From an uncultured Christensenellaceae bacterium (GTDB taxonomy: Bacteria; Bacillota; Clostridia; Christensenellales; UBA3700), in assembly GCA_944380275.1 (NCBI GenBank), contig CALWHB010000008.1, forward strand, positions 1-48,698: a stretch of 48,698 nt of DNA. Reading direction: 5' to 3'. Under the pieces are notes generated by a model that had not been told where the DNA came from, searched no databases, and saw only the letters and a program-made list of their open reading frames with translations. Shown one piece after another: positions 1 through 48,698 of the stretch (its first letter is position 1; every line of letters begins with the position of its first letter). Position numbers and translations under genes: made by a program.

Positions 1-7
1 TGTACAA

Positions 8-58
8 AAAGTCGCGGAATACGAGGTTTGCATATGTATACGAATCCTCTGATTCCGC
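8..58 (-). terminator. Terminator of the polA-coaE unit
   Basis: On the minus strand, downstream of coaE, 7-bp arms (14-20 with 52-58) continue into a 4-bp inner stem (23-26 with 46-49) around a large loop. A run of five T follows at 6-10. The shape fits a Rho-independent terminator, although the loop is longer than usual. Confidence 0.5.
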
Positions 59-123
59 TGTGAAATTATTTTGCCGTATAGCTTTCAATGCGACGGACCG
101 TTATTTTTTATAAAGAAAATTGT

Positions 124-690
124 TCAACCCAATTCCTTGAGTTTTTTGATGACTTTTTCCTGCAGTTCTCTCAGACTGCCGTCGTTGCTTATTACGGTAT
201 GCCCTGCTTTTTTTCTGGTTTCGTCGTCGGGCTGATGCGCCATAATCATTTCCACTCTCGATATATCGCAGTTGTCGCGCGACACCACTCTGTCGACTCT
301 GTTCTGCTTGTCGCCGACTATCAGCCATACTTTGTCAAAGTAATCCTTGAGAATCCCTTCTTCAAACACCTGAACCTCGACAAACACCCTGTCTTTTCCG
401 TCAGTCAGTCTGTCCAGTTCTCTTTTTACGTAAGGATGAGCAATCGCGTTGAGTCCGTTCATTGCGTCTTTATCGCCGAGGACGGCTTTTGCCACCTTTT
501 TGTTGTCCACTTCTCCGTCGGTAAGCACGTTGCCGAATTTTGCGACAAGTTCTTCTTTGTATGCGGGATTTTTCTTTACGTCGCGATAAACCGCGTCGCA
601 ATCAATCACGGTTTCTCCGTGTTCCTTCAGCATTGCAAGCACCGTGCTTTTACCGCTGCCCACTCCGCCTATAACCGCAATTTTCATCAT
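124..690 (-). CDS. coaE: Dephospho-CoA kinase
   Basis: CoaE catalyses the last step of coenzyme A synthesis, phosphorylating the ribose 3'-OH of dephospho-CoA with ATP in the cytoplasm. The 188-residue protein starts with a P-loop (GGVGSGKST, residues 8-16), followed by the DCDAVYRD segment typical of the family. The length is slightly short of the usual 195-205 residues, with a trimmed C-terminus. The start codon overlaps the polA stop as ATGA and is preceded by GGAGG, so coaE is translationally coupled to polA. A polA-coaE order is common in Gram-positive bacteria, which supports the call. Confidence 0.95.
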   Translation of the reverse strand: MMKIAVIGGVGSGKSTVLAMLKEHGETVIDCDAVYRDVKKNPAYKEELVAKFGNVLTDGEVDNKKVAKAVLGDKDAMNGLNAIAHPYVKRELDRLTDGKDRVFVEVQVFEEGILKDYFDKVWLIVGDKQNRVDRVVSRDNCDISRVEMIMAHQPDDETRKKAGHTVISNDGSLRELQEKVIKKLKELG

Positions 691-3227
691 TTCGCCTCCA
701 ACCAGTTTTGTCCGCTGCCCACGTCGGCAATGAGAGGCACGTCCAGTTTTACAACTTCCTGCATACAGTTTTTAAGCAAATCGGACACCTCTTTTTCTTC
801 GTCTGCCGGGCAGTCTATAATCAGTTCGTCGTGAACCTGCATTATCAGTTTTGCGTTGTAGCCGCCTTTTTCAAGCCTTCTTTCGACTTCAATCATAGCG
901 GCTTTTATAATGTCGCTTGCCGTACCCTGAAGAGGCATATTCATTGCGACTCTCTCGCCGAAAGCGCGCGTCGCGTATATCGACGACTGCAGTTCCGGTA
1001 TATATCTCTTTCTTCCCTTGAGCGTGCGCACGTATCCGTTCGCCTTTGCAAACGCGACGCAGTCTTCCATAAATTGTCTGACTTTAGGGTACGTAGCAAA
1101 ATAGTTTTGCATATACTTTCTCGCCTGAGGCACGCTTATTCCCAAATCCTCGCTCAGTCCGAAGTCGCTTATCCCGTATATTATGCCGAAGTTGACGGCT
1201 TTTGCACTCCTTCTCATATCCTGCGTAACTTCGTCGAAAGGCACTCCGAAAAGTTTAGACGCCGTCGAACGGTGGAAGTCCTCGCCCTCGTTGAAAGCCT
1301 CAATCATAGTCTGGTCGCCGCTCATATGCGCCATAAGCCTCAGCTCAATCTGCGAATAGTCGCCGCATACGAGTACGTTGCCTTCTGCAGGCACGAACAT
1401 CTTGCGTATTCTCTTGCCGCTTTCTTTTCTTATAGGGATGTTCTGAAGATTGGGTTCTGTAGAAGAAAGTCTGCCCGTAGCCGTAACCGCTTGCTTGAAT
1501 ACGGTGTGAATCCTGCCGTTTTTGTCTATCAGCGGAATCATGCCGTCAAGATAGGTCGATTTCAACTTTACTATTTCCCTGTACTGAAGTATGGCGGGGA
1601 TAATGGGATGTTCGTTTTTGAGCGATTCAAGCACTTCGACGTTGGTAGAATATCCTGTTTTCGTCTTTTTTCCGTGTTTAAGTCCAAGTTTTTCAAAGAG
1701 AATTTTCGCAAGCTGCTGCGTAGAATTGAGATTGAACGCCTCTCCTGCAAGCGAAGTAATCTCCTGCGAAAGTTTGTTTATTTCCGCCGTGAGTTCAGTA
1801 TTAAGTTCGTCCAGATATTTTCTGTCCACCCTGAAACCTGCCTCTTCCATGGCAAAAAGCACGTTTACGAGAGGAAGTTCGAGTTCTCTGTATATCTCAT
1901 CCTGCTCTTTTTCCTTCATCTCTTCAGTAAGAGTTTTGTCAAGTTGTATCAGAGCGTACGCAAGATTTTCAGGGTCTTGTCCGTATGCGGAGGCAAGTGC
2001 GGCAAGCGTCTTGAAATTACGGTTGCTGTCGCACAGGTAAGCCTTGAGCATAACGTCGTCCGTTTTACCATCGATACCGATGCCGTAAGGTGAAAAGAGA
2101 TGCATATAAGTCTTTACGTCAAAGCATATCTTGCGCAGATTTTCGTCCTCAAGCAGAGGTTGAACCGCACGCAGAAAAGCGTTGTAATCAATGCCCTCTC
2201 CCAGAAGATTTTCTGCCGTTATTATTTCAAAACAACAGTCTTTTCCTCCGATAAATATGCGTGAAGAAACGTCAAAAGCGAAAACTCCGGATTTTTTTAT
2301 CCTTTCAAGTGCAACTGCAAGAGCGGTTTCGTCCTCAATCTTCTCTGCTTTCTCCGACTCTGTTTTTTCTGCCGACACCCCTTTGAAAGTAAGTCTGTCT
2401 GCAATCTTGTTGAACTCAAATTCAAGCAGAATATCTCTGACTTCGCTGTCAAACTCGTATTCAAAAGGCAAGTCCTCAGGCACGGTCGTCGTGGGACAAT
2501 CGCGGTCAATCGTGGCAAGCTTATAAGAAAGATACGCGCTTTCTTTGCCTTCTGTCAGTTTCTTGTTGAGCGCGCCTTTGGTTTCGTCAATGTGCGCGTA
2601 CACGTTGTCGAGAGTGCCGTACTGCGACAGCAGTTTTGTCGCCGTCCCCTCTCCTATTCCCGCAACGCCCGGAATATTATCCGAACTGTCACCCATGAGC
2701 GACTTGAGGTCTATTATCTGAGAAGGGGTAAACCCGTCCTCTTTAAGCCGCGCCTCGTCGTATTCCACGATTTCGGATATACCCTTTTTTGTCATCAGTA
2801 CGGTGGTTTTGTCGTCGATAAGCTGAAGACTGTCGCGGTCGCCGGTAACAATATATGTCTTGCAAGAACTTCTCTTTGAAAGAGTTCCCAGTATATCGTC
2901 AGCCTCAAAACCTTCAAGCTGCGCTATCTGCACGTTCATTGCTTTGAGCAGTCTTTTGAGCGGTTCAAGCTGAGATGCAAGTTCCGCCGGCATAGGCTTT
3001 CTCGTAGCCTTATATCCGTCGTACATCTTTTTTCTGAAAGTGGGAGCTTTGAGGTCGAACGCCGCCACGACGTAATCGGGCTTATACTTGTCGACGAGCT
3101 TTAAAAACATATTGACAAAGCCGAAAATCGCGCCTGTCTGTTGTCCCTGTCTGTTGGTCAGCGGAGGAAGAGCGTAAAACGCCCTGTTGATTAGTGAGTT
3201 TGAATCCAATAAAACGAGTGTCTTCAT
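687..3227 (-). CDS. polA: DNA polymerase I
   Basis: Family A polymerase that fills gaps and removes RNA primers during replication and repair. The 846 residues hold an N-terminal 5'-3' exonuclease/FEN domain (about 1-290, starting LVLLDSNSLINRAF), a middle 3'-5' exonuclease-like fold (about 300-470) and the polymerase domain with motif A (DYSQIELRLMAHMS), motif B (RRSAKAVNFGIIYGIS) and motif C (QVHDELI). In the middle domain the first metal site reads FAFDVSS: the usual D-x-E has lost its Glu, so proofreading is probably absent, as in several Firmicute PolA proteins. The gene starts its own transcript (promoter 3293-3321) and is coupled to coaE. Confidence 0.97.
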   Translation of the reverse strand: MKTLVLLDSNSLINRAFYALPPLTNRQGQQTGAIFGFVNMFLKLVDKYKPDYVVAAFDLKAPTFRKKMYDGYKATRKPMPAELASQLEPLKRLLKAMNVQIAQLEGFEADDILGTLSKRSSCKTYIVTGDRDSLQLIDDKTTVLMTKKGISEIVEYDEARLKEDGFTPSQIIDLKSLMGDSSDNIPGVAGIGEGTATKLLSQYGTLDNVYAHIDETKGALNKKLTEGKESAYLSYKLATIDRDCPTTTVPEDLPFEYEFDSEVRDILLEFEFNKIADRLTFKGVSAEKTESEKAEKIEDETALAVALERIKKSGVFAFDVSSRIFIGGKDCCFEIITAENLLGEGIDYNAFLRAVQPLLEDENLRKICFDVKTYMHLFSPYGIGIDGKTDDVMLKAYLCDSNRNFKTLAALASAYGQDPENLAYALIQLDKTLTEEMKEKEQDEIYRELELPLVNVLFAMEEAGFRVDRKYLDELNTELTAEINKLSQEITSLAGEAFNLNSTQQLAKILFEKLGLKHGKKTKTGYSTNVEVLESLKNEHPIIPAILQYREIVKLKSTYLDGMIPLIDKNGRIHTVFKQAVTATGRLSSTEPNLQNIPIRKESGKRIRKMFVPAEGNVLVCGDYSQIELRLMAHMSGDQTMIEAFNEGEDFHRSTASKLFGVPFDEVTQDMRRSAKAVNFGIIYGISDFGLSEDLGISVPQARKYMQNYFATYPKVRQFMEDCVAFAKANGYVRTLKGRKRYIPELQSSIYATRAFGERVAMNMPLQGTASDIIKAAMIEVERRLEKGGYNAKLIMQVHDELIIDCPADEEKEVSDLLKNCMQEVVKLDVPLIADVGSGQNWLEAK

Positions 3228-3241
3228 AACCTTTATACCTT

Positions 3242-3285
3242 TGAACGTATATTGATTTTGACGACAAAATCCGCAAAGACGTTCA
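3242..3285 (-). promoter_or_regulatory. Nested inverted repeat in the polA 5' leader
   Basis: Between the polA promoter and start codon lies a perfect nested hairpin. Outer 7-bp arms are at 3242-3248 and 3279-3285 (TGAACGT/ACGTTCA); inner 7-bp arms are at 3254-3260 and 3265-3271 (GATTTTG/CAAAATC) with a 4-nt loop. No T-run follows, so it looks like a leader structure or a regulator binding site, not a terminator. Its function is unknown. Confidence 0.45.
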
Positions 3286-3292
3286 TAACTTT

Positions 3293-3321
3293 AATATATT
3301 ACTCTCACGGGGTTTTGTAAA
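3293..3321 (-). promoter_or_regulatory. Promoter of polA-coaE
   Basis: On the minus strand TTTACA (3316-3321) and TATATT (3293-3298) are separated by exactly 17 nt, a good sigma-A arrangement. Transcription would start near 3286, leaving a leader of about 60 nt before the polA ATG at 3227. Confidence 0.65.
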
Positions 3322-3558
3322 TTGCCTTTTTAAAAATCCCGTGCATTTTTTACAAACAATTTACCCTTTCTGTTTTATTTCTGCATTAAAGCAGAAAAAA
3401 CGGGAAAATTCTGCGGTTTTCGGTCGATAAACATATATAGATTATTGTCAACGTGCGCGCATCCGTATCCGCCTGCGCGAAATAAAATGCGTACGCAAAC
3501 GCTTTTAGCCGTATGTCGGTATTATACAATAATTTTGCGCTTTTGTCTATATATTTAT

Positions 3559-3587
3559 TTGACTTTGGCGTCGTATTTTGTTATATA
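3559..3587 (+). promoter_or_regulatory. Promoter of the Na/Pi cotransporter gene
   Basis: TTGACT (3559-3564), 17 nt, TATATA (3582-3587). Transcription would begin near 3595, which rules out the upstream in-frame start codons of this reading frame and supports a start at 3676. Confidence 0.65.
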
Positions 3588-3604
3588 TGGTAATAGTAAC
3601 CTAA

Positions 3605-3668
3605 GCGGAAACCTCTTCCGCAACCCGCTTTTTCGGCGGCTTATTCAAGCGTGCGGGCGCATCCGCAC
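3605..3668 (+). promoter_or_regulatory. Two hairpins in the leader of the Na/Pi gene
   Basis: The roughly 80-nt leader holds two perfect 6-bp inverted repeats: GCGGAA/TTCCGC (3605-3610 with 3616-3621) and GTGCGG/CCGCAC (3651-3656 with 3663-3668). The second ends 7 nt before the ATG at 3676, where no Shine-Dalgarno sequence is visible. Translation may depend on this structure; that part is inference. Confidence 0.35.
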
Positions 3669-3675
3669 ACACGGT

Positions 3676-5346
3676 ATGGAAGTCTTTAAAACAATTTTAA
3701 CTCTTTTGGGCGGACTGGGTGTTTTCCTGATTGCACTCAAAATTATGAGTGAAAACCTTGAATCCGTCGCAGGCAACCGACTCAGGTCGGTATTCAATCG
3801 TATCAGCAGCAACAGGTTTGCGGGCATTGCGGTAGGAACGGGCGTTACTATGGTAATCCAGAGTTCTTCTGCAACAACCGTCATGGTCGTAGGTTTCGTC
3901 AATGCAGGCGTAATGACTCTCGCCCAGGCGACTTCGATAATCATGGGTGCAAACATAGGAACGACTATTACCGCTCAGATAGGCGCGCTCCAGTCTTTGC
4001 CTATTACCGCTTTCTTCGCCGCTCTTGCATGCGTAGGCGCGTTCATGCAGATGTCAAAGCATGACAAAGTCAACCTGTGGGGCTGCATAATAGGCAGCAT
4101 AGGCATGATATTCGTCGGTCTTCAGGTAATGAGTTCTGCCATGAAAACCTTCAGCAACTCTCCCGTAATCGAAAAAGTCATGACGTCAATAAGCAATCCC
4201 GTTCTGCTCCTTCTGATAGGTCTTACGATAACGGCGATTGTCCAGAGTTCGTCGGCTACAACGATAATCCTTATAACCATGGCAGGCGCAAATCTGATGA
4301 CGCTCGAAAACGCGATATTCATAACGCTGGGCATAAACATAGGCACGTGCGTAACCGCGATGTTTGCGTCAATCGGTGCTACTCCCAACGGCAAACGCGC
4401 GTCCTTTATCCACCTTATGTTCAACTGCATAGGTTCGGTAATATTCTTTATCCTCGCGCTTGTTCTGCCGATAGACAAATGGCTGCAATCGGCTTTTACA
4501 GAGATAGAAACCCAGATTGCGATGTTCCACACGTTATTCAACGTCACCACAACTATTCTTCTCGTTCCGTTCATAAAACAGCTCACCCAGATAGCGTGCC
4601 TCGTGATACGCGACAAAAAAGCCGCGCCCAACGAAGACGGTTTTGTCGAAGACAAATTCCAGTACGTTGACGAACGCCTTCTCGCAACGCCCACCATCGC
4701 GCTTGCCCAGGTGCGCAAAGAAATACTGCTCATGGCAAGCATAGCAAAGAAGAATTTCGACACTTCGGTATACGCCATAACGATAAACTCACTCGCAAAA
4801 AAGGCTAAATTCGACGGCAGAGAAAGGCATCTCAACTTCCTCAACAAAGAACTTACCAACTACCTCACAAAGGTATCTTCTGCGCCTATATCAAAGCAGA
4901 CTGAGCGCGAACTAAGTTCATATTACCACGTAATTTCAGACCTTGAGCGTATCGGCGACTATTCTGAAAATATAATGGAATACACAGAAAAGCTCGTAAA
5001 AAACAACGTGTCTTTCTCTGACGCGGCAAAGAACGAACTGTCAGAAATGAAGAGCGCGATTGACAAGCTTTACGACGTCGTAATGACAGGTTATATCAAC
5101 AAGGATATTTCTCAGAAAGAGGATATGGAAAAAATAGAAGACAGCGTCGACGAATACAAGATACTTCTCGACCGCTCGCACATTGAAAGACTGCGCGACA
5201 ACCTCTGCTCTCCCGATGCAGGCGCGATATGGCTCAACCTTATAAACGACCTTGAAAGAATTGCAGACCACATAAGAAACGTATACAACAGCATGAACTA
5301 TTATGTAGAACCGCCCACAAAAGTAAAAGCGACGGTAAAAGCATAA
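3676..5346 (+). CDS. Na/Pi cotransporter family protein with PhoU domain
   Basis: Membrane carrier of the NptA/YjbB group, expected to move phosphate with sodium. Numbered from the ATG at 3676 (556 residues), about nine hydrophobic segments fill residues 1-310. They contain two inverted-repeat signatures, QSSSATT, near residues 62 and 190, the hallmark of the SLC34-like family. The remaining C-terminal part is a cytosolic helical PhoU-like domain. The frame is open upstream to 3445, but the predicted promoter at 3559 and the family start (MEVFKTILTLLGGLGVFLIA) favour 3676. No ribosome site is evident. It is a lone rightward gene opposite polA and ends at a strong terminator. Direction of transport cannot be read from the sequence. 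Confidence 0.9.
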   Translation: MEVFKTILTLLGGLGVFLIALKIMSENLESVAGNRLRSVFNRISSNRFAGIAVGTGVTMVIQSSSATTVMVVGFVNAGVMTLAQATSIIMGANIGTTITAQIGALQSLPITAFFAALACVGAFMQMSKHDKVNLWGCIIGSIGMIFVGLQVMSSAMKTFSNSPVIEKVMTSISNPVLLLLIGLTITAIVQSSSATTIILITMAGANLMTLENAIFITLGINIGTCVTAMFASIGATPNGKRASFIHLMFNCIGSVIFFILALVLPIDKWLQSAFTEIETQIAMFHTLFNVTTTILLVPFIKQLTQIACLVIRDKKAAPNEDGFVEDKFQYVDERLLATPTIALAQVRKEILLMASIAKKNFDTSVYAITINSLAKKAKFDGRERHLNFLNKELTNYLTKVSSAPISKQTERELSSYYHVISDLERIGDYSENIMEYTEKLVKNNVSFSDAAKNELSEMKSAIDKLYDVVMTGYINKDISQKEDMEKIEDSVDEYKILLDRSHIERLRDNLCSPDAGAIWLNLINDLERIADHIRNVYNSMNYYVEPPTKVKATVKA

Positions 5347-5456
5347 GTCTTTTCAGACGAAAATATCCTCTTGTCGGATGACAAGGCTCAACGCCCAACC
5401 CGTTGACAGAGAAATAAGCTTACCCGAAATATAAAAAGCCATCACGGCGACCCAGC

Positions 5457-5488
5457 AAAAATCCCCCCGGAATACGGAGGGATTTTTT
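5457..5488 (+). terminator. Terminator after the Na/Pi gene
   Basis: Thirteen-base arms with one mismatch (5457-5469 and 5475-5487) around GAATA, with six T at the 3' end (5483-5488). A classic intrinsic terminator. Confidence 0.85.
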
Positions 5489-5561
5489 AATGACTATATA
5501 TAAGTCAGTACAGACTGTCCTATCGACAGAAAAGACTTCAGCGTCATGGTTTTCAATTGAA

Positions 5562-5584
5562 AAGCGCGGGACTTTCCCGCGCTT
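5562..5584 (-). terminator. Terminator after the topoisomerase pair
   Basis: A perfect 9-bp hairpin (AAGCGCGGG/CCCGCGCTT, 5-nt loop) lies 5 nt past the stop codon of the leftward subunit A gene. The U-tract is short, so termination may be partial. Confidence 0.65.
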
Positions 5585-5589
5585 ATTCG

Positions 5590-8040
5590 TCAGATATTGT
5601 GCCTCTTGCAGTCTGCAATGACCATATTCAGATTGCTGCCGCTCTTCTTGCATGCCTCTTTCAGCACGTTATTGCCTTTTTTCGTGCGGTCGGTAATCTC
5701 AACGTCTTCGGTATTGACAGCCAGGCACTCGCCGTCCACAAGCTGTATAGCGAAGTCGTACGGCATCGTAACTATGTCGACAAACGCTATCGCGCCCGCT
5801 TTCTTGTCGTCGTTTATCATAACGCCTTTGCGATAACGTTTCATAGGTTCTATTGCAGAAAGCACAACTCTCTTTGCATAGCCCACGTCGGTTACGATTA
5901 CAACTTCTCCCTCGCAGTTATGCTGAGCGGTAAACAGCACTTCGTCGCCTTCAGAGAGCTGAATACCCTTTACGCCGCTCGCTTTTTTGCCCTGGCACGG
6001 TATATCCGCCTCCGCATTGAGTACCATACCCGCTTTTGTTACAAAGAGCAGATATTCGTTTTCGGGATTCACGATTTCCACGCCTATAAGCTCGTCGCCT
6101 TCTTTGAGTACGATTGACGGAGAAACCGTCTTTTTGTCTGTTGAATATTCTTTTGCCTCCGTCTTTTTGACCATACCGTATTTTGTATAGAAATACAGCT
6201 CTTTTCCTTCGAGTTCGGCAGGCGTATATACAGCGAGAATTTTCTCGTCGCTGTCCGCACGGGCAATCTTGCTGACAGCCGTGCCGCGCGATTTCCACTT
6301 GTCTTCGCCGAGGCTGTCTATGTCAAATACGACCGCATTGCCCTTTTGCGTGAACGCTATAAGGTTGTACTCGTTCGAAACGTCCATGACCTTTCGTGCG
6401 AGGTCTGAAGAACCGCAGTTGACTATGCTCTTCTGCGCGAGAGAATAGGATTTGGGAGCCATAAATTTGATGTTTCCCGCCTGAGTGAGAATAAGTTTTC
6501 CTGCCCTCTCTATCTTCGCGTTTACGTCCACGGTAGCCACTACGGCATTGTCGGCAGAAACTATGCTGCTGCGACGCTTGTCCGCATATTTTTTCTTTAT
6601 TTCGAGAATCTCTTTACGAACGATAGCCAGTTGTCTTCTCTTTGACGACAGAATCTGGTCGAGTTCTGCAATCTTTTGCTGCAACTCAGCAATTTCCGCC
6701 TCAAGCTTTCTCGCGTCCACTCTCTTCAGATTTTTGAGTTTCATTTCAAGTATCGCCACCGCCTGTCGCTCTGTAAGATTGAATTCTTCCTTAATCTGTT
6801 CTTTTGCCTCAAGGTCTGTCTGCGCGTTGAGGATTATGTCTACGACGCGGCGTATATTGTTTACCGCAATCAGTTTGCCTTGCTGGATATGCTCCTGCTT
6901 GCGCGCGACTGATACGTCAAACTGACTGCGCTTGTAAATGACCTGCCTCTGAAACTCCACGTAATGCGAGATTATCTCAAGAAGTCCCATCTGTTTGGGC
7001 TTGCCGTCCGCTATCGCAACCATGTTTACGCCGAAGGAACACTCGAGATTGGTGAATTTGAACAACGTGGCAAGAGCCTTTTCCGCGTTGGTATCCTTAC
7101 GCAATCTTATGACCGCGCGCATACCGTTTCGGTCTGACTCATCGTTTATTTCCTGAATAAATCCGAATCTGTCCTTTCTCTCCTCTCTCAGCTCGTTTAT
7201 CTTAGAGAGCAGCATCGCTTTGTTTATCTGATACGGGAATTCTGTGATAACAATCAGGTCCCTGTCGCCGTCTTTTTCGATAAACGCGTTGGCGCGCATG
7301 GTAATCTTACCCCTGCCGGTGGCATACGCCTCTTTTATCGCGTCGTTGGCTATGATAATACCTCCAGTCGGGAAATCCGGCGCAGGTATGTATTTCATCA
7401 TCTCGTCAAGCGTGATGCGGCTGTTGTCGATATATGCGACGATACCGTTTATTACTTCTCCGAGATTGTGAGGAGGTATGTTTGTAGCAAGACCGACGGC
7501 GATACCCGTTGTACCGTTTACGAGAAGATTGGGAAATCTGCAAGGCAGTACGTCAGGCTCTTCGAGGCTGTCGTCAAAGTTGAGCGAGAAACTAACCGTT
7601 TCCTTGTCAAGGTCGCGCAGCATTTCCATTGAGATAGGAGCAAGCCTTGCCTCTGTATAACGCATAGCCGCCGCGCCGTCGCCGTCCACGCTGCCGAAGT
7701 TGCCGTGTCCGTCCACCAGCATCATACGCGTGTTGAAAGGCTGAGCCAGCCTTACCATAGCGTCGTAAACGCTGCTGTCGCCGTGCGGATGATATTTGCC
7801 CAGACACTCGCCGACAATTCTCGCAGATTTCTTATGCGGTTTGTCTGGCGTCGTGCCAAGTTCGTTCATAGAATAAAGTATACGCCTCTGTACTGGCTTA
7901 AGTCCGTCCTCTACCCTGGGCAAAGCTCTGTCTAATATGACGTGTTCTGAATACTGCATCATAGACTGATGCATTATGTCAGAAAGCTCTCCGTCAAGTA
8001 TTACGGTCTTGTCTTCTACCGGTTTTCTCTTTTTTGCCAT
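5590..8040 (-). CDS. parC: Type IIA topoisomerase subunit A, probably ParC
   Basis: DNA-breaking subunit of a type IIA topoisomerase, 816 residues. The breakage-reunion domain carries the catalytic tyrosine in [10 protein letters not shown] and the quinolone-region sequence HGDSSVYD, with the Ser and acidic residue of susceptible enzymes. A coiled coil lies near residues 420-480 and a C-terminal beta-pinwheel follows. The first blade, where GyrA proteins have the QRRGGKG box needed for negative supercoiling, reads [18 protein letters not shown], so no GyrA box is present. The later [10 protein letters not shown] also resembles Gram-positive ParC. I therefore prefer topoisomerase IV, which decatenates chromosomes; a divergent GyrA is the alternative. 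It follows the B subunit by 19 nt. Confidence 0.75.
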
Positions 8041-8059
8041 ATCACATTTTCCCTTTTCG

Positions 8060-10018
8060 TCAACCAGCTATTTCCTTAAAGCTGTCGACCTTGTTGAAGT
8101 TTGCGTTTTCGTTGATATAAGATTTTCTCGCGTCGATATTGTCGCCCATCAGTATTGATATAAGGCTTTCTGCCTCCGACGCGTCGTCTATCGTAACTTT
8201 CGTAAGCGTACGCGTTTCGGGATTCATAGTCGTTTCCCACAGCTGTTCCGGGTTCATCTCTCCCAGTCCTTTATATCTCTGCAAAGTGTAGCCTCTCGCC
8301 GCGGTTTCAAGCATCTTCTTGAGTTCTTCGTCGTCGTATGCGTACCTCGTGCCGTTTTTATCCGTAATCTTATAAAGAGGCGGCATACCTATATATACGT
8401 GTCCGTCCGTTATCAGTTCCTTCATATATCGGTAGAAGAACGTCAGCAATATGCACCTTATATGCGCGCCGTCCTGGTCTGCGTCGGCAAGTATTATGAC
8501 TTTGTTATACTTGAGTCCTTTTATGTCGAAATCCTTATAAAATCCCGTGCCGAGTGCATTTATAATAGACGCCATCTCCTCGTTTTCAAGAATCTGGTTC
8601 ACGCGCTTTTTTTCTGCATTGAGCGGCTTGCCTTTGAGAGGAAGGATAGCCTGAAAATACCTGTCCCTGCCCTGTTTCGCGCTGCCGCCCGCACTGTCGC
8701 CCTCAACGATAAACAGTTCGTTCATTTCGGCTTTCTTTCCGCTGCAGTTTGACAGTTTGCCCACGAGTGCGCTCTGCGTCATACTGTTGAGCTTGCGCGT
8801 CATATCCTTTGCCTGCGCGGCTTTGGTTCTCGCTTTTGCGGCTATATCCGCCTTTGCGTAAATTGCGTCAATGACTTCTTTTTTTGCCTTGTTCAGATAA
8901 TCCTTGAGCGCGTCTGTCAGAAGATTTTCGACAAGGATTTTCACTTCGGGATTTCCCAGCTTGGTTTTTGTCTGACCTTCAAACTGCACGTTCTGCATCT
9001 TTATCGCAAGAATAGCCGTCATACCCTCTCTGAAATCCTCTCCGAGGAAGTTCTGGTCTTTGTCCTTGAGTATGTTCTTAGCTCTCGCAAAATCGTTGAA
9101 TACCTTCGTATATGCAGACTTGAATCCCGTTTCGTGCGTTCCTCCTTCGGTTGTGGGGATATTGTTTACAAAACTGAATATGCTTTCGTTGTAACCGTCT
9201 GTATGCTGAATAGCCAGCATAACCATAAAGTTCTTTGCACTTCTCTCGACATAAACGGGTTCCGGATAAAGCACGTTTTTAGAGCTGTTTATATATTTTG
9301 CAAAATCGCGCAGACCTCCGTCATAACAATAACAGACAGACTTGTACTTTCCGTTTTCGTCAGTATCTCTCAGGTCAGTGAGCGTAATAGTCATGCCTCC
9401 GTTGAGGAACGCGAGTTCTTTGATTCTCTTTGAAATTACCTCATAGGAGAAAAGCTCTCCGCCGAATACGCGATGGTCGGGCAAAAATTGTACAAAAGTT
9501 CCTTTTTCCTTTTTGTCGCAAGGCTTTTCAGTCAGCTTTGTCTTGGGTGCGCCGCTGACAATCTTTCCGTCGATTTCGGGAGAGTGAAATTCCTGACAAT
9601 ACTCCGTACCGTTCTTATAAACCTTGACTGTCAGCCACTCGCTCAGAGCGTTTGTAACAGACGCTCCGACGCCGTGCAGACCGCCCGAAAAGCCGTAGTT
9701 TGCAGAATCGAACTTGCCGCCGGCATGCAGTTTTGTAAATACCAGTTCGACGCCCGAAATTCCGTATTTGGGGTGTATGTCGACCGGGATACCTCTGCCG
9801 TTGTCGCGCACGCTGACGCTGTTGTCGGGGTAAATTACGATATCTATGCGGTCGCCGTAACCGTTTGCGACCTCGTCGATACCGTTGTCCACGATTTCCC
9901 AAAGGATGTGGTGCATACCCTTGCTGCCGGTAGTGCCTATATACATACCCGGCCTTACGCGGACAGCCTCCAGTCCTTCGAGTACCTGTAAGTCTTTGGA
10001 ATCGTAACTGCCTTTCAT
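8060..10018 (-). CDS. parE: Type IIA topoisomerase subunit B, probably ParE
   Basis: ATPase subunit pairing with the downstream A subunit. The 652 residues hold the GHKL ATP-binding fold ([38 protein letters not shown]), the transducer domain, and the TOPRIM domain with [15 protein letters not shown] and DADQDGAHI, ending in the [14 protein letters not shown] segment. There is no long insertion like that of enteric GyrB. The pair is not next to dnaA, dnaN or recF, the usual place of gyrB, and the B-then-A order with a short gap is typical of parE-parC; both points favour topoisomerase IV. AAGGAG lies 6 nt before the ATG. Confidence 0.75.
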
Positions 10019-10089
10019 CTTATCTCCTTATCTGTAACGCGACGTAAAACGCCTCTCCTCGTCGGTAATGCGGCAATGAATTGCCACCA

Positions 10090-10119
10090 ATAATAATCGT
10101 CGCGGTCGTAATTTCTCAA
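10090..10119 (-). promoter_or_regulatory. Promoter of the topoisomerase pair
   Basis: TTGAGA (10114-10119) and TATTAT (10090-10095) with an 18-nt spacer on the minus strand. A perfect 6-bp inverted repeat GGCAAT/ATTGCC lies around the start site, and ACGCGACGT at about 10038 is repeated inverted as ACGTCGCGT at about 10146, bracketing the promoter. Confidence 0.45.
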
Positions 10120-10231
10120 ATCCGGCGACGCAACAGAATTAATTAACGTCGCGTACGATACCGCCCTCAAAACGCAAAAACGCGGTATGTTTCAACGGTT
10201 TGAAAACCGCTGCTTTTATAAAGCTATTGCG

Positions 10232-11158
10232 TCAGTTGTCTTTCACCGCAAGGCAAGCCTCTATAAAGTCGTTGACGTCGCCGTAAACTTCTTCTTTATT
10301 GAGTTCGTTGAGAATCTCATGCCTTGCCTCAGGATACAGTTTCATAGAAACGCAGGCAAGCCCCGCATCTATGTACTTTTCGTAAAGTCTGCTCACCAGT
10401 TTGCCGTTGCCGCCCACGGGGTCGCGGTCGCCGCTGATAATAAAAAGCGGCAAATCCTTGCGTATATTGCTGAGATTTTTTGAACGGTAAATCTTGCAGA
10501 GAGCATTAAAAAACGATTTATAAAATCCCAGCGACAGCGTGAAATTGCACATCGGGTCTGCCAGATACTTCTCTCTCTCGTTGTCGTCGCGGTTGCCCCA
10601 TGCAAATTCTTTGTTTTCTGTAATAAACTGTGCGTCGTACGCACCGAAAGACATCTTGCGTATCATACCCGCCTCAGAATCCTTGCCGTATATCGCGCAC
10701 TGCAAAGCGGAAATCAGCTTGCCTGCCTTTACGTCCATACCGTTCTGGCACGCGCTGCCGCACAGAACCGCGCCTGCAATAACGCCGCTGTTGCGCTGTA
10801 TATACGCCTGCGTAAGAAAAGAACCGTAACTGTGTCCGAAAACGATAACGGGCAGTTTGTATGTGTCTTCAGCGTACTTTGTAATCAGAATTTCGTCCTG
10901 AACGGTATCGAAAAAGCAATCCCCGTCGGGGACTTTGCCAAGATTGGCTTGTCCGGCAGTTTTGCCGTGTCCTCTATGGTCGTCGCCGAGAACGACGTAG
11001 CCCTTAGAATTGAGATAACGCGCAAACGCGTCGTATCTTGCAATATGTTCCGCCATACCGTGCAGAATCTGCACCACCGCCCTGGGGTTTGCGACGTCGT
11101 CCCACACCGCCAGATTGAGTTTGTAATCTTTATATCCGTAGAAAATAATTTCCTTCAT
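10232..11158 (-). CDS. Alpha/beta hydrolase, lysophospholipase-like
   Basis: Serine hydrolase of the Hydrolase_4/monoglyceride lipase group, 308 residues, no signal peptide, so probably cytoplasmic. The oxyanion region is ILHGMAEHIARY (residues 31-42), followed by the DHRGHGKT block. The nucleophile elbow is GHSYG with Ser110, the acid is probably in SGDRDPVGG, and the histidine is in PEARHEILNE. These features fit esterases that act on lysophospholipids or monoacylglycerols; the true substrate cannot be read. It is a single-gene unit with its own promoter and an unusual leader made of a repeated 11-mer and a G/C hairpin, which suggests regulation. Confidence 0.85.
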   Translation of the reverse strand: MKEIIFYGYKDYKLNLAVWDDVANPRAVVQILHGMAEHIARYDAFARYLNSKGYVVLGDDHRGHGKTAGQANLGKVPDGDCFFDTVQDEILITKYAEDTYKLPVIVFGHSYGSFLTQAYIQRNSGVIAGAVLCGSACQNGMDVKAGKLISALQCAIYGKDSEAGMIRKMSFGAYDAQFITENKEFAWGNRDDNEREKYLADPMCNFTLSLGFYKSFFNALCKIYRSKNLSNIRKDLPLFIISGDRDPVGGNGKLVSRLYEKYIDAGLACVSMKLYPEARHEILNELNKEEVYGDVNDFIEACLAVKDN

Positions 11159-11170
11159 AAAATCCTCACC

Positions 11171-11224
11171 ACTATATGTTGGGGGAAAATCCCCCCTTTA
11201 TACTACACATTATACTATATGTTG
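11171..11224 (-). promoter_or_regulatory. Duplicated 11-mer and G/C hairpin at the hydrolase promoter
   Basis: The 11-mer ACTATATGTTG occurs at 11171-11181, just before the ribosome site, and again at 11214-11224, inside the promoter spacer. Between them is the inverted repeat GGGGGA/TCCCCC (11181-11195). The arrangement suggests paired operators or a leader structure. Confidence 0.4.
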
Positions 11225-11237
11225 CGGTTTTTATCAA
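11209..11237 (-). promoter_or_regulatory. Promoter of the hydrolase gene
   Basis: Minus-strand TTGATA (11232-11237), 17 nt, TATAAT (11209-11214): a near-consensus sigma-A promoter with a leader of about 44 nt. Confidence 0.75.
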
Positions 11238-11790
11238 GCATAATTTTATTTATATTATAATATTTTGTAATTGCAAGCTGCTGTTTCTGCGTTTTTTACC
11301 TCAATGCTCATACAGAAAGCAGAAAACTCACCCTCTCCCTCGCCTTTCACCTGCCGGTTGTTATTTGTCAATATATCTAAATTGTAATAATTAATAATTG
11401 ATAATACTAATTATTAATAAATTACATAAAAATCGACGATTGAGATATTAAGATATATCGTTATTGCAATACAATGTCTGTACCATACAAAAAATTATAT
11501 ATTTTATATATCGCAAATCCCTGACTCATATTTAGACTGAAAACAGGAAACGCACTTTTGCGCTATATGCGGCGTACTCGTTTAAAACACATACGGCTTA
11601 TATCAAAAACCTCTATTGAGCTTTTCATGTTTTTACCTGCGTCGCAAACAGGGGGCCGGAAATTCTTGCTCATGCAGAGTTATTCCGCTTTTTCGCATAC
11701 GTATTCATAACCCCACGCAGATATATTCAAAAGGCGCAAGCGTATATTTTTTATGCGTGCGGGCATATATTAATTTAAACCGATAACAAA
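11238..11790. other. A+T-rich intergenic region with a large inverted repeat
   Basis: No convincing gene is seen between the hydrolase promoter and murG. At 11384-11425 an almost perfect inverted repeat of 16-17 nt A/T arms (GTAATAATTAATAATT and its complement, one inserted base) could extrude as a cruciform. The 11-mer AAACGCACTTT at 11548-11558 recurs inverted at 12849-12859, on the other side of murG. Confidence 0.4.
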
Positions 11791-11806
11791 TAAAGGAGTT
11801 TTTATC

Positions 11807-12835
11807 GTGAAAATAGTACTTACGGGAGGAGGAACGGCAGGACACGTGATGCCCAACGTAGCCCTGCTACCCTCTCTTTCTAAAAATTTTGAAACAATTT
11901 ATTACGTAGGAAGTAATAACGGGATAGAAAAAAAGATATGTGCCGATTACGGCATAGAATATTACGGCACAGACACGGTAAAGTTACGCCGCGATTTTTC
12001 TCCGTCAAATCTAAAAATACCTTTCAAGCTTTTTTCTTGTGTAAAAAAAGCAAAAAAACTGCTTTCCGACTTGTCCCCTGACGTCGTATTTTCAAAAGGC
12101 GGATACGTCGCTCTTCCCGTCTGTCTTGCAGCGCGCTCTTTGAGCATACCGGTAGTCGCGCACGAATCCGACGTAACCTTAGGACTTGCAAATAAAATAA
12201 CGTCTTCGTTTGCAAAATGCGTTATCACGTCACACAGAGGAACAAAAGCAAAAAACGCGGTTTACGCAGGCAATCCGCTGCGAGAAGAACTCTTCAATGC
12301 AGACGGCACGGGCGTTGCAAAAAAATACAATTTGCCCTGCAAAAAACCTCTTCTGCTCGTAATAGGCGGTTCAAACGGCTCAAAAGCTCTCAACGAAACC
12401 GTATACGTATATTTGGACAGTCTTTTAGAACGCTTTGAGATTATTCACATTACAGGCAAAGACAACGCGGATATAAAGAAAAAAGGTTATTTTCACAAAG
12501 AATACGCAGACGACGTATTCGACCTTTATGCCGCGGCAGACATAATACTCTCAAGAGCCGGGGCGAACGCGGTAAAAGAAATTTCTGCACTCGGCAAAAG
12601 AGTTCTGTACGTTCCATTGCCGAAAAGCGCATCCAGAGGCGACCAGATACTCAATGCGAGAGAGGCTGCGTCGGGAGGCAGAGCAGCAGTTCTCGAACAG
12701 GAAAATCTTTCAAAAGCAAAACTCCTTTCTGCTCTCGACTATCTGATGTCATGCCTACCTCCCTCTCCGGATAAAGAAAGCAATGTCAACGAAAAAATAA
12801 CCGGAATCATCTTAAATGCGGCAAAGAAAAGATAA
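11807..12835 (+). CDS. murG: MurG-type UDP-GlcNAc:lipid I glycosyltransferase
   Basis: MurG adds GlcNAc to lipid I to make lipid II at the inner face of the membrane. The 342-residue GT28 protein has the N-terminal glycine loop GGGTAGH (residues 7-13), an HESDVTLGLANK block as in the HESD-type clostridial MurG group, GGSNGSKALNE for the sugar nucleotide, and the C-terminal SRAGANAVKEIS and DQILNA segments. It starts with GTG after AAAGGAG. It stands alone and rightward between A+T-rich stretches, not in a division/cell-wall cluster, so it may be a second murG copy; the genome would have to show this. It ends at the terminator 13029-13056. Confidence 0.88.
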   Translation: MKIVLTGGGTAGHVMPNVALLPSLSKNFETIYYVGSNNGIEKKICADYGIEYYGTDTVKLRRDFSPSNLKIPFKLFSCVKKAKKLLSDLSPDVVFSKGGYVALPVCLAARSLSIPVVAHESDVTLGLANKITSSFAKCVITSHRGTKAKNAVYAGNPLREELFNADGTGVAKKYNLPCKKPLLLVIGGSNGSKALNETVYVYLDSLLERFEIIHITGKDNADIKKKGYFHKEYADDVFDLYAAADIILSRAGANAVKEISALGKRVLYVPLPKSASRGDQILNAREAASGGRAAVLEQENLSKAKLLSALDYLMSCLPPSPDKESNVNEKITGIILNAAKKR

Positions 12836-13028
12836 AGATTTAAGTCTGAAAGTGCGTTTTTCTTGAAACAGACATTTCTCAACCCCCTGCTGTCTTGTAG
12901 TTAATACTCTGAAAGCGCATCTTTCTTAAACGCTGCCACATTAAAACCCTGTCTGAAAGCGCACATTTCTGAAAACTCAAAGAGAAGTCTTTTGAGTTTT
13001 CACCGCAAAAAATTTAAATATAAAAAAT
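12836..13028. repeat. Three imperfect direct repeats and an 11-bp hairpin downstream of murG
   Basis: Segments beginning TCTGAAAG start at 12845, 12908 and 12952; each runs about 24 nt with the pattern TCTGAAAGYGC followed by a T-rich part and AAAC. The third merges with a perfect 11-bp inverted repeat (12971-12981 with 12991-13001). No coding sequence is visible. They may be binding sites or a mobile-element scar at the left edge of the phage cassette. Confidence 0.45.
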
Positions 13029-13056
13029 AAAAAGCGACGAATATTCGCCGCTTTTT
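13029..13056. terminator. Bidirectional terminator between murG and the phage operon
   Basis: A 13-bp hairpin with one internal mismatch, A-rich on the left and T-rich on the right (13029-13041 with 13044-13056). It would stop murG transcripts rightward and the leftward holin transcript. Confidence 0.8.
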
Positions 13057-13067
13057 ATTATATAATA

Positions 13068-13352
13068 TTATTTTTTAGTATTATCAATTATTTTATCAAT
13101 AATTTCCGCAACGCCTTGACTTTGTTCAGCGTTATCTGCAGCAACCGTTTCTTCAGTCTTGTCCTGCACTTCCTGAGTCTGCCCCGCAGGCGGTTTGACT
13201 ATAAATCCGCTTACGGCGAGAAAGCCGAGAAACGCGGTGGTTATCTCCTGAAGATAAGGGATTTCAGTAGAAAATCCAACCGCCTGCAACACCACGAAGA
13301 GCGCGCTCGCTATAGCCATCCAGAAATCGTATGTTCTGATTTTGTCTTTCAC
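13068..13352 (-). CDS. Phage holin, phi-LC3-like
   Basis: Small membrane protein of 94 residues. The start is a GTG at 13352 with AAAGGAGG 5 nt upstream; the frame is open further but the ribosome site decides. It begins KDKIRTYDFWMAIASALF, which resembles phi-LC3/LL-H type holins (KxNxxxxxFW), with two hydrophobic segments (about 9-28 and 34-50) and a charged, glutamine-rich tail. Holins make the membrane lesion that ends a phage cycle. It is the last gene of the head operon. No endolysin is present beside it, which is unusual for a lysis module. Confidence 0.7.
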   Translation of the reverse strand: MKDKIRTYDFWMAIASALFVVLQAVGFSTEIPYLQEITTAFLGFLAVSGFIVKPPAGQTQEVQDKTEETVAADNAEQSQGVAEIIDKIIDNTKK

Positions 13353-13363
13353 GTTATCCTCCT

Positions 13364-13630
13364 TTATGCAGACGCTGCGCCTTCTTCCTGCTGAAGTTCG
13401 TTGTCCGCAAGTCCAAAGCCGCATCTTACGTCGTATTTTATTTCTTTTACGTCTTTTGCGACTTCTTTTACACAGCCAAGGCTATCCCCCAGCGACGCTA
13501 TCGTTTCCTGATACTTTTGTTCCCTCTTGCGACTGTCCTTCAGTTCGAATATAAGCAGCAGACAGAAAAGTATCGCCCACGCGCCGTTTGCGACGATTGC
13601 CTCCACAGCCGAGTCCCACATCTCTTTCAC
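13364..13630 (-). CDS. BhlA/UviB-type holin-like protein
   Basis: An 88-residue protein with one N-terminal membrane segment (NGAWAILFCLLLIFEL, residues 15-30) followed by the basic stretch KDSRKREQKYQETI and an amphipathic coil. This layout is that of the BhlA/UviB family, found in Bacillus prophages and beside clostridial bacteriocins and believed to act in release. It sits 11 nt upstream of the phi-LC3-like holin, so the element carries two different membrane-active proteins. Confidence 0.75.
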   Translation of the reverse strand: MKEMWDSAVEAIVANGAWAILFCLLLIFELKDSRKREQKYQETIASLGDSLGCVKEVAKDVKEIKYDVRCGFGLADNELQQEEGAASA

Positions 13631-13636
13631 CTCCGT

Positions 13637-14632
13637 TTACTTTGCGTCTTTCGCAAGTTTTACGTATCTTGCAAGCAACTTGCTGTACTCAAATCCGAGA
13701 TAGGTCTGAAGATAGTGATTATTAAGCACCATATCCTTTGCGGTCGCAGGGTCGAAACTATCGTAAAACGCTACGGCAATATCCAGTCTTTCTGCATAAT
13801 TGTCCGCTTTTTCACCGGTATAACCGTATTTTCTCTCGTTTTCAGCCTGTTGCAAATCCGCCTCAGTCTGACGTTTTACGTCTTCCTGTATCGCCTTTTC
13901 GCGTTCGAGTTTATAATCTGCAATCTGCTTGTCAATCTTGTTGTTGTATTCCTGGATAGATTTTATCTCTTTATCTCGTTTTGAAATAAGGTCTTCTATC
14001 TCAGTAGAAATCTTTATGACGTACTCCGCATTGAGGTCGTCAATCGCCGCCTGCAATTCTTCGTTGAGTCCGTCAATCTGAATCTGATATTTTTTTGCCA
14101 CATTGTCCGCATCGGCTTTTGCCTCTGCAATCATCATATCCGCCTGTTGCTGCGCGCTTTCCCCAATCAGATTTTTTATCGAAGAACGCGACAGTCCGCT
14201 TTCTATGAATTTGTTCTCGTTTGCCTTTTTATTTTTTTCAAGCGACGCGAGTATCTCGCTTTCCGTTTTGCCGTAATCGTAATAAGCCGACTCCGCTTTA
14301 TTTGCCAGCTCGTCAGTCTTTGCCTTAGTATCTGCGCTTACAAGCTGTTTTTCGCTTTCGAGTTTTTCGTTATAGTCCGACGTTACGCGGTTTTTTATTT
14401 CGTCTTCGCTTTCACCTTCGTAAGTCTTGTATTCATACTCGATTTCTTCAGGCAACGCTGTTTCTGCGCTTTCCTTGCGCTCGGCAAGTTCTTTTTGTCT
14501 GTAATCGCTGTGCATCTGTTTAAGTTTTGCGATAAGTTCCTCTTCTGTTTTTACGCCGCCTGTTTTGTCGTAACCTGCCCTGGTGCCGCTCTCATTGCGC
14601 ACGTGCATGGGCGACAATAAGTTTACGTTCAT
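13637..14632 (-). CDS. Long coiled-coil phage structural protein
   Basis: 331 residues, very rich in Glu, Lys, Asp and Ala, with coiled coil predicted by eye over about residues 30-270 (heptad-like Leu/Ile/Ala spacing) and a more globular C-terminus with YLGFEYSKLLARYVKLAKDAK-like sequence. No enzyme motif is seen. From its place after the neck genes and before the holins it could be a tail-needle or ejection (internal) protein, but this is inference. It could instead be a second scaffold-like factor. AAAAGGAG precedes the ATG by 6 nt. Confidence 0.55.
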   Translation of the reverse strand: MNVNLLSPMHVRNESGTRAGYDKTGGVKTEEELIAKLKQMHSDYRQKELAERKESAETALPEEIEYEYKTYEGESEDEIKNRVTSDYNEKLESEKQLVSADTKAKTDELANKAESAYYDYGKTESEILASLEKNKKANENKFIESGLSRSSIKNLIGESAQQQADMMIAEAKADADNVAKKYQIQIDGLNEELQAAIDDLNAEYVIKISTEIEDLISKRDKEIKSIQEYNNKIDKQIADYKLEREKAIQEDVKRQTEADLQQAENERKYGYTGEKADNYAERLDIAVAFYDSFDPATAKDMVLNNHYLQTYLGFEYSKLLARYVKLAKDAK

Positions 14633-14708
14633 ATATATCTCCTTTTTATGATGTAATAATTATATCGCGCAAATATCTTTCTGAGTGCGCGCTGAGCCTT
14701 TGAAAGTT

Positions 14709-15065
14709 TCATATTCTCAGTCCTCCTTTTGCCGTAACGCTCAATCTTATCTGATTAGCCGAAGATTTTGCGTCAAACGCAAGAATATGCCTGGTTCTCC
14801 CCAGTCCTTCTATTTCTTTTCTCCATATTCTGCCGCTCGAAGTATCCAGATAAGCATCGTCGAGCAACACGTCCACATCGCAGCAGTCCCCGAAAAACGC
14901 AAGTTCTATCACGATACTTCCCGTACACCACAGCGTTAATCTGTAAGGAGTTCCGGCATTGAGCGTATCGAGTATTCTGACAAATTCGACGTCGCGGCTA
15001 TTGTATACGTACTCTGCCGTTTCAAGAGCCTCTCTTGCCGTACGTTCGATTCTGGGAAGTTTCAT
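14709..15065 (-). CDS. Small phage neck-region protein, unknown
   Basis: 118 residues, unrecognised. It appears all-beta and compact, with a central DVEFVRILDTLNAG and a basic C-terminal half; no membrane segment or metal site is visible. Its ATG overlaps the stop of the beta-propeller protein gene as ATGA, so the two are made together, which suggests a structural partner in the neck. A 76-nt gap separates it from the coiled-coil gene. Confidence 0.6.
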   Translation of the reverse strand: MKLPRIERTAREALETAEYVYNSRDVEFVRILDTLNAGTPYRLTLWCTGSIVIELAFFGDCCDVDVLLDDAYLDTSSGRIWRKEIEGLGRTRHILAFDAKSSANQIRLSVTAKGGLRI

Positions 15066-16522
15066 TTGTTCCTCCTGTAAAAGTCAATCGTGATGCCGAA
15101 GGGCTTTATGCGTACGTCGCGCGCCGTGCATTTTATGTAGAAATCAAAACATAGTCCGCACGCGCTTATAGGAACATACTTGTCCTCCGGCTTAAGATAA
15201 TATTCTTTAGTCTTTCCGTCCGCTACGACTCCGAGGATAAAAGGCGTATCGGTGCAATAATCCACCCCTACGATATACTTTTTGTTTACGTGTTCGTTAA
15301 AGTCGACGTCGCGTATTGCCCAGTATCTGAAAGGCTGATTTGTGAAAAAACTTCCGCTGTCGTCAACTTCCGCAACGCAGTCGGACAGTCCGCTCAGAGC
15401 GACCACGCAATTCTGCCTCGCGCCGGAAAGCACGCACATATCGCTAAGCTGCGCTCCGCGGTATATTTCAGTCGTGCCTTTTTCAATATCCGTTACCGCA
15501 AGCACGTTGGGGTTCCCGTCGTCTTCAGTAAAAGAATATATGCCTTCTTCGTGTTCTTTTCTAAAGCTCAGCCAGTATTTTCCAAAGCAATAGAAAGCGC
15601 GCATATCTTCCGCACCGTCGGCAATTTCGTCCAGGCGGTCTGTAAGTTTTGCGACGTCGTAACCGTCCATGGTGTAGACGCCGTCGCTTGTTACGAACAT
15701 TACCGCCGCACCGCATACGGTTATCGTATCCTTATATATTCTGCCGCAGTCGCAATTCACTCTTTTTATGCTGAACTGCAGCTGGTCCGCATAAGCCGTA
15801 AGCCGGTAAATGCCGTATTCGCAGAATATAAAAATATAGTCTTCAAAACTAAGAACCCTCAGCACCTCTCCCAGAGAGCCGTCGAGAGAAATATAACCGC
15901 CCTCGTCAAGCGACACGTTCCAGTTATAAGGGTCGAAAGCGTCAGAAAACCATACGCTTGTTCTCGTTCCGTCCACGACGGCATAGACGCGCTCGTAATG
16001 AGTACACAAATCGGTTATCGCAAGAGCGTTGGCGGCAAACTCGCCTCCTTTGCCGCTCAAAACGTACAAACCGTCGCCTCCGCCGCCGAGCAGCATAAGG
16101 TCGTCTTCGCCGTGAAGGTAACCTATTGCCGAAGTGAACTGTCTGTCCATAGGTATATCATTTTCCCACTCTGCGCCGTCGCATAGCTTTATATAAGTAA
16201 ACTTATCCGGTGCAGAGAGAAAAAGGCACTCAAAAGGACCGTTTTCGTCGCTGAGTCTGCCAAAAAAAATACGCGCATCGCTGTAGCCGTCCGGTACGGG
16301 CGGAAGTTCGTATTCAGAACCGTCCGCGCATTTGCATGCAAACTTTCTCAATCCGGCACCTCCCGTCAGGCTGTTATGCTCAAAACCGAAATTATAGACG
16401 TCCTCACAGTAATCGCACGGCAGAGTGTTTACAGACGAGTCTGCATCAAAACCTCTGAACGACGAAAACCTATAGCGTTTTCTCACGGGTTTGTCCACAG
16501 AAAAGCTTTTTTCGTAAAACAT
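15062..16522 (-). CDS. Beta-propeller-like phage neck/hub protein
   Basis: 486 residues from the ATG at 16522, whose TGATG overlap with the upstream stop and GGGGGTGG site decide the start over a GTG three codons earlier. The sequence is a run of short beta strands with repeated blade-like units (LFLSAPDKFTYIK, MLLGGGGDGLYVLS, FIFCEYGIYRLT, MFVTSDGVYTMDG). Size, fold and position, right after a gp4-like adaptor, resemble the hub protein gp10 of P22-like podoviruses. That comparison is by pattern and order, not by alignment. Tail-completion or receptor-binding roles are possible alternatives. Confidence 0.55.
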   Translation of the reverse strand: MFYEKSFSVDKPVRKRYRFSSFRGFDADSSVNTLPCDYCEDVYNFGFEHNSLTGGAGLRKFACKCADGSEYELPPVPDGYSDARIFFGRLSDENGPFECLFLSAPDKFTYIKLCDGAEWENDIPMDRQFTSAIGYLHGEDDLMLLGGGGDGLYVLSGKGGEFAANALAITDLCTHYERVYAVVDGTRTSVWFSDAFDPYNWNVSLDEGGYISLDGSLGEVLRVLSFEDYIFIFCEYGIYRLTAYADQLQFSIKRVNCDCGRIYKDTITVCGAAVMFVTSDGVYTMDGYDVAKLTDRLDEIADGAEDMRAFYCFGKYWLSFRKEHEEGIYSFTEDDGNPNVLAVTDIEKGTTEIYRGAQLSDMCVLSGARQNCVVALSGLSDCVAEVDDSGSFFTNQPFRYWAIRDVDFNEHVNKKYIVGVDYCTDTPFILGVVADGKTKEYYLKPEDKYVPISACGLCFDFYIKCTARDVRIKPFGITIDFYRRNK

Positions 16523-17064
16523 CAGTACCACCCCCGCTCTTTTATCGTTACAGAGCCGACGGGTCTTGTGCAGGAACGCATATCCTGACGGAATCTTTCA
16601 GCAAAGCCTTCGCTCTGTTCGTACATACCGCTAATCATACAGTATTCGGCGCATGTACCGAGAGCGAGCGTTTTTTCACTGACGCGCGGGTCTACGTCGC
16701 AGTCGTCCCCTATCTCTGCCGTTGCCGGCACATACCGGTATCCGACGACAAGCGCACCGTTTTTTCTTACGTTGCACCAGAAGGATTTCTGCATGAATTT
16801 TACTTCGGCACCGTTTTCGTCTTTTACAGACGTGATTCTCAGCACTCTTCTCGGCACTTCGTCATAATAAAATCTGTTATTTTTTGCGACAACCCTGCAC
16901 TCGTCAGAAAGAGGCAGATATTCCTGCGCTATTTCAGTAAGCATGATATTTGCGCATTTTACAAGCAATCTGATTTTGTCGTCCTCCGCCTTGTCTTTTC
17001 CGACGTCGTAACCGTTTTCTCCCAGATACGCCAACGCGGTATTGATTACCTCTTCAAGTTTCAT
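16522..17064 (-). CDS. Head-tail adaptor protein, P22 gp4-like
   Basis: 180 residues from the ATG at 17064, placed after AAAGGAGG. It begins with a helix MKLEEVINTALAYLG, has a middle strand-rich part, and ends with helices (SEKTLALGTCAEYCMISGMYE) and an aromatic tail. Length, helix-rich ends and location directly after the capsid genes fit the adaptor that extends the portal ring (gp4 of P22, gp6 of SPP1/HK97 types). No catalytic motif is seen; P22 gp4 has a peptidoglycan-cutting activity, which cannot be assumed here. Confidence 0.55.
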   Translation of the reverse strand: MKLEEVINTALAYLGENGYDVGKDKAEDDKIRLLVKCANIMLTEIAQEYLPLSDECRVVAKNNRFYYDEVPRRVLRITSVKDENGAEVKFMQKSFWCNVRKNGALVVGYRYVPATAEIGDDCDVDPRVSEKTLALGTCAEYCMISGMYEQSEGFAERFRQDMRSCTRPVGSVTIKERGWY

Positions 17065-17106
17065 TTTGCCTCCTTTGACAAAGGGCGGATACACCGCCCT
17101 CCGTCT

Positions 17107-17424
17107 TTAAATCTTCAGCTTATTCAGCGTCTTTTCCACCGATTCCGCGATTGCGTTATTTTCTGCCAGCGCATTTTCACGCTCTATTTCCTCTATAATT
17201 TCGTCAATGCGCTCTATCCTCGTTTTGCGGACGTAGTCTACCGCGCGGCTGTCAAGACAGTCAAAAGGAATAATTACCTGAAGGCTGTCGTCAGCCGAGT
17301 TTCTGACCTCAAATTTTCCACTTTCCCCGTTATAGTAGATTTTGTATTTGTCGTCTATGCTCTTTATTCTGTCCGCAATCGAAAACAAATCGCTTTCAAC
17401 GGCAATCAGACGCCGCCCGTTCAT
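17107..17424 (-). CDS. Small phage protein after the major capsid gene, unknown
   Basis: 105 residues with a mixed N-terminal half (DKYKIYYNGESGKFEVRN) and a long acidic helix at the C-terminus (ERIDEIIEEIERENALAENN). The ATG overlaps the capsid stop as ATGA. The position suggests a capsid accessory or head-completion factor. I do not recognise the family. Confidence 0.6.
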   Translation of the reverse strand: MNGRRLIAVESDLFSIADRIKSIDDKYKIYYNGESGKFEVRNSADDSLQVIIPFDCLDSRAVDYVRKTRIERIDEIIEEIERENALAENNAIAESVEKTLNKLKI

Positions 17425-18590
17425 GCCGTGATACCCGAAAGCTTATACTGACCTATCGGCTTGTCGCATATAAGGTCGGCATACTTGACGAGAGTAGCAG
17501 CATATGTCGCGCTGCCCGCCTTTTGTTTGATAACTCTTCCGCCGTCGCCTTCAAGCCATCTCCAGTCGCAAAGCTGGTGCAATTTGAAATCGCCGGTGTT
17601 GAGCATATACATCGTGCCGTCCTCGACAAACTTATCCGCAACGACGGGTATTCCGTTGAACGTAACCGCCTTATAACCTCCGTCGAGATTCATGTAGTCG
17701 AGGTTCATACGCGCGCTCATGCAGTTGTCGAGGTAGAATCTTCTCACATCGTAAGCACATACAATCATATCTACCGTACCGCCTGCGGTTTCCTCAATCT
17801 CGTCAATCGCGCTCTGCATACCGACAAAAGAAATCGCGCCCACGTCGTTTTTGACGCCGCTCTTCATCCACTCTCTTCCCGTTCTCGAAAGCCCGTACAA
17901 GTCCTTATCGGAGAAGATTGCACCCAGTCCGGTAAGCTCGTTATCCTTGGACCCCTGAACGGTCATATAGTCGCCGCTTGTAACCGCCGCGCCGCTGACT
18001 CCGCCGAAAGTAACCGTCTTCGTTGCTCTGTCGATAGACGTTATTCTTACTCCTCTGAGTCCTTCTCTTACGGTATTCGCGCTGCCGTCGTATACGTCGA
18101 CGACCATACCTTCCATAAGGTTTTTCACGCTGGACACAATAACTTTATTGTTAGAGCCGCCCTGCGCGGTAACGGTAGCTATCTTGCCGCTGCCGTCGCC
18201 GTAAAGCATCCTGCCAAGGTTGAATTTGGACGCCTTGAGCAGTCCTTCCATTTCTGCGTCAAGCAGATTGACAAACGCGCCCACGCTGTTCTGCGACGCC
18301 CTTATCGCCTTGTCCGAAAGCTCTATCGTACCGTACAGGTTTTTAAGTTCCAGTCTGAAACGGTCGTAATTATTTGCCGCCGCCGCGGGAAGGTCGCCCG
18401 TTTCCGTTCCTGCTCCGATACCGCCGTTGAGTCCGTAAGGAACGAGTTTGACTATTTCCTTTCCCCATACGTCAGAACTCGTCTGCTTGATTTTGGCAAG
18501 CAGCGGGTTTACTCCGACGTTGAGCTGATTGGCGACGACTCCGAGATATACGGTTTTAAGAGCCTTTTCGGCTGTTTCCATTGTTACCAT
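17421..18590 (-). CDS. Major capsid protein, HK97-fold type
   Basis: 389 residues. The N-terminal part carries helices and the sequence GTETGDLPAAAANNYDRF followed by ELKNLYGTIELSDKA, the pattern of an HK97-like N-arm and E-loop. The middle holds a strand-rich insertion (VVDVYDGSANTVREG) and the C-terminal part the long spine helix and P-loop strands. There is no N-terminal delta/protease domain, in line with a separate scaffold gene upstream and no protease. It follows the scaffold gene by 3 nt, with GGAGG 9 nt before the ATG. Coat function is inferred from order, size and these patterns. Confidence 0.82.
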   Translation of the reverse strand: MVTMETAEKALKTVYLGVVANQLNVGVNPLLAKIKQTSSDVWGKEIVKLVPYGLNGGIGAGTETGDLPAAAANNYDRFRLELKNLYGTIELSDKAIRASQNSVGAFVNLLDAEMEGLLKASKFNLGRMLYGDGSGKIATVTAQGGSNNKVIVSSVKNLMEGMVVDVYDGSANTVREGLRGVRITSIDRATKTVTFGGVSGAAVTSGDYMTVQGSKDNELTGLGAIFSDKDLYGLSRTGREWMKSGVKNDVGAISFVGMQSAIDEIEETAGGTVDMIVCAYDVRRFYLDNCMSARMNLDYMNLDGGYKAVTFNGIPVVADKFVEDGTMYMLNTGDFKLHQLCDWRWLEGDGGRVIKQKAGSATYAATLVKYADLICDKPIGQYKLSGITA

Positions 18591-18593
18591 CTG

Positions 18594-19325
18594 TTAAATC
18601 CTCCTGTTTGCGAGCATATTTTTGACAATACCGCCTGCCTCGCTTATGCTCTTCGGGCGAGAAGGCGGCGTAACGTACGTTCTTCCGCTGCCGGCAATGA
18701 TTTCGGGAATACGTACGTCCATATTTTTTCGGAGAAATTCTGCGATTATCCTGTCCTTTACCTTTTCGTTGTTCATAACGTACTTCTCGATAAATCCGTC
18801 GTCCGATGCGAGTTCTTCATATGGTCTGTCCACGTCGAGAAGAACTTTGAAATATGCCTTTTCAAGGCAATCACCGCCTATAGATATTTCAGGATTGGAC
18901 GCAAGAACTCTTGCGATGTTCTGAATATATCTCTGTGCGGAAGGATAATCCTTCATAAACTTTTCTACCTTTTCGTCCCAGTCAGGCAATTCGTACGCGG
19001 GAGTTGTCGCCGCTCCGCCGTTGTCTACCGTCGGCAAATCATTTTCCTGCCCCTCCGGCCGCGGCGCGTACGGCTCTCCGCACGATTGCTCTTGTGATTG
19101 CTCTTTTGCCTGGCTCAGGTCCTGCGCGTGCTGCAAAGCCTTTGTCAGTTCAGAGTTCTGCTGGCACTTTCTGGTAAACTCTTTCTGCAGGCTGTCGTAT
19201 GCCTTCTCAAGTTCGCCTGCCGTAGCAAACTTGTTGCAAAAGGCGGGTTTCCCCTTGTCCGCGACTTCAACGCAATCGTTGCCGCCGAGGGGGAGAGATT
19301 CCGTTTGTTTTTGCATATCTTCCAT
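18594..19325 (-). CDS. Phage scaffolding protein
   Basis: 243 residues, acidic and Gln/Glu-rich. There is a coiled-coil stretch at about 35-75 (ELEKAYDSLQKEFTRKCQQN) and a low-complexity linker, then an amphipathic helix block ending in a short basic tail NMLANRRI, the usual site where scaffolds touch the coat protein. Its position between portal and major capsid matches P22 gene 8 and similar systems. The protein is probably used during assembly and not kept in the particle. Confidence 0.75.
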   Translation of the reverse strand: MEDMQKQTESLPLGGNDCVEVADKGKPAFCNKFATAGELEKAYDSLQKEFTRKCQQNSELTKALQHAQDLSQAKEQSQEQSCGEPYAPRPEGQENDLPTVDNGGAATTPAYELPDWDEKVEKFMKDYPSAQRYIQNIARVLASNPEISIGGDCLEKAYFKVLLDVDRPYEELASDDGFIEKYVMNNEKVKDRIIAEFLRKNMDVRIPEIIAGSGRTYVTPPSRPKSISEAGGIVKNMLANRRI

Positions 19326-19344
19326 ATATTTCTCCCTGTAAGTC

Positions 19345-21228
19345 TTATTTATGTTGCTGCTCCTGCGACTGAGCAGAAGTCTGAGAAGTCGCCATAAGTG
19401 CGAACATCTGATGTTCTTTTATATGTGCGTCCATCTCTTTGTATAGTTTTTCGTCTTTAAGCACGCTGTCTTCGAGAAGACATTTCACGTGTTCCTCTAT
19501 ATGCAGTCCGTGGTCGTCGTAAGGACAAGCGCACAGCATTTCCTTTCCCAGCGCGAGATTTTCTCTCATAGCGCGCTTTCTCTGAGTTTCGTCCACGTCT
19601 TTCGCGCTTTCCCAGTTTCCTATTCCCAGCATTTCGAGAACTTTGACTTTTGTACGGGGACTCATAGTTCCGTTTTCTTCTGCAAGTACGCCCATGCGGA
19701 TAAGTTCGAGTACCATATTGCGCTTTTCGGTTGCCGTTTCGGTAACGTCGTCGCTGGTATCAAACACTATATCCTCGCATTGCAGGTCGTTTCCCGTAAA
19801 ATAAGTGAGTTCCGGTTCTCCGTTTTCTCCTGAAATCCGCTTTAATCTCTTTTCTGTCGCAAACTGCTTATAGAGATACAGCAGCATCCTGCACACTCTT
19901 TTTATACACAGCCTGAGAGAAGTGGTTGAAAGCGACATGCGCGTATCGTCCTGATTGACGAGAAGTGATATTGCCTTACCGGACATATTACCGTAAGTCT
20001 GAGAATATTTGCTCAGCTCGCTCACTCCGCTGACTGTAACAAACTCGCTGAGAAGTCTTTCTTCTTCGTTGCTGAAATCTGCAGGAACGCTGCCCGTTTC
20101 TATAAAACGCGGGATATTAGACCCCTGACGGTATATCAGAACTTTGCCCGGAGAAAGTCCTTCTTCCTCCAGATTGTCCATATCTACGCTGCCGTCTTCC
20201 ACAGCGAGAATACCCATAGAAATGCGGTTGAGATATTCGTGTTTTCTGTTCTTCACGGCATTGTAACTGCGCTGAAGAGGAATAAGCCTTTCCACTACAG
20301 AAGTACCGAAAAAACTTCCGACTTTTTTAATGCAGTTTGTCTGTGCAAAAGGAAACCCTTTTCTTCCGGCAACGTCTGTTACGTAAGGCAGACCTCCGCA
20401 ATACAGCAATTTATCTCCTGCTATTATCACGAGTTCTCCGTCGGGCTTTTCTTTTGAAGGTCGCGTATATCTCTCTATGACTACCGCATATCCGTCGACC
20501 TTTGAAGATATTACGTTCCCTACGCTGGCGTTATATCCCAGTCCACCGGCAACGGCGGCGTTGTCCAGGGTAAATACGTTGACTTCTTCGCCGTCAACTT
20601 CAACTCCCCACCTGTCCTTTATTTCTTCGACCGGATACGCTTTTGCATGTATGACACTCAAGCACTCTTCAAGCGAACCGGCACACACGTTGTCAGGAAA
20701 TATCTCAAACGGGGGTACAACGGTAATCCTCGCCTCTCCTACACGGACAGGATTTTTTTTGCTGTCAGTACCCAGCAGGTCGCCTGCGTTCTTATCCCAC
20801 GTTACTTTAAAAAAGCAACTGCCTGCAACTTCGCTCCACGCGACGGCGTCGTTTATCAGAGAAGGCAGTTCGTTCTGCTCTGCGACCGCACTTATAAGCG
20901 ATGTGGACAATTTTGCAGACTGAATATCGCTTTCGTCGTTTGAAAAGGGTCTTACCGTTACGCCTGTATTCACTCTCACAAGCTTTGACATACGGGTTTC
21001 AAGGACAGAAACTATATGATTGTATACCTCTCTTTCCTGCCAGAAATACTGTTTTCCGAATTCCTGTACGTCGCCCGTAGGCATAATCTGCATATACTGA
21101 TTTCCGTTGACGAAATTCATATTCAGCTGCCATTGAAGTTCCAGCGGTTTTCTGTCCTCTCTTCTTCTGTCGTAATCTTTTCTCACTTCTGCAACGACGT
21201 CTTCTGCAAAGAATTTACCTTCTCTCAT
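19345..21228 (-). CDS. Phage portal protein, P22-like
   Basis: 627 residues from the ATG at 21228, which overlaps the upstream TGA (ATGA) and has GAGAGG 5 nt ahead; a GTG two codons earlier is possible. The N-terminal block LELQWQLNMNFVNGNQYMQI and NHIVSVLETRMSKLVRVNTGV are typical of podovirus-type portals. The wing and stem regions follow, and a Gln-rich end (QTSAQSQEQQHK) forms the crown or barrel. Portals form the dodecameric ring through which terminase pumps DNA. The size is close to the P22/T7 class and larger than HK97 portals. Confidence 0.82.
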   Translation of the reverse strand: MREGKFFAEDVVAEVRKDYDRRREDRKPLELQWQLNMNFVNGNQYMQIMPTGDVQEFGKQYFWQEREVYNHIVSVLETRMSKLVRVNTGVTVRPFSNDESDIQSAKLSTSLISAVAEQNELPSLINDAVAWSEVAGSCFFKVTWDKNAGDLLGTDSKKNPVRVGEARITVVPPFEIFPDNVCAGSLEECLSVIHAKAYPVEEIKDRWGVEVDGEEVNVFTLDNAAVAGGLGYNASVGNVISSKVDGYAVVIERYTRPSKEKPDGELVIIAGDKLLYCGGLPYVTDVAGRKGFPFAQTNCIKKVGSFFGTSVVERLIPLQRSYNAVKNRKHEYLNRISMGILAVEDGSVDMDNLEEEGLSPGKVLIYRQGSNIPRFIETGSVPADFSNEEERLLSEFVTVSGVSELSKYSQTYGNMSGKAISLLVNQDDTRMSLSTTSLRLCIKRVCRMLLYLYKQFATEKRLKRISGENGEPELTYFTGNDLQCEDIVFDTSDDVTETATEKRNMVLELIRMGVLAEENGTMSPRTKVKVLEMLGIGNWESAKDVDETQRKRAMRENLALGKEMLCACPYDDHGLHIEEHVKCLLEDSVLKDEKLYKEMDAHIKEHQMFALMATSQTSAQSQEQQHK

Positions 21229-21443
21229 ACGCACCTCTCTTCGCTCTTCTTATTGAGTACGTTTTTGGGACTCTTTGGCGTAATCAGTTTGCCGATTTGT
21301 TTATACAGTTCTTTCACGCAGTCTTCGCACAGATTGAGAGAATTCCTGCTGTCGCCTCCTTGTGCGACAAACTGATACGACGCATTGTTTTTACACGTCG
21401 GCATCTCGCATTTTGTTTTTACTCCCAGTTTTTTTACCTGCAT
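21225..21443 (-). CDS. Small four-cysteine zinc-binding protein
   Basis: 72 residues with CEMPTC near residue 12 and CEDC near residue 39, four cysteines spaced as a zinc ribbon or treble-clef knuckle, and a basic C-terminus. The ATG lies inside the end of the previous gene (53-nt overlap), with its own AAAGGAGG. Its place between terminase and portal suggests a nucleic-acid-binding helper in packaging or regulation; the function is not known. Confidence 0.65.
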   Translation of the reverse strand: MQVKKLGVKTKCEMPTCKNNASYQFVAQGGDSRNSLNLCEDCVKELYKQIGKLITPKSPKNVLNKKSEERCV

Positions 21444-21711
21444 TTTCTGCCTCCTTTTTATTTATCTTCTCAAGCTCTTCGAGCAATCGTTTTTTGAGTT
21501 CGCAAAGCTGTTCGTCGGTATATCCTGCCAGAGGATTTTCTGCCGACCTCTCAAGCACTGCTTTTATCGCAGCGGTATCCGGCGGTATGTATTTCTTTGA
21601 AATCTTTCTCTTTGTTACTTCGTTTTCTCTGTCATATTCTTCGACTTTTTCTTCAACAAAGTACCCCGTAGCTTTTTTCAGCAAAATACTGTCAATTTTC
21701 TTTTTAGTCAT
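21391..21711 (-). CDS. Terminase-small-subunit-like C-terminal domain protein
   Basis: 106 residues, very basic and acidic. The segment KKATGYFVEEKVEEYD followed by KKYIPPDTAAIKAVLER recalls the C-terminal part of Firmicute phage small terminase proteins, whose YVPPD-x-A-I motif is similar, but the usual N-terminal helix-turn-helix is missing. It begins within the terL stop (ATGA) and so comes after terL, an unusual order. It might be a truncated or split small subunit, or an unrelated packaging helper. Confidence 0.5.
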   Translation of the reverse strand: MTKKKIDSILLKKATGYFVEEKVEEYDRENEVTKRKISKKYIPPDTAAIKAVLERSAENPLAGYTDEQLCELKKRLLEELEKINKKEAENAGKKTGSKNKMRDADV

Positions 21712-23135
21712 AATCTCTTCCGCCTGAGTCTGTTTATCAGTTTATCCTTATCGCGCTGTATCATCGTTTTTTCTTCTTTCGGCATTTTAGCCGGTTCGGG
21801 TTTTGTCATTATATAATATCTCAGCGCGTCCAGCGCATGGTCGTCTTTCTTAATCGGTCTGTCGCCGTTTCCCCACCAGTACGATTTAAGTTCTCTTATC
21901 AGATTGACGCAACAGGGAAAAATCCTGATTCTGTCTGTCAGAAAATAGGATTTCACTCTCGCTATTCCGCTGAAAAGGTCTTTATCTACTCTCGTATTGA
22001 CAGCTATTCCCCTTTCAAAAAACAAATCCGCGATGCTCTTCGCGCTTGCAAGAGTCTTCTGAGTCGCCGCGCTGTCTATGAGTGCCTCAAGTCTGCCTTT
22101 TCCGTCGCGGTGCCAGTTCAGCGCGTCAGCCGTTTCAAATATCTTTTTTGCGTGATAATCTATATCTTTGCCTGCCTCATACCACTCGCCTACCACGTAT
22201 ATAACGCCGTCGTAATCGGTAGCGAAAAACAAACATGCAAGCGGATTGTTCAGTCCCGGGTCGATACTGATATTGTCCTGCCAGTCGAAAGGTACTTCAA
22301 AAGGCGTTTCCAGCACATGCCTTGACGGGTCAAATTCTCTGTAAACGATTCCTTCTGCCGCACTGAACTTTCCGTAACGCCTTGAATTGAGCGTTTCTTC
22401 GTCCATACTTGCGGTCAATGCAGCGACTTCTTCAGAGTCGAGAAAGGGATTGTCCGCCCACTCCATCTGTGAACACCAAATCTCTTTGTCTTCTCCGCTG
22501 TTGAGATAAATAAGGTCATAAACCCACGTCAGACCTTTCAGTGGCGTCATAGTCCCCCAAATCTCGCCTTTGCGGTCAAGCACTCTCATCCTGCACTCCT
22601 GATAGACGTCGAGAGGAGGTTCTTCGTCAAACCAGACGAAATCGAGCGAAGTACCCTGAAATTTCTCTCTGCCCTGGTCGCAGCTTTTGAAACTCACTTT
22701 GGATATTCCGCCCGAAACGTTTTTTATCAATATATAGTCGATTATGCCGTACTCCGCGCTCTCCTTTCTGCCTGAAGACATAACGACGTCTTCAATCCAG
22801 TCGGGATTGAGATAAGAAAGAAACTTTGCCTGAGCGACGTCCCTCTGCACCTCGTAGGACAGCGACACAATCCACCCCTCGGTCGCGCCTCTGTTCTTTC
22901 TGTAAGGATGTATTCCTCTCGCCCACCATATCGCCTCAACCGCGCCGCACTCCGTCTTTCCGCTCCTGTTCCCGCCAAAGACCCAGCGATTGCGCTTAAG
23001 ACATTTATGAAAAGCCATCTGCTTTTCGTGTACCTTTTCTCCTGTGTTATAGCGCGCCAGTCTGTTGTTGTTTTCTCTCCTTTTTTGTTCTCTCTCTATT
23101 GTCAGAATCTTCGCAAGTATGTCTTTTTCTGTCAT
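21708..23135 (-). CDS. terL: Phage terminase large subunit
   Basis: DNA-packaging motor, 475 residues. The ATPase half has Walker A GGNRSGKT (residues 54-61) and Walker B LDFVWFDEE (about 164-172); the nuclease half carries the acidic metal-site residues in SIDPGLNN, ALIDSAATQ and KKDDHALDALRYYI, all retained. No frameshift is visible, so packaging could be active. It is the first gene of the leftward head operon; GGGGGGA lies just before the ATG. The next gene upstream runs the opposite way, leaving a 125-nt divergent region for promoters. Confidence 0.95.
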   Translation of the reverse strand: MTEKDILAKILTIEREQKRRENNNRLARYNTGEKVHEKQMAFHKCLKRNRWVFGGNRSGKTECGAVEAIWWARGIHPYRKNRGATEGWIVSLSYEVQRDVAQAKFLSYLNPDWIEDVVMSSGRKESAEYGIIDYILIKNVSGGISKVSFKSCDQGREKFQGTSLDFVWFDEEPPLDVYQECRMRVLDRKGEIWGTMTPLKGLTWVYDLIYLNSGEDKEIWCSQMEWADNPFLDSEEVAALTASMDEETLNSRRYGKFSAAEGIVYREFDPSRHVLETPFEVPFDWQDNISIDPGLNNPLACLFFATDYDGVIYVVGEWYEAGKDIDYHAKKIFETADALNWHRDGKGRLEALIDSAATQKTLASAKSIADLFFERGIAVNTRVDKDLFSGIARVKSYFLTDRIRIFPCCVNLIRELKSYWWGNGDRPIKKDDHALDALRYYIMTKPEPAKMPKEEKTMIQRDKDKLINRLRRKRL

Positions 23136-23185
23136 ATTCCCCCCGCATACGTCATATTTTTTAAAATAAATGCGTTTTTTTATTG

Positions 23186-23213
23186 TTGCGCTGTCGTCGT
23201 TATAGTGTATAAT
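23186..23213 (+). promoter_or_regulatory. Promoter of the secreted membrane protein gene
   Basis: TTGCGC (23186-23191), 16 nt, TATAAT (23208-23213), followed 38 nt later by AAGGAG and the ATG at 23261. Confidence 0.6.
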
Positions 23214-23260
23214 AGTATTGACCTTCCTGAGGGTATGCCTCTGAGGACAAGGAGCTTAAA

Positions 23261-24073
23261 ATGAAAAAAATCGTAACGGTCTGTATACTGATTCTTACAA
23301 TCTGCCTTCTTTGCGCTGGTACGGTATTTGCCGACACTCAGACAAACGACGGACAGACTTTTTACATAGCAAAAGAGGATATTACCGTGTACGTCTATTC
23401 TGACGGCGCACCAAAGCCCGCTTTCATAATTCCCAAGACGTACTATTTCCGCACTCTTTCCAACAACGGAGATTATACGTCGATTGCTTACAACAACACA
23501 AACTCGGCGTATTCCGTCAGTCTTTATCTCAAGACAAGCGATATTGCGTCAAAAGCTGCCGTTACTACTGACAGCGTAACAGATGAAACCGCATATTTTG
23601 ACCTGACTTTTACCGTTGAAAACAAAACCGCATTATATTACAAACCCGGCAATCTGGATTCATCTCCGACCACGGGAGAATTTGTTATAATGCGCGATTT
23701 TCTGGGAGTATATCAGTACGGCAACAGCGTGTATTTCGCTACCGTTGTAGAAAACAACAGCAATTTTTCTGTAATGCTCGTAAACGCGGCTGACACGTCA
23801 AAAATGTCTTTTACACTCGCGCAGATACCTCTGCATCAGAACACGATTGACCGCAACAACGCAGAAAACGAAGGCGTTATCTCCACCCCGGGCGAAGGCA
23901 ATACCGACGCAACCAAGAACAACGTAATCCGCAACGTCATGATTGCCGTGATATGCATAATGTGCGTACTTGTAATATTCCTGATATTCCGTCCGACAAA
24001 GAACGCAAAAAACCGCTACGAACTCGACAACCGCGAAAACGCAGAAAGAGGATACGACGACCCGCGCCGTTAA
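23261..24073 (+). CDS. Secreted single-pass membrane protein, unknown
   Basis: 270 residues: a Sec signal peptide (MKKIVTVCILILTICLLCAG, cleavage probably after TVFA at 25), an all-beta ectodomain of about 200 residues that may contain SH3-like units, a membrane helix near 228-250 (VMIAVICIMCVLVIFLIF) and a short basic tail. It would be anchored with its ectodomain outside. It is the only rightward gene in the cassette, with its own promoter, so it may be a moron or a host gene. Its stop shares the TTAA palindrome with the converging regulator gene. Family not recognised. Confidence 0.7.
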   Translation: MKKIVTVCILILTICLLCAGTVFADTQTNDGQTFYIAKEDITVYVYSDGAPKPAFIIPKTYYFRTLSNNGDYTSIAYNNTNSAYSVSLYLKTSDIASKAAVTTDSVTDETAYFDLTFTVENKTALYYKPGNLDSSPTTGEFVIMRDFLGVYQYGNSVYFATVVENNSNFSVMLVNAADTSKMSFTLAQIPLHQNTIDRNNAENEGVISTPGEGNTDATKNNVIRNVMIAVICIMCVLVIFLIFRPTKNAKNRYELDNRENAERGYDDPRR

Positions 24074-24648
24074 TCCCTGCACCCCAAAGCGGCTACCTTG
24101 TTGTCGCAAAGCAGCAGACCTGCCGCAACCGCGTCTTCAAGTTTTAACCTGATTTTTTTATTATCCGGCAAATTACATGCTCTGGCAAAAACGTCAGAGC
24201 CTTTTTTTGCAAGAAAGTATAAATCTCCTATCAAAACGTCCTTTGAATAACGCGATTCAAACCATTTTTCGTCATATCCCATTTTTTTAATCGCACAAGC
24301 CGCCTTTTTCAGCCCTTCTGCATACCAGCGGAAAGTACTTCTTTCAGAATACCCCAACTTCTTTGCAATCTGACACATGGCAAGTCCGTTGCAAGCTCTC
24401 TCCTGCAATATACGCGCATACTTGAGCGGCAGTCTGAGCAACATATCGTCAACTATAACTTTCACGTTGAGATAACTTTCAGCCCTTGCATTGCAGTCGA
24501 TAAGTTTCTGAACGAGAGCCATGGTATCCTCGCAATAAAATCCTGATTCGGCAAGCGACCTCGATGTCTGTTTACACGCCGCAACCGCCCTCGGCAGTCG
24601 CCTGTAAGACGCAAGTATCGCACTCACCCAACACACAATATTTTCCAT
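24070..24648 (-). CDS. Sigma-region-4/ArpU-like transcription regulator
   Basis: 192 residues from the ATG at 24648, which has GGAGG 7 nt upstream. Around residues 80-140 a helical block LRLPLKYARILQERACNG and then MCQIAKKLGYSERSTFRWYA form a helix-turn-helix of the sigma-70 region 4 type. This is the fold of ArpU/RinA-like proteins that switch on late genes in Gram-positive phages. I infer that it activates the head operon. A LexA box lies just behind its -10 box, so DNA damage should raise its level. A host anti-sigma or competence-type factor is less likely. Confidence 0.6.
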   Translation of the reverse strand: MENIVCWVSAILASYRRLPRAVAACKQTSRSLAESGFYCEDTMALVQKLIDCNARAESYLNVKVIVDDMLLRLPLKYARILQERACNGLAMCQIAKKLGYSERSTFRWYAEGLKKAACAIKKMGYDEKWFESRYSKDVLIGDLYFLAKKGSDVFARACNLPDNKKIRLKLEDAVAAGLLLCDNKVAALGCRD

Positions 24649-24714
24649 ATCTTTGCCTCCGAAACCAGTATAAATCCGCTTGCACTTCAAATCAATCTTT
24701 AGTGCCAACATTTA

Positions 24715-24728
24715 TGAACATTTGTTCG
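24715..24728 (-). promoter_or_regulatory. LexA (SOS) box upstream of the ArpU-like gene
   Basis: On the minus strand CGAACAAATGTTCA matches the Gram-positive LexA/DinR box CGAACRNRYGTTYC at all but the last base. It follows a TATAAT at 24747-24752 (minus) and would cover about +12 to +25 of the transcript, where a bound repressor would block it. The -35 is weak. Confidence 0.7.
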
Positions 24729-24842
24729 TATTTTTTTAAATCATAAATTATAAAACCAAACAATGTCTGTCATATTTAAAGCAAAAAATGGAATATTTTG
24801 TCAATTATTATCGAAAAAATGTGAACATAACGTAAAATAAAA

Positions 24843-24862
24843 AACCTCCGCATCGGGAGGTT
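24843..24862 (-). terminator. Terminator of the ileS-DpnI operon
   Basis: AACCTCC (24843-24849) pairs with GGAGGTT (24856-24862); on the minus strand a T-rich run follows (24833-24844 on the plus strand is A-rich). It closes the transcript 20 nt after the DpnI stop. Confidence 0.8.
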
Positions 24863-24883
24863 GATATATTAATAATGTTTTAA

Positions 24884-25654
24884 TTATATCAGCTTTGAGT
24901 AATTACCCTTTCCTTTAAAGGCCACGTATCCATTATCTCTTAGGATTTGCAGTTGTTGTCTGATTTTTGCTTTAACGTTCTTGTTTTCGGGATGCATTGA
25001 TTGCAATCTGTTTTCATAAGCATAGACGTCTTGCAACGTAAAATCATATTTTCCTATATCGTTTACGCAATTCAGCACGTCCATAATCCAGCCCCTTTCT
25101 GCGATGTTTTTAATATCGAGTCTGGCTCCGTTCACGGTGCTGTTCAGCACGTTTGACTTTATTTCTTCAGCACCGTCGCTAACAACGGCGATTCTTCCCT
25201 GCTTTGGTATATCCTTAATAACAATATTGCACCCCACCCAACCTGCTCTTCTCGCAGTTGCAGGCAAAGGCTTTCTTTTTTCAATAATCTGAGGAGTAAA
25301 GAAGTTTTTAGGAATCAGAATCAAATCATTTACTCTTTTTTTATCTGAAGAATATATCATTATCAGCAAATCGGGATTATTATTGCCGCTTATTCTGTCA
25401 AGCATCGTTCTGTAAGCTCCGTCGCTTATTTTATTTGAGAGTCTGCCTCTTTTACTTTTCAACTCGTATTCTGCTTTGCATACCGGACAATAAAAATCGG
25501 CAACGGGTGCATTGTTCGGAAAATGCACAAGTTGCCTGTTTCCGCATCTGGGACAATACATATTGTCTTCAATCCATTTTTCGGAGATTACGCGAGCAAT
25601 CTGAGAATTGCTGTGATAACCCGTAGTGACATTATAATCTAAAGACAAATCCAT
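24884..25654 (-). CDS. dpnI: DpnI-like methyl-directed restriction endonuclease
   Basis: Family DpnI cuts GATC only when the adenine is methylated, so it attacks DNA from Dam-positive donors. The 256 residues match DpnI (254) in plan and motif: CxxC zinc finger cysteines at 34, 37, 56 and 59, and the PD-(D/E)XK residues D53, E64 and K66 (VADFYC..EYELKSK) at the same numbers as the Streptococcus enzyme. The PLPATARRAGWVGCN block and a C-terminal winged helix (KIRQQLQILRDNGYV) that reads the methylated site follow. It begins 1 nt after the pseudouridine synthase stop and has a weak ribosome site. No methylase or DpnC-like partner is visible. Confidence 0.95.
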   Translation of the reverse strand: MDLSLDYNVTTGYHSNSQIARVISEKWIEDNMYCPRCGNRQLVHFPNNAPVADFYCPVCKAEYELKSKRGRLSNKISDGAYRTMLDRISGNNNPDLLIMIYSSDKKRVNDLILIPKNFFTPQIIEKRKPLPATARRAGWVGCNIVIKDIPKQGRIAVVSDGAEEIKSNVLNSTVNGARLDIKNIAERGWIMDVLNCVNDIGKYDFTLQDVYAYENRLQSMHPENKNVKAKIRQQLQILRDNGYVAFKGKGNYSKLI

Positions 25655-25655
25655 C

Positions 25656-26432
25656 TTATTCTTCCGTCTTTGCGTAATCTATATAATTTTTCTTGTTTCC
25701 GTAAGGGTCTGTAATTGCGGCAAAGTTGAGATATCTGCCCAATTCGAAAGCCTTCCAGGGAGAAACGTCCTCAGGAGGATAAGCGATATACGCAAGTCTT
25801 TCACCCGTTGTAGGATGTGTAAAGCGCAGTACAGTAGACCAAAGGGCGAGTTTGTGTTTAAGAGTACGCTTGTCCGCACCGTATTTTGCGTCTGCGAAAA
25901 GCGGCGTACCGTTGAAAGCCATCTGTGCGCGAATCTGATGCGACCTGCCGGTAATCAGAGATACTTTGACAAGCGAAAAATCGTTCAACGTCTGCAATAC
26001 GCTGTATTCCAGTTCTGCTTTTTTCGCGCCCTCTGTCATCATAGGAACGATAGCGACGGTATTTGTCTTTTCGTTTTTCTTGAGATAATGCGTAAGATGT
26101 CCGTTGAGAGGCTTAGGCTCTCCGCATGTAACGCAGAGATAAGTTTTCTCAAAATCGCCGTTTTTAATAGCGTCGCAAAGCCTTTCCGCGGCTTTTGACG
26201 TACGGGCAAACACCATAAGTCCGCCGGTAGGCCTGTCCAGTCTGTGAACGAGTCCGACATAGACGTTGCCCGGCTTGTCGTATTTGTTTTTTATATATTC
26301 TTTGACGACAGAAAGCATGTCGGGGTCGCCTGACTCGTCCGCCTGGGAAGGGACGTTCTGCGGTTTAACCACGACAATGATATGATTATCCTCATATAAA
26401 ACCGTCAAATCCTTATATCCGAAATCGGTCAT
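25656..26432 (-). CDS. RNA pseudouridine synthase, RluA family
   Basis: 258 residues from the ATG at 26432, which overlaps the upstream stop (ATGA) and follows GGAGG; the frame extends eight codons further. It has the catalytic HRLDRPTGG block, whose Asp attacks the uridine, then LVFARTSKAAERL-like sequence, and the GRSHQIRAQM motif. There is no N-terminal S4 domain, as in the RluA/TruC-type smaller members. The target uridine in tRNA or rRNA cannot be read. It is followed immediately by the DpnI gene, so both are on one mRNA. Confidence 0.9.
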   Translation of the reverse strand: MTDFGYKDLTVLYEDNHIIVVVKPQNVPSQADESGDPDMLSVVKEYIKNKYDKPGNVYVGLVHRLDRPTGGLMVFARTSKAAERLCDAIKNGDFEKTYLCVTCGEPKPLNGHLTHYLKKNEKTNTVAIVPMMTEGAKKAELEYSVLQTLNDFSLVKVSLITGRSHQIRAQMAFNGTPLFADAKYGADKRTLKHKLALWSTVLRFTHPTTGERLAYIAYPPEDVSPWKAFELGRYLNFAAITDPYGNKKNYIDYAKTEE

Positions 26433-27292
26433 TTTGTCCTCCAAAGTCCGCTGCATCCGCAGGGTAAAATAATATTCTCATCGGTCGGCAAGCCCAGTTC
26501 GTAAGACTCAAAAACACCGCCCTTTCCTTCGAGGCACAGCCTCAGTATATTTTCAGTAACCGTAGGCTGAAGACCCGTGGTATAAGAGTTGATAAGCACA
26601 AAAAGAGGCTTGTCGGAAAGCAATTTTACGCACTCTTTGACAAAGTCGTACAGATTGTCTTCCAGTTTCCATACTTCCCCGTTCACTCCTCTGCCGTAAG
26701 AAGGCGGGTCCATGATTATTGCGTCGTAACTGTTTCCTCTTCTCAGTTCTCTCGCGACGAATTTTGAGCAGTCGTCGACGATATATCTGATTCTGTCGGC
26801 GGCTATTTCAGACAATCTCGCGTTTTCTTTAGCCCTGTCGACCATAGCTTTAGCCGCGTCGACGTGAGTAACGAAAGCCCCTGCTTTGGCGCATGCGACG
26901 GTAGCTCCGCCGGTATAAGCGAAAAGATTGAGAACTTTGATTTCCCTGTTTTCGCCGGCAATGAGGTTTTGCATAACGTCCCAGTTGGCGGCTTGTTCGG
27001 GGAAAAGCCCCGTGTGCTTGAACCCCATAAGTTTGAGAGAAAACTTCAGTCCGTTTCTACCAATCGTAAAGTTTTCAGGCACGTTTCCCTTATACTGCCA
27101 GCTGCCGCCTCCGCTCGAAGAGCGTTTATATACCGCGTTTATGCCTGGATAAGAAGAAAGTTTGCTTTTCTCTTTCCATATAATCTGCGGGTCAGGGCGC
27201 AGGAGTACCAGCTTGCCCCAACGCTCCAGTTTCATACCGTTGCCTGTTGCAAGTATGCGGTAATCCTTCCAGCCCTCTGCTACGCGTATCAC
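26429..27292 (-). CDS. Class I SAM-dependent methyltransferase, RlmI/RlmK-like
   Basis: 287 residues starting with GTG one base after the ileS stop. The Rossmann fold has motif I LNLFAYTGGATVACAKAGA and motif IV MDPPSYGRG, typical of the rRNA and protein methyltransferases related to RlmI/RlmL. The N-terminal part is strand-rich but not a complete PUA domain. The DPPSYG motif suggests RNA as the substrate, with the exact base unknown. It is coupled to ileS and to the pseudouridine synthase, giving a translation-related operon. Confidence 0.85.
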   Translation of the reverse strand: MIRVAEGWKDYRILATGNGMKLERWGKLVLLRPDPQIIWKEKSKLSSYPGINAVYKRSSSGGGSWQYKGNVPENFTIGRNGLKFSLKLMGFKHTGLFPEQAANWDVMQNLIAGENREIKVLNLFAYTGGATVACAKAGAFVTHVDAAKAMVDRAKENARLSEIAADRIRYIVDDCSKFVARELRRGNSYDAIIMDPPSYGRGVNGEVWKLEDNLYDFVKECVKLLSDKPLFVLINSYTTGLQPTVTENILRLCLEGKGGVFESYELGLPTDENIILPCGCSGLWRTK

Positions 27293-27293
27293 G

Positions 27294-30200
27294 TTAAGCC
27301 TTTTTTACGACGAGGGTAACCTTTTCGCCGTTTATATCCCACTCTTTGCTGTAGCCCTCAAACACACCTTTTACGAGTTTGTCGCAAAGCACGTCGCTCA
27401 TAATACTCTTGTCGTTTTCAAGCACTCTTGCGCTGTCGCCGTCTGCGACATAACCCACAACGATATGGTCGACGACATCAAATCCCGCCTCTTTTCTCAT
27501 AGTCTGAAGTTTGGATACGAGTTCTCTCGCGATACCTTCGTCGATAAGCGCAGGGGTCAGCGTCGTATCGATTACCACGGTCATGCCGTTTTCGCTTTCG
27601 ACGCTGTAACCGCTCTTGTTTACGGGATTGATGAGAAGGTCTTCTTCTGCAAGTTCGATAACGGTTCCGTCCGCCTCAAAGGAGTAAATCTTGCCCGCTC
27701 TGACGCGTTCAACGATTTCCGCAGCATTGTTGCAAGAAGAAAGATACTGTTTAATCGCACCCAGATGTTTTCCGTACTTAGGACCGAGCGTCTTGAGCTG
27801 CGGCTTGAGTTCGTAAGTGATAAACTTGCTGCTGTCCTTTTCGAGGGCGACTTCTTTGACGTTTATTTCGTCCGCGATATACGATGTTACCGATTTGTCG
27901 CTGAGTTTTTTGTCTGTCAGAACGAACAACTTTGAAAGCGGCTGTCTGTTTTTGATATTGACTTTATTGCGGCACGCTCTGCCCAGCGCGACTGCGTGGA
28001 GCACATAATCCATATCGGATTCAAGCTCTTTGTCGACAGCAGTCTTATCCGCCTCCGGGAACGCGCAGAGATGCACGCTTTCGGGCGCGTCCTCATAGAA
28101 GGTACGCACGAGGTTCTGATAGATATTTTCGCTCATAAACGGAACGAACGGAGCCAGCAATTTGCTCATCGTAACCAGTATGTGATAAAGCGTTGTATAT
28201 GCCGCAGCCTTATCTTCTGTCATTTCGCTACCCCAGAAACGTTCGCGACTTCTTCTGACGTACCAGTTTGACAGATTGTCGGTAAATTCTTCAATTGCTC
28301 TTGCTGATTCTGTAATCTTATACTTTTCAAGATTCTCGTCCACAGTAGCGACAAGCGTATTGAGATTTGACAAAGCCCATCTGTCGATTTGCGACAGCTT
28401 GCACTTCTTAAGGTCGTATTTACGCGGGTCGTACTTGTCTATTTCTGCATAGAGAACGAAGAAGGAATAGGTATTCCACAGCGTACCCATGAATTTACGC
28501 TGAGCCTCGGATACGTTCTCCGCACTGAAACGGGACGGGAGCCACGGCGCAGAAGAGCTGTAGAAGTACCATCTGACAGCGTCCGCACCCTGCTTGTCCA
28601 GCACGCTCCACGGGTCGACGACGTTGCCCTTATGTTTAGACATTTTGATACCGTTCTTATCGTTGACGTGTCCGAGGACTATGCAGTTCTTGAACGGCGC
28701 ACGGTCAAAAATAAGAGTGGAAACCGCAAGCAGCGTATAGAACCAGCCTCTCGTCTGGTCAACCGCCTCGGATATGAAATCCGCAGGAAACTGACTGTCA
28801 AAAATATCCTTGTTTTCAAACGGATAATGCCACTGCGCAAACGGCATGCTGCCGCTGTCGTACCAGCAGTCCATGACTTCGGGTGTACGTTTCATAGTTC
28901 CGCCGCACTTCGGACACTTGAAAGTTATAGGGTCAAGGTAAGGCTTGTGCAGTTCAATATCTTCTTCTATGCCGGCAAGCTCTTTGAGTTCCGCCTTGCT
29001 GCCCACGACGTGCATTTCGCCGCAGTCCTGGCAAATCCATATCGGGAGCGGAGTTCCCCAGTATCTTTCTCTCGAAACGCCCCAGTCGATAACGTTTTCA
29101 AGGAAGTTTCCCATACGTCCTGTGCCGATAGTAGGAGGCATCCAGTTTACGGTAGCGTTGTTCTTGAGAAGTCTGTCCCTGACTTCGGTCATTTTTATAA
29201 ACCACGAACTTCTCGCATAATACAAAAGCGGAGTATCGCAACGCCAGCAATAAGGATAGCTGTGTTCAAACATAAGCTCTTTGAACAGAAGTCCCTTTTC
29301 TTTGAGTTTTTCGATTACCAGTTTATCGCCGTCTTTGACGAATATACCGGCAAGGTCGCCGGTTTCGGCGGTAAATTTACCTCTGTCGTCTACCATCTGG
29401 ACGAAGGGCAGATTGTAATTTCTGCCCACGTTGGCGTCGTCTTCACCGAAAGCGGGAGCGATATGAACTACGCCGCTGCCGTCGGTAAGAGTAACGTAAT
29501 TGTCGCAGGTAACGTAAAACGCCTTTTTATCTCCCTTGTAGAAATCGAAAAGCGGAATATATTCTTCGCTCTCGTAATCTTTACCTTTTTTGGTTTCAAG
29601 CACTTCGTAATTCTCGAAAAGCGAGGGTGCGAGAGCCGCGGAAAGCACATAGAGTTCGCCGTCTTCTGCTTTGATTTTCACATAATCCTCGACGGGGTTC
29701 ATACACAGCGCGACGTTGGAAGGAAGGGTCCACGGAGTCGTCGTCCACGCAAGGAAATAACCGTCCTGATTCTTAATCTTGAATTTGACGAAAATAGACT
29801 TCTCTTTTACGGTCTTGTAGCCCTGAGCCACTTCGTGAGAAGAAAGCGCAGTTCCGCAGCGCGGGCAATAAGGCACTATTTTATGACCTTTATAAAGCAG
29901 ACCGGCGTCGGCTATTTTCTTGAGAGCCCACCACTCGGACTCAATGTAGTTGTCGTCGTAAGTGATATAAGGATGTTCCATATCCACCCAGTATCCGACG
30001 CGTTCGGACATCCTTTCCCACTCTCCCTTGTATTTCCATACGCTTTCTTTGCATTTCTGAATAAAGGGTTCGATGCCGTACTTTTCGATATCCTGTTTTC
30101 CGTCCATATTGAGTGTCTTTTCGACCTCAAGTTCCACAGGCAGACCGTGAGTATCCCAGCCAGCTTTGCGGATAACGTAATAACCTTTCATCGTCTTGTA

Positions 30201-30410
30201 ACGCGGAATAATGTCTTTCATTACGCGCGTCAGGATATGACCGATGTGCGGTTTGCCGTTTGCGGTCGGGGGACCGTCGTAGAACGAGAACGAAGGTTTG
30301 CCTTCGCTCTGTTTCAGACTTTTTTCAAAAATTGAATTTTCCTTCCAGAATTCGAGAACCTCTTTTTCTCTTGAGCAAAAATCGAGGCTCGAGCTAACTT
30401 GTTTATACAT
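27294..30410 (-). CDS. ileS: Isoleucyl-tRNA synthetase, type II
   Basis: Class I synthetase that charges tRNA-Ile, with editing of valine. The 1038 residues begin with the PHIGH motif (residues 54-58), the editing domain and Zn-type CPRCG, then KMSKHKGN near residue 590. The WDTHGLPVE signature and the KMSKH version, with length above 1000, mark the eukaryote-like type II group (ileS2), which is often resistant to mupirocin. It lies 24 nt after the CNNM/CBS gene and has GGAGG at its ATG. No T-box leader is visible upstream, so regulation by tRNA cannot be inferred. Confidence 0.96.
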   Translation of the reverse strand: MYKQVSSSLDFCSREKEVLEFWKENSIFEKSLKQSEGKPSFSFYDGPPTANGKPHIGHILTRVMKDIIPRYKTMKGYYVIRKAGWDTHGLPVELEVEKTLNMDGKQDIEKYGIEPFIQKCKESVWKYKGEWERMSERVGYWVDMEHPYITYDDNYIESEWWALKKIADAGLLYKGHKIVPYCPRCGTALSSHEVAQGYKTVKEKSIFVKFKIKNQDGYFLAWTTTPWTLPSNVALCMNPVEDYVKIKAEDGELYVLSAALAPSLFENYEVLETKKGKDYESEEYIPLFDFYKGDKKAFYVTCDNYVTLTDGSGVVHIAPAFGEDDANVGRNYNLPFVQMVDDRGKFTAETGDLAGIFVKDGDKLVIEKLKEKGLLFKELMFEHSYPYCWRCDTPLLYYARSSWFIKMTEVRDRLLKNNATVNWMPPTIGTGRMGNFLENVIDWGVSRERYWGTPLPIWICQDCGEMHVVGSKAELKELAGIEEDIELHKPYLDPITFKCPKCGGTMKRTPEVMDCWYDSGSMPFAQWHYPFENKDIFDSQFPADFISEAVDQTRGWFYTLLAVSTLIFDRAPFKNCIVLGHVNDKNGIKMSKHKGNVVDPWSVLDKQGADAVRWYFYSSSAPWLPSRFSAENVSEAQRKFMGTLWNTYSFFVLYAEIDKYDPRKYDLKKCKLSQIDRWALSNLNTLVATVDENLEKYKITESARAIEEFTDNLSNWYVRRSRERFWGSEMTEDKAAAYTTLYHILVTMSKLLAPFVPFMSENIYQNLVRTFYEDAPESVHLCAFPEADKTAVDKELESDMDYVLHAVALGRACRNKVNIKNRQPLSKLFVLTDKKLSDKSVTSYIADEINVKEVALEKDSSKFITYELKPQLKTLGPKYGKHLGAIKQYLSSCNNAAEIVERVRAGKIYSFEADGTVIELAEEDLLINPVNKSGYSVESENGMTVVIDTTLTPALIDEGIARELVSKLQTMRKEAGFDVVDHIVVGYVADGDSARVLENDKSIMSDVLCDKLVKGVFEGYSKEWDINGEKVTLVVKKA

Positions 30411-30434
30411 TTTATCCTCCGTTTTCGGAAAAAT

Positions 30435-31706
30435 TTATTCCTCGTCTTCTTTTTCTTCGCGCGGTGAAACAACCACTTCGCACTCTGAAATTTTCATATG
30501 TTCCGTCTTTTTCACGGTAATCGTCAGATTTTTAAACTCAATAGAATCGCCCACCTGAGGGACCTGTCCCAGTTTGAGGACGACGAATCCCGAAAGACCG
30601 GTAGCGTCGTACTCTTCTGCGTCGTCTTTTATCTCAAAGTAATCGAAGAAGTCTATCAGCTTCACGTCGCCTGCGACGATATATCTGTTTTCGTCCACCT
30701 TTCTGAACGACTCGACCACTCTGTCGTGTTCGTCCCAGATATCGCCGACAAGCTCTTCGAGTATGTCTTCGAGAGTTACGATACCCAGCGTACCTCCAAA
30801 CTCGTCCACGACGATAGCTATATGAGTTTTAGCCTTTTGCAGCTTTCTGAGCAGGCTTGAAATCTTTTCAAACGGGGTCGCGTAAATCAGATTGTCTGAA
30901 ACCACTCCGTTTATACTCTTTGCGCCGCTCAGGTATGCGTTGTAAAAATCCTTTTCGTTAAGCACGCCCACGATATTGTCAATGGTGTCTTTATAAACAG
31001 GCAGACGGCTGAATCCGGTTTCTTTAAAAATGCGGATTACCGTATGCATATCCGTTCCCTGCTTTACTGCTTTGACGTCCACTCTGGGAGTAAGAATATC
31101 CACCACTGTCAGGTCGTCGAACTCGATAGCGGAACGGATAAGGTCGCCTTCGTATTCGTCGATATTACCGCCCGTCTGAGCCTCGTCGACAATCGTGATG
31201 AGTTCGTCGTCGGTAAAGTTGTCGTCGCTTTTCTTTTTGAATATTTTGTTTATCAGTTTCTGCCACAATCCGAACAGCCACGTCAGGGGGAACAGTATAT
31301 AGCAGACAATCTGAACAGCGGATACGGTAACGAGAGCAAAATATTCAGGGTTCTTCTTTGCTATTGTTTTTGGCGATATCTCTCCGAAGATGAGAACGCC
31401 CACCGTCATAACCACGGTAGAAACGGTATTGGAAACGTTAGGGTTCGCGATAAGTTTTGCAAACAGAATCGTTGCAAGCGTGGTAGCGGTGATATTAACG
31501 ATGTTGTTTCCGATAAGTATCGTAGAAATAAAGCGGTCGAAGTTGCTTTCGAGTTTCATTACTTTCGACGCGCGCTTATCACCGTCCGCCGCGGCGTTTT
31601 TCATCTTAATCTTGTTAAGAGAAGAAAATGCCGTTTCCGTTGCAGAAAAGAACGCAGACAGCATTATAAGGATAACGATTGCTAAAATTAGTAAAGGTAC
31701 TTCCAT
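30435..31706 (-). CDS. CNNM/CBS-pair membrane protein, hemolysin/CorC family
   Basis: 423 residues from the ATG at 31706 (a GTG lies two codons upstream). The N-terminal DUF21 transporter domain has about four membrane helices with the SATETAFSSLNKIKM motif. Next comes a CBS pair (RLPVYKDTIDNIVGV and IVVDEFGGTLGIVTLEDI), and the CorC_HlyC domain closes the protein. These proteins are linked to Mg/Co efflux in membranes; hemolysis is only a historical label. It leads the operon containing ileS and DpnI. A hairpin sits between its Shine-Dalgarno site and the start. Confidence 0.9.
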   Translation of the reverse strand: MEVPLLILAIVILIMLSAFFSATETAFSSLNKIKMKNAAADGDKRASKVMKLESNFDRFISTILIGNNIVNITATTLATILFAKLIANPNVSNTVSTVVMTVGVLIFGEISPKTIAKKNPEYFALVTVSAVQIVCYILFPLTWLFGLWQKLINKIFKKKSDDNFTDDELITIVDEAQTGGNIDEYEGDLIRSAIEFDDLTVVDILTPRVDVKAVKQGTDMHTVIRIFKETGFSRLPVYKDTIDNIVGVLNEKDFYNAYLSGAKSINGVVSDNLIYATPFEKISSLLRKLQKAKTHIAIVVDEFGGTLGIVTLEDILEELVGDIWDEHDRVVESFRKVDENRYIVAGDVKLIDFFDYFEIKDDAEEYDATGLSGFVVLKLGQVPQVGDSIEFKNLTITVKKTEHMKISECEVVVSPREEKEDEE

Positions 31707-31710
31707 ATAC

Positions 31711-31731
31711 ACCCTCTCAGAGGGTCTCCTT
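31711..31731 (-). promoter_or_regulatory. Ribosome site separated from the start by a hairpin
   Basis: AAGGAG (31726-31731) is followed directly by the perfect hairpin ACCCTC/GAGGGT (31711-31725). The start ATG lies 4 nt past it. With the hairpin folded, AAGGAG is near the start; unfolded, GAGAGG inside the arm lies 6 nt away instead. Confidence 0.5.
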
Positions 31732-31746
31732 AATAAATTTTATTAT

Positions 31747-31775
31747 ATTATACATAAATTTGCGCGCATTGTAAA
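31747..31775 (-). promoter_or_regulatory. Promoter of the CNNM-ileS-DpnI operon
   Basis: TTTACA (31770-31775), 17 nt, TATAAT (31747-31752) on the minus strand. A leader of roughly 35 nt follows. Confidence 0.75.
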
Positions 31776-31856
31776 GAGAAATACATAAATATCTTATCAG
31801 TATATTATGCCTTACGTTTTAAACTTATACCTTCCTTACGAAACATCGTAAAAGAA

Positions 31857-31878
31857 AGGACGAGGTTTCCCTCATCCT
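31857..31878 (-). terminator. Terminator at the Se/S carrier-like gene
   Basis: A 9-bp hairpin with one mismatch (31857-31865 with 31870-31878) overlaps the stop codon of the leftward gene; on that strand it is followed by TTCTTTTA. Confidence 0.6.
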
Positions 31879-32105
31879 GTTTTTGTGTATCCGTCGGGAC
31901 GGATTTCGTATATCGTCGCGTTCGCCGGGCTCAATGCCAGCGCAACGCTCTTCGCAAAGCCGCCCACCCTCACGCTCAATCCGCAGCTGGCTGACAATGC
32001 TCTGGGGGTGTTTACTATTCTTCCCTGAACGCCACGCGCAGAAAGCACAGAATTGAATCTGAGGGCGTCGCCGCGGGAGCGGAAAACGACTATAATATCG
32101 TTCAT
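31872..32105 (-). CDS. DUF3343 Se/S carrier-like protein
   Basis: 77 residues from the ATG at 32105 after AGGAGAAGG; a longer frame upstream has no ribosome site and reads into the divergent gene. The protein begins MNDIIVVFRSRGDALRFNSV and has a conserved Cys in ALSASCGLSV, as in the family called putative Se/S carrier-like (DUF3343). It is thought to receive sulfur or selenium from a cysteine desulfurase; the neighbouring divergent desulfurase supports this. Its final acceptor is unknown. Confidence 0.75.
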   Translation of the reverse strand: MNDIIVVFRSRGDALRFNSVLSARGVQGRIVNTPRALSASCGLSVRVGGFAKSVALALSPANATIYEIRPDGYTKTG

Positions 32106-32145
32106 AAGCCTTCTCCTGTGTAATAAAATGTACTCCGCTCCTAAT

Positions 32146-32157
32146 ACAATATATTGT
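32146..32157. promoter_or_regulatory. Palindrome in the divergent desulfurase/carrier promoter region
   Basis: ACAATATATTGT is a perfect 12-bp palindrome in the 79-nt gap between two divergent genes. It is a candidate dimer operator controlling both, but no promoter match is clear enough to place it. Confidence 0.4.
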
Positions 32158-32184
32158 CTTATCCGACTAAACGTGAGGTGTTTT

Positions 32185-33327
32185 ATGATATATCTTGACA
32201 ATGCTGCAACTTCAAAATTCAAGCCGAAATGCATGTTCGACGCGATGTTCTGCCAGCTTGGCGACAGCGCAAATCCGGGTCGAGGCGGACACAACGACAG
32301 CATAGACTGCGCAATAAAGATAGACGATACCAGGGCGTGTCTGAAAGGCATATTCGGAGCGGACGAAAACTATAATCTCGTATTTACGAGCGGCTGTACG
32401 GAGGCTCTCAATCTTGCCTTGTTCGGCTACCTGTCAGAAGGAACGGGAGGCAACGTGGTAACAACCGTATTCGAACATAATTCTGTACTTCGTCCGCTCA
32501 ACAGACTGTTGGATAAACGCACGATAGACGAAATTCGTTATGCCGCCCCGTGCGACTCTGCGATGAGTACGACCGCAAACGACATAGAAAAGCTGACTGA
32601 CGCAAATACACGGCTTATCGTCGTAAATCACGTGTCAAACGTAACGGGCGCGACTGCAGACATTGAGGCAATCGGCGCGTTTGCGAAATCAAGAAACATA
32701 CCCTTTCTCACAGACTGCGCACAATCCGCAGGGCATAAAAAAATCGACGTTAAAAAGTGCAACGTATCAATGCTTGCCTGCGCAGGGCATAAAGGATTGC
32801 ACGGCAGCCAGGGTACCGGTTTTTTAATCTTTTCAAAAGACGTAAAAATACATCCAATACGTTTCGGAGGCACGGGAACTTTCGGCGAAAGTCTTATTCA
32901 GCCTGAAGACGCGCCCGAAGGACTTGAAAGCGGCACTATGAATACTGCCGGGATAATAGGACTTGGCGAGGCGGCAAAATGGACGTACGAAAACTTTGAG
33001 AGAATAAACCGCCACGTGGCATATCTTTCCTCTCAGACGCTGTACGGACTCAGCGGAATAAAAGGCGTAGAGGTATATACGAAAACGCTGTCCAACGTTA
33101 TATCCTTCAACATAAGCGGCGCAGATTCTTCAGACGTAGCAGATTTTCTCAACGACAATGAAATAGCCGTCAGAAACGGACTGCATTGCGCACCTCTCGC
33201 GCACAGATTTCTCGGCACGTCAGAGCGCGGCACGGTAAGAATTTCAATTGATTACAACAACAACGCTTACCACATAACGCGACTTCTCGACGTAATTGAA
33301 AAATACTGCAAATTATCGCGCCCGTGA
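32185..33327 (+). CDS. Cysteine desulfurase, class V aminotransferase fold
   Basis: PLP enzyme that frees sulfur (or selenium) from cysteine and passes it on as a persulfide. The 380-residue protein begins at the ATG at 32185 (family start MIYLDNAATS). The PLP lysine is in ACAGHKGLHGSQGTG, and the catalytic Cys in RNGLHCAPLAHRFLG. This GLHCAPLAH pattern belongs to a family (TIGR01977 type) usually found with DUF3343, which lies divergently next to it. I therefore expect a role in Se/S transfer, perhaps to labile-selenium enzymes, not general Fe-S assembly. No SufU/IscU neighbour is seen. Confidence 0.88.
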   Translation: MIYLDNAATSKFKPKCMFDAMFCQLGDSANPGRGGHNDSIDCAIKIDDTRACLKGIFGADENYNLVFTSGCTEALNLALFGYLSEGTGGNVVTTVFEHNSVLRPLNRLLDKRTIDEIRYAAPCDSAMSTTANDIEKLTDANTRLIVVNHVSNVTGATADIEAIGAFAKSRNIPFLTDCAQSAGHKKIDVKKCNVSMLACAGHKGLHGSQGTGFLIFSKDVKIHPIRFGGTGTFGESLIQPEDAPEGLESGTMNTAGIIGLGEAAKWTYENFERINRHVAYLSSQTLYGLSGIKGVEVYTKTLSNVISFNISGADSSDVADFLNDNEIAVRNGLHCAPLAHRFLGTSERGTVRISIDYNNNAYHITRLLDVIEKYCKLSRP

Positions 33328-33342
33328 TTGTTAAATATGAAT

Positions 33343-33615
33343 TTATTCTTTAAGAGCGCGCATCAGAATATCCAGTTTTTCGCGCTGAGAATCTGTGAGC
33401 ATACCTTTGACCGCGTTGTAAAACGCGGCCAATTTTTCGTCGCTCAATTCACCTCTTCGTCTTGCCGCGGCAGCCTGTGCAAACAGTTCGTCGACAAGTT
33501 CTTCCCTGCTCATTGAGGAATATTTTTCAACTGTTTTTGCCGTAGTTTCTTCTATGTCTGCAAAACCGGAATTCTGCTGACCCGCACCGTAAAAACCGCT
33601 TTTAAACTTCTTCAT
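33343..33615 (-). CDS. Small helical protein, unknown
   Basis: 90 residues from the ATG at 33615 (AGAGGTGG ahead). The N-terminus is polar and Gly-rich (KKFKSGFYGAGQQNSG); the rest is helical with REELVDELFAQAAAARR and SDEKLAAFYNAVKGML. No membrane segment or catalytic motif is visible. It diverges from the next small gene and converges on the desulfurase. I do not recognise it. Confidence 0.6.
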   Translation of the reverse strand: MKKFKSGFYGAGQQNSGFADIEETTAKTVEKYSSMSREELVDELFAQAAAARRRGELSDEKLAAFYNAVKGMLTDSQREKLDILMRALKE

Positions 33616-33702
33616 AACACCACCTCTAATCACTGTATGATTTTTTTCTCAGAAGTGTGAAGACAGCGTAATTTTTTTGTCTTGTTGCGCATAATTTAAA
33701 AT

Positions 33703-33951
33703 ATGGACTACTCTGATATAATGAAAATTTTTTCCAACGGCAAAGCAAACCCTGACATGACGACCATGCTCTCATCTCTCTCCGCAGGCGGCGGCGATAT
33801 GGGCGCGATACTTCCCGTAATAATGAAAGCGATGCAAAAGCAGAACGCCGACGTATCGCGTTCTGAAGAAATAAGCGACGTCAGTCTGCCTTCAGAAGAC
33901 GAACTGAACGCCGCTTTGCTTAAGCTCAACGGCGAAAACAAGCAAGGATAA
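33703..33951 (+). CDS. Small unknown protein without a ribosome site
   Basis: 82 residues. It begins MDYSDIMKIFSNGKANPDM and has a Gly-rich middle (SAGGGDMGAILP) and a charged end (SEDELNAALLKLNGEN). No Shine-Dalgarno sequence precedes the ATG; CATAAT, 7 nt upstream, could be a -10, which would make the mRNA leaderless. It diverges from the 90-residue gene by 87 nt. Function unknown. Confidence 0.55.
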   Translation: MDYSDIMKIFSNGKANPDMTTMLSSLSAGGGDMGAILPVIMKAMQKQNADVSRSEEISDVSLPSEDELNAALLKLNGENKQG

Positions 33952-33962
33952 AAATCCTTTTT
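33944..33962 (+). terminator. Terminator overlapping the stop of the 82-residue gene
   Basis: AAGGAT (33944-33949) pairs with ATCCTT (33954-33959), loop AAAA, then TTT. A longer pairing (AAATCC/GGATTT, about 33952-33975) would serve leftward transcripts from the ABC operon. Confidence 0.5.
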
Positions 33963-33979
33963 ATAATTAGGATTTCAAT

Positions 33980-34684
33980 TTAAGATTCGATAATAGATTT
34001 TTTAATTTCCGCGGCTTTGCCTGCAAGACAGGCAATATCTTTTTCTCTTTCTCCACGCGGTTTTTCAATCATGATTTCAGCTTTGATTTCACACGGAGAA
34101 CCGCCCAGAACAATCACTCTGTCTGCAAGCGCGACAGCCTCTTCGACGCTGTGAGAAACTATCACGGCGCACTTTTGACTGCGCGCAAACAAACCGGCGA
34201 AGTATTTTTCCAATATGTCTGCAGTAGCGATGTCCAGTCCTTTGAACGGTTCGTCCGTTATCAGAAGTTCAGAAGGATAACAGAAAGCGCGCGCAAGCGA
34301 AACTCTTGCAGCCTGACCACCGCTTAATGTATGCGGATATCTGTTCTCAAAGCCCTCAAGTCCTGCTGCCTCCAGAGCGTCAACAGCGAGTTTTTCAGCC
34401 TCTTTTTTGTCTTTGAATCTGTGCGCTATCGCAAACATAACGTTTTCGAGCGCGGTAAGCGAAGGAATCAGTCTGTCTTCCTGGAACATATAAGAAACGC
34501 TGTCCGCTCCGCGTATTTCACCTGTATGCGCAACCAGCCCGGCGATTGAATTGAGCAAAGTCGTCTTCCCGCAGCCGGACTTTCCCATAACGCACAGAAT
34601 TTCTCTGTCGCCCACCGTTAGATTGAAATTTTCAAACACGGTTTTATCCCCGTACTTTACGCAAAGATTTCTGATTTCAAGCAT
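33980..34684 (-). CDS. ABC importer ATPase, SsuB/TauB type
   Basis: 234 residues from the ATG at 34684, which lies inside the permease gene end (8-nt overlap) after GAGGTGG. All motifs are intact: Walker A GKSGCGKTT, Q-loop FQEDRL, signature LSGGQAARVSLARA, Walker B LLITDEPF and switch His VSHS. It powers import with the upstream permease and binding protein. Members of this subfamily take up sulfonates, nitrate, taurine or thiamine precursors; the substrate is not resolved here. Last gene of the unit. Confidence 0.88.
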   Translation of the reverse strand: MLEIRNLCVKYGDKTVFENFNLTVGDREILCVMGKSGCGKTTLLNSIAGLVAHTGEIRGADSVSYMFQEDRLIPSLTALENVMFAIAHRFKDKKEAEKLAVDALEAAGLEGFENRYPHTLSGGQAARVSLARAFCYPSELLITDEPFKGLDIATADILEKYFAGLFARSQKCAVIVSHSVEEAVALADRVIVLGGSPCEIKAEIMIEKPRGEREKDIACLAGKAAEIKKSIIES

Positions 34685-35465
34685 TTTTCCACCTCGTACA
34701 AATCTTTTCAAGTACAAACACGAGAATTTCAAGCAACGCGCCGAGAACGATTGCAATCAACGTCCACGCTATCAGTACCGGGGTGTCCAGGTACAGATTT
34801 GCAAGCTGCATATTAACACCCATACTGTTTTTAGTCTGAGCGAGGACTTCGGCTGCGATTGTCAGTTTTACGGTAAGCGAAAGCGTAGAACGCACAGCCG
34901 AAAACGCCGCAGGAAGAACGGACGGAACGTACAGTTTTGTAATTCTCGTAAAGAAAGGTACGCCGTACACTTTCGCCATCTCGACGAGCTTTTTATCGAC
35001 GCCGGCAATCGCGGTATAAAACGCGCTGTAAAGCAGCGGAAAAATAATCAGTACGGTTACGAAAACGGGTGCCGCCTGCGTATCGTTGTTCATCCACAGC
35101 AGACACAGAAGTATCACGCTCATCGTGGGAGTAGAACGCATTACGGCGATTACGGGCGCAAGCAATTTCGCGAGCAGACTGACGAAAGCAGCCGCTACAG
35201 AAAGCAACAGCGCAACGGCAAAGCTGAGGGCAAACCCTCTGAGAGCGCGCAGCAGCGTTGCGGCGATATCTATATAGGTACCGCTCTTTCCCAGCAAATC
35301 CCCAAGACCGTCCATTGTAGAGCCTATCGAAGGCACGAGCAGGTCATTTCCCGTATATGCCGCCGTTATCGCCCACAGCGCGACGATAATCGCGAGCGAA
35401 AACAGCGGATAAATCAAAGAAAAAATCTGTTTCCCGTGCGCAGACAGGAATTTTTTTACCTTCAT
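34677..35465 (-). CDS. ABC importer permease, SsuC/TauC type
   Basis: 262 residues, about six membrane helices, with the EAA-like loop MAKVYGVPFFTRITKLYVPSVLP-type sequence that docks the ATPase. Both neighbours belong to the same importer. It starts 18 nt after the binding-protein stop. Its subfamily is the binding-protein-dependent inner-membrane component; it probably works as a homodimer since no second permease is present. Confidence 0.88.
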   Translation of the reverse strand: MKVKKFLSAHGKQIFSLIYPLFSLAIIVALWAITAAYTGNDLLVPSIGSTMDGLGDLLGKSGTYIDIAATLLRALRGFALSFAVALLLSVAAAFVSLLAKLLAPVIAVMRSTPTMSVILLCLLWMNNDTQAAPVFVTVLIIFPLLYSAFYTAIAGVDKKLVEMAKVYGVPFFTRITKLYVPSVLPAAFSAVRSTLSLTVKLTIAAEVLAQTKNSMGVNMQLANLYLDTPVLIAWTLIAIVLGALLEILVFVLEKICTRWKNA

Positions 35466-35483
35466 TTGTAAATATAACCGTCC

Positions 35484-36509
35484 TTATTTTGCAACGTAAT
35501 ACAAGCCGTCGTCCGGAAGTTTTCCTCCGATAGCGGCAGGATTGATGGCGTTTATCGCGTTAAGCATAGCGACATAATCCTCTTTTGCGTCCGCAATACG
35601 CACCAGCTTGCAGTTGCAGCGCGCAAGCGTTGTTGCAGACATCTGAGTGTTGAGCGACGTCTGCGGATAAGCCTTTACCAATACAGAACTGACGCTGTCG
35701 CTGTTTTCCGCTATAAACTCTGCATTTAATGACATCTTCTCTATAAGCTGAGCCACAAATTCGGGGTCGCTCTCGCATACCGACGCTTTGGCTATAAGCA
35801 CCGCCTGAGGGTACCCCTCTGTTTCGCTGCCGGTATATTCCTGCCACAGTTTCTGCAAGTCGAAAAGTTCTGTAATTCCGCTCTGCGCGAGTCCTTTGCT
35901 TGCCGCAGGTTCTGCGATTACGCCTATAGCCTCCTCGCCGTTCTTATTAGCAGCGACAAGCTGACTCATAACGCCGCTGCCGTCGGCGACATAGGTAATG
36001 ACGACTTTGCCTTCGACAGCAGAATCGCCCTGTTCGTAAACGATGCCGGCGTCTGAAAGAAGAGTCTGAAAGATATAATCTGGCACACTGCCCTGTCCTA
36101 TAGAAAACACGCGTTTTCCGACGAGGTCGCCCAGAGTCTTTACCTCGCTGTTTGCACCCAGAACGTACAGATTGCCCTGCGTAACGGTGGCAAGCAGTTT
36201 TACACCCTGTCCTTTATTATAGAGATTAGCAGCGAGGTTTGCAGGCACGACGGCAAAATCAGCCTGTACCGCACGTGTGCCGATTGACGACGACTGAACT
36301 ATCTCAACTCCCTTAAGTTTGCCGAAAGAGCCGTTTTTGTCTATTTCGTCCAAAAGGTTTACCGTAGCAAGAGCGGGCGCGCCGTCCGGCACGACCATAG
36401 AGAATCCTTCTTCCTGAGTGTTGTCGTTGCAAGCGGTAAAAGCCGCCGCAAGAGATACCGCAAGCACGAGGCAAAGCGATATTGCCGCAAATCTTAGTGT
36501 CTTTTTCAT
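35484..36509 (-). CDS. ABC importer substrate-binding lipoprotein, NMT1/SsuA-like
   Basis: 341 residues from the ATG at 36509 (AGGAGA at a 7-nt distance). A lipoprotein signal peptide ends in the lipobox AAFTAC, so the mature protein is anchored outside the membrane by Cys. The rest has the two-lobe periplasmic-binding fold of the NMT1/SsuA type, with VPDGAPALATVNL at the start and VGKRVFSIGQGSVP in the middle. Family ligands include sulfonates and thiamine precursors. It follows the TM1266-like gene by 113 nt and a partial direct repeat of that gene's end. Confidence 0.85.
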   Translation of the reverse strand: MKKTLRFAAISLCLVLAVSLAAAFTACNDNTQEEGFSMVVPDGAPALATVNLLDEIDKNGSFGKLKGVEIVQSSSIGTRAVQADFAVVPANLAANLYNKGQGVKLLATVTQGNLYVLGANSEVKTLGDLVGKRVFSIGQGSVPDYIFQTLLSDAGIVYEQGDSAVEGKVVITYVADGSGVMSQLVAANKNGEEAIGVIAEPAASKGLAQSGITELFDLQKLWQEYTGSETEGYPQAVLIAKASVCESDPEFVAQLIEKMSLNAEFIAENSDSVSSVLVKAYPQTSLNTQMSATTLARCNCKLVRIADAKEDYVAMLNAINAINPAAIGGKLPDDGLYYVAK

Positions 36510-36560
36510 AATATATTCTCCTGAATTTTTATTTCGCAAATATTTGAGAAAATCCGCACA

Positions 36561-36663
36561 AATCAGAGCTGTTTTTACGTTGATAGTCAGTATTACTCCC
36601 TCTGCTGAGCAACCAATGATTTTCAGTCGGTTTCAACAGAAATGAGAGCTGATTTTACGTTGA
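36561..36663. repeat. 23-nt direct repeat at the end of the TM1266-like gene
   Basis: The 23-nt segment at 36561-36583 matches 36641-36663 with two mismatches, exactly 80 nt apart. The second copy is coding (C-terminal VNVKSALIS on the minus strand). The first translates in the same sense as NVKTALI, so it may be a duplicated gene end. Confidence 0.5.
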
Positions 36664-36877
36664 CTTCCTCAATTCTGCCCAGCTTGCCGCAAAGGGCAGA
36701 AATCTTTTCGGTATCCCCGTTCACTATCAGACTTATCGTATTGATTCCTGTAGTTTTGTCAGGAATACCCATCCTTCCCACGATTATGTCGCCGTAATCT
36801 GAAAGAAGGCTCTGCACCTTTTCCACTCTTTCTCTTCCCACTTTAAGCACAATGCCTATTACACCCGTCTTTTTCAT
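36623..36877 (-). CDS. TM1266-like ACT-domain regulator
   Basis: 84 residues, an ACT-like ferredoxin fold with beta strands GVIGIVLKV and GINTISLIVNG and the conserved GDIIVGRMGIPDK and LCGKLGRIEEVNVK blocks. This is the putative iron-only-hydrogenase system regulator family (TM1266). Such proteins bind small ligands and may control nearby genes. It heads the ABC importer unit after AAAGGAG, about 240 nt from the predicted promoter, with an attenuator-like hairpin in between. Direct DNA binding is not suggested by the sequence. Confidence 0.8.
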   Translation of the reverse strand: MKKTGVIGIVLKVGRERVEKVQSLLSDYGDIIVGRMGIPDKTTGINTISLIVNGDTEKISALCGKLGRIEEVNVKSALISVETD

Positions 36878-36975
36878 AACATACTCCTTTTGTCTTATAA
36901 AATATTCTTTCCCTTTTCCTTGCGTTTACTCTCAAAGCCCAAACGGACGCCGCACGCAAAAAGTACAGAAAAAAT

Positions 36976-37116
36976 TCCGCCTTCGTTCCCGAAGACGGAG
37001 TTATGCCATAGCGAACAACAACTCTTTCTCTTACTCTCGGAACGAATCTTCGATTGGGAACAAAGATATTTCAACAGTTTTGCGAGCCTCGCGCCGATAA
37101 ATCGGCAACTCGGGTC
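36976..37116 (-). promoter_or_regulatory. Attenuator-like RNA leader of the ABC importer operon
   Basis: The leader contains a 10-bp terminator hairpin (36976-36985 with 36990-36999, one G-U pair, GGAA loop) followed by six T at 36969-36974. Upstream on the same RNA, TTCGTTCC (37039-37046) is fully complementary to GGAACGAA (36982-36989), which is the terminator's loop and 3' arm. Formation of one excludes the other. Earlier hairpins near 37085-37110 form a possible sensing part. No match to a known riboswitch or T-box sequence is evident. Confidence 0.6.
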
Positions 37117-37122
37117 GTTTGT

Positions 37123-37151
37123 ATTTTATTATATATCTGTACATATGTCAA
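37123..37151 (-). promoter_or_regulatory. Promoter of the TM1266-ABC operon
   Basis: TTGACA (37146-37151), 17 nt, TAAAAT (37123-37128) on the minus strand, one of the best promoter matches in the window. Start near 37116. Confidence 0.8.
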
Positions 37152-37247
37152 CCGTATTGCAAATGTTAAGACAAATATATAAGTCAGTGCAAGCCGCGTT
37201 ATACGGCAGCGTTGCGTAAAATCGGTTCAGCCGGTAAAAACAAAAAA

Positions 37248-37268
37248 GCACCCGAACAAGTCGGGTGC
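37248..37268 (-). terminator. Terminator after the S41 protease gene
   Basis: GCACCCGA (37248-37255) pairs with TCGGGTGC (37261-37268), with a T-run on the minus strand (A42-A47 region). A clean intrinsic terminator. Confidence 0.9.
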
Positions 37269-37281
37269 AAAAGCATCGTTT

Positions 37282-38658
37282 TCAAGCCGCATCTGCCGAC
37301 GAAAGAGCGAAGAAATCCACCGCCTCTTTCAGGCAGGGGTCGCCCGACATATAATATGTGCCTGACGCGTCTGCAGCAATATCGGGGGTAAGTCCCACGC
37401 CGTGTATATTCTTTTCAAATACGGTCGTACCGTTATCTCCCGTCGGGATATAATACTTTCCGTTGGTGATATACAGTTCGTACTTCGCATTTTCGTAAGT
37501 CAATACAATCTGCGCGACGCCTTTACCGTAAGTCTGCTCTCCTATAGACTTTATACCGCAATAATGAGAAAGCGTTGCCGTCAGAAGTTCTGAAGAAGAC
37601 GCAGAAGAACCGTTTACGAGAACGACGCAGTCAAAACCGTCGATTTTGTCATAAAGATTAAACGACTTATATACCGTTCCGTCGAGGTCGCTCGTATAAG
37701 TGTCCTGAGTATAGAAATAGGTTTCAGCCATATCACCGCCGCCTTCGTTGTAGACGTATTTCGCCATAGGTACGTCCGTCGTCTTTCCGTTGCTCTTTAC
37801 AAAGTAAGACGCAATAAATCCGCACATCATGGTAGAACCCCCTCCGTTGCCGCGCAAATCGAGAACGAGTTTGTTGGGTTTGTCTTCATCGGCAATAAAC
37901 GCATTGACAGCGGCATAGAAATCGTCGGGAGCGGTATCTCCGAACTCCGTAAGTCTGATATATCCGACGTTGGAAGGAAGTCCCGTAACGTCAGAATCCA
38001 GATAATAAGCGACCGGTGAGTGGAAAAGCTTTTTTTCTATTACGAAATTGTAATAATAGTACGGCATATCGCCGGAAACCGCCGGTCTTTTCACCGTAAG
38101 CGACAAAGTATCTCCCACACTTGAAAGCACCTGATTAAACGCCTGACTGTTGAGATGCTGAACAGTTTTTCCGTTAATCGCGATGACCTCGTCGCCCACT
38201 TTGAGCTGCACGTTGCCCGTACCGTTTTCAAGTACGTTATACGCGCTTGCCGCAGGAGAACCGGGCGCAACTGAAGTTATATAATAATTGCAGTATTCGT
38301 TATACGTAAAAGTCAGCCCGGCAGAAAGGCTCTGCATACCAGTGGGAGTCGCCTCAACCATACCCGTATAAGGGTCGACGCTGTTTGCAACCGCCGCAGC
38401 AACGATATACTGAAACTGCTCCCAGTCGATTTCGTCGATATAGTATCTGTTGAGGGCGTCCAGCACGGTTTTCACCATAGGCATTTCGGATTCGACTGAA
38501 TTACCTGCCGCATACATAGTGCCGCCGAAGAACGCCGCACCGGCGACTATCGCAAGCACGAGAACGCAGACGAGCGCGATTACCGCAATTTTCTTTTTTG
38601 AAGGTTTACTCTGCTGAGGATACTCGTTGTAAATATCCTTTTCTTCAAACATATCCAT
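37282..38658 (-). CDS. S41 family carboxy-terminal processing protease
   Basis: 458 residues. A short cytosolic part is followed by a membrane anchor at 22-45 (KKIAVIALVCVLVLAIVAGA) and an extracellular domain with a PDZ part (about 110-205) and an S41 catalytic core with the Ser in LVNGSSASSSELL and the Lys in IGEQTYGKG. Such CtpA-like enzymes trim exported or damaged proteins, and in sporeformers some act in sporulation signalling; no specific target can be read. AAGGAG lies 5 nt before the ATG. The unit ends at 37248. Confidence 0.92.
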   Translation of the reverse strand: MDMFEEKDIYNEYPQQSKPSKKKIAVIALVCVLVLAIVAGAAFFGGTMYAAGNSVESEMPMVKTVLDALNRYYIDEIDWEQFQYIVAAAVANSVDPYTGMVEATPTGMQSLSAGLTFTYNEYCNYYITSVAPGSPAASAYNVLENGTGNVQLKVGDEVIAINGKTVQHLNSQAFNQVLSSVGDTLSLTVKRPAVSGDMPYYYYNFVIEKKLFHSPVAYYLDSDVTGLPSNVGYIRLTEFGDTAPDDFYAAVNAFIADEDKPNKLVLDLRGNGGGSTMMCGFIASYFVKSNGKTTDVPMAKYVYNEGGGDMAETYFYTQDTYTSDLDGTVYKSFNLYDKIDGFDCVVLVNGSSASSSELLTATLSHYCGIKSIGEQTYGKGVAQIVLTYENAKYELYITNGKYYIPTGDNGTTVFEKNIHGVGLTPDIAADASGTYYMSGDPCLKEAVDFFALSSADAA

Positions 38659-38694
38659 AATATCTCCTTCGGCGCGATGCCTTGGATATTGGCG

Positions 38695-38732
38695 CGTAAA
38701 GCGGAAAAACCAAACACGTTTTCCGCTTTACG
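38695..38732. repeat. 14-bp inverted repeat between malic enzyme and the protease
   Basis: CGTAAAGCGGAAAA (38695-38708) pairs perfectly with TTTTCCGCTTTACG (38719-38732), with no U-run on either side. It may be an RNA-stability or processing element of the leftward transcript, or a terminator of low efficiency. Confidence 0.5.
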
Positions 38733-38783
38733 TTATCCGCCTTTAATTATTATTCCCTTTTTGAGTTAAAAGGAAATTAAAAA

Positions 38784-39947
38784 TCATATTCTGTTGACTT
38801 TGTCCGCTATTGCCCGGTCGTAAACGGCTTTTGCGACCGTTGCCCCCACTCTTTCGTCAAAAGCCTTGGGAAGTATATAGTCCGCGCAAAGTTCTTCGTC
38901 GGAAACGAGTCCCGCAAGCGCGTCGACTGCCGCAAGTTTCATATTTTCGGTAATCGCACTTGCTCTTGCGTCCAGCGCGCCTCTGAAAATACCGGGGAAA
39001 GCAAGCACGTTGTTAATCTGGTTTGCATAATCTGAGCGACCCGTACCGACAACCGCCGCGCCGCCTTTTTTCGCCTCGTCGGGATATATTTCGGGGACGG
39101 GGTTGGACATTGCAAAGACAATAGGCTTATCCGCCATGCCTTTGACCATATCTGCGGTAACGGTGTTGGGACCTGAAACGCCGATAAGCACGTCTGCGCC
39201 TTCGAGAGCCTCTTTCGCGCCGCCCTTTTTGCCCTCTTTATTAGTAAGTTCGGCAAGCTGGGTCTTGGACCAGTCCATATTCTCTCTGCCTTTATAAAGA
39301 ATCCCTTTTCTGTCCACAAGTACCAAATCTTTAACTCCGGCAGCAAGCAGAAGTCTTGCGATTGCGCCGCCTGCCGCGCCCGTGCCGAGTATCGCAGCCG
39401 TAACGTTTTCAAGTTTTTTACCCACGATTTTGAGTGCGTTCTTAAGCGCGGCGAGAACGACTATTGCCGTGCCGTGCTGGTCGTCGTGGAAAACGGGAAT
39501 ATCCAGTTTACTCTTCAGAGCCTCTTCAATCTCAAAACATCTGGGTGCGGATATATCCTCAAGGTTGATTCCGCCAAATGTCGGAGCAATAGCCACGCAG
39601 GCGTCGATAATCTCCTGCGTATTCTGGGTGGAAAGACAAATCGGGAAAGCGTCCACACCGCCGAATTTTTTAAACAGACAGCACTTGCCTTCCATTACGG
39701 GCATACCCGCAAGTCCGCCTATGTTGCCCAGTCCCAGAACCGCGCTGCCGTCCGTTATAACGGCAACCAGATTATGCTTGCCCGTATAGGTATATGCAAG
39801 CGACGGGTCCTTAGCTATTTCAAGGCAAGGCTCCGCTACTCCGGGCGTATACGCGACAGAAAGGTCGTGCGCGTTTGTTACGGGTGCTTTGCTGATTACT
39901 TCAAGTTTTCCGTGCCACTTCTTATGCATGTCTAATGCTTCGCTCAT
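38784..39947 (-). CDS. NAD(P)-dependent malic enzyme
   Basis: Decarboxylates malate to pyruvate with reduction of NAD(P). The 387 residues begin with the tyrosine/lysine region SVAYTPGVAEPC, the metal-binding block INLEDISAP with FHDDQHGTA, and the Rossmann nucleotide motif GTGAAGGAIARLL. The length fits the short bacterial malic enzymes (MaeA/YtsJ type) without the C-terminal phosphotransacetylase domain. NAD versus NADP use is not decided by the motif. GGAGA lies 7 nt before the ATG. Confidence 0.94.
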   Translation of the reverse strand: MSEALDMHKKWHGKLEVISKAPVTNAHDLSVAYTPGVAEPCLEIAKDPSLAYTYTGKHNLVAVITDGSAVLGLGNIGGLAGMPVMEGKCCLFKKFGGVDAFPICLSTQNTQEIIDACVAIAPTFGGINLEDISAPRCFEIEEALKSKLDIPVFHDDQHGTAIVVLAALKNALKIVGKKLENVTAAILGTGAAGGAIARLLLAAGVKDLVLVDRKGILYKGRENMDWSKTQLAELTNKEGKKGGAKEALEGADVLIGVSGPNTVTADMVKGMADKPIVFAMSNPVPEIYPDEAKKGGAAVVGTGRSDYANQINNVLAFPGIFRGALDARASAITENMKLAAVDALAGLVSDEELCADYILPKAFDERVGATVAKAVYDRAIADKVNRI

Positions 39948-40020
39948 AGTATATCTCCAATATAATTTTTAGTATTTTTTAGTAGTTTCAATTATTTTCA
40001 ACAATAAAACCGCAACAGAC

Positions 40021-41097
40021 TCAGCAATCGCGGTTGATTTTTCTTTCGCTTATCTTGTCAAAGCAGTTGCCTGCTTTCTTTACTTCGACCGTAACCGCGT
40101 CACCGCGTTTCAACTCTTCCGCCTTTCCGCACAGGAAGTTATCGTCCCGTCTGAACATTGCCATATTGCCGTCCTTTGTGCTGATAAGCGCAATAACTTG
40201 CCATTGTCCGTCTTTGTCTTTGACGGCATTGACGTCTTCGGGATAAACGCATGCGCATACCAGCTTGTTGACATAGTTGTCGGCAATAGGCGGATAAATC
40301 ACTTTGACTTCTTCACCGTCATACATTTTGACGGTATAGCCGTTCTCTCTTTTCTTGAGATAGCCTGAAATCAGCCCCACGTTTTCATCCAGTCCTCTTA
40401 TTACGGCAAGACTCATAGGATTTTTATAAAGGTGATAGTAGTCGTCTATCTGCTCTATTTTGCCGCCCTGAATAACAGCTATTCTGTCGCCGAGAGTACT
40501 CGCCTCAATAATTCTGTCAGTTGCATAAATTACAACGGCATCACTGTCTGCAACCGCCTGATAAAGCAAGCCGAAGAGGTTTCTGCGTACAGAATAATCT
40601 ATTTTTCCAAACACATTGTCAAGAAGATAAAGTTTGCTCTCTCTGACAAAGATGCGCGCAAGCAAAACTCTGCATTTCTGAACTTCGGTAAGCTCCTTGA
40701 CCTTGACGTTAAGCAAATCGTCAACTCTGAAAAGTTCTGACACATAACTGAGTCTTGACGCGATGTATGCGTCGTCGCAATTCCTCAGGACAAGCGGTCT
40801 GACTATATTTTTCAGTACGCTCTGACGAGGCATAAGACTTCCTTCGTCAAAGCTGTAAGTAATTTCCCTTTCTTCATCCGGAACATCTCTCAGCTCTCTG
40901 CCGCAAAGCTGAATACTTCCGCCGTACTCTTCAAGTCCTGCAAGCGCACGCAACAGCGAAGTTTTGCCCTGGTTCTGACCACCGAACACACAAAGTTTTT
41001 CTCCCTCAAGCAATTCAAAGTCCACGTCGCCCACAGCGTCGTAGCCCCCGTAATAAGTGAGAGAAAGGTCTTTGACTTTTAATACAGTATTTTCCAT
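40021..41097 (-). CDS. Degenerate MalK-like ABC ATPase
   Basis: 358 residues with an ABC ATPase fold (about 1-235) and a C-terminal OB-like regulatory domain (about 240-355), as in MalK/UgpC. Walker A is kept (GGQNQGKTS, 39-47), but other key residues are not: no Gln at the Q-loop (YSFDEGS, about 81-87), LTEVQ in place of LSGGQ (136-140), Walker B ends in D160-N161 where D-E is normal, and the switch position is D194 in YATD where a His is expected. It probably binds but does not turn over ATP efficiently. No permease lies nearby. Function unknown; a regulatory role is possible. Leader very short. Confidence 0.8.
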   Translation of the reverse strand: MENTVLKVKDLSLTYYGGYDAVGDVDFELLEGEKLCVFGGQNQGKTSLLRALAGLEEYGGSIQLCGRELRDVPDEEREITYSFDEGSLMPRQSVLKNIVRPLVLRNCDDAYIASRLSYVSELFRVDDLLNVKVKELTEVQKCRVLLARIFVRESKLYLLDNVFGKIDYSVRRNLFGLLYQAVADSDAVVIYATDRIIEASTLGDRIAVIQGGKIEQIDDYYHLYKNPMSLAVIRGLDENVGLISGYLKKRENGYTVKMYDGEEVKVIYPPIADNYVNKLVCACVYPEDVNAVKDKDGQWQVIALISTKDGNMAMFRRDDNFLCGKAEELKRGDAVTVEVKKAGNCFDKISERKINRDC

Positions 41098-41106
41098 ATC
41101 TTAATT

Positions 41107-41135
41107 ATTATAAAATATTTGTCTGCCTTATGCAA
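41107..41135 (-). promoter_or_regulatory. Promoter of the MalK-like gene, near-leaderless
   Basis: TTGCAT (41130-41135), 17 nt, TATAAT (41107-41112). The ATG at 41097 is only 9 nt past the -10, so the leader should be about 0-3 nt. No Shine-Dalgarno site fits. Confidence 0.7.
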
Positions 41136-42685
41136 CCGATTGCAAAATATTCACGTTTTATTATTTGACACCATGCCGTCAGACTTTGGGCAATGATTTT
41201 ATGCTCTTTTATTAAAGTTGTTTTCACGACAAAACGATTATTTTCTACAACTTGAATCAGTCCGCTCATAATCACAAATTATTATATCTCCTCACTTAAA
41301 AATAAGTATTCGCCGTCATTAACGGTCAGCTGCACATTTATCGTACCTTCAGCCTCAATCGTTTCCGCTTTAAAATTACAATTTTTACTTCATCAGACCA
41401 TAATAATATAAACAAGCACCTATACCCGCCTTTTATGCGTTTTTCATTAACGCTCAGTAAAATATTACAATCTCATCTGCACTCACCCCACTGAAACACA
41501 CGTTAAAGTCATCGTATGAGGGTGCAAGCAGTTTTGAGCAGCATTTACTTGTACGGAATTATATAACGATAAATATGTCAAAGCAACCAGTACGGGTACA
41601 AGGCAAATGCCTCATGAATATTGAATATATTATCAATACATTTACGCAGTAGTTACGCACCCTTATCTCTTTAAACCGGTTCGTGTTATTCCTATCAGGG
41701 ATGTAACCTTCCGGCATTTACGCACATAAAACCGCTTTGATTATAAATCTTAAAATTCCTTCATACTTGCGACTTAAAACACCTTTCTCTCAAACAAATA
41801 TTTTCTCTGTTTAAATCCGTCGTTTACACGCATAAAATCTGTATATTTTCTCAATTATAAACAGGCTCTTCATTATAATTGCAATTTACAATAACAAACA
41901 ATACCCCGGTATTTTCTTACATAAATTTTATTTCGATTTATCATTTGTGGCTGTATTTGAAATCGTATACGTTTACAGTTTTTTCAAAACATTTCACCTT
42001 TGTATTGAGCGAATTTTCAGCTTGTATAATTTTTTGTTTCAGGCAATTCAGGTAAATTCAATACGTCTTTCGTTAACGTTTCGTTATTTTATTAGGATTT
42101 TGTTATTTTATTAGGGTTTTGTTACTTAATCATAATGAATAATAATTGATACTAATTGATAATAATATAATAAATTACGATTGATTGTTTTGTTTTATAC
42201 AATATCCTTCCTAAACGCATTATCAAAACAATAGAGCCTCTCAAACATATTTTATCCAAACCGCAAAACACCATCAATGTACGCAATGACAATCTGCAAT
42301 ATACGGTGTTATACTCGCGACGCTCGCGTTTGCAATAATTTATTGGTCTGCCCTTATACGTGCCACCGTGCGCATCTCCGTTTATCTTCGTTGAAATGAT
42401 TAATAATGTTGCCAACAAATCACCCCGATAAAAACAGCTATGATTTTTTCACACTCGCGTTGCCGTAACAGAAAAAACCGCTTAAACGTTACAGCTCGTT
42501 GCTTGCATCATATCTGCCTGAAAACGCGCACACAATATATTTTATTTTTATTATTTTTCAAATAACCTGCGTTTCAACCGACATCCGACTGAGCAGTCAA
42601 TTTTATAAATTTTACTATGCGCGACCTTACAAACGTATGTTTTGTGCAAATTTTTATCCGATTTGTCATTAAGACGTCTGCGCGT
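41136..42685. other. A+T-rich region with possible decayed coding pieces
   Basis: No intact gene is convincing in this 1.5-kb stretch. On the minus strand short open pieces read like protein: one ends in AEGTINVQLTVNDGEYLF (about 41300-41390), another contains LAPSYDDFNVCFSGVSADEI (about 41460-41540). They are broken by stops and shifts, as in an old pseudogene. Near 42083-42131 a 19-nt unit (GTTATTTTATTAGG plus T-rich end) is repeated about 2.5 times. An 88-residue frame (TTG start, 42152-42418) is doubtful. Confidence 0.35.
42083..42131. repeat. 19-nt tandem repeat
   Basis: Two units (42083-42101 and 42102-42120) differ at one base, and a third partial unit follows to 42131. A+T-rich, in a non-coding stretch. 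Confidence 0.7.
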
Positions 42686-42714
42686 TTGCGTTGTACGGCA
42701 CGCTGTGATATACT
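42686..42714 (+). promoter_or_regulatory. Promoter of the GPH transporter gene
   Basis: TTGCGT (42686-42691), 17 nt, TATACT (42709-42714). The leader carries a 7-bp hairpin GCCGTCC/GGACGGC (42741-42747 with 42763-42769) just before the ribosome site AAGGGGA. Confidence 0.6.
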
Positions 42715-42782
42715 GTTTATGGCGCAAAAATCAATTTGACGCCGTCCGCTCAGATTGCGTCAGGACGGCATAAGGGGATTTT

Positions 42783-44336
42783 ATGGCAAAGGCTCAAAAA
42801 CTGACACTTGAAGAACGTGCCGCAAAAGAAGGATGCGACCCCAAAGATTACGTTCCTCTTAAAGAACAGATTCTTTACGGTGCGGCAGACCTCTTCGGCG
42901 GCGGACAGGCAGCGTTCCTCTCCGTTATTCTGCTTGCTTTTTTTACCAACATCATAGGTATAGAGGCAGCTATCGCAAGCACCATTATAATGGTTTCAAA
43001 AATCTGGGACGCGATTTCAGACCCCGCAATGGGTCTGATTTCAGAAAACTCTCGCTTTAAACTGGGAAGAAGAAAGCCGTTTATGATTATCGGCGGCATT
43101 TTGATTCCTTTCGGACTCGCCTTCCTTTTCGCTCCTATTCAGAATATGGAAGAGCCTTCTCAGATTACCTGGATGGTATTTGCATATATCATATACTGCA
43201 CGATTTCCACCATTTCTCAGGTACCCTATATGTCGATGAGTTCAGACATCTCTATGGATTACCGCCAGCGCAACAAAGCCAACACGTGGAAACTCATATT
43301 CGACATAATCGCTGCAGGACTTTTATATCTTATTCCCAGCCTGCTGTGGAGCAAGGTCGTCGGCGAAAACGCTACGATTCCGTACACGACTTTCTATTAT
43401 ATAATCGTATTCGGATTCGGTCTGCTGTTTGCAATACCGCTGATTGTTGCTGGTCTTACGGTAAAAGAACGCACCCCGTACGAAGAAGAAAAGAAGGCAA
43501 AATTCAGCATAAAAGAATACTTCAAAGGTCTTACCGTAAAGTCGTATATCTGGCATATCCTGATGTATGTAACGGCGTTCCTCACCATGGACCTCGTAAG
43601 CGCGGTCGCAATATATTATACCGACTATATCGGCGGCACGATAAACGGCGTACAGGTCGACCTCGGCTTTATGAAGATGAACATGGGTTCTATAATGATT
43701 ATCGCGCCCATGATGGTATGCGCGGCGATTGGCATAGTAATCGCTTATGTGATAAAAGCAAAATATTCAAAGCAGGCAGCTTTCCGCGCCGGACTTCCTC
43801 TTTATATAATAGGCGCGATACTGCTTGCGTGCTATCAGCCTGACTGGAATCCGATTCTGATACCCATATTTGCGGCAATAATGGGTCTTGGCTTTGCCGG
43901 CGCGCAGTCCATGCCCTGGCTCGTATTTGCAGACACCGTCGACGTAGCAGAATTAAAACTCGGCTATCGTCCCACCGCAAACATGTCAGGCGTAATGACT
44001 TTCACGAGAAAGATTGCGACAGCACTCGGCACAGGCATGGTCGGCTGGGTACTCAGCGCGGCGCATTACGTAAAACCCGTATACGATTCCGAAACAGGCA
44101 AAAGCATACTCCAGCAACAACCTGACAGCGTACTTCTTGCCATAAGACTTCTGATAGCGATTTCGGTAACCGTACTTCTTACGATAGGATTTATCGCGTC
44201 GCTCAAATACAAAGTAACCAACAAGAGGCTTGAACGCATAAGATATTTTGTAAGCAAGCGTAATGAAAGCGGCGAAGAGAGTTTTACCGAAGATGAAATG
44301 AACGAGTATCTCGAACTCAAAAAGAAACTTTGCTGA
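42783..44336 (+). CDS. GPH-family sugar:cation symporter
   Basis: 517 residues, twelve membrane helices in the MFS arrangement. The N-terminal YGAADLFGGGQAAFL and the helix 2-3 loop SDPAMGLISENSRFKLGRRKPFM carry the D-P..G..D-S.....GRRRP-type signature of the glycoside-pentoside-hexuronide (MelB-like) group. These carry oligosaccharides or glycosides with Na or H. A helical C-terminal tail (SEDEMNEYLELKKKL-like) is cytosolic. It is a lone rightward gene with no glycosidase beside it, so the sugar is unknown. Ends at the terminator 44378-44412. Confidence 0.9.
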   Translation: MAKAQKLTLEERAAKEGCDPKDYVPLKEQILYGAADLFGGGQAAFLSVILLAFFTNIIGIEAAIASTIIMVSKIWDAISDPAMGLISENSRFKLGRRKPFMIIGGILIPFGLAFLFAPIQNMEEPSQITWMVFAYIIYCTISTISQVPYMSMSSDISMDYRQRNKANTWKLIFDIIAAGLLYLIPSLLWSKVVGENATIPYTTFYYIIVFGFGLLFAIPLIVAGLTVKERTPYEEEKKAKFSIKEYFKGLTVKSYIWHILMYVTAFLTMDLVSAVAIYYTDYIGGTINGVQVDLGFMKMNMGSIMIIAPMMVCAAIGIVIAYVIKAKYSKQAAFRAGLPLYIIGAILLACYQPDWNPILIPIFAAIMGLGFAGAQSMPWLVFADTVDVAELKLGYRPTANMSGVMTFTRKIATALGTGMVGWVLSAAHYVKPVYDSETGKSILQQQPDSVLLAIRLLIAISVTVLLTIGFIASLKYKVTNKRLERIRYFVSKRNESGEESFTEDEMNEYLELKKKLC

Positions 44337-44377
44337 CGATTGAATATCAAAGCAACCGTTGACCCGTTTAATACGAC

Positions 44378-44412
44378 AAAAAATCCGCAGCAGATAATGT
44401 TGCGGATTTTTT
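44378..44412 (+). terminator. Terminator after the GPH transporter
   Basis: AAAAAATCCGCA (44378-44389) and TGCGGATTTTTT (44401-44412): 12-bp arms with A- and T-runs. Works in both directions. Confidence 0.88.
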
Positions 44413-44543
44413 AATATAATTTCGATTTTAGTATAGTGTCGGTTTTAATTCACAATCTCCCTTTACTTCTTTATTATCACGAATATTATCGTCGATTTGC
44501 CCCTTTAGCGTTTTCGCTTGCACGACAATATAATGCATAAAAA

Positions 44544-44562
44544 TACCCGACAGCGTCGGGTA
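44544..44562 (-). terminator. Terminator of the yebC-proA-ruvC operon
   Basis: TACCCGAC (44544-44551) pairs with GTCGGGTA (44555-44562), 3-nt loop, then five T on the minus strand. Confidence 0.88.
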
Positions 44563-44585
44563 CGATATTTATTTAAACTGCCTGT

Positions 44586-45077
44586 TCAGATTGAAAACAA
44601 TCCTCCCAGTCTGTACGATTGCGAGTGCGTGAGGGCGACCGCAAGAGCGTCTGCAGCGTCGTCGGGTTTAGGTATGGATTTCAGCCTGAGCATACGCGTT
44701 ACCATATACTGCATCTGCTTTTTATCCGCCTTTCCGTATCCGGTAATCGCCTGTTTAATCTGCATAGGCGTATACTCGTAAAGTCTGCCGCACCTGTCAG
44801 AACAAGCCAGCAAAATCACGCCTCTTGCCTGGGCGACGTTTATACCTGTCGTAATGTTTTTTGTAAAAAACAATTCTTCTATCGCCACGCAGTCCGGCTT
44901 GAACTTGTCAAAAAGCGCGTTCACGCCGTCGTATATCATATGCAGTCGCGCGGGGACGCTTTCGTTTTTAGGCGTTTCGATAACGCCGTAATCTATCGCG
45001 GTTACGTTGCCTTTTTCGCTGTTGACGATTCCGTAACCGACGATTGCCAGCCCCGGGTCGATGCCCATGATTATCAT
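44586..45077 (-). CDS. ruvC: Holliday junction endonuclease RuvC
   Basis: Resolves Holliday junctions by paired nicks. The 163 residues have the RNase H-like fold with catalytic acids in MGIDPG (Asp7), AIEELFF, and the C-terminal KPDDAADALAVALTH. Length is normal for RuvC. The ATG overlaps the proA stop as ATGA with a weak ribosome site, so it depends on coupling. The ruvA and ruvB partners are not next to it in this window. Confidence 0.94.
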   Translation of the reverse strand: MIIMGIDPGLAIVGYGIVNSEKGNVTAIDYGVIETPKNESVPARLHMIYDGVNALFDKFKPDCVAIEELFFTKNITTGINVAQARGVILLACSDRCGRLYEYTPMQIKQAITGYGKADKKQMQYMVTRMLRLKSIPKPDDAADALAVALTHSQSYRLGGLFSI

Positions 45078-46318
45078 TTACGCACCTGACCGTTTCCGCG
45101 TACTATATATTTCTCGCTCGTAAGCTGTTTAAGTCCCAGAGGACCTCTTGCGTGCAGCTTTTGAGTGGAAATACCTATCTCCGCCCCGAAACCGAATTCA
45201 AAGCCGTCAGTAAATCTCGTGCTTGCATTGACGTAAACGCACGCGCTGTCCACCTTTGCGACAAAGTAGTCTGCAGCCTTCTTATCGTTTGTCAGGATAC
45301 CGTCGCTGTGTCCCGTGCCGTGAGCATTTACTCTTTCGGTTGCCTCTGCCACGCCGTCCACGATATATGCCGTAAGAACTTTATCGCCGTGTTCTTTGAA
45401 ATATTCCTGCTCGTCGCAAGGAACAATATAATCGCAATAAGAGCGCGCCTCTTCGCTGCCGTTTACGACGCAGCCGTTTTGCTTAAGAATACCGCATACG
45501 AGAGGTAAAAACTGTTTTGCGACGCTCCTGTCGACAAGGAGCTGTTCAAGCGCGTTGCACGTAGAAGGACGGCTGAGTTTAGCGTTTGCGACAACCGCCG
45601 CAGCCATGTCCAAATCAGCGGTTTTTTCAACGTAAAGATGACAGTTTCCGCCCGCGCTCGCGATTACGGGCATAAGCGCGTTTTCAAGCACGAATTTCTT
45701 AAGTCCGTCGCCGCCGCGGGGGATTATAACGTCGATATATTTGCTTTGGCGCAGCATAGCGAGAGAGCCTTCTCTCGTAACGTCGTCGACAAAAGCAACG
45801 ATATTGCGGCTGATTACTCCGCTTTTTTCGATAGCATCGCCAATGATTGCCGCCAGAATACGATTGCTGTTTATCGCCTCTTTTCCGCCTCTCAAAATAA
45901 CGCAGTTGCCTGACTTTATACAGAGCGCGGCAACGTCAGCCGTTACGTTGGGGCGCGACTCGTAAATCACGCCTATAACGCCAAGAGGCACGCGTACTTT
46001 GCTTATTTCCAGCCCGTTGGGGCGTATAAACGTTTCTGTAATTTCACCGACGGGGTCGTCGAGTTTCGCAACGTCGCGCACGCCTTCGCAGATTGCAGCG
46101 ATACGCTTGTCGTCAAGGCGCAGTCTGTCTTTCATAGCCTCGCTGAGCGCGCTTGCCGCCTCTATGTCTTTGGCGTTTTCTTTGAGAATAGCGGCTTTAC
46201 TTGCCTCTATTTCGTCCGCGATTGCGTTCAATATTCTGTTTTTGTCTTCGCTGCCCAGCGTAGCCAGGTCATAACTTGCCAGCTTTGCAAGCGAACAAAT
46301 CTTTTCGATATCGGCCAT
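45074..46318 (-). CDS. proA: Glutamate-5-semialdehyde dehydrogenase (proline synthesis)
   Basis: ProA reduces gamma-glutamyl phosphate with NADPH, the second step of proline synthesis. 414 residues from the ATG at 46318 (GAGGTG ahead). The aldehyde-dehydrogenase family fold shows the VPLGVIGVIYESRPNVT block, CIKSGNCVILRGGKEA, and the catalytic Cys in SRPSTCNALEQLLVD. proB is not adjacent, so the kinase must be elsewhere or missing. It lies between yebC and ruvC, a pair often adjacent elsewhere. Confidence 0.95.
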   Translation of the reverse strand: MADIEKICSLAKLASYDLATLGSEDKNRILNAIADEIEASKAAILKENAKDIEAASALSEAMKDRLRLDDKRIAAICEGVRDVAKLDDPVGEITETFIRPNGLEISKVRVPLGVIGVIYESRPNVTADVAALCIKSGNCVILRGGKEAINSNRILAAIIGDAIEKSGVISRNIVAFVDDVTREGSLAMLRQSKYIDVIIPRGGDGLKKFVLENALMPVIASAGGNCHLYVEKTADLDMAAAVVANAKLSRPSTCNALEQLLVDRSVAKQFLPLVCGILKQNGCVVNGSEEARSYCDYIVPCDEQEYFKEHGDKVLTAYIVDGVAEATERVNAHGTGHSDGILTNDKKAADYFVAKVDSACVYVNASTRFTDGFEFGFGAEIGISTQKLHARGPLGLKQLTSEKYIVRGNGQVRK

Positions 46319-46351
46319 AATGCACCTCATAGAACCGACAAATGCGGTAAA

Positions 46352-47095
46352 TTACTCTTCTTCCTCTTCTTCTGAAAGCTCGGCGTTGTGGTAAACGTCC
46401 TGAACGTCGTCGTTTTCTTCAAGCATATCCAGAAGTCTTCTGACTTTTACTTCTGTTTCCTCGTCTACTTTAACCGTATTTGAAGGAATCATGGTAAGTT
46501 CCGCAGAAAGAACGGTAAGCGACTTGTTTGCCTCAATAGCCTGTTTGACCGTTTCAAAGTCTGCGACCTGAGCGTATATTTCGTATACGTCCTCGTCCGT
46601 AACGACGTCGTCTGCGCCTGCCTCGAGGGCGATTTCCATCATAGAATCCTCGTCGACGTTGCCTTTCTCCACAACGATGACGCCTTTCTTGTCAAACATA
46701 TAGCTTACGCAGCCGGTCGTACCCAGATTTCCGCCGCACTTGTCAAAATGGTGTCTGACGTCGCTTGCGGTACGGTTTTTGTTGTCTGTAAGAGTTCTAA
46801 CGATAACTGCAACACCGCCTGCCGCATAACCTTCATAAGTGATTTCTTCATAATTGACTGCGTTCAGGTCGCCGCTCGCCTTTTTGATACCTCTGACAAT
46901 GTTGTCGTTGGGCATATTGTTGGCTTTCGCCTTTGCGATAACGTCGCGCAGTTTAGAATTTATATTGGGGTCGGGTCCGCCCGCTTTTACCGCAACGGCA
47001 ATTTCTCTGCCTATTTTGGTAAACACGTTTGCGCGCTTAGCGTCTGCCGCGCCCTTTTTATTTTTGATGTTAGCCCATTTGCTATGTCCTGACAT
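46352..47095 (-). CDS. YebC/PmpR-family translation or transcription factor
   Basis: 247 residues beginning with the family start [14 protein letters not shown] at 47095, after GGAGG. The three-domain YebC fold has [13 protein letters not shown] in the middle and the acidic [19 protein letters not shown] end. Members are transcription regulators (PmpR) or help ribosomes at proline-rich stretches (YebC/YeeN). The frame extends upstream but the family start and ribosome site settle the position. The acidic tail is followed by a stop and 33 nt to proA. Confidence 0.93.
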
Positions 47096-47129
47096 GAAGA
47101 ATTCCTCCGTAACTGTAATCAACGCTATT

Positions 47130-47158
47130 ATTTTATACCAAAACAGCGGCAAAAGCAA
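47130..47158 (-). promoter_or_regulatory. Promoter of the yebC-proA-ruvC operon
   Basis: TTGCTT (47153-47158), 17 nt, TAAAAT (47130-47135) on the minus strand, leading to a leader of about 28 nt with GGAGG. Confidence 0.65.
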
Positions 47159-47251
47159 GGCAACGCGCGCATTTAATATAAATACGCGAGAATAAAATGC
47201 GTTTCTCAAAACAGCTGAAAATTCAAAGCCGTTATCAAACCGCCGTTTTGT

Positions 47252-48019
47252 TTATTTCTGATACACGAAAGTATAAAGAGCAATGCTCATTGCGACTGCG
47301 GCATTAAGCGACTCCATACCCTCTTTCATAGGAAGAGCGAGAGTCTTGCAGGCTTTTTTTCTGAAATAAGAAGAAACGCCGTGAGCCTCGTTGCCGGCGA
47401 CCAGAGCAAAAGGTCTGTCCTTGTCAATCTGAGCGGAATAAATATTCTCTCCGCCCATATCGAGCGCATAGACGTTGTGTCCGTGCAGTAAGCCGTCCAG
47501 TTCCTGCTCCCCGTCCGCCTCGACGATATTCACCGCAAACACGCCGCCCATAGAACCTCTGACCACCTTTCCCGACGTCCAGTCGGTGCAATTTACCGCA
47601 AGAATCTGACTTATGCCGCAAGCCACGCACGTTCTTACAATCGTACCGAAATTGCCCGGGTCTGAAATCCCGTCGAGAACGGCGACGTCCTCTTTTATGA
47701 CGCGTTTTGCAAGCGGCATGGCGACAACGGCGACAATTCCGGCAGGAGAAGTTGTGTCGCTTATCTGCTGCATACATTTGTCAGACACTTCGTAAATCCT
47801 GGTACGCGTCCCCTCGTACTTTCTGACAATATCTGTAAACTGCTCTACCTTATCCTGCGCAACGATAAGCGCGTCCACTATGACGTCGTCAGGAAGGTCG
47901 CGGACGATGTTTGCTCCTTCGGCAAGCAACTTGCCCTCTTTATAGCGCACGTCCTTGTTCTTGAGCGACTTGAAATATTTGATTTTTGCGTTCGCAACGC
48001 TTGTAATCGTTTCTCTCAT
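47252..48019 (-). CDS. SpoU/TrmH-family RNA 2'-O-methyltransferase
   Basis: 255 residues. The N-terminal substrate-binding part (KYFKSLKNKDVRYKEG) is followed by the knotted SPOUT domain with DGISDPGNFGTIVRT, VAGNEAHGVS and LPMKEGMESLNAAVA, the three motifs of the family. It resembles YsgA-like rRNA or tRNA ribose methyltransferases. No Shine-Dalgarno is present; the predicted -10 lies 6 nt before the ATG, so the mRNA is probably leaderless. The substrate cannot be read. Confidence 0.92.
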   Translation of the reverse strand: MRETITSVANAKIKYFKSLKNKDVRYKEGKLLAEGANIVRDLPDDVIVDALIVAQDKVEQFTDIVRKYEGTRTRIYEVSDKCMQQISDTTSPAGIVAVVAMPLAKRVIKEDVAVLDGISDPGNFGTIVRTCVACGISQILAVNCTDWTSGKVVRGSMGGVFAVNIVEADGEQELDGLLHGHNVYALDMGGENIYSAQIDKDRPFALVAGNEAHGVSSYFRKKACKTLALPMKEGMESLNAAVAMSIALYTFVYQK

Positions 48020-48025
48020 ACAGTT

Positions 48026-48054
48026 ATTTTAACATAATAACAGATTATTTTCAA
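48026..48054 (-). promoter_or_regulatory. Promoter of the SpoU gene, leaderless
   Basis: TTGAAA (48049-48054), 17 nt, TAAAAT (48026-48031). The first transcribed base would be the A of ATG at 48019 or close to it. Confidence 0.7.
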
Positions 48055-48243
48055 TACCTGTTTTGACAAGAGGCAAAATGTTTTTAAGTGTTATAAAAAA
48101 TCATATTACGCAAGCAGACCGTCCGTCGCACGTCCATTTGATAAATATAGCCGCGTTTTACGCTCACGGGCAGGAAAAAATCAACTCAATCGCTTTTTAT
48201 ATGACGATTATCTCAAAAACAGTGAAATTATTATTTTGAAGAC

Positions 48244-48276
48244 AAAAAGACAGCCCCGCTAAGGAGCTGTCTTTTT
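48244..48276 (-). terminator. Terminator after the leucine-rich repeat gene
   Basis: AAAAAGACAGC (48244-48254) pairs with GCTGTCTTTTT (48266-48276). The T-run on either strand fits a bidirectional terminator. Confidence 0.88.
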
Positions 48277-48293
48277 GAGTTAAATGTCGTTTT

Positions 48294-48698
48294 TCAGGCT
48301 GATTTCTTCCAGTCCTCAAACAGGTACCGGTCTGTAAGATAGTCCGCCGCAGTCGCAGGGTCAGAAATCGCATCTGCGCTTATCTCCGCTGCGTCGCTGT
48401 CAAAATCGTATACGCTCCAACCGTTGACGTCTGCAAAAATCACGCTTTCCACACCGCAATCTTCAAAAGCGGAACCTGATATGCTCACAACCGAAGAAGG
48501 AATCGTTACAGACTTCAGATTTGCACAGTCAGCAAATGCGTAATATATGATTTTCTCAAGCCCTTCAGGGAGAACGATTTCTTCGAGAACACTTCCCTCA
48601 AAGCAATGCCAGTCAAGAGTTTTTACGCCCTCCGGTACGGTAAACGATTTTTCCTCTTTACCGCTTGCATAACGGTACATAACAGTTCCGTCCTTTGA
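48294..48698 (-). CDS. BspA-like leucine-rich repeat protein, C-terminal part
   Basis: Only the last 134 codons are inside the window; the frame is still open at the edge (SKDGTV lies before the first Met at 48680), so the Met should not be taken as the start. LRR_5 repeats are clear: FTVPEGVKTLDWHCFEG, LEEIVLPEGLEKIIYYAFADC and LKSVTIPSSVVSISGSAFEDC. The C-terminal tail is a short non-repeat segment. Such proteins are usually secreted surface adhesins or binding proteins of gut bacteria; signal and anchor cannot be seen here. Confidence 0.8.
   Translation of the reverse strand, partial: SKDGTVMYRYASGKEEKSFTVPEGVKTLDWHCFEGSVLEEIVLPEGLEKIIYYAFADCANLKSVTIPSSVVSISGSAFEDCGVESVIFADVNGWSVYDFDSDAAEISADAISDPATAADYLTDRYLFEDWKKSA

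Follow-up and report, generated by a model that had tools for sequence, protein, structure and literature searches.

The window, a stretch of 48,698 nucleotides which makes up contig C8 of the genome of an uncultured Christensenellaceae bacterium, contains a gene for a DpnI orthologue and no GATC. The locus therefore raises the question of whether the genome has lost the target of its own enzyme, so that self would be told from foreign DNA by the absence of the site and not only by methylation, as a preliminary description of the sequence had suggested. The features of the window are listed in Table 1.

Table 1. Features of the window and their positions
Feature	Position	Strand	Remarks
GATC-free stretch	1..48698	.	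The full window (contig C8)
Phage-type cassette (coat, portal, terminase, holin-like, others)	13068..24711	.	Mostly - strand; GATC-free
Sigma-70 region 4-like regulator	24070..24711	-	Weak family match; other conserved flank of the dpnI insertion
Insertion containing dpnI	24837..25659	.	Unaligned interval against syntenic genus-mates
dpnI, DpnI orthologue of 256 aa	24884..25654	-	PF06044 and PF17726; GC 0.39; itself without GATC
RluD-like pseudouridine synthase	25656..26456	-	Named by eye; conserved flank of the dpnI insertion

GATC in the window, the genome and the genus

A program count found no GATC in the 48,698 bases, against 125.2 expected from a maximum-order Markov model and 184.5 from base composition. 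The same absence had been reported from reading alone, and the sites given there for comparison (GTAC at 2-5, TCGA at 3424-3427, CATG at 5545-5548) were all correct. The absence was also said to span the cassette and the other sequence alike, which agrees with 31 GATC expected in the phage-type cassette and 94 in the remainder of the window, none being present in either. Composition or codon choice, already considered insufficient, is ruled out as the cause by the Markov expectation. Two other palindromes were scarce in the window, CTAG (0 against 21.3 expected) and GGCC (7 against 104). Three genus-mates have the cassette in syntenic and conserved form across the parts covered, which rules out a recent prophage as the reason for its lack of GATC.

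The proposed comparison of the whole genome with the Markov expectation gave 70 GATC against 4113 in the 1,489,299 counted of the 1,780,867 bases of the assembly, a draft in 75 contigs with 89.8% completeness. The rest of the genome is likewise depleted: the absence is exact for the window and nearly so for the genome. Sixty-one of the 70 sites fall in 11 islands with a total length of 21 kb, and nine lie elsewhere in the 1.49 Mb counted. One tRNA gene retains GATC, and a search of the 1.49 Mb for rRNA motifs found no match. Samples from all 12 genus-mates had near-normal GATC, from 0.68 to 1.36 of expectation, showing that the loss is restricted to this lineage within its genus.

Further motifs and the manner of loss

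The chromosome is nearly free of at least eight Type II-like restriction motifs: GATC, GAGAC, GAAGC, GAATG, RGCGCY, GDGCHC, CYCGRG and GTSAC. With expectations taken from the density in stretches from eight genus-mates, the counts in the window were 1 for GAGAC (91 expected), 2 for GAAGC (107), 0 for GAATG (56), 0 for RGCGCY (33), 3 for GDGCHC (66), 8 for CYCGRG (38) and 5 for GTSAC (40). Orthologous sites were compared in stretches from 8 of the 12 genus-mates, alignments shorter than 300 bp and overlapping ones being dropped. Of the 622 GATCs that eight genus-mates have at aligned positions, 4 are left here; the corresponding values were 2/310 for GAGAC, 3/383 for GAAGC, 0/180 for GAATG, 1/111 for RGCGCY, 3/216 for GDGCHC, 2/132 for CYCGRG and 1/137 for GTSAC, these sites not being independent, since the stretches overlap in part. 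Retention at orthologous sites is thus 0 to 1.5% for the seven motifs other than GATC, while ordinary words keep 27 to 33% of theirs (488 five-mers with a median of 0.326, 1645 six-mers with one of 0.269); the motif values changed little when G275, the relative which shares most of the avoidance, was left out. Outside the islands, the five motifs counted there stood at about 0.2 to 4% of expectation, GATC being the most thoroughly purged (9 of about 4050). Gapped, Type I-like motifs were also considered, and none stood out. At least eight distinct gapped patterns, of 72 to 100 sites apiece, were retained at 0.03 or less; they were scattered, and none among the patterns listed was at zero. Among patterns with at least 70 sites, the avoidance thus affects ungapped sites and not bipartite Type I-like ones.

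GATC sites that differ by one base were lost by G>A in 91 cases, C>T in 85, A>G in 75, T>C in 67, G>T in 57, C>A in 43 and other changes in 32. Within genes, taken as crude ORF picks, 7401 Ile codons follow a G and 30 of them are ATC; 2432 Asp codons precede a C, with GAT used in 20; and none of the 247 Ser codons after NGA is TCN. Since changes at each of the four bases contributed to the loss of GATC, this loss is ascribed to selection and not to a single mutational process, and the spread of the changes rules out mutational loss at one base. A modification or repair process specific for GATC and converting the site would agree with G>A and C>T being the commonest single changes; however, A>G and T>C come close to these, many of the changes are transversions, and no base change is common to the eight motifs, which makes such a process very improbable. 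Removal of site-containing reads during library preparation or assembly is a thought invited by the fragmented and incomplete draft, but it is hardly credible where substitutions replace the sites in sequence aligned to relatives and within reading frames, and where eight unrelated motifs are affected.

The dpnI gene and its distribution

The product of dpnI matched PF06044 with 240.1 bits (cut-off 26.7) and PF17726 with 107.7 (cut-off 23); it matched mREase_II of PADLOC with 300 bits and had no match in NCBIfam. In the alignment to 4esj, on which residue numbers were placed by hand count, the catalytic D53, E64 and K66, the methyl pocket (L129, R135, W138, G140) and K229 and R231 of the winged helix are identical, their roles being those given in the available text of PMC4117772. 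The presence of a DpnI orthologue was thereby borne out. Like R.DpnI (Type IIM, PDB 4esj, 4kyw), the protein has both domains with catalytic and methyl-pocket residues conserved, and it looks intact, with cleavage of Gm6ATC and not of unmethylated GATC as its predicted activity. The gene sits in an unaligned interval of 815-826 bp; the corresponding interval measures 178, 339 and 231 bp in three genus-mates with synteny here, in which tblastn found no dpnI. The gene is a separate single-gene acquisition. The pneumococcus has DpnI and DpnII as alternative cassettes, and the family offers a parallel, since G098 and G317 carry DpnII, the only 2 of 46 family genomes to do so, with an adjoining D12 methylase in both, and the present genome DpnI. 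Unlike in those cassettes, dpnI is here a lone insertion beside rluD, and the syntenic interval of the three relatives (178-339 bp) leaves no room for a DpnII cassette. Pneumococcal DpnI functions without a GATC-free chromosome, whereas here GATC is almost gone.

Within the genus, dpnI was found over cut-off in this genome alone (1 of 13). In the order, 9 of 297 genomes had DpnI over cut-off (16 of 297 at E 0.001), and 17 of 297 were near-null for GATC by the hexamer AGATCG, a proxy uncorrected for composition. Comparing the relatives with and without dpnI, by the set of nine, went against DpnI as the cause: one near-null genome, the present one, has DpnI, 16 of the 17 do not, and eight of the nine genomes with DpnI are not near-null (Fisher P 0.42). 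A comparison of AGATCG density between DpnI-positive and negative genomes gave a one-sided P of 0.064, and permutation within genera a P of 0.22. DpnI is hence ruled out as a general driver of the near-null state. Low GATC is equally common among family members lacking the gene, 13 of the 16 sampled outside the genus being at or below 0.78 of expectation and none having DpnI.

DpnI might still have driven the GATC part in this lineage, if stray or invading Dam-type methylation marked sites which DpnI then cut, at a small cost that purged them. DpnI acts on Gm6ATC, and Dam-family methylases are at hand, with five of seven D12 proteins tested over the NCBIfam cut-off (two in genus-mates, three in other family members). 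Both dpnI and the GATC purge are confined to this genome within its genus, the key residues are conserved, and GATC is, of the five motifs counted there, the most thoroughly removed outside islands. In samples of 5-20 kb, GATC reached 0.21 to 0.70 of expectation in seven of the eight other DpnI genomes; a scan of contigs gave four named DpnI loci, with GATC at 0.23 to 0.68. The association is already published: in the accessible part of PMC4687349, GATC is under-represented in 38 of the 42 genomes that carry DpnI-like genes, a likeness to the present case. Against it stand the distribution in the order, including the remaining DpnI genome at 1.34 in a 20-kb sample, and the persistence of the GATC-bearing islands and tRNA gene. 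Seven motifs unrelated to DpnI, which it is not known to recognise, were purged likewise. No DpnI mutant tested cut non-methylated DNA, according to the available text of PMC4117772. We therefore consider this role of DpnI unlikely, though worth keeping in mind. Of the suggested link, the genome-wide loss, its independence of composition and the presence of dpnI stood; DpnI as the cause was not supported.

Restriction systems, islands and a possible self label

Among 1151 ORFs in 1.49 Mb, picked as crudely as above, just two resemble DNA methylases, both in one island. The 89.8%-complete assembly gave no match to D12 methylase (PF02086), N6_N4 methylase (PF01555), DpnII or MutH/Sau3AI, and no pair of endonuclease and methylase matching GATC was found in it. 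One C5 methylase was found, within an island, and the C28 locus has an N6 methylase-like ORF and a possible endonuclease.

The islands were defined by clusters of five or more motifs with gaps up to 800 bp. GATC was present in 10 of the 11, and every one of these ten also had one or more of the other four motifs counted. Pooled motif density was 7.6 per kb in islands, a value high in part because they were chosen by clustering; the genus-mates have 9.85 and the sequence outside islands 0.12. Five of the 11 start or finish no more than 0.6 kb from the end of a contig. These short islands look imported, and stretches retaining purged motifs, as likely recent imports, could serve as a sharp tracer of gene transfer. 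The ribosomal island on C10 is 92-94% identical to 7 of the 12 genus-mates and 79-81% to three, with no match in two, a pattern compatible with either an import or an assembly chimera.

We favour, with a probability of about 0.58, that the avoidance was driven by several Type II systems which circulate among the relatives and are now lost or lie outside the 90%-complete assembly. Orthodox restriction-modification would impose a small cost per site, because sites are occasionally left unmethylated and cut, and along a branch as long as this one (dS mostly above 1) ordinary substitutions favoured by selection would strip the sites until hardly any were left. Such systems appear to circulate, since some genus-mates and family members avoid one or more of these motifs: on both strands, RGCGCY was found at 0/44 in G299, GAATG at 4/38 and GAGAC at 20/90 in G275, and GATC at 6/208 in G098, which has a DpnII gene. 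DpnI would be a passenger or would contribute to the GATC loss alone, possibly adding to selection and unnecessary for the pattern; on a GATC-free, unmethylated chromosome it could be carried at no risk. According to the available part of PMC4687349, orthodox Type II sites are those avoided as a rule, and avoidance may outlast the system as a trace. The present case resembles that description in the under-representation of palindromic and asymmetric ungapped sites with no matching system found in the genome, and differs in the near-total loss and the almost complete lack of DNA methylases in the assembly.

Several observations speak against circulating Type II systems as the cause. No system for any purged motif was identified in the assembly; for all of them to be lost or missing, a single island with several systems would have to lie outside the bin, or the losses would have to be recent. 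After losses long ago, the sites should be coming back. Genes of GATC type are carried without avoidance by G080 and G180 (MutH matches, GATC at 1.26 and 1.40 of expectation) and by G297 and G303 (Dam-family methylases, 1.29 and 0.98), of which G080, G297 and G303 are genus-mates. The near-null G143 and G115 had no DpnI, DpnII, MutH or D12 match.

The paucity of methylases, the joint purge of several motifs and DpnI as a solitary enzyme would also fit restriction without methylases, in which a site-free chromosome would mark self, and incoming DNA would be cut by solitary endonucleases, of which DpnI is the visible one. By eye, however, no second endonuclease was recognised among the listed low-GC and island ORFs save the C28 candidate, and an active methylation-blind enzyme would cut the motif-bearing islands, unless these are assembly joins; we regard this as highly unlikely. 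The wider proposal, that the lack of target sites and not methylation labels self, so that the bacterium could carry solitary enzymes, DpnI included, or gain and lose whole systems without self-killing, and thereby restrict incoming DNA irrespective of its methylation, is quite unlikely as well.

Restriction-site avoidance is known, and a cellular chromosome from which eight motifs have nearly vanished, with very few DNA methylases in its assembly, is an extreme case of it; in the literature searched, no single chromosome came up with avoidance as thorough across as many motifs. It opens questions on the size of the restriction cost per site, on the persistence of avoidance and on escape from addiction to such systems. 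Six genera of the order mix near-null with ordinary members by the AGATCG proxy, and are places to seek unrecognised GATC-cutting systems. Three of the 17 near-null genomes belong to family f28, with genomes of about 1 Mb, where values are low throughout.

GATC in the window and in the draft genome

The preliminary description had noted that GATC appears to be absent from the whole window, and a program count agreed, with 0 sites in 48,698 bases while 125 were expected from trinucleotide counts and 192 from the density in 12 stretches of eight genus-mates. Its comparison sites for GTAC, TCGA and CATG were all correctly placed, and the phage-type cassette and the remainder of the window were alike free of GATC, as claimed (0 of 31 and 0 of 94 expected). 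The draft genome, in which the window forms contig C8, comprises 1,780,867 bases in 75 contigs and is 89.8% complete. The comparison with Markov expectation proposed earlier for the whole genome, covering 1,489,299 bases of the draft with the window included, showed the scarcity to be genome-wide, 70 sites against 4113 expected. These were clustered, 61 in 11 islands of 21 kb in total and nine elsewhere, one of the latter within a tRNA-Met gene, where function may limit change.

All 12 genus-mates had GATC at 0.68 to 1.36 of expectation in samples of 7 to 20 kb each. In a GyrA tree the genome fell within a nine-species clade whose fork had a support of 100/100, the branching order within the clade being unsettled, and gyrA carried no GATC here versus 4 to 17 in the eight other members (one gyrA partial). 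The loss of GATC is this lineage's own. When 622 GATC sites of eight genus-mates were aligned to the genome (mean identity 77 to 81.5%), four were kept, the control tetramers GTAC and TCGA being kept at 33% and 31%. Of the lost sites 450 were one base away, with all four positions hit (G>A 91, C>T 85, A>G 75, T>C 67, G>T 57, C>A 43, others 32), and 168 differed by more. Judged from these alignments, the loss indicates selection and not one mutation. Codon choice bends round GATC: the isoleucine codon ATC followed G in 30 of 7401 codons and each other base in 1331 to 3001, the aspartate codon GAT preceded C in 20 of 2432, and serine TCN, 62% elsewhere, was found after NGA in 0 of 247. By our own estimate, from nine of about 4050 sites outside the islands, a scaled cost 2Ns of about 6 per site would suffice, so in a large population a very small per-site cost would be enough.

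Three genus-mates have the coat, portal and terminase of the cassette in synteny and 86-96% identical, and the dN/dS of about 0.02-0.06 resembles that of the adjoining housekeeping genes (dS saturated); the scaffold-like protein was less conserved, 58-64%. From these comparisons the cassette looks domesticated, and is perhaps gene-transfer-agent-like.

Coordinates of the features discussed (L-numbers, stretches of sequence; C-numbers, contigs of the genome)
Feature	Position	Strand	Basis or remark
Phage-type cassette	window 13068-24711		coat, portal, terminase; synteny
dpnI, full-length DpnI	window 24884-25654	-	profile match
Island in part of the ribosomal protein operon, rplD to rpsC	L192:11750-14159 = C10:31750-34159		2.4 kb; named by eye
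Restriction-modification-like locus in island	C28:16469-21100 (L129, L207)		un-purged motifs
Gene pair like AbiEii/AbiEi	L206:6754-8404		by eye

Other purged motifs and the islands

A word count against the genus-mates showed that GATC is not the sole purged word. At orthologous sites GAGAC was kept in 2 of 310 cases, GAAGC in 3/383, GAATG in 0/180, RGCGCY in 1/111, GDGCHC in 3/216, CYCGRG in 2/132 and GTSAC in 1/137, against median kept fractions of 0.326 for 488 ordinary five-mers and 0.269 for 1645 six-mers; no gapped motif screened in this way stood out. The counts of these seven motifs in the genome were 0.02 to 0.26 times the Markov expectation; of the 84 values for the 12 genus-mates, 72 were at least 0.6 (both strands counted). 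Among the 12 lower values (observed/expected) were RGCGCY 0/44 in G299, GTSAC 11/46 in G294, CYCGRG 7/20 in G168, and GAATG 4/38, GAGAC 20/90 and GAAGC 35/104 in G275. Parts of the non-GATC purge may be common to G275 or parallel there; without G275 the kept fractions hardly change. We take RGCGCY, GDGCHC, CYCGRG, GTSAC and GAGAC to be the sites of HaeII, Bsp1286I, AvaI, Tsp45I and BsmAI, respectively; for GAAGC and GAATG as such we know of none.

GGCC and CTAG were scarce across nearly the whole genus and are no part of this lineage's change. GGCC stood at 0 to 0.25 of expectation in the window and all 12 genus-mates sampled, and was also low in most family samples, except G059 and G222; its avoidance is older. 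In another family member, G130 (L046, L255), GTAC was found at 0/57 and CTGCAG at 0/25 of expected in 25 kb, both strands counted.

Ten of the 11 islands held GATC, each together with other purged motifs, and five motifs pooled gave 7.6 hits per kb in islands, 9.85 in genus-mates and 0.12 outside islands. This fits recent import or, since for five islands the nearest contig end is no more than 0.6 kb away, partly assembly joins. If real, the islands speak against an active endonuclease indifferent to methylation. The ribosomal island on C10, with 10 GATC and 13 other purged motifs unlike the remaining genome, is either a homologous import or an assembly chimera.

DpnI and the GATC content of relatives

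The DpnI of the window scored 263 bits against the solved R.DpnI, and in the alignment the residues of the catalytic site and the methyl pocket, as given in PMC4117772, are conserved. With a regulator gene on one side and rluD on the other, the gene forms a one-gene insertion; the stretch that does not align measures 815-826 bp here versus 178, 339 and 231 bp in three genus-mates. Profile search placed DpnI over the cut-off in none of the 12 genus-mates (G080 gave a weak match below it), so this genome is the only one of its genus with dpnI and the only one with the GATC purge. This gives some support to the link to DpnI drawn in the preliminary description, but DpnI is not favoured as the reason for the loss: the purge of further motifs and the order-wide comparison speak against it. 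Among 297 genomes of the order nine had DpnI over the cut-off, and 17 had fewer than 20 per Mb of the hexamer AGATCG, a proxy for GATC density, in whole-genome counts; DpnI was present in one of the 17, the genome studied (Fisher P 0.42). Median AGATCG was 155 per Mb in DpnI genomes versus 469 (one-sided P 0.064), and within genera it was not significantly lower (P 0.22). Six genera contained both members below 20 and members above 300 per Mb. In samples of 5-20 kb, seven of the eight other DpnI genomes stood at 0.21 to 0.70 of expected GATC and G204 at 1.34, while 13 of 16 family members outside the genus, all without DpnI, were at or below 0.78. According to PMC4687349, of 42 genomes that carry DpnI-like genes 38 have GATC under-represented; its authors call this surprising and suggest exchange between differently methylated strains, or mismatch repair.

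Family member G098 had GATC at 0/53 and 3/50 of expected, and its DpnII adjoins a Dam-family methylase. G143 (0/37 and 0/41 in L047 and L078, together 0/78 in 40 kb) and G115 (3/57) had no DpnI, DpnII, MutH or D12 methylase match in profile searches; G143 matched C5 and N6_N4 methylases, and G115 an N6_N4 methylase. The absence in G143 may come from an unrecognised GATC system or be a trace. GATC was not avoided despite a MutH match in G080 (1.26 of expectation) and G180 (1.40), or despite Dam-family methylases in G297 (1.29) and G303 (0.98), which slightly reduces our confidence in the reading preferred below.

Site avoidance and candidate restriction systems

The likeliest reading, to which we give a probability of roughly 0.6, is orthodox Type II site avoidance, with several systems driving it almost to completion along a long branch. 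Each system would select against its own site across the branch until nearly none were left (dS to three relatives is mostly >1), and DpnI would have arrived later or have contributed only to the loss of GATC. Profile searches of the 89.8% complete assembly gave no D12 methylase, N6_N4 methylase, DpnII or MutH/Sau3AI and one C5 methylase match. Relatives have clustered C5 methylases (in G180 four within 16 kb of contig C33, with the MutH match), so one unbinned island could hold the missing systems; such an island, or recent loss, would in our view explain their absence.

Methylase-like motifs occurred in 7 of 1151 ORFs in the 1,489,299 bases, and the two judged by eye to be DNA methylases both lie in the C28 island. 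Encoded at this locus are a C5 methylase and a protein resembling N6 methylases, along with a possible endonuclease (HNH in our reading); the two methylase ORFs are low in GC (0.28-0.33). A gene pair elsewhere resembles the AbiEii/AbiEi toxin-antitoxin.
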